A DNA stretch of 64,000 nucleotides from Loxodes magnus (lineage: Eukaryota; Ciliophora; Karyorelictea; Loxodida; Loxodidae), in the NCBI GenBank assembly GCA_946699065.1, contig CAMPDV010001291.1, positions 53,919-117,918 on the forward strand. Direction: 5' to 3'. Positions within the stretch are counted from its first letter, which is position 1; each line of letters begins with the position of its first letter. Below, in pieces: positions 1 through 64,000 of this stretch. The notes under the pieces were generated by a model, which saw nothing but the letters and a program-made list of their open reading frames with translations, made no database searches and had not been told where the DNA came from. The position numbers were made by a program, and so were the translations under genes.

Positions 1-3000
1 AACACTAGTGTGACCACTCATGGTCTTACAGGTACCTGTCTTGACGTCCCATAGTCTCACCGTCTAATCTCCACTTCCCGATACGATGAACTCTGAATCA
101 CTGGATATAGCCACAGCATATACCAAATTGGTGTGACCACTCATGGTCTTACAGGTACCTGTCTTGACGTCCCATAGTCTCACCGTCTAATCTCCACTTC
201 CCGATACGATGAACTCTGAATCACTGGATATAGCCACAGCATATACCAAATTGGTGTGACCACTCATGGTCTTACAGGTACCTGTCTTGACGTCCCATAG
301 TCTCACCGTCTAATCTCCACTTCCCGATACGATGAACTCTGAATCACTGGATATAGCCACAGCAGATACATAACTAGTGTGACCACTCATGGTCTTACAG
401 GTACCTGTCTTGACGTCCCATAGTCTCACCGTATAATCATGACTTCCCGATACGATGAACTCTGAATCACTGGATATAGCCACAGCATATACCTAATTTG
501 TGTGACCACTCATGGTCTTACAGGTACCTGTCTTGACGTCCCATAGTCTCACCGTATAATCATAACTTCCCGATACGATGAACTCTGAATCACTGGATAT
601 AGCCACAGCAGATACATAACTAGTGTGACCACTCATGGTCTTACAGGTACCTGTCTTGACGTCCCATAGTCTCACCGTATAATCATAACTTCCCGATACG
701 ATGAACTCTGAATCACTGGATATAGCCACAGATCATACACAACTAGTGTGACCACTCATGGTCTTACAGGTACCTGTCTTGACGTCCCATAGTCTCAAAG
801 TCTAATCTCCACTTCCCGATACGATGAACTCTGAATCACTGGATATAGCCACAGCAGATACATAACTAGTGTGACCACTCATGGTCTTACAGGTACCTGT
901 CTTGACGTCCCATAGTCTCACCGTATAATCTCCACTTCCCGATACGATGAACTCTGAATCACTGGATATAGCCTCGGCATTTACATAATGTGTGTGACCA
1001 CTCATGGTCTTACAGGTACCTGTCTTGACGTCCCATAGTCTCACCGTATAATCATAACTTCCCGATACGATGAACTCTGAATCACTGGATATAGCCACAG
1101 ATCATACACAACTAGTGTGACCACTCATGGTCTTACAGGTACCTGTCTTGACGTCCCATAGTCTCAAAGTCTAATCTCCACTTCCCGATACGATGAACTC
1201 TGAATCACTGGATATAGCCACAGCAGATACATAACTAGTGTGACCACTCATGGTCTTACAGGTACCTGTCTTGACGTCCCATAGTCTCACCGTATAATCT
1301 CCACTTCCCGATACGATGAACTCTGAATCACTGGATATAGCCTCGGCATTTACATAACTAGTGTGACCACTCATGGTCTTACAGGTACCTGTCTTGACGT
1401 CCCATAGTCTCACCGTCTAATCTCCACTTCCCGATACGATGAACTCTGAATCACTGGATATAGCCACAGCATATACAACACTAGTGTGACCACTCATGGT
1501 CTTACAGGTACCTGTCTTGACGTCCCATAGTCTCACCGTCTAATCTCCACTTCCCGATACGATGAACTCTGAATCACTGGATATAGCCACAGCATATACC
1601 AAATTGGTGTGACCACTCATGGTCTTACAGGTACCTGTCTTGACGTCCCATAGTCTCACCGTCTAATCTCCACTTCCCGATACGATGAACTCTGAACCAC
1701 TGGATATAGCCACAGCAGATACATGACTAGTGTGACCACTCATGGTCTTACAGGTACCTGTCTTGACGTCCCATAGTCTCACCGTCTAATCATGACTTCC
1801 CGATACGATGAACTCTGAATCACTGGATATAGCCACAGCAGATACAACACTAGTGTGACCACTCATGGTCTTACAGGTACCTGTCTTGACGTCCCATAGT
1901 CTCACCGTCTAATCTCCACTTCCCGATACGATGAACTCTGAATCACTGGATATAGCCACAGCATATACCAAATTGGTGTGACCACTCATGGTCTTACAGG
2001 TACCTGTCTTGACGTCCCATAGTCTCACCGTCTAATCTCCACTTCCCGATACGATGAACTCTGAATCACTGGATATAGCCACAGCATATACCAAATTGGT
2101 GTGACCACTCATGGTCTTACAGGTACCTGTCTTGACGTCCCATAGTCTCACCGTCTAATCTCCACTTCCCGATACGATGAACTCTGAATCACTGGATATA
2201 GCCACAGCAGATACATAACTAGTGTGACCACTCATGGTCTTACAGGTACCTGTCTTGACGTCCCATAGTCTCACCGTATAATCATGACTTCCCGATACGA
2301 TGAACTCTGAATCACTGGATATAGCCACAGCATATACCTAATTTGTGTGACCACTCATGGTCTTACAGGTACCTGTCTTGACGTCCCATAGTCTCACCGT
2401 ATAATCATAACTTCCCGATACGATGAACTCTGAATCACTGGATATAGCCACAGCAGATACATAACTAGTGTGACCACTCATGGTCTTACAGGTACCTGTC
2501 TTGACGTCCCATAGTCTCACCGTATAATCATAACTTCCCGATACGATGAACTCTGAATCACTGGATATAGCCACAGATCATACACAACTAGTGTGACCAC
2601 TCATGGTCTTACAGGTACCTGTCTTGACGTCCCATAGTCTCAAAGTCTAATCTCCACTTCCCGATACGATGAACTCTGAATCACTGGATATAGCCACAGC
2701 AGATACATAACTAGTGTGACCACTCATGGTCTTACAGGTACCTGTCTTGACGTCCCATAGTCTCACCGTATAATCTCCACTTCCCGATACGATGAACTCT
2801 GAATCACTGGATATAGCCACAGCAGATACATAACTAGTGTGACCACTCATGGTCTTACAGGTACCTGTCTTGACGTCCCATAGTCTCACCGTATAATCAT
2901 AACTTCCCGATACGATGAACTCTGAATCACTGGATATAGCCACAGCAGATACATGATGAGTGTGACCACTCATGGTCTTACAGGTACCTGTCTTGACGTC

Positions 3001-6000
3001 CCATAGTCTCACCGTCTAATCATAACTTCCCGATACGATGAACTCTGAATCACTGGATATAGCCACAGCAGATACATGATGAGTGTGACCACTCATGGTC
3101 TTACAGGTACCTGTCTTGACGTCCCATAGTCTCACCGTCTAATCTCCACTTCCCGATACGATGAACTCTGAATCACTGGATATAGCCACAGCAGATACAT
3201 AACTAGTGTGACCACTCATGGTCTTACAGGTACCTGTCTTGACGTCCCATAGTCTCACCGTATAATCATAACTTCCCGATACGATGAACTCTGAATCACT
3301 GGATATAGCCACAGCATATACCTAATTTGTGTGACCACTCATGGTCTTACAGGTACCTGTCTTGACGTCCCATAGTCTCACCGTATAATCATAACTTCCC
3401 GATACGATGAACTCTGAATCACTGGATATAGCCACAGCAGATACATAACTAGTGTGACCACTCATGGTCTTACAGGTACCTGTCTTGACGTCCCATAGTC
3501 TCACCGTCTAATCTCCACTTCCCGATACGATGAACTCTGAATCACTGGATATAGCCACAGCATATACATAACTAGTGTGACCACTCATGGTCTTACAGGT
3601 ACCTGTCTTGACGTCCCATAGTCTCACCGTCTAATCATGACTTCCCGATACGATGAACTCTGAATCACTGGATATAGCCACAGCATATACAACACTAGTG
3701 TGACCACTCATGGTCTTACAGGTACCTGTCTTGACGTCCCATAGTCTCACCGTCTAATCATGACTTCCCGATACGATGAACTCTGAATCACTGGATATAG
3801 CCACAGCATATACAGAACTAGTGTGACCACTCATGGTCTTACAGGTACCTGTCTTGACGTCCCATAGTCTCACCGTCTAATCATGACTTCCCGATACGAT
3901 GAACTCTGAATCACTGGATATAGCCACAGCATATACAGAACTAGTGTGACCACTCATGGTCTTACAGGTACCTGTCTTGACGTCCCATAGTCTCAAAGTC
4001 TAATCTCCACTTCCCGATACGATGAACTCTGAATCACTGGATATAGCCACAGCAGATACATAACTAGTGTGACCACTCATGGTCTTACAGGTACCTGTCT
4101 TGACGTCCCATAGTCTCACCGTCTAATCATGACTTCCCGATACGATGAACTCTGAATCACTGGATATAGCCACAGATCATACATAACTAGTGTGACCACT
4201 CATGGTCTTACAGGTACCTGTCTTGACGTACCATAGTCTCACCGTCTAATCTCCACTTCCCGATACGATGAACTCTGAATCACTGGATATAGCCACAGCA
4301 GATACATGATGAGTGTGACCACTCATGGTCTTACAGGTACCTGTCTTGACGTCCCATAGTCTCACCGTATAATCATAACTTCCCGATACGATGAACTCTG
4401 AATCACTGGATATAGCCACAGCATATACCAAATTGGTGTGACCACTCATGGTCTTACAGGTACCTGTCTTGACGTCCCATAGTCTCACCGTCTAATCATG
4501 ACTTCCCGATACGATGAACTCTGAATCACTGGATATAGCCACAGATCATACACAACTAGTGTGACCACTCATGGTCTTACAGGTACCTGTCTTGACGTCC
4601 CATAGTCTCACCGTATAATCTACACTTCCCGATACGATGAACTCTGAATCACTGGATATAGCCACAGCATATACCAAATTGGTGTGACCACTCATGGTCT
4701 TACAGGTACCTGTCTTGACGTCCCATAGTCTCACCGTCTAATCATGACTTCCCGATACGATGAACTCTGAATCACTGGATATAGCCACAGCATATACAAC
4801 ACTAGTGTGACCACTCATGGTCTTACAGGTACCTGTCTTGACGTCCCATAGTCTCACCGTATAATCATAACTTCCCGATACGATGAACTCTGAATCACTG
4901 GATATAGCCACAGATCATACATAACTAGTGTGACCACTCATGGTCTTACAGGTACCTGTCTTGACGTCCCATAGTCTCACCGTCTAATCATGACTTCCCG
5001 ATACGATGAACTCTGAATCACTGGATATAGCCACAGCAGATACATGATGAGTGTGACCACTCATGGTCTTACAGGTACCTGTCTTGACGTCCCATAGTCT
5101 CACCGTATAATCATAACTTCCCGATACGATGAACTCTGAATCACTGGATATAGCCACAGCAGATACATGATGAGTGTGACCACTCATGGTCTTACAGGTA
5201 CCTGTCTTGACGTCCCATAGTCTCACCGTCTAATCTCCACTTCCCGATACGATGAACTCTGAATCACTGGATATAGCCACAGATCATACACAACTAGTGT
5301 GACCACTCATGGTCTTACAGGTACCTGTCTTGACGTCCCATAGTCTCACCGTATAATCTACACTTCCCGATACGATGAACTCTGAATCACTGGATATAGC
5401 CACAGCAGATACCTAATTTGTGTGACCACTCATGGTCTTACAGGTACCTGTCTTGACGTCCCATAGTCTCACCGTTTTATCTGCCCTTCCCGATACGATG
5501 AACTCTGAATCACTGGATATAGCCACAGCATATACCTAATTTGTGTGACCACTCATGGTCTTACAGGTACCTGTCTTGACGTCCCATAGTCTCACCGTCT
5601 AATCATGACTTCCCGATACGATGAACTCTGAATCACTGGATATAGCCACAGCATATACATAACTAGTGTGACCACTCATGGTCTTACAGGTACCTGTCTT
5701 GACGTCCCATAGTCTCACCGTTTTATCTGCCCTTCCCGATACGATGAACTCTGAATCACTGGATATAGCCACAGCAGATACATAACTAGTGTGACCACTC
5801 ATGGTCTTACAGGTACCTGTCTTGACGTCCCATAGTCTCACCGTCTAATCTCCACTTCCCGATACGATGAACTCTGAATCACTGGATATAGCCACAGCAG
5901 ATACATGATGAGTGTGACCACTCATGGTCTTACAGGTACCTGTCTTGACGTCCCATAGTCTCACCGTATAATCATAACTTCCCGATACGATGAACTCTGA

Positions 6001-9000
6001 ATCACTGGATATAGCCACAGCATATACCAAATTGGTGTGACCACTCATGGTCTTACAGGTACCTGTCTTGACGTCCCATAGTCTCACCGTCTAATCATGA
6101 CTTCCCGATACGATGAACTCTGAATCACTGGATATAGCCACAGCAGATACCTAATTTGTGTGACCACTCATGGTCTTACAGGTACCTGTCTTGACGTCCC
6201 ATAGTCTCACCGTCTAATCTCCACTTCCCGATACGATGAACTCTGAATCACTGGATATAGCCACAGCATATACAACACTAGTGTGACCACTCATGGTCTT
6301 ACAGGTACCTGTCTTGACGTCCCATAGTCTCACCGTATAATCATAACTTCCCGATACGATGAACTCTGAATCACTGGATATAGCCACAGATCATACACAA
6401 CTAGTGTGACCGTTCATGGTCTTACAGGTACCTGTCTTGACGTCCCATAGTCTCACCGTATAATCATAACTTCCCGATACGATGAACTCTGAATCACTGG
6501 ATATAGCCACAGCAGATACATAACTAGTGTGACCACTCATGGTCTTACAGGTACCTGTCTTGACGTCCCATAGTCTCACCGTATAATCATAACTTCCCGA
6601 TACGATGAACTCTGAATCACTGGATATAGCCACAGATCATACACAACTAGTGTGACCACTCATGGTCTTACAGGTACCTGTCTTGACGTCCCATAGTCTC
6701 AAAGTCTAATCTCCACTTCCCGATACGATGAACTCTGAATCACTGGATATAGCCACAGCAGATACATAACTAGTGTGACCACTCATGGTCTTACAGGTAC
6801 CTGTCTTGACGTCCCATAGTCTCACCGTCTAATCATGACTTCCCGATACGATGAACTCTGAATCACTGGATATAGCCACAGATCATACATAACTAGTGTG
6901 ACCACTCATGGTCTTACAGGTACCTGTCTTGACGTCCCATAGTCTCACCGTCTAATCTCCACTTCCCGATACGATGAACTCTGAATCACTGGATATAGCC
7001 ACAGCAGATACATGATGAGTGTGACCACTCATGGTCTTACAGGTACCTGTCTTGACGTCCCATAGTCTCACCGTATAATCATAACTTCCCGATACGATGA
7101 ACTCTGAATCACTGGATATAGCCACAGCATATACCAAATTGGTGTGACCACTCATGGTCTTACAGGTACCTGTCTTGACGTCCCATAGTCTCACCGTCTA
7201 ATCATGACTTCCCGATACGATGAACTCTGAATCACTGGATATAGCCACAGATCATACACAACTAGTGTGACCACTCATGGTCTTACAGGTACCTGTCTTG
7301 ACGTCCCATAGTCTCACCGTATAATCTACACTTCCCGATACGATGAACTCTGAATCACTGGATATAGCCACAGCATATACCAAATTGGTGTGACCACTCA
7401 TGGTCTTACAGGTACCTGTCTTGACGTCCCATAGTCTCACCGTCTAATCATGACTTCCCGATACGATGAACTCTGAATCACTGGATATAGCCACAGCATA
7501 TACAACACTAGTGTGACCACTCATGGTCTTACAGGTACCTGTCTTGACGTCCCATAGTCTCACCGTATAATCATAACTTCCCGATACGATGAACTCTGAA
7601 TCACTGGATATAGCCACAGATCATACATAACTAGTGTGACCACTCATGGTCTTACAGGTACCTGTCTTGACGTCCCATAGTCTCACCGTCTAATCATGAC
7701 TTCCCGATACGATGAACTCTGAATCACTGGATATAGCCACAGCAGATACATGATGAGTGTGACCACTCATGGTCTTACAGGTACCTGTCTTGACGTCCCA
7801 TAGTCTCACCGTATAATCATAACTTCCCGATACGATGAACTCTGAATCACTGGATATAGCCACAGCAGATACATGATGAGTGTGACCACTCATGGTCTTA
7901 CAGGTACCTGTCTTGACGTCCCATAGTCTCACCGTCTAATCTCCACTTCCCGATACGATGAACTCTGAATCACTGGATATAGCCACAGATCATACACAAC
8001 TAGTGTGACCACTCATGGTCTTACAGGTACCTGTCTTGACGTCCCATAGTCTCACCGTATAATCATAACTTCCCGATACGATGAACTCTGAATCACTGGA
8101 TATAGCCACAGCAGATACCTAATTTGTGTGACCACTCATGGTCTTACAGGTACCTGTCTTGACGTCCCATAGTCTCACCGTTTTATCTGCCCTTCCCGAT
8201 ACGATGAACTCTGAATCACTGGATATAGCCACAGCATATACCTAATTTGTGTGACCACTCATGGTCTTACAGGTACCTGTCTTGACGTCCCATAGTCTCA
8301 CCGTCTAATCATGACTTCCCGATACGATGAACTCTGAATCACTGGATATAGCCACAGCATATACATAACTAGTGTGACCACTCATGGTCTTACAGGTACC
8401 TGTCTTGACGTCCCATAGTCTCACCGTCTAATCATGACTTCCCGATACGATGAACTCTGAATCACTGGATATAGCCACAGATCATACACAACTAGTGTGA
8501 CCACTCATGGTCTTACAGGTACCTGTCTTGACGTCCCATAGTCTCACCGTCTAATCTCCACTTCCCGATACGATGAACTCTGAATCACTGGATATAGCCA
8601 CAGCAGATACATAACTAGTGTGACCACTCATGGTCTTACAGGTACCTGTCTTGACGTCCCATAGTCTCACCGTCTAATCTCCACTTCCCGATACGATGAA
8701 CTCTGAATCACTGGATATAGCCACAGCAGATACATGATGAGTGTGACCACTCATGGTCTTACAGGTACCTGTCTTGACGTCCCATAGTCTCACCGTCTAA
8801 TCATGACTTCCCGATACGATGAACTCTGAATCACTGGATATAGCCACAGCATATACAACACTAGTGTGACCACTCATGGTCTTACAGGTACCTGTCTTGA
8901 CGTCCCATAGTCTCACCGTCTAATCTCCACTTCCCGATACGATGAACTCTGAATCACTGGATATAGCCACAGCATATACAACACTAGTGTGACCACTCAT

Positions 9001-12000
9001 GGTCTTACAGGTACCTGTCTTGACGTCCCATAGTCTCACCGTATAATCATAACTTCCCGATACGATGAACTCTGAATCACTGGATATAGCCACAGATCAT
9101 ACACAACTAGTGTGACCGTTCATGGTCTTACAGGTACCTGTCTTGACGTCCCATAGTCTCACCGTTTTATCTGCCCTTCCCGATACGATGAACTCTGAAT
9201 CACTGGATATAGCCACAGCAGATACATGACTAGTGTGACCACTCATGGTCTTACAGGTACCTGTCTTGACGTCCCATAGTCTCACCGTCTAATCTCCACT
9301 TCCCGATACGATGAACTCTGAATCACTGGATATAGCCACAGATCATACACAACTAGTGTGACCACTCATGGTCTTACAGGTACCTGTCTTGACGTCCCAT
9401 AGTCTCACCGTATAATCATGACTTCCCGATACGATGAACTCTGAATCACTGGATATAGCCACAGCATATACCTAATTTGTGTGACCACTCATGGTCTTAC
9501 AGGTACCTGTCTTGACGTCCCATAGTCTCACCGTATAATCTCCACTTCCCGATACGATGAACTCTGAATCACTGGATATAGCCACAGCATATACCTAATT
9601 TGTGTGACCACTCATGGTCTTACAGGTACCTGTCTTGACGTCCCATAGTCTCACCGTCTAATCTCCACTTCCCGATACGATGAACTCTGAATCACTGGAT
9701 ATAGCCACAGCATATACAACACTAGTGTGACCACTCATGGTCTTACAGGTACCTGTCTTGACGTCCCATAGTCTCACCGTCTAATCATGACTTCCCGATA
9801 CGATGAACTCTGAATCACTGGATATAGCCACAGCATATACAACACTAGTGTGACCACTCATGGTCTTACAGGTACCTGTCTTGACGTCCCATAGTCTCAC
9901 CGTATTATCATAACTTCCCGATACGATGAACTCTGAACCACTGGATATAGCCACAGCAGATACACAACTAGTGTGACCACTCATGGTCTTACAGGTACCT
10001 GTCTTGACGTCCCATAGTCTCACCGTCTAATCATAACTTCCCGATACGATGAACTCTGAATCACTGGATATAGCCACAGCATATACATAACTAGTGTGAC
10101 CACTCATGGTCTTACAGGTACCTGTCTTGACGTCCCATAGTCTCACCGTTTTATCATGACTTCCCGATACGATGAACTCTGAATCACTGGATATAGCCAC
10201 AGCATATACAACACTAGTGTGACCACTCATGGTCTTACAGGTACCTGTCTTGACGTCCCATAGTCTCACCGTCTAATCATGACTTCCCGATACGATGAAC
10301 TCTGAATCACTGGATATAGCCACAGCATATACAACACTAGTGTGACCACTCATGGTCTTACAGGTACCTGTCTTGACGTCCCATAGTCTCACCGTCTAAT
10401 CATGACTTCCCGATACGATGAACTCTGAATCACTGGATATAGCCACAGCATATACCAAATTGGTGTGACCACTCATGGTCTTACAGGTACCTGTCTTGAC
10501 GTCCCATAGTCTCACCGTCTAATCATGACTTCCCGATACGATGAACTCTGAATCACTGGATATAGCCACAGCATATACAACACTAGTGTGACCACTCATG
10601 GTCTTACAGGTACCTGTCTTGACGTCCCATAGTCTCACCGTATAATCATAACTTCCCGATACGATGAACTCTGAATCACTGGATATAGCCACAGCAGATA
10701 CATAACTAGTGTGACCACTCATGGTCTTACAGGTACCTGTCTTGACGTCCCATAGTCTCACCGTATTATCATAACTTCCCGATACGATGAACTCTGAATC
10801 ACTGGATATAGCCACAGCATATACCAAATTGGTGTGACCACTCATGGTCTTACAGGTACCTGTCTTGACGTCCCATAGTCTCACCGTATTATCATAACTT
10901 CCCGATACGATGAACTCTGAATCACTGGATATAGCCACAGCATATACCTAATTTGTGTGACCACTCATGGTCTTACAGGTACCTGTCTTGACGTCCCATA
11001 GTCTCACCGTTTTATCTGCCCTTCCCGATACGATGAACTCTGAATCACTGGATATAGCCACAGCATATACATAACTAGTGTGACCACTCATGGTCTTACA
11101 GGTACCTGTCTTGACGTCCCATAGTCTCACCGTATAATCATAACTTCCCGATACGATGAACTCTGAATCACTGGATATAGCCACAGCATATACCTAATTT
11201 GTGTGACCACTCATGGTCTTACAGGTACCTGTCTTGACGTCCCATAGTCTCACCGTCTAATCATAACTTCCCGATACGATGAACTCTGAATCACTGGATA
11301 TAGCCACAGCAGATACCTAATTTGTGTGACCACTCATGGTCTTACAGGTACCTGTCTTGACGTCCCATAGTCTCACCGTATAATCATGACTTCCCGATAC
11401 GATGAACTCTGAATCACTGGATATAGCCACAGCATATACCAAATTGGTGTGACCACTCATGGTCTTACAGGTACCTGTCTTGACGTCCCATAGTCTCACC
11501 GTATAATCATAACTTCCCGATACGATGAACTCTGAATCACTGGATATAGCCACAGCATATACATAACTAGTGTGACCACTCATGGTCTTACAGGTACCTG
11601 TCTTGACGTCCCATAGTCTCACCGTCTAATCATGACTTCCCGATACGATGAACTCTGAATCACTGGATATAGCCACAGCATATACATAACTAGTGTGACC
11701 ACTCATGGTCTTACAGGTACCTGTCTTGACGTCCCATAGTCTCACCGTCTAATCATGACTTCCCGATACGATGAACTCTGAATCACTGGATATAGCCACA
11801 GCATATACAACACTAGTGTGACCACTCATGGTCTTACAGGTACCTGTCTTGACGTCCCATAGTCTCACCGTCTAATCATGACTTCCCGATACGATGAACT
11901 CTGAATCACTGGATATAGCCACAGCATATACAGAACTAGTGTGACCACTCATGGTCTTACAGGTACCTGTCTTGACGTCCCATAGTCTCACCGTCTAATC

Positions 12001-15000
12001 ATGACTTCCCGATACGATGAACTCTGAATCACTGGATATAGCCACAGCATATACAGAACTAGTGTGAACACTCATGGTCTTACAGGTACCTGTCTTGACG
12101 TCCCATAGTCTCACCGTCTAATCATGACTTCCCGATACGATGAACTCTGAATCACTGGATATAGCCACAGCATATACAGAACTAGTGTGACCACTCATGG
12201 TCTTACAGGTACCTGTCTTGACGTCCCATAGTCTCACCGTCTAATCATGACTTCCCGATACGATGAACTCTGAATCACTGGATATAGCCACAGCATATAC
12301 AGAACTAGTGTGACCACTCATGGTCTTACAGGTACCTGTCTTGACGTCCCATAGTCTCACCGTCTAATCATGACTTCCCGATACGATGAACTCTGAATCA
12401 CTGGATATAGCCACAGCATATACAACACTAGTGTGACCACTCATGGTCTTACAGGTACCTGTCTTGACGTCCCATAGTCTCACCGTCTAATCATGACTTC
12501 CTGATACGATGAACTCTGAATCACTGGATATAGCCACAGCATATACAACACTAGTGTGACCACTCATGGTCTTACAGGTACCTTTCTTGACGTCCCATAG
12601 TCTCACCGTCTAATCATGACTTCCCGATACGATGAACTCAGAATCACTGGATATAGCCACAGCATATACAACACTAGTGTGACCACTCATGGTCTTACAG
12701 GTACCTGTCTTGACGTCCCATAGTCTCACCGTCTAATCTCCACTTCCCGATACGATGAACTCTGAATCACTGGATATAGCCACAGCAGATACATGATGAG
12801 TGTGACCACTCATGGTCTTACAGGTACCTGTCTTGACGTCCCATAGTCTCACCGTATAATCATGACTTCCCGATACGATGAACTCTGAATCACTGGATAT
12901 AGCCACAGCATATACCAAATTGGTGTGACCACTCATGGTCTTACAGGTACCTGTCTTGACGTCCCATAGTCTCACCGTATTATCATAACTTCCCGATACG
13001 ATGAACTCTGAATCACTGGATATAGCCACAGCAGATACAACACTAGTGTGACCACTCATGGTCTTACAGGTACCTGTCTTGACGTCCCATAGTCTCACCG
13101 TCTAATCTCCACTTCCCGATACGATGAACTCTGAATCACTGGATATAGCCACAGCATATACATAACTAGTGTGACCACTCATGGTCTTACAGGTACCTGT
13201 CTTGACGTCCCATAGTCTCACCGTATAATCATAACTTCCCGATACGATGAACTCTGAATCACTGGATATAGCCACAGATCATACACAACTAGTGTGACCA
13301 CTCATGGTCTTACAGGTACCTGTCTTGACGTCCCATAGTCTCAAAGTCTAATCTCCACTTCCCGATACGATGAACTCTGAATCACTGGATATAGCCACAG
13401 ATCATACATAACTAGTGTGACCACTCATGGTCTTACAGGTACCTGTCTTGACGTCCCATAGTCTCACCGTCTAATCATGACTTCCCGATACGATGAACTC
13501 TGAATCACTGGATATAGCCACAGCATATACAACACTAGTGTGACCACTCATGGTCTTACAGGTACCTGTCTTGACGTCCCATAGTCTCACCGTATAATCA
13601 TGACTTCCCGATACGATGAACTCTGAATCACTGGATATAGCCACAGCATATACATAACTAGTGTGACCACTCATGGTCTTACAGGTACCTGTCTTGACGT
13701 CCCATAGTCTCACCGTCTAATCATGACTTCCCGATACGATGAACTCTGAATCACTGGATATAGCCACAGCATATACAACACTAGTGTGACCACTCATGGT
13801 CTTACAGGTACCTGTCTTGACGTCCCATAGTCTCACCGTCTAATCATGACTTCCCGATACGATGAACTCTGAATCACTGGATATAGCCACAGCATATACA
13901 TAACTAGTGTGACCACTCATGGTCTTACAGGTACCTGTCTTGACGTCCCATAGTCTCACCGTCTAATCATGACTTCCCGATACGATGAACTCTGAATCAC
14001 TGGATATAGCCACAGCATATACAACACTAGTGTGACCACTCATGGTCTTACAGGTACCTGTCTTGACGTCCCATAGTCTCACCGTATAATCATGACTTCC
14101 CGATACGATGAACTCTGAATCACTGGATATAGCCACAGCATATACATAACTAGTGTGACCACTCATGGTCTTACAGGTACCTGTCTTGACGTCCCATAGT
14201 CTCACCGTCTAATCATGACTTCCCGATACGATGAACTCTGAATCACTGGATATAGCCACAGCATATACAACACTAGTGTGACCACTCATGGTCTTACAGG
14301 TACCTGTCTTGACGTCCCATAGTCTCACCGTCTAATCATGACTTCCCGATACGATGAACTCTGAATCACTGGATATAGCCACAGCATATACATAACTAGT
14401 GTGACCACTCATGGTCTTACAGGTACCTGTCTTGACGTCCCATAGTCTCACCGTCTAATCATGACTTCCCGATACGATGAACTCTGAATCACTGGATATA
14501 GCCACAGCATATACAACACTAGTGTGACCACTCATGGTCTTACAGGTACCTGTCTTGACGTCCCATAGTCTCACCGTCTAATCATGACTTCCCGATACGA
14601 TGAACTCTGAATCACTGGATATAGCCACAGCATATACAGAACTAGTGTGACCACTCATGGTCTTACAGGTACCTGTCTTGACGTCCCATAGTCTCACCGT
14701 CTAATCATGACTTCCCGATACGATGAACTCTGAATCACTGGATATAGCCACAGCATATACAGAACTAGTGTGACCACTCATGGTCTTACAGGTACCTGTC
14801 TTGACGTCCCATAGTCTCACCGTCTAATCATGACTTCCCGATACGATGAACTCTGAATCACTGGATATAGCCACAGCATATACAGAACTAGTGTGACCAC
14901 TCATGGTCTTACAGGTACCTGTCTTGACGTCCCATAGTCTCACCGTCTAATCATGACTTCCCGATACGATGAACTCTGAATCACTGGATATAGCCACAGC

Positions 15001-18000
15001 ATATACAGAACTAGTGTGACCACTCATGGTCTTACAGGTACCTGTCTTGACGTCCCATAGTCTCACCGTCTAATCATGACTTCCCGATACGATGAACTCT
15101 GAATCACTGGATATAGCCACAGCATATACAACACTAGTGTGACCACTCATGGTCTTACAGGTACCTGTCTTGACGTCCCATAGTCTCACCGTCTAATCAT
15201 GACTTCCTGATACGATGAACTCTGAATCACTGGATATAGCCACAGCATATACAACACTAGTGTGACCACTCATGGTCTTACAGGTACCTTTCTTGACGTC
15301 CCATAGTCTCACCGTCTAATCATGACTTCCCGATACGATGAACTCAGAATCACTGGATATAGCCACAGCATATACAACACTAGTGTGACCACTCATGGTC
15401 TTACAGGTACCTGTCTTGACGTCCCATAGTCTCACCGTCTAATCTCCACTTCCCGATACGATGAACTCTGAATCACTGGATATAGCCACAGCAGATACAT
15501 GATGAGTGTGACCACTCATGGTCTTACAGGTACCTGTCTTGACGTCCCATAGTCTCACCGTATAATCATGACTTCCCGATACGATGAACTCTGAATCACT
15601 GGATATAGCCACAGCATATACCAAATTGGTGTGACCACTCATGGTCTTACAGGTACCTGTCTTGACGTCCCATAGTCTCACCGTATTATCATAACTTCCC
15701 GATACGATGAACTCTGAATCACTGGATATAGCCACAGCAGATACAACACTAGTGTGACCACTCATGGTCTTACAGGTACCTGTCTTGACGTCCCATAGTC
15801 TCACCGTCTAATCTCCACTTCCCGATACGATGAACTCTGAATCACTGGATATAGCCACAGCATATACAACACTAGTGTGACCACTCATGGTCTTACAGGT
15901 ACCTGTCTTGACGTCCCATAGTCTCACCGTATAATCATAACTTCCCGATACGATGAACTCTGAATCACTGGATATAGCCACAGATCATACACAACTAGTG
16001 TGACCACTCATGGTCTTACAGGTACCTGTCTTGACGTCCCATAGTCTCAAAGTCTAATCTCCACTTCCCGATACGATGAACTCTGAATCACTGGATATAG
16101 CCACAGATCATACATAACTAGTGTGACCACTCATGGTCTTACAGGTACCTGTCTTGACGTCCCATAGTCTCACCGTCTAATCTCCACTTCCCGATACGAT
16201 GAACTCTGAATCACTGGATATAGCCACAGCATATACATAACTAGTGTGACCACTCATGGTCTTACAGGTACCTGTCTTGACGTCCCATAGTCTCACCGTA
16301 TAATCATAACTTCCCGATACGATGAACTCTGAATCACTGGATATAGCCACAGCAGATACCTAATGTGTGTGACCACTCATGGTCTTACAGGTACCTGTCT
16401 TGACGTCCCATAGTCTCACCGTCTAATCATAACTTCCCGATACGATGAACTCTGAATCACTGGATATAGCCACAGCAGATACATGACTAGTGTGACCACT
16501 CATGGTCTTACAGGTACCTGTCTTGACGTCCCATAGTCTCACCGTATAATCATAACTTCCCGATACGATGAACTCTGAATCACTGGATATAGCCACAGAT
16601 CATACACAACTAGTGTGACCACTCATGGTCTTACAGGTACCTGTCTTGACGTCCCATAGTCTCAAAGTCTAATCTCCACTTCCCGATACGATGAACTCTG
16701 AATCACTGGATATAGCCACAGATCATACATAACTAGTGTGACCACTCATGGTCTTACAGGTACCTGTCTTGACGTCCCATAGTCTCACCGTCTAATCATG
16801 ACTTCCCGATACGATGAACTCTGAATCACTGGATATAGCCACAGCATATACAACACTAGTGTGACCACTCATGGTCTTACAGGTACCTGTCTTGACGTCC
16901 CATAGTCTCACCGTATAATCATGACTTCCCGATACGATGAACTCTGAATCACTGGATATAGCCACAGCATATACATAACTAGTGTGACCACTCATGGTCT
17001 TACAGGTACCTGTCTTGACGTCCCATAGTCTCACCGTCTAATCATGACTTCCCGATACGATGAACTCTGAATCACTGGATATAGCCACAGCATATACAAC
17101 ACTAGTGTGACCACTCATGGTCTTACAGGTACCTGTCTTGACGTCCCATAGTCTCACCGTCTAATCTCCACTTCCCGATACGATGAACTCTGAATCACTG
17201 GATATAGCCACAGATCATACATAACTAGTGTGACCACTCATGGTCTTACAGGTACCTGTCTTGACGTCCCATAGTCTCACCGTCTAATCATGACTTCCCG
17301 ATACGATGAACTCTGAATCACTGGATATAGCCACAGCATATACAACACTAGTGTGACCACTCATGGTCTTACAGGTACCTGTCTTGACGTCCCATAGTCT
17401 CACCGTATAATCATGACTTCCCGATACGATGAACTCTGAATCACTGGATATAGCCACAGCATATACATAACTAGTGTGACCACTCATGGTCTTACAGGTA
17501 CCTGTCTTGACGTCCCATAGTCTCACCGTCTAATCATGACTTCCCGATACGATGAACTCTGAATCACTGGATATAGCCACAGCATATACAACACTAGTGT
17601 GACCACTCATGGTCTTACAGGTACCTGTCTTGACGTCCCATAGTCTCACCGTCTAATCATGACTTCCCGATACGATGAACTCTGAATCACTGGATATAGC
17701 CACAGCATATACATAACTAGTGTGACCACTCATGGTCTTACAGGTACCTGTCTTGACGTCCCATAGTCTCACCGTCTAATCATGACTTCCCGATACGATG
17801 AACTCTGAATCACTGGATATAGCCACAGCATATACAACACTAGTGTGACCACTCATGGTCTTACAGGTACCTGTCTTGACGTCCCATAGTCTCACCGTCT
17901 AATCATGACTTCCCGATACGATGAACTCTGAATCACTGGATATAGCCACAGCATATACAGAACTAGTGTGACCACTCATGGTCTTACAGGTACCTGTCTT

Positions 18001-21000
18001 GACGTCCCATAGTCTCACCGTCTAATCATGACTTCCCGATACGATGAACTCTGAATCACTGGATATAGCCACAGCATATACAGAACTAGTGTGACCACTC
18101 ATGGTCTTACAGGTACCTGTCTTGACGTCCCATAGTCTCACCGTCTAATCATGACTTCCCGATACGATGAACTCTGAATCACTGGATATAGCCACAGCAT
18201 ATACAGAACTAGTGTGACCACTCATGGTCTTACAGGTACCTGTCTTGACGTCCCATAGTCTCACCGTCTAATCATGACTTCCCGATACGATGAACTCTGA
18301 ATCACTGGATATAGCCACAGCATATACAGAACTAGTGTGACCACTCATGGTCTTACAGGTACCTGTCTTGACGTCCCATAGTCTCACCGTCTAATCATGA
18401 CTTCCCGATACGATGAACTCTGAATCACTGGATATAGCCACAGCATATACAACACTAGTGTGACCACTCATGGTCTTACAGGTACCTGTCTTGACGTCCC
18501 ATAGTCTCACCGTCTAATCATGACTTCCTGATACGATGAACTCTGAATCACTGGATATAGCCACAGCATATACAACACTAGTGTGACCACTCATGGTCTT
18601 ACAGGTACCTTTCTTGACGTCCCATAGTCTCACCGTCTAATCATGACTTCCCGATACGATGAACTCAGAATCACTGGATATAGCCACAGCATATACAACA
18701 CTAGTGTGACCACTCATGGTCTTACAGGTACCTGTCTTGACGTCCCATAGTCTCACCGTCTAATCATGACTTCCTGATACGATGAACTCTGAATCACTGG
18801 ATATAGCCACAGCATATACAACACTAGTGTGACCACTCATGGTCTTACAGGTACCTGTCTTGACGTCCCATAGTCTCACCGTATAATCATGACTTCCCGA
18901 TACGATGAACTCTGAATCACTGGATATAGCCACAGCATATACCAAATTGGTGTGACCACTCATGGTCTTACAGGTACCTGTCTTGACGTCCCATAGTCTC
19001 ACCGTATTATCATAACTTCCCGATACGATGAACTCTGAATCACTGGATATAGCCACAGCAGATACAACACTAGTGTGACCACTCATGGTCTTACAGGTAC
19101 CTGTCTTGACGTCCCATAGTCTCACCGTCTAATCTCCACTTCCCGATACGATGAACTCTGAATCACTGGATATAGCCACAGCATATACAACACTAGTGTG
19201 ACCACTCATGGTCTTACAGGTACCTGTCTTGACGTCCCATAGTCTCACCGTATAATCATAACTTCCCGATACGATGAACTCTGAATCACTGGATATAGCC
19301 ACAGATCATACACAACTAGTGTGACCACTCATGGTCTTACAGGTACCTGTCTTGACGTCCCATAGTCTCAAAGTCTAATCTCCACTTCCCGATACGATGA
19401 ACTCTGAATCACTGGATATAGCCACAGATCATACATAACTAGTGTGACCACTCATGGTCTTACAGGTACCTGTCTTGACGTCCCATAGTCTCACCGTCTA
19501 ATCTCCACTTCCCGATACGATGAACTCTGAATCACTGGATATAGCCACAGCATATACATAACTAGTGTGACCACTCATGGTCTTACAGGTACCTGTCTTG
19601 ACGTCCCATAGTCTCACCGTATAATCATAACTTCCCGATACGATGAACTCTGAATCACTGGATATAGCCACAGCAGATACCTAATGTGTGTGACCACTCA
19701 TGGTCTTACAGGTACCTGTCTTGACGTCCCATAGTCTCACCGTCTAATCATAACTTCCCGATACGATGAACTCTGAATCACTGGATATAGCCACAGCATA
19801 TACCTAATTTGTGTGACCACTCATGGTCTTACAGGTACCTGTCTTGACGTCCCATAGTCTCACCGTATAATCATGACTTCCCGATACGATGAACTCTGAA
19901 TCACTGGATATAGCCACAGCAGATACATTACTAGTGTGACCACTCATGGTCTTACAGGTACCTGTCTTGACGTCCCATAGTCTCACCGTATAATCATAAC
20001 TTCCCGATACGATGAACTCTGAATCACTGGATATAGCCACAGCAGATACATAACTAGTGTGACCACTCATGGTCTTACAGGTACCTGTCTTGACGTCCCA
20101 TAGTCTCACCGTCTAATCTCCACTTCCCGATACGATGAACTCTGAATCACTGGATATAGCCACAGCATATACAACACTAGTGTGACCACTCATGGTCTTA
20201 CAGGTACCTGTCTTGACGTCCCATAGTCTCACCGTATAATCATAACTTCCCGATACGATGAACTCTGAATCACTGGATATAGCCACAGCATATACCTAAT
20301 TTGTGTGACCACTCATGGTCTTACAGGTACCTGTCTTGACGTCCCATAGTCTCACCGTATAATCATAACTTCCCGATACGATGAACTCTGAATCACTGGA
20401 TATAGCCACAGCAGATACATAACTAGTGTGACCACTCATGGTCTTACAGGTACCTGTCTTGACGTCCCATAGTCTCACCGTCTAATCTCCACTTCCCGAT
20501 ACGATGAACTCTGAATCACTGGATATAGCCACAGCAGATACATAACTAGTGTGACCACTCATGGTCTTACAGGTACCTGTCTTGACGTCCCATAGTCTCA
20601 CCGTCTAATCTCCACTTCCCGATACGATGAACTCTGAATCACTGGATATAGCCACAGCAGATACATAACTAGTGTGACCACTCATGGTCTTACAGGTACC
20701 TGTCTTGACGTCCCATAGTCTCACCGTATAATCATAACTTCCCGATACGATGAACTCTGAATCACTGGATATAGCCACAGCAGATACATGATGAGTGTGA
20801 CCACTCATGGTCTTACAGGTACCTGTCTTGACGTCCCATAGTCTCACCGTATAATCATAACTTCCCGATACGATGAACTCTGAATCACTGGATATAGCCA
20901 CAGCATATACAACACTAGTGTGACCACTCATGGTCTTACAGGTACCTGTCTTGACGTCCCATAGTCTCACCGTCTAATCTCCACTTCCCGATACGATGAA

Positions 21001-24000
21001 CTCTGAATCACTGGATATAGCCACAGCAGATACATAACTAGTGTGACCACTCATGGTCTTACAGGTACCTGTCTTGACGTCCCATAGTCTCACCGTCTAA
21101 TCATAACTTCCCGATACGATGAACTCTGAATCACTGGATATAGCCACAGCATATACATAACTAGTGTGACCACTCATGGTCTTACAGGTACCTGTCTTGA
21201 CGTCCCATAGTCTCACAGTCTAATCTCCACTTCCCGATACGATGAACTCTGAATCACTGGATATAGCCACAGCATATACATAATGTGTGTGACCACTCAT
21301 GGTCTTACAGGTACCTGTCTTGACGTCCCATAGTCTCACCGTATAATCATAACTTCCCGATACGATGAACTCTGAATCACTGGATATAGCCACAGCATAT
21401 ACATAACTAGTGTGACCACTCATGGTCTTACAGGTACCTGTCTTGACGTCCCATAGTCTCACCGTCATATCTCCACTTCCCGATACGATGAACTCTGAAT
21501 CACTGGATATAGCCACAGCATATACAACACTAGTGTGACCACTCATGGTCTTACAGGTACCTGTCTTGACGTTCCATAGTCTCACCGTCATATCTCCACT
21601 TCCCGATACGATGAACTCTGAATCACTGGATATTGCCACAGCATATACATAACTAGTGTGACCACTCATGGTCTTACAGGTACCTGTCTTGACGTCCCAT
21701 AGTCTCACCGTCTAATCATAACTTCCCGATACGATGAACTCTGAATCACTGGATATAGCCACAGCATATACATAACTAGTGTGACCACTCATGGTCTTAC
21801 AGGTACCTGTCTTGACGTTCCATAGTCTCACCGTCTCATCACTACTTCCCGATACGATGAACTCTGAATCACTGGATATAGCCACAGCATATACATAACT
21901 AGTGTGACCACTCATGGTCTTACAGGTACCTGTCTTGACGTTCCATAGTCTCACCGTCTAATCATGACTTCCCGATACGATGAACTCTGAATCACTGGAT
22001 ATAAACACAGATAATAAAGTATCTGTGGTACCACTCATGGTCTTACAGGTACCTGTCTTGACGTCCCATAGTCTCACCGTCTAATCATAACTTCCCGATA
22101 CGATGAACTCTGAATCACTGGATATAGCCACAGCATATACATAACTAGTGTGACCACTCATGGTCTTACAGGTACCTGTCTTGACGTTCCATAGTCTCAC
22201 CGTCTCATCACTACTTCCCGATACGATGAACTCTGAATCACTGGATATAGCCACAGCATATACATAACTAGTGTGACCACTCATGGTCTTACAGGTACCT
22301 GTCTTGACGTCCCATAGTCTCACCGTTAAATCTACACTTCCCGATACGATGAACTCTGAATCACTGGATATTGCCACAGATAATACATAATCTGTGTGAC
22401 CACTCATGGTCTTACAGGTACCTGTCTTGACGTCCCATAGTCTCACCGTCTAATCATGACTTCCCGATACGATGAACTCTGAATCACTGGATATAGCCAC
22501 AGCAGATACATTACTAGTGTGACCACTCATGGTCTTACAGGTACCTGTCTTGACGTCCCATAGTCTCACCGTCTAATCTCCACTTCCCGATACGATGAAC
22601 TCTGAATCACTGGATATAGCCACAGATCATACACAACTAGTGTGACCACTCATGGTCTTACAGGTACCTGTCTTGACGTCCCATAGTCTCAAAGTCTAAT
22701 CTCCACTTCCCGATACGATGAACTCTGAATCACTGGATATAGCCACAGATCATACATAACTAGTGTGACCACTCATGGTCTTACAGGTACCTGTCTTGAC
22801 GTCCCATAGTCTCACCGTCTAATCTCCACTTCCCGATACGATGAACTCTGAATCACTGGATATAGCCACAGCAGATACATGATGAGTGTGACCACTCATG
22901 GTCTTACAGGTACCTGTCTTGACGTCCCATAGTCTCACCGTATAATCATAACTTCCCGATACGATGAACTCTGAATCACTGGATATAGCCACAGCAGATA
23001 CATAACTAGTGTGACCACTCATGGTCTTACAGGTACCTGTCTTGACGTCCCATAGTCTCACCGTATAATCATAACTTCCCGATACGATGAACTCTGAATC
23101 ACTGGATATAGCCACAGCATATACCAAATTGGTGTGACCACTCATGGTCTTACAGGTACCTGTCTTGACGTCCCATAGTCTCACCGTATAATCATAACTT
23201 CCCGATACGATGAACTCTGAATCACTGGATATAGCCACAGATCATACATAACTAGTGTGACCACTCATGGTCTTACAGGTACCTGTCTTGACGTCCCATA
23301 GTCTCACCGTCTAATCTCCACTTCCCGATACGATGAACTCTGAATCACTGGATATAGCCACAGCAGATACATAACTAGTGTGACCACTCATGGTCTTACA
23401 GGTACCTGTCTTGACGTCCCATAGTCTCACCGTCTAATCTCCACTTCCCGATACGATGAACTCTGAATCACTGGATATAGCCACAGATCATACACAACTA
23501 GTGTGACCACTCATGGTCTTACAGGTACCTGTCTTGACGTCCCATAGTCTCAAAGTCTAATCTCCACTTCCCGATACGATGAACTCTGAATCACTGGATA
23601 TAGCCACAGCAGATACATGATGAGTGTGACCACTCATGGTCTTACAGGTACCTGTCTTGACGTCCCATAGTCTCACCGTATAATCATAACTTCCCGATAC
23701 GATGAACTCTGAATCACTGGATATAGCCACAGATCATACATAACTAGTGTGACCACTCATGGTCTTACAGGTACCTGTCTTGACGTCCCATAGTCTCACC
23801 GTCTAATCTCCACTTCCCGATACGATGAACTCTGAATCACTGGATATAGCCACAGCATATACATAACTAGTGTGACCACTCATGGTCTTACAGGTACCTG
23901 TCTTGACGTCCCATAGTCTCACCGTCTAATCTCCACTTCCCGATACGATGAACTCTGAATCACTGGATATAGCCACAGATCATACATAACTAGTGTGACC

Positions 24001-27000
24001 ACTCATGGTCTTACAGGTACCTGTCTTGACGTCCCATAGTCTCACCGTCTAATCATAACTTCCCGATACGATGAACTCTGAATCACTGGATATAGCCACA
24101 GCAGATACATTACTAGTGTGACCACTCATGGTCTTACAGGTACCTGTCTTGACGTCCCATAGTCTCACCGTCTAATCTCCACTTCCCGATACGATGAACT
24201 CTGAATCACTGGATATAGCCACAGATCATACACAACTAGTGTGACCACTCATGGTCTTACAGGTACCTGTCTTGACGTCCCATAGTCTCACCGTATTATC
24301 ATAACTTCCCGATACGATGAACTCTGAATCACTGGATATAGCCACAGCATATACATAACTAGTGTGACCACTCATGGTCTTACAGGTACCTGTCTTGACG
24401 TCCCATAGTCTCACCGTATAATCATAACTTCCCGATACGATGAACTCTGAATCACTGGATATAGCCACAGCAGATACCTAATTTGTGTGACCACTCATGG
24501 TCTTACAGGTACCTGTCTTGACGTCCCATAGTCTCACCGTATAATCATGACTTCCCGATACGATGAACTCTGAATCACTGGATATAGCCACAGCATATAC
24601 CAAATTGGTGTGACCACTCATGGTCTTACAGGTACCTGTCTTGACGTCCCATAGTCTCACCGTATAATCATAACTTCCCGATACGATGAACTCTGAATCA
24701 CTGGATATAGCCACAGCAGATACATAACTAGTGTGACCACTCATGGTCTTACAGGTACCTGTCTTGACGTCCCATAGTCTCACCGTATAATCATAACTTC
24801 CCGATACGATGAACTCTGAATCACTGGATATAGCCACAGCAGATACATAACTAGTGTGACCACTCATGGTCTTACAGGTACCTGTCTTGACGTCCCATAG
24901 TCTCACCGTCTAATCATAACTTCCCGATACGATGAACTCTGAATCACTGGATATAGCCACAGCATATACCAAATTGGTGTGACCACTCATGGTCTTACAG
25001 GTACCTGTCTTGACGTCCCATAGTCTCACCGTCTAATCATGACTTCCCGATACGATGAACTCTGAATCACTGGATATAGCCACAGCATATACATAACTAG
25101 TGTGACCACTCATGGTCTTACAGGTACCTGTCTTGACGTCCCATAGTCTCACCGTATAATCATAACTTCCCGATACGATGAACTCTGAATCACTGGATAT
25201 AGCCACAGCATATACAACACTAGTGTGACCACTCATGGTCTTACAGGTACCTGTCTTGACGTCCCATAGTCTCAAAGTCTAATCTCCACTTCCCGATACG
25301 ATGAACTCTGAATCACTGGATATAGCCACAGATCATACATAACTAGTGTGACCACTCATGGTCTTACAGGTACCTGTCTTGACGTCCCATAGTCTCACCG
25401 TCTAATCTCCACTTCCCGATACGATGAACTCTGAATCACTGGATATAGCCACAGCAGATACATGATGAGTGTGACCACTCATGGTCTTACAGGTACCTGT
25501 CTTGACGTCCCATAGTCTCACCGTATAATCTCCACTTCCCGATACGATGAACTCTGAATCACTGGATATAGCCACAGCAGATACATAACTAGTGTGACCA
25601 CTCATGGTCTTACAGGTACCTGTCTTGACGTCCCATAGTCTCAAAGTCTAATCTCCACTTCCCGATACGATGAACTCTGAATCACTGGATATAGCCACAG
25701 AATATACCAAATTGGTGTGACCACTCATGGTCTTACAGGTACCTGTCTTGACGTCCCATAGTCTCACCGTATAATCATAACTTCCCGATACGATGAACTC
25801 TGAATCACTGGATATAGCCACAGCAGATACATAACTAGTGTGACCACTCATGGTCTTACAGGTACCTGTCTTGACGTCCCATAGTCTCACCGTATAATCA
25901 TAACTTCCCGATACGATGAACTCTGAATCACTGGATATAGCCACAGCAGATACATAACTAGTGTGACCACTCATGGTCTTACAGGTACCTGTCTTGACGT
26001 CCCATAGTCTCACCGTCTAATCATAACTTCCCGATACGATGAACTCTGAATCACTGGATATAGCCACAGCATATACCAAATTGGTGTGACCACTCATGGT
26101 CTTACAGGTACCTGTCTTGACGTCCCATAGTCTCACCGTCTAATCATGACTTCCCGATACGATGAACTCTGAATCACTGGATATAGCCACAGCATATACA
26201 TAACTAGTGTGACCACTCATGGTCTTACAGGTACCTGTCTTGACGTCCCATAGTCTCACCGTATAATCATAACTTCCCGATACGATGAACTCTGAATCAC
26301 TGGATATAGCCACAGCATATACCTAATTTGTGTGACCACTCATGGTCTTACAGGTACCTGTCTTGACGTCCCATAGTCTCACCGTATAATCATAACTTCC
26401 CGATACGATGAACTCTGAATCACTGGATATAGCCACAGCAGATACCTAATTTGTGTGACCACTCATGGTCTTACAGGTACCTGTCTTGACGTCCCATAGT
26501 CTCACCGTATAATCATAACTTCCCGATACGATGAACTCTGAATCACTGGATATAGCCACAGCAGATACATAACTAGTGTGACCACTCATGGTCTTACAGG
26601 TACCTGTCTTGACGTTCCATAGTCTCACCGTCTCATCACTACTTCCCGATACGATGAACTCTGAATCACTGGATATAGCCACAGCATATACATAACTAGT
26701 GTGACCACTCATGGTCTTACAGGTACCTGTCTTGACGTCCCATAGTCTCACCGTCTAATCTCCACTTCCCGATACGATGAACTCTGAATCACTGGATATA
26801 GCCACAGCAGATACATAACTAGTGTGACCACTCATGGTCTTACAGGTACCTGTCTTGACGTCCCATAGTCTCAAAGTCTAATCTCCACTTCCCGATACGA
26901 TGAACTCTGAATCACTGGATATAGCCACAGAATATACCAAATTGGTGTGACCACTCATGGTCTTACAGGTACCTGTCTTGACGTCCCATAGTCTCACCGT

Positions 27001-30000
27001 ATAATCATAACTTCCCGATACGATGAACTCTGAATCACTGGATATAGCCACAGCAGATACATAACTAGTGTGACCACTCATGGTCTTACAGGTACCTGTC
27101 TTGACGTCCCATAGTCTCACCGTATAATCATAACTTCCCGATACGATGAACTCTGAATCACTGGATATAGCCACAGCAGATACATAACTAGTGTGACCAC
27201 TCATGGTCTTACAGGTACCTGTCTTGACGTCCCATAGTCTCACCGTCTAATCATAACTTCCCGATACGATGAACTCTGAATCACTGGATATAGCCACAGC
27301 ATATACCAAATTGGTGTGACCACTCATGGTCTTACAGGTACCTGTCTTGACGTCCCATAGTCTCACCGTCTAATCATGACTTCCCGATACGATGAACTCT
27401 GAATCACTGGATATAGCCACAGCATATACATAACTAGTGTGACCACTCATGGTCTTACAGGTACCTGTCTTGACGTCCCATAGTCTCACCGTATAATCAT
27501 AACTTCCCGATACGATGAACTCTGAATCACTGGATATAGCCACAGCATATACCTAATTTGTGTGACCACTCATGGTCTTACAGGTACCTGTCTTGACGTC
27601 CCATAGTCTCACCGTATAATCATAACTTCCCGATACGATGAACTCTGAATCACTGGATATAGCCACAGCAGATACCTAATTTGTGTGACCACTCATGGTC
27701 TTACAGGTACCTGTCTTGACGTCCCATAGTCTCACCGTATAATCATAACTTCCCGATACGATGAACTCTGAATCACTGGATATAGCCACAGCAGATACAT
27801 AACTAGTGTGACCACTCATGGTCTTACAGGTACCTGTCTTGACGTTCCATAGTCTCACCGTCTCATCACTACTTCCCGATACGATGAACTCTGAATCACT
27901 GGATATAGCCACAGCATATACATAACTAGTGTGACCACTCATGGTCTTACAGGTACCTGTCTTGACGTCCCATAGTCTCACCGTCTAATCTCCACTTCCC
28001 GATACGATGAACTCTGAATCACTGGATATAGCCACAGCATATACATAACTAGTGTGACCACTCATGGTCTTACAGGTACCTGTCTTGACGTCCCATAGTC
28101 TCACCGTCTAATCTCCACTTCCCGATACGATGAACTCTGAATCACTGGATATAGCCACAGATCATACATAACTAGTGTGACCACTCATGGTCTTACAGGT
28201 ACCTGTCTTGACGTCCCATAGTCTCACCGTCTAATCATAACTTCCCGATACGATGAACTCTGAATCACTGGATATAGCCACAGCAGATACATTACTAGTG
28301 TGACCACTCATGGTCTTACAGGTACCTGTCTTGACGTCCCATAGTCTCACCGTCTAATCTCCACTTCCCGATACGATGAACTCTGAATCACTGGATATAG
28401 CCACAGATCATACACAACTAGTGTGACCACTCATGGTCTTACAGGTACCTGTCTTGACGTCCCATAGTCTCACCGTATTATCATAACTTCCCGATACGAT
28501 GAACTCTGAATCACTGGATATAGCCACAGCATATACATAACTAGTGTGACCACTCATGGTCTTACAGGTACCTGTCTTGACGTCCCATAGTCTCACCGTA
28601 TAATCATAACTTCCCGATACGATGAACTCTGAATCACTGGATATAGCCACAGCAGATACCTAATTTGTGTGACCACTCATGGTCTTACAGGTACCTGTCT
28701 TGACGTCCCATAGTCTCACCGTATAATCATGACTTCCCGATACGATGAACTCTGAATCACTGGATATAGCCACAGCATATACCAAATTGGTGTGACCACT
28801 CATGGTCTTACAGGTACCTGTCTTGACGTCCCATAGTCTCACCGTATAATCATAACTTCCCGATACGATGAACTCTGAATCACTGGATATAGCCACAGCA
28901 GATACATAACTAGTGTGACCACTCATGGTCTTACAGGTACCTGTCTTGACGTCCCATAGTCTCACCGTCTAATCTCCACTTCCCGATACGATGAACTCTG
29001 AATCACTGGATATAGCCACAGCAGATACACAACTAGTGTGACCACTCATGGTCTTACAGGTACCTGTCTTGACGTCCCATAGTCTCACCGTATAATCATA
29101 ACTTCCCGATACGATGAACTCTGAATCACTGGATATAGCCACAGCATATACCAAATTGGTGTGACCACTCATGGTCTTACAGGTACCTGTCTTGACGTCC
29201 CATAGTCTCACCGTCTAATCATGACTTCCCGATACGATGAACTCTGAATCACTGGATATAGCCACAGCATATACATAACTAGTGTGACCACTCATGGTCT
29301 TACAGGTACCTGTCTTGACGTCCCATAGTCTCACCGTATAATCATAACTTCCCGATACGATGAACTCTGAATCACTGGATATAGCCACAGCAGATACATA
29401 ACTAGTGTGACCACTCATGGTCTTACAGGTACCTGTCTTGACGTCCCATAGTCTCACCGTCTAATCTCCACTTCCCGATACGATGAACTCTGAATCACTG
29501 GATATAGCCACAGCAGATACATAACTAGTGTGACCACTCATGGTCTTACAGGTACCTGTCTTGACGTCCCATAGTCTCAAAGTCTAATCTCCACTTCCCG
29601 ATACGATGAACTCTGAATCACTGGATATAGCCACAGAATATACCAAATTGGTGTGACCACTCATGGTCTTACAGGTACCTGTCTTGACGTCCCATAGTCT
29701 CACCGTATAATCATAACTTCCCGATACGATGAACTCTGAATCACTGGATATAGCCACAGCAGATACATAACTAGTGTGACCACTCATGGTCTTACAGGTA
29801 CCTGTCTTGACGTCCCATAGTCTCACCGTATAATCATAACTTCCCGATACGATGAACTCTGAATCACTGGATATAGCCACAGCAGATACATAACTAGTGT
29901 GACCACTCATGGTCTTACAGGTACCTGTCTTGACGTCCCATAGTCTCACCGTCTAATCATAACTTCCCGATACGATGAACTCTGAATCACTGGATATAGC

Positions 30001-33000
30001 CACAGCATATACCAAATTGGTGTGACCACTCATGGTCTTACAGGTACCTGTCTTGACGTCCCATAGTCTCACCGTCTAATCATGACTTCCCGATACGATG
30101 AACTCTGAATCACTGGATATAGCCACAGCATATACATAACTAGTGTGACCACTCATGGTCTTACAGGTACCTGTCTTGACGTCCCATAGTCTCACCGTAT
30201 AATCATAACTTCCCGATACGATGAACTCTGAATCACTGGATATAGCCACAGCATATACCTAATTTGTGTGACCACTCATGGTCTTACAGGTACCTGTCTT
30301 GACGTCCCATAGTCTCACCGTATAATCATAACTTCCCGATACGATGAACTCTGAATCACTGGATATAGCCACAGCAGATACCTAATTTGTGTGACCACTC
30401 ATGGTCTTACAGGTACCTGTCTTGACGTCCCATAGTCTCACCGTATAATCATAACTTCCCGATACGATGAACTCTGAATCACTGGATATAGCCACAGCAG
30501 ATACATAACTAGTGTGACCACTCATGGTCTTACAGGTACCTGTCTTGACGTTCCATAGTCTCACCGTCTCATCACTACTTCCCGATACGATGAACTCTGA
30601 ATCACTGGATATAGCCACAGCATATACATAACTAGTGTGACCACTCATGGTCTTACAGGTACCTGTCTTGACGTCCCATAGTCTCACCGTCTAATCTCCA
30701 CTTCCCGATACGATGAACTCTGAATCACTGGATATAGCCACAGCATATACCAAATTGGTGTGACCACTCATGGTCTTACAGGTACCTGTCTTGACGTCCC
30801 ATAGTCTCACAGTCTAATCTCCACTTCCCGATACGATGAACTCTGAATCACTGGATATAGCCTCGGCATTTACATAATGTGTGTGACCACTCATGGTCTT
30901 ACAGGTACCTGTCTTGACGTCCCATAGTCTCACCGTCTAATCTCCACTTCCCGATACGATGAACTCTGAATCACTGGATATAGCCACAGCAGATACATAA
31001 CTAGTGTGACCACTCATGGTCTTACAGGTACCTGTCTTGACGTCCCATAGTCTCACCGTCTAATCATAACTTCCCGATACGATGAACTCTGAATCACTGG
31101 ATATAGCCACAGCATATACCAAATTGGTGTGACCACTCATGGTCTTACAGGTACCTGTCTTGACGTCCCATAGTCTCACCGTCTAATCATGACTTCCCGA
31201 TACGATGAACTCTGAATCACTGGATATAGCCACAGCAGATACATGATGAGTGTGACCACTCATGGTCTTACAGGTACCTGTCTTGACGTCCCATAGTCTC
31301 ACCGTATAATCATAACTTCCCGATACGATGAACTCTGAATCACTGGATATAGCCACAGATCATACATAACTAGTGTGACCACTCATGGTCTTACAGGTAC
31401 CTGTCTTGACGTCCCATAGTCTCACCGTCTAATCTCCACTTCCCGATACGATGAACTCTGAATCACTGGATATAGCCACAGCAGATACATAACTAGTGTG
31501 ACCACTCATGGTCTTACAGGTACCTGTCTTGACGTCCCATAGTCTCACCGTCTAATCATGACTTCCCGATACGATGAACTCTGAATCACTGGATATAGCC
31601 ACAGCATATACATAACTAGTGTGACCACTCATGGTCTTACAGGTACCTGTCTTGACGTCCCATAGTCTCACCGTATAATCATAACTTCCCGATACGATGA
31701 ACTCTGAATCACTGGATATAGCCACAGCATATACCTAATTTGTGTGACCACTCATGGTCTTACAGGTACCTGTCTTGACGTCCCATAGTCTCACCGTCTA
31801 ATCATAACTTCCCGATACGATGAACTCTGAATCACTGGATATAGCCACAGATCATACATAACTAGTGTGACCACTCATGGTCTTACAGGTACCTGTCTTG
31901 ACGTCCCATAGTCTCACCGTCTAATCATGACTTCCCGATACGATGAACTCTGAATCACTGGATATAGCCACAGCATATACATAACTAGTGTGACCACTCA
32001 TGGTCTTACAGGTACCTGTCTTGACGTCCCATAGTCTCACCGTCTAATCTCCACTTCCCGATACGATGAACTCTGAATCACTGGATATAGCCACAGATCA
32101 TACATAACTAGTGTGACCACTCATGGTCTTACAGGTACCTGTCTTGACGTCCCATAGTCTCACCGTCTAATCATAACTTCCCGATACGATGAACTCTGAA
32201 TCACTGGATATAGCCACAGCATATACCAAATTGGTGTGACCACTCATGGTCTTACAGGTACCTGTCTTGACGTCCCATAGTCTCACCGTATAATCATAAC
32301 TTCCCGATACGATGAACTCTGAATCACTGGATATAGCCACAGCATATACCTAATTTGTGTGACCACTCATGGTCTTACAGGTACCTGTCTTGACGTCCCA
32401 TAGTCTCACCGTCTAATCTCCACTTCCCGATACGATGAACTCTGAATCACTGGATATAGCCACAGATCATACATAACTAGTGTGACCACTCATGGTCTTA
32501 CAGGTACCTGTCTTGACGTCCCATAGTCTCACCGTCTAATCATAACTTCCCGATACGATGAACTCTGAATCACTGGATATAGCCACAGCATATACCAAAT
32601 TGGTGTGACCACTCATGGTCTTACAGGTACCTGTCTTGACGTCCCATAGTCTCACCGTATAATCATAACTTCCCGATACGATGAACTCTGAATCACTGGA
32701 TATAGCCACAGCATATACCTAATTTGTGTGACCACTCATGGTCTTACAGGTACCTGTCTTGACGTCCCATAGTCTCACCGTCTAATCTCCACTTCCCGAT
32801 ACGATGAACTCTGAATCACTGGATATAGCCACAGCAGATACATGATGAGTGTGACCACTCATGGTCTTACAGGTACCTGTCTTGACGTCCCATAGTCTCA
32901 CCGTATAATCTCCACTTCCCGATACGATGAACTCTGAATCACTGGATATAGCCACAGCATATACATAATGTGTGTGACCACTCATGGTCTTACAGGTACC

Positions 33001-36000
33001 TGTCTTGACGTCCCATAGTCTCACCGTCTAATCATGACTTCCCGATACGATGAACTCTGAATCACTGGATATAGCCACAGCAGATACACAACTAGTGTGA
33101 CCACTCATGGTCTTACAGGTACCTGTCTTGACGTCCCATAGTCTCACCGTTTTATCTGCACTTCCCGATACGATGAACTCTGAATCACTGGATATAGCCA
33201 CAGCAGATACATAACTAGTGTGACCACTCATGGTCTTACAGGTACCTGTCTTGAAGTCCCATAGTCTCACCGTCTAATCATGACTTCCCGATACGATGAA
33301 CTCTGAATCACTGGATATAGCCACAGCATATACCAAATTGGTGTGACCACTCATGGTCTTACAGGTACCTGTCTTGACGTCCCATAGTCTCACCGTATAA
33401 TCATAACTTCCCGATACGATGAACTCTGAATCACTGGATATAGCCACAGCATATACATAACTAGTGTGACCACTCATGGTCTTACAGGTACCTGTCTTGA
33501 CGTCCCATAGTCTCACCGTATAATCATAACTTCCCGATACGATGAACTCTGAATCACTGGATATAGCCACAGCATATACCAAATTGGTGTGACCACTCAT
33601 GGTCTTACAGGTACCTGTCTTGACGTCCCATAGTCTCACCGTCTAATCATAACTTCCCGATACGATGAACTCTGAATCACTGGATATAGCCACAGCAGAT
33701 ACACAACTAGTGTGACCACTCATGGTCTTACAGGTACCTGTCTTGACGTCCCATAGTCTCACAGTCTAATCTCCACTTCCCGATACGATGAACTCTGAAT
33801 CACTGGATATAGCCACAGCAGATACATAACTAGTGTGACCACTCATGGTCTTACAGGTACCTGTCTTGACGTCCCATAGTCTCACCGTCTAATCTCCACT
33901 TCCCGATACGATGAACTCTGAATCACTGGATATAGCCACAGCAGATACATAACTAGTGTGACCACTCATGGTCTTACAGGTACCTGTCTTGACGTCCCAT
34001 AGTCTCACCGTCTAATCATAACTTCCCGATACGATGAACTCTGAATCACTGGATATAGCCACAGCATATACCAAATTGGTGTGACCACTCATGGTCTTAC
34101 AGGTACCTGTCTTGACGTCCCATAGTCTCACCGTCTAATCTCCACTTCCCGATACGATGAACTCTGAATCACTGGATATAGCCACAGCAGATACATAACT
34201 AGTGTGACCACTCATGGTCTTACAGGTACCTGTCTTGACGTCCCATAGTCTCACCGTCTAATCATAACTTCCCGATACGATGAACTCTGAATCACTGGAT
34301 ATAGCCACAGCATATACCAAATTGGTGTGACCACTCATGGTCTTACAGGTACCTGTCTTGACGTCCCATAGTCTCACCGTCTAATCATAACTTCCCGATA
34401 CGATGAACTCTGAATCACTGGATATAGCCACAGCAGATACCTAATTTGTGTGACCACTCATGGTCTTACAGGTACCTGTCTTGACGTCCCATAGTCTCAC
34501 CGTCTAATCATGACTTCCCGATACGATGAACTCTGAATCACTGGATATAGCCACAGCATATACATAACTAGTGTGACCACTCATGGTCTTACAGGTACCT
34601 GTCTTGACGTCCCATAGTCTCACCGTCTAATCTCCACTTCCCGATACGATGAACTCTGAATCACTGGATATAGCCACAGATCATACACAACTAGTGTGAC
34701 CACTCATGGTCTTACAGGTACCTGTCTTGACGTCCCATAGTCTCACCGTCTAATCATAACTTCCCGATACGATGAACTCTGAATCACTGGATATAGCCAC
34801 AGCAGATACATAACTAGTGTGACCACTCATGGTCTTACAGGTACCTTTCTTGACGTCCCATAGTCTCACCGTATAATCATAACTTCCCGATACGATGAAC
34901 TCTGAATCACTGGATATAGCCACAGATCATACACAACTAGTGTGACCACTCATGGTCTTACAGGTACCTGTCTTGACGTCCCATAGTCTCAAAGTCTAAT
35001 CTCCACTTCCCGATACGATGAACTCTGAATCACTGGATATAGCCACAGATCATACATAACTAGTGTGACCACTCATGGTCTTACAGGTACCTGTCTTGAC
35101 GTCCCATAGTCTCACCGTCTAATCTCCACTTCCCGATACGATGAACTCTGAATCACTGGATATAGCCACAGCATATACCAAATTGGTGTGACCACTCATG
35201 GTCTTACAGGTACCTGTCTTGACGTCCCATAGTCTCACCGTATAATCATAACTTCCCGATACGATGAACTCTGAATCACTGGATATAGCCACAGCAGATA
35301 CATAATGTGTGTGACCACTCATGGTCTTACAGGTACCTGTCTTGACGTCCCATAGTCTCACCGTATAATCATAACTTCCCGATACGATGAACTCTGAATC
35401 ACTGGATATAGCCACAGCATATACCAAATTGGTGTGACCACTCATGGTCTTACAGGTACCTGTCTTGACGTCCCATAGTCTCACCGTCTAATCATGACTT
35501 CCCGATACGATGAACTCTGAATCACTGGATATAGCCACAGCAGATACATGATGAGTGTGACCACTCATGGTCTTACAGGTACCTGTCTTGACGTCCCATA
35601 GTCTCACCGTCTAATCATGACTTCCCGATACGATGAACTCTGAATCACTGGATATAGCCACAGCAGATACATAATGTGTGTGACCACTCATGGTCTTACA
35701 GGTACCTGTCTTGACGTCCCATAGTCTCACCGTATAATCATAACTTCCCGATACGATGAACTCTGAATCACTGGATATAGCCACAGCATATACCAAATTG
35801 GTGTGACCACTCATGGTCTTACAGGTACCTGTCTTGACGTCCCATAGTCTCACCGTCTAATCATGACTTCCCGATACGATGAACTCTGAATCACTGGATA
35901 TAGCCACAGCAGATACATGATGAGTGTGACCACTCATGGTCTTACAGGTACCTGTCTTGACGTCCCATAGTCTCACCGTCTAATCATGACTTCCCGATAC

Positions 36001-39000
36001 GATGAACTCTGAATCACTGGATATAGCCACAGCATATACAACACTAGTGTGACCACTCATGGTCTTACAGGTACCTGTCTTGACGTCCCATAGTCTCACC
36101 GTCTAATCTCCACTTCCCGATACGATGAACTCTGAATCACTGGATATAGCCACAGATCATACATAACTAGTGTGACCACTCATGGTCTTACAGGTACCTG
36201 TCTTGACGTCCCATAGTCTCACCGTCTAATCATGACTTCCCGATACGATGAACTCTGAATCACTGGATATAGCCACAGCATATACCAAATTGGTGTGACC
36301 ACTCATGGTCTTACAGGTACCTGTCTTGACGTCCCATAGTCTCACAGTCTAATCTCCACTTCCCGATACGATGAACTCTGAATCACTGGATATAGCCTCG
36401 GCATTTACATAACTAGTGTGACCACTCATGGTCTTACAGGTACCTGTCTTGACGTCCCATAGTCTCACCGTCTAATCATGACTTCCCGATACGATGAACT
36501 CTGAATCACTGGATATAGCCACAGCAGATACATGACTAGTGTGACCACTCATGGTCTTACAGGTACCTGTCTTGACGTCCCATAGTCTCACCGTATAATC
36601 TCCACTTCCCGATACGATGAACTCTGAATCACTGGATATAGCCACAGCATATACCAAATTGGTGTGACCACTCATGGTCTTACAGGTACCTGTCTTGACG
36701 TCCCATAGTCTCACCGTATAATCTACACTTCCCGATACGATGAACTCTGAATCACTGGATATAGCCACAGCAGATACACAACTAGTGTGACCACTCATGG
36801 TCTTACAGGTACCTGTCTTGACGTCCCATAGTCTCACCGTCTAATCTCCACTTCCCGATACGATGAACTCTGAATCACTGGATATAGCCACAGCAGATAC
36901 ATAACTAGTGTGACCACTCATGGTCTTACAGGTACCTGTCTTGACGTCCCATAGTCTCACCGTATAATCATAACTTCCCGATACGATGAACTCTGAATCA
37001 CTGGATATAGCCACAGCATATACCAAATTGGTGTGACCACTCATGGTCTTACAGGTACCTGTCTTGACGTCCCATAGTCTCACCGTATAATCATAACTTC
37101 ACGATACGATGAACTCTGAATCACTGGATATAGCCACAGCATATACATAACTAGTGTGACCACTCATGGTCTTACAGGTACCTGTCTTGACGTCCCATAG
37201 TCTCACCGTATAATCATAACTTCCCGATACGATGAACTCTGAATCACTGGATATAGCCACAGCATATACCAAATTGGTGTGACCACTCATGGTCTTACAG
37301 GTACCTGTCTTGACGTCCCATAGTCTCACCGTATAATCATAACTTCCCGATACGATGAACTCTGAATCACTGGATATAGCCACAGCAGATACACAACTAG
37401 TGTGACCACTCATGGTCTTACAGGTACCTGTCTTGACGTCCCATAGTCTCACCGTCTCATCATAACTTCCCGATACGATGAACTCTGAATCACTGGATAT
37501 TGCCACAGCATATACATAACTAGTGTGACCACTCATGGTCTTACAGGTACCTGTCTTGACGTCCCATAGTCTCACCGTCATATCTCCACTTCCCGATACG
37601 ATGAACTCTGAATCACTGGATATAAACACAGATAATAAAGTATCTGTGGTACCACTCATGGTCTTACAGGTACCTGTCTTGACGTCCCATAGTCTCACCG
37701 TCTAATCATAACTTCCCGATACGATGAACTCTGAATCACTGGATATAGCCACAGCATATACCAAATTGGTGTGACCACTCATGGTCTTACAGGTACCTGT
37801 CTTGACGTCCCATAGTCTCACCGTCTAATCATGACTTCCCGATACGATGAACTCTGAATCACTGGATATAGCCACAGCATATACAACACTAGTGTGACCA
37901 CTCATGGTCTTACAGGTACCTGTCTTGACGTCCCATAGTCTCACCGTTTTATCTGCCCTTCCCGATACGATGAACTCTGAATCACTGGATATAGCCACAG
38001 CATATACAACACTAGTGTGACCACTCATGGTCTTACAGGTACCTGTCTTGACGTCCCATAGTCTCACCGTCTAATCATGACTTCCCGATACGATGAACTC
38101 TGAATCACTGGATATAGCCACAGCAGATACCTAATGTGTGTGACCACTCATGGTCTTACAGGTACCTGTCTTGACGTCCCATAGTCTCACCGTCTAATCA
38201 TAACTTCCCGATACGATGAACTCTGAATCACTGGATATAGCCACAGCATATACATAACTAGTGTGACCACTCATGGTCTTACAGGTACCTGTCTTGACGT
38301 CCCATAGTCTCACCGTATAATCATAACTTCCCGATACGATGAACTCTGAATCACTGGATATAGCCACAGCATATACCAAATTGGTGTGACCACTCATGGT
38401 CTTACAGGTACCTGTCTTGACGTCCCATAGTCTCACCGTATAATCATAACTTCCCGATACGATGAACTCTGAATCACTGGATATAGCCACAGATCATACA
38501 CAACTAGTGTGACCACTCATGGTCTTACAGGTACCTGTCTTGACGTCCCATAGTCTCACAGTCTAATCTCCACTTCCCGATACGATGAACTCTGAATCAC
38601 TGGATATAGCCTCGGCATTTACATAATGTGTGTGACCACTCATGGTCTTACAGGTACCTGTCTTGACGTCCCATAGTCTCACCGTCTAATCATGACTTCC
38701 CGATACGATGAACTCAGAATCACTGGATATAGCCACAGCATATACAACACTAGTGTGACCACTCATGGTCTTACAGGTACCTGTCTTGACGTCCCATAGT
38801 CTCACCGTCTAATCATGACTTCCCGATACGATGAACTCTGAATCACTGGATATAGCCACAGCATATACAACACTAGTGTGACCACTCATGGTCTTACAGG
38901 TACCTGTCTTGACGTCCCATAGTCTCACCGTCTAATCTCCACTTCCCGATACGATGAACTCTGAATCACTGGATATAGCCACAGCAGATACATAACTAGT

Positions 39001-42000
39001 GTGACCACTCATGGTCTTACAGGTACCTGTCTTGACGTCCCATAGTCTCACCGTCTAATCATAACTTCCCGATACGATGAACTCTGAATCACTGGATATA
39101 GCCACAGCATATACCAAATTGGTGTGACCACTCATGGTCTTACAGGTACCTGTCTTGACGTCCCATAGTCTCACCGTCTAATCATGACTTCCCGATACGA
39201 TGAACTCTGAATCACTGGATATAGCCACAGCATATACAACACTAGTGTGACCACTCATGGTCTTACAGGTACCTGTCTTGACGTCCCATAGTCTCACCGT
39301 TTTATCTGCCCTTCCCGATACGATGAACTCTGAATCACTGGATATAGCCACAGCAGATACATGATGAGTGTGACCACTCATGGTCTTACAGGTACCTGTC
39401 TTGACGTCCCATAGTCTCACCGTATAATCATAACTTCCCGATACGATGAACTCTGAATCACTGGATATAGCCACAGCAGATACCTAATGTGTGTGACCAC
39501 TCATGGTCTTACAGGTACCTGTCTTGACGTCCCATAGTCTCACCGTCTAATCATAACTTCCCGATACGATGAACTCTGAATCACTGGATATAGCCACAGC
39601 AGATACATAACTAGTGTGACCACTCATGGTCTTACAGGTACCTGTCTTGACGTCCCATAGTCTCACCGTATAATCATAACTTCCCGATACGATGAACTCT
39701 GAATCACTGGATATAGCCACAGCATATACAACACTAGTGTGACCACTCATGGTCTTACAGGTACCTGTCTTGACGTCCCATAGTCTCACCGTATAATCTC
39801 CACTTCCCGATACGATGAACTCTGAATCACTGGATATAGCCACAGCAGATACCTAATTTGTGTGACCACTCATGGTCTTACAGGTACCTGTCTTGACGTC
39901 CCATAGTCTCACCGTCTAATCTCCACTTCCCGATACGATGAACTCTGAATCACTGGATATAGCCACAGATGATACACAACTAGTGTGACCACTCATGGTC
40001 TTACAGGTACCTGTCTTGACGTCCCATAGTCTCACCGTATAATCATAACTTCCCGATACGATGAACTCTGAATCACTGGATATAGCCACAGCAGATACCT
40101 AATTTGTGTGACCACTCATGGTCTTACAGGTACCTGTCTTGACGTCCCATAGTCTCAAAGTCTAATCTCCACTTCCCGATACGATGAACTCTGAATCACT
40201 GGATATAGCCACAGCATATACATAATGTGTGTGACCACTCATGGTCTTACAGGTACCTGTCTTGACGTCCCATAGTCTCACCGTATAATCATAACTTCCC
40301 GATACGATGAACTCTGAATCACTGGATATAGCCACAGCAGATACATGACTAGTGTGACCACTCATGGTCTTACAGGTACCTGTCTTGACGTCCCATAGTC
40401 TCACCGTATAATCATAACTTCCCGATACGATGAACTCTGAATATCTGGATATAGCCACAGATCATACACAACTAGTGTGACCACTCATGGTCTTACAGGT
40501 ACCTGTCTTGACGTCCCATAGTCTCACCGTATAATCATAACTTCCCGATACGATGAACTCTGAATCACTGGATATAGCCACAGCAGATACCTAATTTGTG
40601 TGACCACTCATGGTCTTACAGGTACCTGTCTTGACGTCCCATAGTCTCAAAGTCTAATCTCCACTTCCCGATACGATGAACTCTGAATCACTGGATATAG
40701 CCACAGCATATACATAATGTGTGTGACCACTCATGGTCTTACAGGTACCTGTCTTGACGTCCCATAGTCTCACCGTATAATCATAACTTCCCGATACGAT
40801 GAACTCTGAATATCTGGATATAGCCACAGATCATACACAACTAGTGTGACCACTCATGGTCTTACAGGTACCTGTCTTGACGTCCCATAGTCTCACCGTC
40901 TAATCATAACTTCCCGATACGATGAACTCTGAATCACTGGATATAGCCACAGCAGATACCTAATTTGTGTGACCACTCATGGTCTTACAGGTACCTGTCT
41001 TGACGTCCCATAGTCTCACCGTATAATCATGACTTCCCGATACGATGAACTCTGAATCACTGGATATAGCCACAGCATATACCAAATTGGTGTGACCACT
41101 CATGGTCTTACAGGTACCTGTCTTGACGTCCCATAGTCTCACCGTATTATCATAACTTCCCGATACTATGAACTCTGAATCACTGGATATAGCCACAGCA
41201 TATACCTAATTTGTGTGACCACTCATGGTCTTACAGGTACCTGTCTTGACGTCCCATAGTCTCACCGTTTTATCTGCCCTTCCCGATACGATGAACTCTG
41301 AATCACTGGATATAGCCACAGCAGATACCTAATTTGTGTGACCACTCATGGTCTTACAGGTACCTGTCTTGACGTCCCATAGTCTCACCGTCTAATCATG
41401 ACTTCCCGATACGATGAACTCTGAATCACTGGATATAGCCACAGCATATACCTAATTTGTGTGACCACTCATGGTCTTACAGGTACCTGTCTTGACGTCC
41501 CATAGTCTCACCGTATAATCATAACTTCCCGATACGATGAACTCTGAATCACTGGATATAGCCACAGCAGATACCTAATTTGTGTGACCACTCATGGTCT
41601 TACAGGTACCTGTCTTGACGTCCCATAGTCTCACCGTATAATCATGACTTCCCGATACGATGAACTCTGAATCACTGGATATAGCCACAGCAGATACATA
41701 ACTAGTGTGACCACTCATGGTCTTACAGGTACCTGTCTTGACGTCCCATAGTCTCACCGTCTAATCTCCACTTCCCGATACGATGAACTCTGAATCACTG
41801 GATATAGCCACAGCATATACCAAATTGGTGTGACCACTCATGGTCTTACAGGTACCTGTCTTGACGTCCCATAGTCTCACCGTTTTATCTGCCCTTCCCG
41901 ATACGATGAACTCTGAATCACTGGATATAGCCACAGCATATACAACACTAGTGTGACCACTCATGGTCTTACAGGTACCTGTCTTGACGTCCCATAGTCT

Positions 42001-45000
42001 CACCGTATAATCATAACTTCCCGATACGATGAACTCTGAATCACTGGATATAGCCACAGCATATACCTAATTTGTGTGACCACTCATGGTCTTACAGGTA
42101 CCTGTCTTGACGTCCCATAGTCTCACCGTCTAATCATGACTTCCCGATACGATGAACTCTGAATCACTGGATATAGCCACAGCAGATACCTAATGTGTGT
42201 GACCACTCATGGTCTTACAGGTACCTGTCTTGACGTCCCATAGTCTCACCGTCTAATCATAACTTCCCGATACGATGAACTCTGAATCACTGGATATAGC
42301 CACAGCATATACATAACTAGTGTGACCACTCATGGTCTTACAGGTACCTGTCTTGACGTCCCATAGTCTCACCGTCTAATCATGACTTCCCGATACGATG
42401 AACTCTGAATCACTGGATATAGCCACAGCATATACAACACTAGTGTGACCACTCATGGTCTTACAGGTACCTGTCTTGACGTCCCATAGTCTCACCGTCT
42501 AATCATGACTTCCCGATACGATGAACTCTGAATCACTGGATATAGCCACAGCATATACAACACTAGTGTGACCACTCATGGTCTTACAGGTACCTGTCTT
42601 GACGTCCCATAGTCTCACCGTCTAATCTCCACTTCCCGATACGATGAACTCTGAATCACTGGATATAGCCACAGCAGATACATAACTAGTGTGACCACTC
42701 ATGGTCTTACAGGTACCTGTCTTGACGTCCCATAGTCTCACCGTCTAATCATAACTTCCCGATACGATGAACTCTGAATCACTGGATATAGCCACAGCAT
42801 ATACCAAATTGGTGTGACCACTCATGGTCTTACAGGTACCTGTCTTGACGTCCCATAGTCTCACCGTCTAATCATGACTTCCCGATACGATGAACTCTGA
42901 ATCACTGGATATAGCCACAGCATATACAACACTAGTGTGACCACTCATGGTCTTACAGGTACCTGTCTTGACGTCCCATAGTCTCACCGTTTTATCTGCC
43001 CTTCCCGATACGATGAACTCTGAATCACTGGATATAGCCACAGCAGATACAACACTAGTGTGACCACTCATGGTCTTACAGGTACCTGTCTTGACGTCCC
43101 ATAGTCTCACCGTTTTATCTGCCCTTCCCGATACGATGAACTCTGAATCACTGGATATAGCCACAGCATATACAACACTAGTGTGACCACTCATGGTCTT
43201 ACAGGTACCTGTCTTGACGTCCCATAGTCTCACCGTCTAATCATGACTTCCCGATACGATGAACTCTGAATCACTGGATATAGCCACAGCAGATACCTAA
43301 TGTGTGTGACCACTCATGGTCTTACAGGTACCTGTCTTGACGTCCCATAGTCTCACCGTCTAATCATAACTTCCCGATACGATGAACTCTGAATCACTGG
43401 ATATAGCCACAGCATATACATAACTAGTGTGACCACTCATGGTCTTACAGGTACCTGTCTTGACGTCCCATAGTCTCACCGTATAATCATAACTTCCCGA
43501 TACGATGAACTCTGAATCACTGGATATAGCCACAGCAGATACATAACTAGTGTGACCACTCATGGTCTTACAGGTACCTGTCTTGACGTCCCATAGTCTC
43601 ACCGTCTAATCTCCACTTCCCGATACGATGAACTCTGAATCACTGGATATAGCCACAGCATATACCAAATTGGTGTGACCACTCATGGTCTTACAGGTAC
43701 CTGTCTTGACGTCCCATAGTCTCACAGTCTAATCTCCACTTCCCGATACGATGAACTCTGAATCACTGGATATAGCCTCGGCATTTACATAATGTGTGTG
43801 ACCACTCATGGTCTTACAGGTACCTGTCTTGACGTCCCATAGTCTCACCGTCTAATCTCCACTTCCCGATACGATGAACTCTGAATCACTGGATATAGCC
43901 ACAGCAGATACATAACTAGTGTGACCACTCATGGTCTTACAGGTACCTGTCTTGACGTCCCATAGTCTCACCGTCTAATCATAACTTCCCGATACGATGA
44001 ACTCTGAATCACTGGATATAGCCACAGCATATACCAAATTGGTGTGACCACTCATGGTCTTACAGGTACCTGTCTTGACGTCCCATAGTCTCACCGTCTA
44101 ATCATGACTTCCCGATACGATGAACTCTGAATCACTGGATATAGCCACAGCATATACAACACTAGTGTGACCACTCATGGTCTTACAGGTACCTGTCTTG
44201 ACGTCCCATAGTCTCACCGTTTTATCTGCCCTTCCCGATACGATGAACTCTGAATCACTGGATATAGCCACAGCAGATACATGATGAGTGTGACCACTCA
44301 TGGTCTTACAGGTACCTGTCTTGACGTCCCATAGTCTCACCGTATAATCATAACTTCCCGATACGATGAACTCTGAATCACTGGATATAGCCACAGCAGA
44401 TACCTAATGTGTGTGACCACTCATGGTCTTACAGGTACCTGTCTTGACGTCCCATAGTCTCACCGTCTAATCATAACTTCCCGATACGATGAACTCTGAA
44501 TCACTGGATATAGCCACAGCAGATACATAACTAGTGTGACCACTCATGGTCTTACAGGTACCTGTCTTGACGTCCCATAGTCTCACCGTATAATCATAAC
44601 TTCCCGATACGATGAACTCTGAATCACTGGATATAGCCACAGCATATACAACACTAGTGTGACCACTCATGGTCTTACAGGTACCTGTCTTGACGTCCCA
44701 TAGTCTCACCGTATAATCATAACTTCCCGATACGATGAACTCTGAATCACTGGATATAGCCACAGCATATACAACACTAGTGTGACCACTCATGGTCTTA
44801 CAGGTACCTGTCTTGACGTCCCATAGTCTCACCGTATAATCATGACTTCCCGATACGATGAACTCTGAATCACTGGATATAGCCACAGCATATACCTAAT
44901 TTGTGTGACCACTCATGGTCTTACAGGTACCTGTCTTGACGTCCCATAGTCTCACCGTCTAATCATGACTTCCCGATACGATGAACTCTGAATCACTGGA

Positions 45001-48000
45001 TATAGCCACAGCAGATACCTAATTTGTGTGACCACTCATGGTCTTACAGGTACCTGTCTTGACGTCCCATAGTCTCAAAGTCTAATCTCCACTTCCCGAT
45101 ACGATGAACTCTGAATCACTGGATATAGCCACAGCATATACATAATGTGTGTGACCACTCATGGTCTTACAGGTACCTGTCTTGACGTCCCATAGTCTCA
45201 CCGTATAATCATAACTTCCCGATACGATGAACTCTGAATCACTGGATATAGCCACAGCAGATACATGACTAGTGTGACCACTCATGGTCTTACAGGTACC
45301 TGTCTTGACGTCCCATAGTCTCACCGTATAATCATAACTTCCCGATACGATGAACTCTGAATATCTGGATATAGCCACAGATCATACACAACTAGTGTGA
45401 CCACTCATGGTCTTACAGGTACCTGTCTTGACGTCCCATAGTCTCACCGTATAATCATAACTTCCCGATACGATGAACTCTGAATCACTGGATATAGCCA
45501 CAGCAGATACCTAATTTGTGTGACCACTCATGGTCTTACAGGTACCTGTCTTGACGTCCCATAGTCTCAAAGTCTAATCTCCACTTCCCGATACGATGAA
45601 CTCTGAATCACTGGATATAGCCACAGCATATACATAATGTGTGTGACCACTCATGGTCTTACAGGTACCTGTCTTGACGTCCCATAGTCTCACCGTATAA
45701 TCATAACTTCCCGATACGATGAACTCTGAATATCTGGATATAGCCACAGATCATACACAACTAGTGTGACCACTCATGGTCTTACAGGTACCTGTCTTGA
45801 CGTCCCATAGTCTCACCGTCTAATCATAACTTCCCGATACGATGAACTCTGAATCACTGGATATAGCCACAGCAGATACCTAATTTGTGTGACCACTCAT
45901 GGTCTTACAGGTACCTGTCTTGACGTCCCATAGTCTCACCGTATAATCATGACTTCCCGATACGATGAACTCTGAATCACTGGATATAGCCACAGCATAT
46001 ACCAAATTGGTGTGACCACTCATGGTCTTACAGGTACCTGTCTTGACGTCCCATAGTCTCACCGTATTATCATAACTTCCCGATACTATGAACTCTGAAT
46101 CACTGGATATAGCCACAGCATATACCTAATTTGTGTGACCACTCATGGTCTTACAGGTACCTGTCTTGACGTCCCATAGTCTCACCGTTTTATCTGCCCT
46201 TCCCGATACGATGAACTCTGAATCACTGGATATAGCCACAGCAGATACCTAATTTGTGTGACCACTCATGGTCTTACAGGTACCTGTCTTGACGTCCCAT
46301 AGTCTCACCGTCTAATCATGACTTCCCGATACGATGAACTCTGAATCACTGGATATAGCCACAGCATATACAACACTAGTGTGACCACTCATGGTCTTAC
46401 AGGTACCTGTCTTGACGTCCCATAGTCTCACCGTCTAATCATGACTTCCCGATACGATGAACTCTGAATCACTGGATATAGCCACAGCAGATACCTAATT
46501 TGTGTGACCACTCATGGTCTTACAGGTACCTGTCTTGACGTCCCATAGTCTCACCGTATAATCATGACTTCCCGATACGATGAACTCTGAATCACTGGAT
46601 ATAGCCACAGCAGATACATAACTAGTGTGACCACTCATGGTCTTACAGGTACCTGTCTTGACGTCCCATAGTCTCACCGTCTAATCTCCACTTCCCGATA
46701 CGATGAACTCTGAATCACTGGATATAGCCACAGCATATACCAAATTGGTGTGACCACTCATGGTCTTACAGGTACCTGTCTTGACGTCCCATAGTCTCAC
46801 CGTTTTATCTGCCCTTCCCGATACGATGAACTCTGAATCACTGGATATAGCCACAGCATATACAACACTAGTGTGACCACTCATGGTCTTACAGGTACCT
46901 GTCTTGACGTCCCATAGTCTCACCGTATAATCATAACTTCCCGATACGATGAACTCTGAATCACTGGATATAGCCACAGCATATACCTAATTTGTGTGAC
47001 CACTCATGGTCTTACAGGTACCTGTCTTGACGTCCCATAGTCTCACCGTCTAATCATGACTTCCCGATACGATGAACTCTGAATCACTGGATATAGCCAC
47101 AGCAGATACCTAATGTGTGTGACCACTCATGGTCTTACAGGTACCTGTCTTGACGTCCCATAGTCTCACCGTCTAATCATAACTTCCCGATACGATGAAC
47201 TCTGAATCACTGGATATAGCCACAGCATATACATAACTAGTGTGACCACTCATGGTCTTACAGGTACCTGTCTTGACGTCCCATAGTCTCACCGTCTAAT
47301 CATGACTTCCCGATACGATGAACTCTGAATCACTGGATATAGCCACAGCATATACAACACTAGTGTGACCACTCATGGTCTTACAGGTACCTGTCTTGAC
47401 GTCCCATAGTCTCACCGTCTAATCATGACTTCCCGATACGATGAACTCTGAATCACTGGATATAGCCACAGCATATACAACACTAGTGTGACCACTCATG
47501 GTCTTACAGGTACCTGTCTTGACGTCCCATAGTCTCACCGTATAATCTCCACTTCCCGATACGATGAACTCTGAATCACTGGATATAGCCACAGCATATA
47601 CCTAATTTGTGTGACCACTCATGGTCTTACAGGTACCTGTCTTGACGTCCCATAGTCTCACCGTTTTATCTGCCCTTCCCGATACGATGAACTCTGAATC
47701 ACTGGATATAGCCACAGCATATACATAACTAGTGTGACCACTCATGGTCTTACAGGTACCTGTCTTGACGTCCCATAGTCTCACCGTATAATCATGACTT
47801 CCCGATACGATGAACTCTGAATCACTGGATATAGCCACAGCATATACCTAATTTGTGTGACCACTCATGGTCTTACAGGTACCTGTCTTGACGTCCCATA
47901 GTCTCACCGTATAATCATAACTTCCCGATACGATGAACTCTGAATCACTGGATATAGCCACAGCATATACAACACTAGTGTGACCACTCATGGTCTTACA

Positions 48001-51000
48001 GGTACCTGTCTTGACGTCCCATAGTCTCACCGTATAATCATGACTTCCCGATACGATGAACTCTGAATCACTGGATATAGCCACAGCATATACCTAATTT
48101 GTGTGACCACTCATGGTCTTACAGGTACCTGTCTTGACGTCCCATAGTCTCACCGTCTAATCATGACTTCCCGATACGATGAACTCTGAATCACTGGATA
48201 TAGCCACAGCAGATACCTAATGTGTGTGACCACTCATGGTCTTACAGGTACCTGTCTTGACGTCCCATAGTCTCACCGTCTAATCATGACTTCCCGATAC
48301 GATGAACTCTGAATCACTGGATATAGCCACAGCATATACAACACTAGTGTGACCACTCATGGTCTTACAGGTACCTGTCTTGACGTCCCATAGTCTCACC
48401 GTTTTATCTGCCCTTCCCGATACGATGAACTCTGAATCACTGGATATAGCCACAGCATATACCTAATTTGTGTGACCACTCATGGTCTTACAGGTACCTG
48501 TCTTGACGTCCCATAGTCTCACCGTATAATCATAACTTCCCGATACGATGAACTCTGAATCACTGGATATAGCCACAGCAGATACCTAATTTGTGTGACC
48601 ACTCATGGTCTTACAGGTACCTGTCTTGACGTCCCATAGTCTCACCGTATAATCTCCACTTCCCGATACGATGAACTCTGAATCACTGGATATAGCCACA
48701 GCAGATACATAACTAGTGTGACCACTCATGGTCTTACAGGTACCTGTCTTGACGTCCCATAGTCTCACCGTATAATCTCCACTTCCCGATACGATGAACT
48801 CTGAATCACTGGATATAGCCACAGCATATACCAAATTGGTGTGACCACTCATGGTCTTACAGGTACCTGTCTTGACGTCCCATAGTCTCACCGTATAATC
48901 ATAACTTCCCGATACGATGAACTCTGAATCACTGGATATAGCCACAGCAGATACATGACTAGTGTGACCACTCATGGTCTTACAGGTACCTGTCTTGACG
49001 TCCCATAGTCTCACCGTATAATCTCCACTTCCCGATACGATGAACTCTGAATCACTGGATATAGCCACAGCATATACAACACTAGTGTGACCACTCATGG
49101 TCTTACAGGTACCTGTCTTGACGTCCCATAGTCTCACCGTATAATCATAACTTCCCGATACGATGAACTCTGAATCACTGGATATAGCCACAGATCATAC
49201 ATAACTAGTGTGACCACTCATGGTCTTACAGGTACCTGTCTTGACGTCCCATAGTCTCACCGTCTAATCATGACTTCCCGATACGATGAACTCTGAATCA
49301 CTGGATATAGCCACAGCATATACATAACTAGTGTGACCACTCATGGTCTTACAGGTACCTGTCTTGACGTCCCATAGTCTCACCGTCTAATCATGACTTC
49401 CCGATACGATGAACTCTGAATCACTGGATATAGCCACAGCATATACAACACTAGTGTGACCACTCATGGTCTTACAGGTACCTGTCTTGACGTCCCATAG
49501 TCTCACCGTCTAATCATGACTTCCCGATACGATGAACTCTGAATCACTGGATATAGCCACAGCATATACAACACTAGTGTGACCACTCATGGTCTTACAG
49601 GTACCTGTCTTGACGTCCCATAGTCTCACCGTATAATCTCCACTTCCCGATACGATGAACTCTGAATCACTGGATATAGCCACAGCATATACCTAATTTG
49701 TGTGACCACTCATGGTCTTACAGGTACCTGTCTTGACGTCCCATAGTCTCACCGTTTTATCTGCCCTTCCCGATACGATGAACTCTGAATCACTGGATAT
49801 AGCCACAGCATATACATAACTAGTGTGACCACTCATGGTCTTACAGGTACCTGTCTTGACGTCCCATAGTCTCACCGTATAATCATGACTTCCCGATACG
49901 ATGAACTCTGAATCACTGGATATAGCCACAGCATATACCTAATTTGTGTGACCACTCATGGTCTTACAGGTACCTGTCTTGACGTCCCATAGTCTCACCG
50001 TATAATCATAACTTCCCGATACGATGAACTCTGAATCACTGGATATAGCCACAGCATATACAACACTAGTGTGACCACTCATGGTCTTACAGGTACCTGT
50101 CTTGACGTCCCATAGTCTCACCGTATAATCATGACTTCCCGATACGATGAACTCTGAATCACTGGATATAGCCACAGCATATACCTAATTTGTGTGACCA
50201 CTCATGGTCTTACAGGTACCTGTCTTGACGTCCCATAGTCTCACCGTCTAATCATGACTTCCCGATACGATGAACTCTGAATCACTGGATATAGCCACAG
50301 CAGATACCTAATGTGTGTGACCACTCATGGTCTTACAGGTACCTGTCTTGACGTCCCATAGTCTCACCGTCTAATCATGACTTCCCGATACGATGAACTC
50401 TGAATCACTGGATATAGCCACAGCATATACAACACTAGTGTGACCACTCATGGTCTTACAGGTACCTGTCTTGACGTCCCATAGTCTCACCGTTTTATCT
50501 GCCCTTCCCGATACGATGAACTCTGAATCACTGGATATAGCCACAGCATATACCTAATTTGTGTGACCACTCATGGTCTTACAGGTACCTGTCTTGACGT
50601 CCCATAGTCTCACCGTATAATCTCCACTTCCCGATACGATGAACTCTGAATCACTGGATATAGCCACAGCAGATACATAACTAGTGTGACCACTCATGGT
50701 CTTACAGGTACCTGTCTTGACGTCCCATAGTCTCACCGTATAATCTCCACTTCCCGATACGATGAACTCTGAATCACTGGATATAGCCACAGCATATACC
50801 AAATTGGTGTGACCACTCATGGTCTTACAGGTACCTGTCTTGACGTCCCATAGTCTCACCGTATAATCATAACTTCCCGATACGATGAACTCTGAATCAC
50901 TGGATATAGCCACAGCAGATACATGACTAGTGTGACCACTCATGGTCTTACAGGTACCTGTCTTGACGTCCCATAGTCTCACCGTCTAATCTCCACTTCC

Positions 51001-54000
51001 CGATACGATGAACTCTGAATCACTGGATATAGCCACAGCATATACAACACTAGTGTGACCACTCATGGTCTTACAGGTACCTGTCTTGACGTCCCATAGT
51101 CTCACCGTCTAATCATAACTTCCCGATACGATGAACTCTGAATCACTGGATATAGCCACAGCATATACATAACTAGTGTGACCACTCATGGTCTTACAGG
51201 TACCTGTCTTGACGTCCCATAGTCTCACCGTCTAATCATGACTTCCCGATACGATGAACTCTGAATCACTGGATATAGCCACAGCATATACAACACTAGT
51301 GTGACCACTCATGGTCTTACAGGTACCTGTCTTGACGTCCCATAGTCTCACCGTTTTATCTGCCCTTCCCGATACGATGAACTCTGAATCACTGGATATA
51401 GCCACAGCATATACAACACTAGTGTGACCACTCATGGTCTTACAGGTACCTGTCTTGACGTCCCATAGTCTCACCGTCTAATCATGACTTCCCGATACGA
51501 TGAACTCTGAATCACTGGATATAGCCACAGCATATACAACACTAGTGTGACCACTCATGGTCTTACAGGTACCTGTCTTGACGTCCCATAGTCTCACCGT
51601 CTAATCATGACTTCCCGATACGATGAACTCTGAATCACTGGATATAGCCACAGCAGATACACAACTAGTGTGACCACTCATGGTCTTACAGGTACCTGTC
51701 TTGACGTCCCATAGTCTCACCGTCTAATCATGACTTCCCGATACGATGAACTCTGAATCACTGGATATAGCCACAGCATATACCTAATTTGTGTGACCAC
51801 TCATGGTCTTACAGGTACCTGTCTTGACGTCCCATAGTCTCACCGTTTTATCTGCCCTTCCCGATACGATGAACTCTGAATCACTGGATATAGCCACAGC
51901 ATATACATGACTAGTGTGACCACTCATGGTCTTACAGGTACCTGTCTTGACGTCCCATAGTCTCACCGTATAATCATAACTTCCCGATACGATGAACTCT
52001 GAATCACTGGATATAGCCACAGCAGATACATGACTAGTGTGACCACTCATGGTCTTACAGGTACCTGTCTTGACGTCCCATAGTCTCACCGTCTAATCTC
52101 CACTTCCCGATACGATGAACTCTGAATCACTGGATATAGCCACAGCAGATACACAACTAGTGTGACCACTCATGGTCTTACAGGTACCTGTCTTGACGTC
52201 CCATAGTCTCACCGTATAATCATAACTTCACGATACGATGAACTCTGAATCACTGGATATAGCCACAGCAGATACATGACTAGTGTGACCACTCATGGTC
52301 TTACAGGTACCTGTCTTGACGTCCCATAGTCTCACCGTATAATCTACACTTCCCGATACGATGAACTCTGAATCACTGGATATAGCCACAGCAGATACAT
52401 GACTAGTGTGACCACTCATGGTCTTACAGGTACCTGTCTTGACGTCCCATAGTCTCACCGTATAATCTACACTTCCCGATACGATGAACTCTGAATCACT
52501 GGATATAGCCACAGCAGATACACAACTAGTGTGACCACTCATGGTCTTACAGGTACCTGTCTTGACGTCCCATAGTCTCACCGTATAATCATAACTTCCC
52601 GATACGATGAACTCTGAATCACTGGATATAGCCACAGCAGATACACAACTAGTGTGACCACTCATGGTCTTACAGGTACCTGTCTTGACGTCCCATAGTC
52701 TCACCGTCTAATCTCCACTTCCCGATACGATGAACTCTGAATCACTGGATATAGCCACAGCAGATACACAACTAGTGTGACCACTCATGGTCTTACAGGT
52801 ACCTGTCTTGACGTCCCATAGTCTCACCGTATAATCATAACTTCACGATACGATGAACTCTGAATCACTGGATATAGCCACAGCAGATACATGACTAGTG
52901 TGACCACTCATGGTCTTACAGGTACCTGTCTTGACGTCCCATAGTCTCACCGTATAATCTGCCCTTCCCGATACGATGAACTCTGAATCACTGGATATAG
53001 CCACAGCAGATACCTAATTTGTGTGACCACTCATGGTCTTACAGGTACCTGTCTTGACGTCCCATAGTCTCACCGTATAATCATAACTTCCCGATACGAT
53101 GAACTCTGAATCACTGGATATAGCCACAGATCATACATAACTAGTGTGACCACTCATGGTCTTACAGGTACCTGTCTTGACGTCCCATAGTCTCACCGTC
53201 TAATCATGACTTCCCGATACGATGAACTCTGAATCACTGGATATAGCCACAGCAGATACATAACTAGTGTGACCACTCATGGTCTTACAGGTACCTGTCT
53301 TGACGTCCCATAGTCTCACCGTCTAATCATAACTTCCCGATACGATGAACTCTGAATCACTGGATATAGCCACAGCATATACCAAATTGGTGTGACCACT
53401 CATGGTCTTACAGGTACCTGTCTTGACGTCCCATAGTCTCACCGTATAATCTCCACTTCCCGATACGATGAACTCTGAATCACTGGATATAGCCACAGCA
53501 GATACCTAATTTGTGTGACCACTCATGGTCTTACAGGTACCTGTCTTGACGTCCCATAGTCTCACCGTATAATCATAACTTCCCGATACGATGAACTCTG
53601 AATCACTGGATATAGCCACAGATCATACATAACTAGTGTGACCACTCATGGTCTTACAGGTACCTGTCTTGACGTCCCATAGTCTCACCGTCTAATCATG
53701 ACTTCCCGATACGATGAACTCTGAATCACTGGATATAGCCACAGCAGATACATAACTAGTGTGACCACTCATGGTCTTACAGGTACCTGTCTTGACGTCC
53801 CATAGTCTCACAGTCTAATCTCCACTTCCCGATACGATGAACTCTGAATCACTGGATATAGCCACAGCATATACATAACTAGTGTGACCACTCATGGTCT
53901 TACAGGTACCTGTCTTGACGTCCCATAGTCTCACCGTCTAATCATGACTTCCCGATACGATGAACTCTGAATCACTGGATATAGCCACAGCATATACAAC

Positions 54001-57000
54001 ACTAGTGTGACCACTCATGGTCTTACAGGTACCTGTCTTGACGTCCCATAGTCTCACCGTCTAATCATAACTTCCCGATACGATGAACTCTGAATCACTG
54101 GATATAGCCACAGCATATACATAACTAGTGTGACCACTCATGGTCTTACAGGTACCTGTCTTGACGTCCCATAGTCTCACCGTCTAATCATGACTTCCCG
54201 ATACGATGAACTCTGAATCACTGGATATAGCCACAGCATATACCAAATTGGTGTGACCACTCATGGTCTTACAGGTACCTGTCTTGACGTCCCATAGTCT
54301 CACAGTCTAATCTCCACTTCCCGATACGATGAACTCTGAATCACTGGATATAGCCTCGGCATTTACATAATGTGTGTGACCACTCATGGTCTTACAGGTA
54401 CCTGTCTTGACGTCCCATAGTCTCACCGTCTAATCATGACTTCCCGATACGATGAACTCTGAATCACTGGATATAGCCACAGCAGATACACAACTAGTGT
54501 GACCACTCATGGTCTTACAGGTACCTGTCTTGACGTCCCATAGTCTCACCGTCTAATCATGACTTCCCGATACGATGAACTCTGAATCACTGGATATAGC
54601 CACAGCATATACCTAATTTGTGTGACCACTCATGGTCTTACAGGTACCTGTCTTGACGTCCCATAGTCTCACCGTCTAATCATGACTTCCCGATACGATG
54701 AACTCTGAATCACTGGATATAGCCACAGCATATACCAAATTGGTGTGACCACTCATGGTCTTACAGGTACCTGTCTTGACGTCCCATAGTCTCACCGTAT
54801 AATCATAACTTCCCGATACGATGAACTCTGAATCACTGGATATAGCCACAGCATATACAACACTAGTGTGACCACTCATGGTCTTACAGGTACCTGTCTT
54901 GACGTCCCATAGTCTCACCGTTTTATCTGCCCTTCCCGATACGATGAACTCTGAATCACTGGATATAGCCACAGCATATACAACACTAGTGTGACCACTC
55001 ATGGTCTTACAGGTACCTGTCTTGACGTCCCATAGTCTCACCGTATAATCTCCACTTCCCGATACGATGAACTCTGAATCACTGGATATAGCCACAGCAT
55101 ATACCTAATTTGTGTGACCACTCATGGTCTTACAGGTACCTGTCTTGACGTCCCATAGTCTCACCGTTTTATCTGCCCTTCCCGATACGATGAACTCTGA
55201 ATCACTGGATATAGCCACAGCATATACATAACTAGTGTGACCACTCATGGTCTTACAGGTACCTGTCTTGACGTCCCATAGTCTCACCGTATAATCATGA
55301 CTTCCCGATACGATGAACTCTGAATCACTGGATATAGCCACAGCATATACCTAATTTGTGTGACCACTCATGGTCTTACAGGTACCTGTCTTGACGTCCC
55401 ATAGTCTCACCGTATAATCATAACTTCCCGATACGATGAACTCTGAATCACTGGATATAGCCACAGCATATACCTAATTTGTGTGACCACTCATGGTCTT
55501 ACAGGTACCTGTCTTGACGTCCCATAGTCTCACCGTATAATCATAACTTCCCGATACGATGAACTCTGAATCACTGGATATAGCCACAGCAGATACCTAA
55601 TTTGTGTGACCACTCATGGTCTTACAGGTACCTGTCTTGACGTCCCATAGTCTCACCGTATAATCTCCACTTCCCGATACGATGAACTCTGAATCACTGG
55701 ATATAGCCACAGCAGATACATAACTAGTGTGACCACTCATGGTCTTACAGGTACCTGTCTTGACGTCCCATAGTCTCACCGTATAATCTCCACTTCCCGA
55801 TACGATGAACTCTGAATCACTGGATATAGCCACAGCATATACAACACTAGTGTGACCACTCATGGTCTTACAGGTACCTGTCTTGACGTCCCATAGTCTC
55901 ACCGTATAATCATAACTTCCCGATACGATGAACTCTGAATCACTGGATATAGCCACAGCATATACCAAATTGGTGTGACCACTCATGGTCTTACAGGTAC
56001 CTGTCTTGACGTCCCATAGTCTCACCGTCTAATCTCCACTTCCCGATACGATGAACTCTGAACCACTGGATATAGCCACAGCAGATACATGACTAGTGTG
56101 ACCACTCATGGTCTTACAGGTACCTGTCTTGACGTCCCATAGTCTCACCGTCTAATCATGACTTCCCGATACGATGAACTCTGAATCACTGGATATAGCC
56201 ACAGCAGATACAACACTAGTGTGACCACTCATGGTCTTACAGGTACCTGTCTTGACGTCCCATAGTCTCACCGTATAATCTCCACTTCCCGATACGATGA
56301 ACTCTGAATCACTGGATATAGCCACAGCATATACAACACTAGTGTGACCACTCATGGTCTTACAGGTACCTGTCTTGACGTCCCATAGTCTCACCGTTTT
56401 ATCTGCCCTTCCCGATACGATGAACTCTGAATCACTGGATATAGCCACAGCAGATACATAACTAGTGTGACCACTCATGGTCTTACAGGTACCTGTCTTG
56501 ACGTCCCATAGTCTCACCGTATAATCATGACTTCCCGATACGATGAACTCTGAATCACTGGATATAGCCACAGCATATACCTAATTTGTGTGACCACTCA
56601 TGGTCTTACAGGTACCTGTCTTGACGTCCCATAGTCTCACCGTATAATCATAACTTCCCGATACGATGAACTCTGAATCACTGGATATAGCCACAGCAGA
56701 TACATAACTAGTGTGACCACTCATGGTCTTACAGGTACCTGTCTTGACGTCCCATAGTCTCACCGTATAATCATGACTTCCCGATACGATGAACTCTGAA
56801 TCACTGGATATAGCCACAGCATATACAACACTAGTGTGACCACTCATGGTCTTACAGGTACCTGTCTTGACGTCCCATAGTCTCACCGTTTTATCTGCCC
56901 TTCCCGATACGATGAACTCTGAATCACTGGATATAGCCACAGCAGATACATAACTAGTGTGACCACTCATGGTCTTACAGGTACCTGTCTTGACGTCCCA

Positions 57001-60000
57001 TAGTCTCACCGTATAATCATGACTTCCCGATACGATGAACTCTGAATCACTGGATATAGCCACAGCATATACCTAATTTGTGTGACCACTCATGGTCTTA
57101 CAGGTACCTGTCTTGACGTCCCATAGTCTCACCGTATAATCATAACTTCCCGATACGATGAACTCTGAATCACTGGATATAGCCACAGCAGATACATAAC
57201 TAGTGTGACCACTCATGGTCTTACAGGTACCTGTCTTGACGTCCCATAGTCTCACCGTATAATCATAACTTCCCGATACGATGAACTCTGAATCACTGGA
57301 TATAGCCACAGATCATACACAACTAGTGTGACCACTCATGGTCTTACAGGTACCTGTCTTGACGTCCCATAGTCTCAAAGTCTAATCTCCACTTCCCGAT
57401 ACGATGAACTCTGAATCACTGGATATAGCCACAGCAGATACATAACTAGTGTGACCACTCATGGTCTTACAGGTACCTGTCTTGACGTCCCATAGTCTCA
57501 CCGTCTAATCTCCACTTCCCGATACGATGAACTCTGAATCACTGGATATAGCCACAGCAGATACATAACTAGTGTGACCACTCATGGTCTTACAGGTACC
57601 TGTCTTGACGTCCCATAGTCTCACCGTCTAATCATAACTTCCCGATACGATGAACTCTGAATCACTGGATATAGCCACAGCATATACATAACTAGTGTGA
57701 CCACTCATGGTCTTACAGGTACCTGTCTTGACGTCCCATAGTCTCACAGTCTAATCTCCACTTCCCGATACGATGAACTCTGAATCACTGGATATAGCCA
57801 CAGCATATACCTAATTTGTGTGACCACTCATGGTCTTACAGGTACCTGTCTTGACGTCCCATAGTCTCACCGTATAATCATAACTTCCCGATACGATGAA
57901 CTCTGAATCACTGGATATAGCCACAGCAGATACATAACTAGTGTGACCACTCATGGTCTTACAGGTACCTGTCTTGACGTCCCATAGTCTCACCGTATAA
58001 TCATAACTTCCCGATACGATGAACTCTGAATCACTGGATATAGCCACAGATCATACACAACTAGTGTGACCACTCATGGTCTTACAGGTACCTGTCTTGA
58101 CGTCCCATAGTCTCAAAGTCTAATCTCCACTTCCCGATACGATGAACTCTGAATCACTGGATATAGCCACAGCAGATACATAACTAGTGTGACCACTCAT
58201 GGTCTTACAGGTACCTGTCTTGACGTCCCATAGTCTCACCGTATAATCATGACTTCCCGATACGATGAACTCTGAATCACTGGATATAGCCACAGCATAT
58301 ACCAAATTGGTGTGACCACTCATGGTCTTACAGGTACCTGTCTTGACGTCCCATAGTCTCACCGTATTATCATAACTTCCCGATACTATGAACTCTGAAT
58401 CACTGGATATAGCCACAGCATATACCTAATTTGTGTGACCACTCATGGTCTTACAGGTACCTGTCTTGACGTCCCATAGTCTCACCGTTTTATCTGCCCT
58501 TCCCGATACGATGAACTCTGAATCACTGGATATAGCCACAGCAGATACCTAATTTGTGTGACCACTCATGGTCTTACAGGTACCTGTCTTGACGTCCCAT
58601 AGTCTCACCGTTTTATCTGCCCTTCCCGATACGATGAACTCTGAATCACTGGATATAGCCACAGCATATACATAACTAGTGTGACCACTCATGGTCTTAC
58701 AGGTACCTGTCTTGACGTCCCATAGTCTCACCGTATAATCATGACTTCCCGATACGATGAACTCTGAATCACTGGATATAGCCACAGCATATACATAACT
58801 AGTGTGACCACTCATGGTCTTACAGGTACCTGTCTTGACGTCCCATAGTCTCACCGTTTTATCTGCCCTTCCCGATACGATGAACTCTGAATCACTGGAT
58901 ATAGCCACAGCATATACCTAATTTGTGTGACCACTCATGGTCTTACAGGTACCTGTCTTGACGTCCCATAGTCTCACCGTATAATCATAACTTCCCGATA
59001 CGATGAACTCTGAATCACTGGATATAGCCACAGCATATACAACACTAGTGTGACCACTCATGGTCTTACAGGTACCTGTCTTGACGTCCCATAGTCTCAC
59101 CGTCTAATCATGACTTCCCGATACGATGAACTCTGAATCACTGGATATAGCCACAGCATATACAACACTAGTGTGACCACTCATGGTCTTACAGGTACCT
59201 GTCTTGACGTCCCATAGTCTCACCGTTTTATCTGCCCTTCCCGATACGATGAACTCTGAATCACTGGATATAGCCACAGCAGATACCTAATTTGTGTGAC
59301 CACTCATGGTCTTACAGGTACCTGTCTTGACGTCCCATAGTCTCACCGTTTTATCTGCCCTTCCCGATACGATGAACTCTGAATCACTGGATATAGCCAC
59401 AGATCATACATAACTAGTGTGACCACTCATGGTCTTACAGGTACCTGTCTTGACGTCCCATAGTCTCACCGTCTAATCATGACTTCCCGATACGATGAAC
59501 TCTGAATCACTGGATATAGCCACAGCAGATACATAACTAGTGTGACCACTCATGGTCTTACAGGTACCTGTCTTGACGTCCCATAGTCTCACCGTCTAAT
59601 CATGACTTCCCGATACGATGAACTCTGAATCACTGGATATAGCCACAGCATATACATAACTAGTGTGACCACTCATGGTCTTACAGGTACCTGTCTTGAC
59701 GTCCCATAGTCTCACCGTCTAATCATGACTTCCCGATACGATGAACTCTGAATCACTGGATATAGCCACAGCATATACAACACTAGTGTGACCACTCATG
59801 GTCTTACAGGTACCTGTCTTGACGTCCCATAGTCTCACCGTCTAATCATAACTTCCCGATACGATGAACTCTGAATCACTGGATATAGCCACAGCATATA
59901 CATAACTAGTGTGACCACTCATGGTCTTACAGGTACCTGTCTTGACGTCCCATAGTCTCACCGTCTAATCATGACTTCCCGATACGATGAACTCTGAATC

Positions 60001-61677
60001 ACTGGATATAGCCACAGCATATACAACACTAGTGTGACCACTCATGGTCTTACAGGTACCTGTCTTGACGTCCCATAGTCTCACCGTTTTATCTGCCCTT
60101 CCCGATACGATGAACTCTGAATCACTGGATATAGCCACAGCAGATACCTAATTTGTGTGACCACTCATGGTCTTACAGGTACCTGTCTTGACGTCCCATA
60201 GTCTCACCGTATAATCATAACTTCCCGATACGATGAACTCTGAATCACTGGATATAGCCACAGATCATACATAACTAGTGTGACCACTCATGGTCTTACA
60301 GGTACCTGTCTTGACGTCCCATAGTCTCACCGTCTAATCATGACTTCCCGATACGATGAACTCTGAATCACTGGATATAGCCACAGCAGATACATAACTA
60401 GTGTGACCACTCATGGTCTTACAGGTACCTGTCTTGACGTCCCATAGTCTCACCGTCTAATCATGACTTCCCGATACGATGAACTCTGAATCACTGGATA
60501 TAGCCACAGCATATACATAACTAGTGTGACCACTCATGGTCTTACAGGTACCTGTCTTGACGTCCCATAGTCTCACCGTCTAATCATAACTTCCCGATAC
60601 GATGAACTCTGAATCACTGGATATAGCCACAGCATATACATAACTAGTGTGACCACTCATGGTCTTACAGGTACCTGTCTTGACGTCCCATAGTCTCACC
60701 GTCTAATCATGACTTCCCGATACGATGAACTCTGAATCACTGGATATAGCCACAGCATATACAACACTAGTGTGACCACTCATGGTCTTACAGGTACCTG
60801 TCTTGACGTCCCATAGTCTCACCGTTTTATCTGCCCTTCCCGATACGATGAACTCTGAATCACTGGATATAGCCACAGCATATACCTAATTTGTGTGACC
60901 ACTCATGGTCTTACAGGTACCTGTCTTGACGTCCCATAGTCTCACCGTATAATCATAACTTCCCGATACGATGAACTCTGAATCACTGGATATAGCCACA
61001 GCATATACCTAATTTGTGTGACCACTCATGGTCTTACAGGTACCTGTCTTGACGTCCCATAGTCTCACCGTTTTATCTGCCCTTCCCGATACGATGAACT
61101 CTGAATCACTGGATATAGCCACAGCAGATACATAACTAGTGTGACCACTCATGGTCTTACAGGTACCTGTCTTGACGTCCCATAGTCTCACCGTCTAATC
61201 TCCACTTCCCGATACGATGAACTCTGAATCACTGGATATAGCCACAGCAGATACATAACTAGTGTGACCACTCATGGTCTTACAGGTACCTGTCTTGACG
61301 TCCCATAGTCTCACCGTATAATCATAACTTCCCGATACGATGAACTCTGAATCACTGGATATAGCCACAGATCATACACAACTAGTGTGACCACTCATGG
61401 TCTTACAGGTACCTGTCTTGACGTCCCATAGTCTCACCGTCTAATCATAACTTCCCGATACGATGAACTCTGAATCACTGGATATAGCCACAGCAGATAC
61501 CTAATTTGTGTGACCACTCATGGTCTTACAGGTACCTGTCTTGACGTCCCATAGTCTCACCGTATAATCATGACTTCCCGATACGATGAACTCTGAATCA
61601 CTGGATATAGCCACAGCATATACCTAATTTGTGTGACCACTCATGGTCTTACAGGTACCTGTCTTGACGTCCCATAG
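1..61677 (-). CDS. Giant WD40 repeat protein, internal fragment (about 501 blades), open only if UAG and UGA are sense codons
   Basis: Read on the minus strand, this stretch keeps one frame for about 20,560 codons as a 41-residue WD40 unit repeated head to tail. Each unit carries the Gly-His pair (G41-H1), Asp23, Thr25 and the Trp29-Asp30 dipeptide, which are the family's structural residues. WD40 blades form beta-propellers that act as protein-interaction scaffolds; no enzymatic, membrane, signal or linker segment is visible here. Under the standard code the frame is broken by TAG at unit codons 24 and 4 and by TGA at codon 6, with TGA at codon 20 in three units. I saw no in-frame TAA. Short open pieces begin at internal GTG codons of the repeat, so they are not separate genes. 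Both termini lie outside this segment: the low-coordinate end runs out of the window and the upstream part continues past the frameshift near 61,680. The alternative is a decayed gene turned satellite. The WD40 identity is certain; expression as one protein is an inference. Confidence 0.62.
28..39. repeat. 12-bp perfect palindrome present in essentially every unit (representative copy)
   Basis: ACAGGTACCTGT is its own reverse complement and recurs once per 123 bp across the window (a few units lose it to the Thr33Lys change, for example near 12,584). It encodes the T-G-T-C part of the blade. Immediately before it, GACCA CTCA TGGTC (12-25) can form a 5-bp stem with a 4-base loop, and GACGTC just after it is another palindrome. 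A cluster of self-complementary sites per unit may promote slippage or exchange, but it may also be only a by-product of the codons. Confidence 0.8.
64..66 (-). other. In-frame TAG at WD40 unit codon 24 (first of hundreds; representative)
   Basis: The minus strand reads GAT TAG ACG GTG AGA CTA TGG, giving D-TAG-T-V-R-L-W. At the same codon other units have TAT (Tyr), AAA (Lys), AAT (Asn), ATG (Met), GAG (Glu) or TTA (Leu). By eye about half of all units carry TAG here, with every kind of neighbouring residue 22. In WD40 families this D-x-T-V slot is usually polar (Lys, Gln, Asn, Arg). Gln is therefore the most natural meaning if TAG is read as sense; that assignment is an inference. Confidence 0.6.
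493..495 (-). other. In-frame TAG at WD40 unit codon 4 (representative)
   Basis: The minus strand reads CAC ACA AAT TAG GTA TAT, giving H-T-N-TAG-V-Y. The paired sense form is CAC ACC AAT TTG GTA (H-T-N-L-V). A second context is CAC ACA CAT TAG GTA, for example near 16,369 and 38,132. The Thr2 codon differs in linkage (ACA with TAG, ACC with TTG, ACT with AGT-TAT), so these are distinct unit lineages and not simple point mutants of each other. Confidence 0.6.
733..735 (-). other. In-frame TGA at WD40 unit codon 6 (representative)
   Basis: The minus strand reads GTA TGA TCT GTG GCT, giving V-TGA-S-V-A. Most units read GTA TCT GCT GTG or GTA TAT GCT GTG. TGA always travels with Ser at codon 7 instead of Ala. 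Other Ser7 units have TAT (25,701), TTA (22,388) or TCA (about 39,970) in the same slot. V-W-S-V, V-Y-S-V and V-L-S-V are all common WD40 strand openings, so Trp is the most natural meaning of TGA here. Confidence 0.6.
1846..2818 (-). repeat. Higher-order block A, copy 2
   Basis: Second copy of block A, same unit order as 1-973, offset 1,845 bp. It ends where the Ala6-type unit replaces the Asn6-Ala7-Glu8 unit of copy 1. Confidence 0.85.
3939..5721 (-). repeat. Higher-order block B, copy 1 (22-unit spacing)
   Basis: This block matches 6,645-8,427 at an offset of 2,706 bp (22 x 123). Visible differences are few. Position 4,230 carries A for C only here, changing the Trp-Asp dipeptide to Trp-Tyr. 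Residue 22 near 5,358-5,362 is Val (TCTACACTT) here and Tyr in copy 2. Confidence 0.85.
4228..4230 (-). other. Asp30 to Tyr in the signature Trp-Asp dipeptide of one unit
   Basis: The plus strand has GACGTACC in place of GACGTCCC, so the minus-strand codon is TAC instead of GAC. This is the only W-Y unit I noticed. Its duplicated partner at 6,934-6,936 is normal. Confidence 0.85.
6645..8427 (-). repeat. Higher-order block B, copy 2
   Basis: Second copy of block B at +2,706 bp. It retains the normal Trp-Asp codon at the place where copy 1 has Trp-Tyr, so the copy 1 change is younger than the duplication or was lost here by conversion. Confidence 0.85.
11571..13161 (-). repeat. Higher-order block C0, copy 1 (22-unit spacing)
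   Basis: This block matches 14,277-15,867 at +2,706 bp. It includes a run of four units with Ser4 (plus-strand CAGAACTAG at about 11,930-12,305). It also carries three linked private changes: T at 12,502 (silent), TTTCTT near 12,584 (Thr33Lys) and CTCAGAATC near 12,640 (silent). A change at 12,066 (GTGAACACTC) occurs only in this copy and alters Gly41 to Val. Confidence 0.85.
13165..16477 (-). repeat. Higher-order block C, copy 1 of a 27-unit tandem duplication
   Basis: This block matches 16,486-19,798 at +3,321 bp (27 x 123). The copies abut, so this is a direct tandem duplication of 27 blades. The copies differ in two places: units near 13,849-13,905 versus 17,170-17,226, and units near 15,439-15,520 versus 18,760-18,841. 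These look like conversion from other units. Confidence 0.85.
14277..15867 (-). repeat. Higher-order block C0, copy 2
   Basis: Copy of 11,571-13,161 with the same three linked private changes, now at 15,208, about 15,290 and about 15,346. It is also contained in the 3,321-bp tandem duplication that starts at 13,165. Confidence 0.85.
16486..19798 (-). repeat. Higher-order block C, copy 2
   Basis: Second copy of the 27-unit tandem block. The silent marker T occurs at 18,529 and a second time at 18,775, two units on. In copy 1 the corresponding second unit lacks it, so a unit was overwritten by its neighbour after the duplication. Confidence 0.85.
21205..22446 (-). repeat. Island of divergent WD40 units
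   Basis: About ten consecutive units here carry alleles that are rare or absent elsewhere. These are Met24 (plus-strand CATATC), Glu24 (CTCATC), Leu24 (TTAAATC), Asn30 in place of Asp30 (GACGTTCC), the silent GCA codon for Ala9 (TATTGCC), and an H-T-D-Y-V-L-S-V unit near 22,390. One unit at 22,001-22,034 has the start [10 protein letters not shown] and so lacks the His of the Gly-His pair. The set looks closer to a generic WD40 array and may be a less homogenised, older part. Confidence 0.8.
23736..24786 (-). repeat. Higher-order block D', copy 1 (34-unit spacing)
   Basis: This block matches 27,918-28,968 at +4,182 bp (34 x 123) with the same order of variant units, including the rare Asn4 unit (CATTACTAG) and the Asn24 unit (GTATTATC). 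Confidence 0.8.
25526..26755 (-). repeat. Higher-order block D, copy 1 of a 10-unit tandem duplication
   Basis: This block matches the next 1,230 bp (10 x 123) unit for unit. The marker is the otherwise rare CACAGAATATACC (Tyr6-Ser7) at about 25,697-25,709, which recurs at +1,230 and again at +3,936. A Glu24/Asn30 unit near 26,612-26,640 is also shared. Confidence 0.85.
26756..28039 (-). repeat. Higher-order block D, copy 2
   Basis: Direct tandem copy of the preceding ten units, with the Tyr6-Ser7 marker at about 26,927-26,939. The match persists slightly past one period, as expected for a clean tandem duplication. Confidence 0.85.
27918..28968 (-). repeat. Higher-order block D', copy 2
   Basis: Second copy of 23,736-24,786 at +4,182 bp. 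The match ends at 28,969, where TAG replaces the Tyr24 codon of copy 1. Confidence 0.8.
29401..30752 (-). repeat. Higher-order block D, copy 3 (dispersed)
   Basis: Third copy, +2,706 bp from copy 2, with the same marker at about 29,633-29,645 and the same Glu24/Asn30 unit near 30,548-30,576. It is separated from copy 2 by block D' copy 2. Confidence 0.85.
32041..32778 (-). repeat. Three-unit (369-bp) tandem duplication
   Basis: The unit order TAG24/TGA6, TAG24/Leu4, Tyr24/TAG4 at 32,041-32,409 is repeated exactly at 32,410-32,778. A 369-bp spacing also appears at about 721-973 versus 1,090-1,342. Confidence 0.85.
37099..37101 (-). other. TGA replacing the invariant Gly20 codon (also at 52,228-52,230 and 52,843-52,845)
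   Basis: At these three places the plus strand has TTCACGATACG where all other units have TTCCCGATACG. On the minus strand this turns GTA TCG GGA into GTA TCG TGA. The last two sites are 615 bp (five units) apart and probably one event that was copied. If TGA means Trp, this puts a bulky residue at a conserved turn glycine, so these units argue mildly against strong constraint or against the Trp meaning. Confidence 0.85.
37420..37700 (-). repeat. Second patch of divergent units
   Basis: This patch contains Glu24 (GTCTCATC near 37,457), the silent TATTGCC codon, Met24 (CATATC near 37,580) and a [10 protein letters not shown] unit at 37,621-37,655. That last unit is the same form as at 22,001-22,034, about 15.6 kb (127 units) away. 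I saw this unit type only in these two places. Confidence 0.8.
38876..42621 (-). repeat. Higher-order block E, copy 1 (40-unit spacing)
   Basis: This block matches 43,796-47,541 at +4,920 bp (40 x 123), the longest shared block in the window. Shared markers are the Arg12-Tyr13 change at 40,441 and 40,810 and the silent TATG near 41,166. The copies differ in about three units at 39,790-40,090 and one unit near 41,450-41,530. Confidence 0.88.
40441..40446 (-). other. Ser12-Asp13 to Arg12-Tyr13 framework variant (also at 40,810, 45,361 and 45,730)
   Basis: The plus strand has GAATATCTGG in place of GAATCACTGG, so AGT GAT becomes AGA TAT on the minus strand. Two adjacent codons change together in the strand a-b turn. 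The four copies are explained by a 369-bp repeat inside the 4,920-bp duplication. Confidence 0.85.
43796..47541 (-). repeat. Higher-order block E, copy 2
   Basis: Second copy of block E, with the Arg12-Tyr13 marker at 45,361 and 45,730 and the silent TATG near 46,086. The few replaced units indicate patchy conversion after a recent 40-blade duplication. Confidence 0.88.
47182..49018 (-). repeat. Higher-order block F, copy 1 (17-unit spacing)
   Basis: This block matches 49,273-50,986. The offset is 2,091 bp (17 x 123) up to about 48,530 and 1,968 bp (16 x 123) from about 48,600 on. Copy 1 therefore has one unit (near 48,470-48,600) that copy 2 lacks. Confidence 0.85.
49273..50986 (-). repeat. 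Higher-order block F, copy 2 (one unit shorter)
   Basis: Second copy of block F, missing exactly one 123-bp unit relative to copy 1. This is a directly visible single-unit gain or loss and preserves the frame. Confidence 0.85.
52950..52990 (-). other. Recombinant unit: Arg21-Ala22 with Tyr24
   Basis: Residues 21-24 here read R-A-D-Y (plus strand GTATAATCTGCCC). Elsewhere Arg21-Ala22 is always paired with Lys24 (GTTTTATCTGCCC). The reciprocal form, His22 with Lys24, is near 10,148-10,162. These units show exchange between codons only six bases apart, or independent mutation. Confidence 0.75.
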
Positions 61678-64000
61678 TCCTCAAAGTCTAATCTCCACTT
61701 CCCGATACGATGAACTCTGAATCACTGGATATAGCCACAGCATATACCTAATTTGTGTGACCACTCATGGTCTTACAGGTACCTGTCTTGACGTCCCATA
61801 GTCTCACCGTTTTATCTGCCCTTCCCGATACGATGAACTCTGAATCACTGGATATAGCCACAGCAGATACCTAATTTGTGTGACCACTCATGGTCTTACA
61901 GGTACCTGTCTTGACGTCCCATAGTCTCACCGTCTAATCATGACTTCCCGATACGATGAACTCTGAATCACTGGATATAGCCACAGCATATACCTAATTT
62001 GTGTGACCACTCATGGTCTTACAGGTACCTGTCTTGACGTCCCATAGTCTCACCGTATAATCATAACTTCCCGATACGATGAACTCTGAATCACTGGATA
62101 TAGCCACAGCAGATACCTAATTTGTGTGACCACTCATGGTCTTACAGGTACCTGTCTTGACGTCCCATAGTCTCACCGTATAATCTCCACTTCCCGATAC
62201 GATGAACTCTGAATCACTGGATATAGCCACAGCATATACCAAATTGGTGTGACCACTCATGGTCTTACAGGTACCTGTCTTGACGTCCCATAGTCTCACC
62301 GTATAATCTCCACTTCCCGATACGATGAACTCTGAATCACTGGATATAGCCACAGCATATACCAAATTGGTGTGACCACTCATGGTCTTACAGGTACCTG
62401 TCTTGACGTCCCATAGTCTCACCGTCTAATCTCCACTTCCCGATACGATGAACTCTGAATCACTGGATATAGCCACAGCAGATACATGATGAGTGTGACC
62501 ACTCATGGTCTTACAGGTACCTGTCTTGACGTCCCATAGTCTCACCGTCTAATCTCCACTTCCCGATACGATGAACTCTGAATCACTGGATATAGCCACA
62601 GCAGATACATGACTAGTGTGACCACTCATGGTCTTACAGGTACCTGTCTTGACGTCCCATAGTCTCACCGTCTAATCATAACTTCCCGATACGATGAACT
62701 CTGAATCACTGGATATAGCCACAGCATATACATAACTAGTGTGACCACTCATGGTCTTACAGGTACCTGTCTTGACGTCCCATAGTCTCACCGTATAATC
62801 ATGACTTCCCGATACGATGAACTCTGAATCACTGGATATAGCCACAGCAGATACATAACTAGTGTGACCACTCATGGTCTTACAGGTACCTGTCTTGACG
62901 TCCCATAGTCTCACCGTCTAATCATGACTTCCCGATACGATGAACTCTGAATCACTGGATATAGCCACAGCATATACAACACTAGTGTGACCACTCATGG
63001 TCTTACAGGTACCTGTCTTGACGTCCCATAGTCTCACCGTATAATCATGACTTCCCGATACGATGAACTCTGAATCACTGGATATAGCCACAGCATATAC
63101 CTAATTTGTGTGACCACTCATGGTCTTACAGGTACCTGTCTTGACGTCCCATAGTCTCACCGTATAATCATGACTTCCCGATACGATGAACTCTGAATCA
63201 CTGGATATAGCCACAGCAGATACATAACTAGTGTGACCACTCATGGTCTTACAGGTACCTGTCTTGACGTCCCATAGTCTCACCGTCTAATCATGACTTC
63301 CCGATACGATGAACTCTGAATCACTGGATATAGCCACAGCATATACAACACTAGTGTGACCACTCATGGTCTTACAGGTACCTGTCTTGACGTCCCATAG
63401 TCTCACCGTATAATCATGACTTCCCGATACGATGAACTCTGAATCACTGGATATAGCCACAGCATATACATAACTAGTGTGACCACTCATGGTCTTACAG
63501 GTACCTGTCTTGACGTCCCATAGTCTCACCGTATAATCATGACTTCCCGATACGATGAACTCTGAATCACTGGATATAGCCACAGCAGATACATAACTAG
63601 TGTGACCACTCATGGTCTTACAGGTACCTGTCTTGACGTCCCATAGTCTCACCGTATAATCATAACTTCCCGATACGATGAACTCTGAATCACTGGATAT
63701 AGCCACAGCATATACATAACTAGTGTGACCACTCATGGTCTTACAGGTACCTGTCTTGACGTCCCATAGTCTCACCGTATAATCATGACTTCCCGATACG
63801 ATGAACTCTGAATCACTGGATATAGCCACAGCAGATACATAACTAGTGTGACCACTCATGGTCTTACAGGTACCTGTCTTGACGTCCCATAGTCTCACCG
63901 TCTAATCATGACTTCCCGATACGATGAACTCTGAATCACTGGATATAGCCACAGCATATACAACACTAGTGTGACCACTCATGGTCTTACAGGTACCTGT
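61649..64000 (-). CDS. Giant WD40 repeat protein, upstream fragment in the shifted frame
   Basis: This is the part of the same array that lies 5' of the single frameshift on the minus strand. It begins inside a blade at the window edge (first codons read T-G-T-C-K-T) and continues in frame for about 19 units. It has the same features as the rest of the array: invariant WD40 framework, TAG at unit codons 24 and 4, and no in-frame TAA before the shift. After the extra C at 61,679-61,680 the frame leaves the WD40 reading, passes through about ten unrelated codons and meets TAA at 61,649-61,651. If the extra base is a sequencing or assembly error, this fragment and the downstream one are a single CDS. 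If it is real and UAA is the working stop, the protein would end here and everything downstream would be untranslated. No start codon with upstream context is in the window. Confidence 0.55.
61679..61680 (-). other. Single-base insertion (extra C): only frameshift seen in the array
   Basis: The plus strand reads CATAGTCCTCAAAG where every comparable unit reads CATAGTCTCAAAG. Repeat-aligned open segments above and below this point differ by one base in phase (61,009-61,191 versus 62,117-62,422), confirming a +1 shift. It lies in a CC doublet, so an error is possible. One indel in 64 kb of repeat is striking if the array is not under frame constraint. Confidence 0.9.

Follow-up and report, generated by a model that had tools for sequence, protein, structure and literature searches.

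In-frame TAG and TGA codons behave like sense alleles in a tandem WD40 blade array and may be reassigned

Introduction

Near-identical WD40 units in concerted evolution are described for the NWD/HNWD family of Podospora anserina (HET-E, HET-D, and HET-R) (PMC1805685). In the Podospora NWD units, the pairs 7/9 and 25/27 are reported to be under diversifying selection around the constrained positions 8 and 26, and a published model places the variable codons on top of the propeller (PMC1805685). Active Podospora alleles are reported to carry ten or eleven repeats (PMC12222747, PMC2873952), and a propeller is said to need 6-7 units (PMC2873952). Highly repetitive beta-propellers are likewise described as recently amplified from one blade, some of them with stops or frameshifts (PMC9218822); the examples given there comprise 6 to 12 blades, and their stops are isolated. 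Among the variant nuclear codes, that of Blastocrithidia is reported to read UAR as Glu and UGA as Trp, with UAA as the only terminator (PMC12153298).

The locus analyzed in this study is a stretch of 64,000 bases, hereafter called the window. It shares with Podospora the near-identical WD40 units and the spacing of two variable pairs, which lie at 7-8-9 and 25-26-27 in Podospora and at 5-6-7 and 23-24-25 here and were matched by spacing only. In contrast to the Podospora alleles, the array has at least 519 repeats, and no HET or NACHT domain is visible in the window, which consists of repeats only. Whereas stops are isolated in those examples of repetitive beta-propellers, they occur here at fixed codons in 373 of 518 units. 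No account of this array or of a WD40 array with recoded stops was found in the open-access literature searched.

Results

Array architecture and reading frame

The window is made up of near-identical protein-blade repeats only.

4..64000, minus strand: tandem WD40 blade array of 123-bp (41-aa) units, reaching both window ends (TRF, anchors, Pfam)

In the 64,000-base window, TRF identified a single tandem array at 4-64000 with a period of 123, 520.3 copies, and 95% matches, and the GC content of the array is about 45%. Unit boundaries were set by anchoring on one framework stretch, and the 520 anchors delimited 519 complete units, all of them 123 bp long except one of 124 bp. A protein assembled from three unit types without stops, all taken from the window, matched Pfam PF00400 in three stretches with 116.3 bits (gathering cut-off 27, E 3.2e-34), which identifies the units as WD40. 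Neither tRNAs nor known RNA families were found in the window, which consists of the array alone.

The frame had been called otherwise perfect in a preliminary description of this DNA, but it is broken once, by an extra base at 61,679.

61639..61762, minus strand: the sole 124-bp unit, frameshifted by one extra base; departs from an ordinary unit first at 61679

This +1 insertion separates 18 anchors before it, which lie in another frame, from 502 after it. If the frame of the upstream units is continued past the extra base, a stop follows after about ten codons, and the reading is interrupted here whichever code applies.

Inventory of in-frame stop codons

Stops were counted in the unit frame of the minus strand over the 518 units of 123 bp, with the 124-bp unit and the partial end units left out; codons 24, 4, and 6 of the preliminary description are codons 25, 5, and 7 in the present numbering (+1). 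In-frame TAG and TGA amounted to 420, with 274 TAG at codon 25, 87 TAG at codon 5, 56 TGA at codon 7, and 3 TGA at codon 21. No in-frame TAA occurred in the 518 units. One stop was present in 326 units and two in 47 (373 units with at least one), and 145 units had none.

31627..32487, minus strand: seven-unit example with TAG5, TGA7, and TAG25 alleles; ten TAG/TGA codons, which as sense codons would give seven complete blades
32467..32469, minus strand: example of TGA at unit codon 7 (56/518 units)
32350..32352, minus strand: example of TAG at unit codon 5 (87/518 units)
32413..32415, minus strand: example of TAG at unit codon 25 (274/518 units)
52843..52845, 52228-52230, and 37099-37101, minus strand: TGA at framework codon 21 in three units, replacing Gly

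The counts agree with the preliminary description in the confinement of nearly all TAG and TGA to a few variable codons, in the lack of in-frame TAA, and in the three GGA-to-TGA units outside the main sites. Its count of hundreds holds for copies, but these are not independent, as they represent three frequent alleles copied through the array and the rare TGA21. TAG is the commonest allele at codon 25, where it holds the majority, and is found there with three codon-23 partners (CAT, GGA, or TAT). TAG5 is preceded by ACA-AAT or ACA-CAT, and codon 8 is TCT in every unit with TGA7.

Read with the standard code, the array has no stop-free stretch longer than 202 aa and no more than four complete stop-free units in succession, fewer than the reported unit need of a propeller. 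The lengths of the stop-free runs match those of shuffled arrays. As a control, 116 related prokaryotic blades from 17 of 19 loci were inspected (stops masked as X in the search, blades kept with at most 6 gaps), and one of them carried a stop. Intron removal of the stops was considered and dropped, since the stops sit within otherwise conserved blades.

Allele frequencies at variable and framework codons

Twenty-two minor alleles reach at least 8 of 518 units, and 14 of these lie at codons 5, 7, 23, and 25, a clustering with an illustrative P of 1e-9 under uniform placement over 41 codons. The other eight are found at codons 3, 4, 8, 22, 26, and 27, and no variant exceeds 7 copies at the remaining 31 codons. 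Codons 6 and 24 are near-invariant between their variable neighbours (516/518 and 518/518, respectively), so that the unit has two variable pairs, 5/7 around 6 and 23/25 around 24, in the manner of NWD units. All three frequent stop alleles fall at codons 5, 7, and 25 and behave as the sense alleles do there. Because variable and framework codons were told apart after the data had been viewed, P values are illustrative: in a simple neutral model, three such stops rise to high frequency ahead of all framework changes with P 2e-5, or 8e-4 if the first stop is given.

The common alleles are thus unevenly spread; the 18 rare framework alleles are spread as 13 nonsynonymous, 4 synonymous, and 1 stop, against 73, 23, and 4% expected without selection. 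For these rare alleles, an omega of 0.2 or less was rejected (P 0.002) and an omega of 0.5 was not (P 0.16). The rare framework changes look neutral, and the data come from one repeat family only.

At codons 4, 5, 7, 23, and 25, 32 codons correspond to 31 meanings, where about 6.5 redundant codons were expected from a crude neutral simulation (P 0.002-0.003). Over all ten variable codons, 5 redundant codons were found versus 8.6 expected (P 0.07); the signal fades because of the common synonymous alleles at codons 3 and 26 (ACA 103, ACC 61, ACT 31).

Residues favoured at the stop positions

Candidate residues were scored with Pfam WD40 and with a blade profile built from 115 of 232 matches (114 distinct), matches with more than 6 gaps being dropped. 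When the documented UAG meanings were tried in Pfam WD40 and ranked over columns 25 and 5 together, Gln came first (117.5 and 117.7 bits), followed by Glu (113.7 and 118.5 bits) and then by Ser, Tyr, and Leu. Gln is also the commonest residue at column 25 of the related blades (15%). Over the two UAG columns, Gly, Lys, and Arg outscore Gln in Pfam WD40, and Arg lies above Gln in the blade profile as well. Tyr, a further candidate, under which TAG and TAT would have one meaning at codons 5 and 25, falls short of Gln at these two codons in Pfam and exceeds it in the background-corrected blade profile, where Tyr leads for UAG and UGA alike.

For UGA, Trp scores best at codon 7 among Trp, Cys, and Gly in Pfam WD40, while Tyr and Arg outscore it. 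At column 7 of the 114 related blades, Trp is the commonest residue with 26%, and it occurs in 19 of 55 blades in which column 8 is Ser, as in the TGA units. At column 21, where TGA replaces Gly, Trp occurs in 0 of 113 related blades, and over columns 7 and 21 jointly Gly reaches 0.36 versus 0.02 for Trp. Gly as the meaning of UGA, which would make TGA21 silent, is likewise a candidate: it ranks last among the eight residues scored at codon 7 and first for both columns together. Neither CAA nor CAG occurs in the frame of the 518 units and TGG occurs only at codon 30, which is unexpected if Gln and Trp are wanted at the UAG and UGA sites.

Judged by these profile scores, UGA plausibly stands for Trp and UAG perhaps for Gln or Glu. 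The Gln-like UAG proposed earlier is thereby kept as plausible, but with Glu close behind and Gly, Lys, and Arg scoring higher; the Trp-like UGA is favoured by column 7 but not by the Pfam scores of Tyr and Arg.

Sequence relatives

The nearest protein relatives found were bacterial WD40 proteins with at most 57% identity. A typed array protein matched 19 prokaryotic loci at 29-57% identity and found no relative among viral contigs, where the unit alignment as query found one relative at 43%; P0001 as query found two phage records at about 35%. The exact framework DNA had no match in viral contigs (40 bases) or in genome contigs (29 bases), and blastn of 2,001 window bases against phages gave no match.

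Discussion

Proposed reassignment of stops in diversified blades

Sense TAG and TGA appear to fit the allele frequencies and positions within this one array best. Reassignment of UAG and UGA as sense codons, with UGA perhaps as Trp and UAG perhaps as Gln or Glu, is given a rough probability of 0.57. Stop-codon reassignment as put forward in the preliminary description is thus upheld by frequencies and positions, but its amino-acid identities are tentative and its role for UAA is weakly supported. According to this proposal, the array encodes, or encoded until recently, a very long series of WD40 blades in an organism, probably a protist, whose nuclear code would give UAG and UGA an amino-acid meaning. 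Its blades would be in concerted evolution, with inter-unit exchange keeping the framework uniform, and selection would diversify four residues per blade (codons 5, 7, 23, and 25). By analogy with fungal non-self receptors, these four may lie on the binding face, and UAG and UGA would be additional amino-acid alleles at the diversified positions.

Absence of TAA

Since the stops trace to about three founder alleles, the absence of TAA is weak evidence, with a chance of P 0.125 for three independent events and 0.008 for seven. Retention of UAA as terminator rests on these roughly three founder events and is weakly indicated. As a sub-case of reassignment, all three stops may be sense, as in codes of the karyorelict, Condylostoma, or Amoebophrya type, with TAA missing by chance. 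This is rather unlikely, although codes of this kind are documented (PMC4967479, PMC6394959, PMC12005148) and three founder events could leave TAA out; the lower value applies if TAG arose repeatedly on different backgrounds. The fullest version, with UAA as sole terminator, a WD40 recognition protein of more than 500 blades (more than 21,000 residues), and recoded stops as a main source of diversified binding residues, is doubtful.

Alternative explanations

The alternative that survives best, though unlikely, is a dead array: in a standard-code organism, a WD40 gene with diversified blades would have lost its function and its tract expanded in a satellite-like way, while drift and exchange carried three nonsense alleles through the units. 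The one frameshift, the neutral-looking rare framework changes, the stop spacing equal to that of shuffles, and the common synonymous alleles at codons 3 and 26 all suit such an array. Of 369 single-base changes, 19 give a stop, and 8 of these 19 lie at variable codons anyway, so that all three would fall there by chance with P 0.07, taken by itself. Disrupted repetitive propellers are documented (PMC9218822), and a Podospora het-d sequence with two stops in one repeat is reported (PMC12222747). Neutral spread, however, should also lift framework changes, none of which exceeds 7 copies in the 31 codons (a post hoc split), and TAG25 forms a majority with three codon-23 partners while codon 24 is invariant in 518 of 518 units. 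Decay is thus a poor fit to the common alleles.

A-to-I RNA editing would convert UAG and UGA, each with a single A, to UGG for Trp. It would account for the restriction to TAG and TGA and would explain the missing TAA, because UAA would take two edits. Columns 5 and 7 of related blades most often hold Trp, and editing in fungal coding regions has been published (PMC7306014). Editing is nevertheless improbable: none of the 114 related blades has Trp at column 25, where 274 of the 420 stops lie, Trp scores 9.8 bits below Gln there over three copies (Pfam), and several hundred sites would have to be edited. RIP-like hypermutation of TGG or CAG codons can be set aside as very improbable, for although both TAG and TGA differ from TGG by a single G-to-A change and two Podospora NWD pseudogenes are reported as inactivated by RIP (PMC1805685), the 518 units show no C-to-T at 8 framework CpA sites and no G-to-A at 7 framework TpG sites, 25 of 35 distinct variable-block changes are transversions, and codons 6 and 24 are skipped.

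Implications

If UAG and UGA are reassigned, recoded stops would take part in diversifying selection on surface residues of a fast-diversifying repeat family, and a single locus would offer hundreds of in-frame UAG and UGA sites for a proteomic reading of codon meaning. Setting the frequency class of stop alleles against that of sense alleles offers a means of judging between decay and recoding in other repeat genes. A tandem array can come to carry hundreds of stops through three or four events, so the absence of a codon should be judged by the number of events rather than of copies.

Comparison with known genetic codes

The preliminary description named karyorelict and Condylostoma-type codes as precedents. 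In these and in Amoebophrya, in-frame UAG is reported as Gln and UGA as Trp (PMC4967479, PMC6394959), which agrees with the proposed reading; UAA is also Gln there, whereas it is lacking in the array, with few independent events behind that lack. The reported UAG-only reassignments (phyllopharyngean ciliates, Iotanema, and a rhizarian) have UAG as sense and UAA as stop (PMC11687900), but UGA is treated as a stop in the phyllopharyngean ciliates (PMC11687900), unlike in the reading proposed for the array. The closer precedent is Blastocrithidia, whose UAA is the only terminator. As described, its code shares sense UAG and UGA with that proposed for the array, and UAA terminates there, while no in-frame TAA occurs here. 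Its UAA is also sense, however, and UAG in the array lies between Gln, Glu, and others. The GC content of Blastocrithidia ORFs is given as 38.7-46.4% (PMC12153298), compared to about 45% in the array.

Array structure and reading frame

The entire window forms a single tandem array, in which each unit on the minus strand can be read as a 41-residue WD40 blade beginning with GHT. A protein assembled from three stop-free unit types matched Pfam WD40 with 116.3 bits.

4-64000, units read on the minus strand: tandem array with a repeat length of 123 bp, a copy number of 520.3, and 95% matches
61639-61762: odd-length unit with one extra base, the only one of other length among 519

Anchoring identified 519 complete units. 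All but one, which is 124 bp long, measure 123 bp, and these 518 comprised 116 distinct sequences. Traces of block duplication were present, with exact runs of 8-12 consecutive units repeating at offsets of, e.g., 22, 27, and 40 units. Unit identity over lag peaked at 22, 40, and 27, with no peak at 7 units. Neither a tRNA nor an Rfam family at gathering score was found in the window.

Stops are named by triplet and unit codon number. Across the 518 units, TAG25 occurred 274 times, TAG5 87 times, TGA7 56 times, and TGA21 three times, with no TAA in the unit frame. At least one stop was carried by 373 units. The longest stop-free stretch spanned 202 residues and at most four stop-free units followed each other, as in shuffled arrays. 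All five remaining frames of the window contained more stops than this one. The preliminary description of in-frame TAG and TGA without TAA held across the set of 518 units, but the frame was not otherwise perfect: it is broken once, by the extra base at about 61,679. The 18 anchors upstream lie in a different frame from the 502 downstream, and continued reading from the upstream side meets a stop roughly ten codons past the insertion.

Common and rare variants

Codons 5, 7, 23, and 25 (core) and 3, 4, 8, 22, 26, and 27 are variable; the other 31 form the framework, where the highest variant count was at most 7 copies. Among 22 minor alleles with at least 8 copies, 14 fell on the core codons (P 1e-9 under uniform placement): six at codon 5, three each at 23 and 25, and two at 7. 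Codons 3 and 4 held two each, and 8, 22, 26, and 27 one each. The codons between the variable pairs were conserved (codon 6 in 516 and codon 24 in all 518 units), so that, together with this placement, the common diversity looks moulded by protein. The rare class (<11 copies) in the framework comprised 13 nonsynonymous, 4 synonymous, and 1 stop allele, three nonsynonymous alleles with two-base differences being counted once each. This is near the neutral expectation, and an omega of 0.2 or below was rejected while 0.5 was not; recent change therefore looks weakly constrained or unconstrained.

Of the stops, TGA21 is a rare-class allele, whereas TAG5, TGA7, and TAG25 are all common-class alleles. 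If the array were dead, three variable-codon stops would have become common before any framework change with P 2e-5, or 8e-4 with one stop granted as cause of death, values that assume uniform single-base mutation and a variable/framework split made post hoc. At codons 4, 5, 7, 23, and 25, 32 codons corresponded to 31 meanings, with about 6.5 redundant codons expected from a crude neutral simulation (P 0.002-0.003). The test weakened over all ten variable codons (5 redundant observed, 8.6 expected, P 0.07) and all 41 codons (9 observed, 13.4 expected, P 0.08), and common synonymous alleles were present at codons 3 and 26; the excess of amino acid change is hence clear at codons 4, 5, 7, 23, and 25 only. 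Judged from the sequence, UAG and UGA are probably reassigned, with a probability slightly below 60%, because of the positions and frequency class of the stops and not their number. A dead array, with which the near-neutral rare changes would agree, appears less likely.

Independent stop events

The stops were confined to few haplotypes. TAG5 was preceded by ACA-AAT or ACA-CAT, TAG25 by CAT, GGA, or TAT at codon 23, and TGA7 invariably preceded TCT8. TCT8 was likewise present in four units whose codon 7 is TTA or TCA. Each of the six possible pairings of TAT, CAT, or GGA at codon 23 with TAT or TAG at codon 25 was present, which implies either that stretches of a few bases were exchanged or that mutation recurred. 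At least three common stop origins and one rare one are needed. The chance of no TAA is P 0.125 for three events and 0.008 for seven. The absence of TAA is suggestive of UAA being kept as stop, as proposed earlier, but falls short of proof. TAG5 and TGA7 never shared a unit, and TAG25 occurred in 20 of 87 TAG5 units and in 254 of the 431 units lacking TAG5 (P 7e-10 by Fisher's test). The mutual avoidance of TAG5 and TAG25 within a unit may reflect copying history, the units being non-independent.

Candidate amino acids

Residues were profiled over 114 distinct related WD40 blades, all prokaryotic. W was the commonest residue at column 7 (26%), including 19 of 55 blades that have S at column 8, as TGA units do. 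Column 5 contained 21% W and 8% Q, and column 25 15% Q and no W in 114 blades. Columns 5 and 25 combined gave R, Q, and G with 0.37, 0.18, and 0.13, respectively, and columns 7 and 21 jointly gave G 0.36 and W 0.02. After background correction, Y ranked first in both cases examined, followed by Q at columns 5 and 25 and by W at column 7.

Pfam WD40 bit scores over three copies, with ten, nine, and eight of the twenty residues tried at codons 25, 5, and 7
Codon 25: G 122.2, K 120.3, R 120.0, Q 117.5, C 117.0, S 114.6, E 113.7, Y 110.4, W 107.7, L 107.4
Codon 5: G 118.7, E 118.5, Q 117.7, K 117.2, S 116.7, Y 116.6, R 116.5, W 114.5, L 110.7
Codon 7: Y 117.0, R 116.1, W 114.6, S 113.2, L 112.9, C 112.1, Q 111.1, G 107.5

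The proposed UAG = Gln and UGA = Trp would fit best among the documented meanings tried, but Glu is close and the columns are too variable to settle the meaning. The 518 units contained neither CAA nor CAG in frame, and their in-frame TGG was limited to codon 30, which is odd if the variable sites favor Gln and Trp.

Comparison with known systems

Published precedent exists for both reassignment and decay. Blastocrithidia is described as reading UAR as Glu and UGA as Trp, with UAG and UGA as sense codons and UAA as sole terminator (PMC12153298), and reassignment of all three stops is described for Condylostoma, Parduczia, and Amoebophrya (PMC4967479, PMC6394959, PMC12005148). Some ciliates and other organisms have reassigned only UAG (PMC11687900), and one ciliate reads UAA and UAG as different amino acids (PMC10553269). 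For propellers that were amplified recently, in-frame stops have also been described as marking decay (PMC9218822), and stops are recorded in Podospora repeats (PMC12222747, PMC2873952).

Stops were rare in the related blades, with one in 116 blades taken from 17 of 19 loci. Columns 5, 7, 23, and 25 of the bacterial blades were in the most variable group (15-26% for the commonest residue), with columns 4, 17, and 33 comparably variable (18-22%). WD40-like blades were also encoded by a viral contig (L020, 43% identity) and in the Salicola phage record MF360958.1 (about 35% identity, 14 places). In the Podospora NWD family, codons 7, 9, 25, and 27 are described as under diversifying selection, paired about constrained codons 8 and 26 and located at the top of the propeller in the structural model (PMC1805685). 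The spacing of the variable pairs is identical in the array, whose codons would correspond to those of Podospora NWD at an offset of two.
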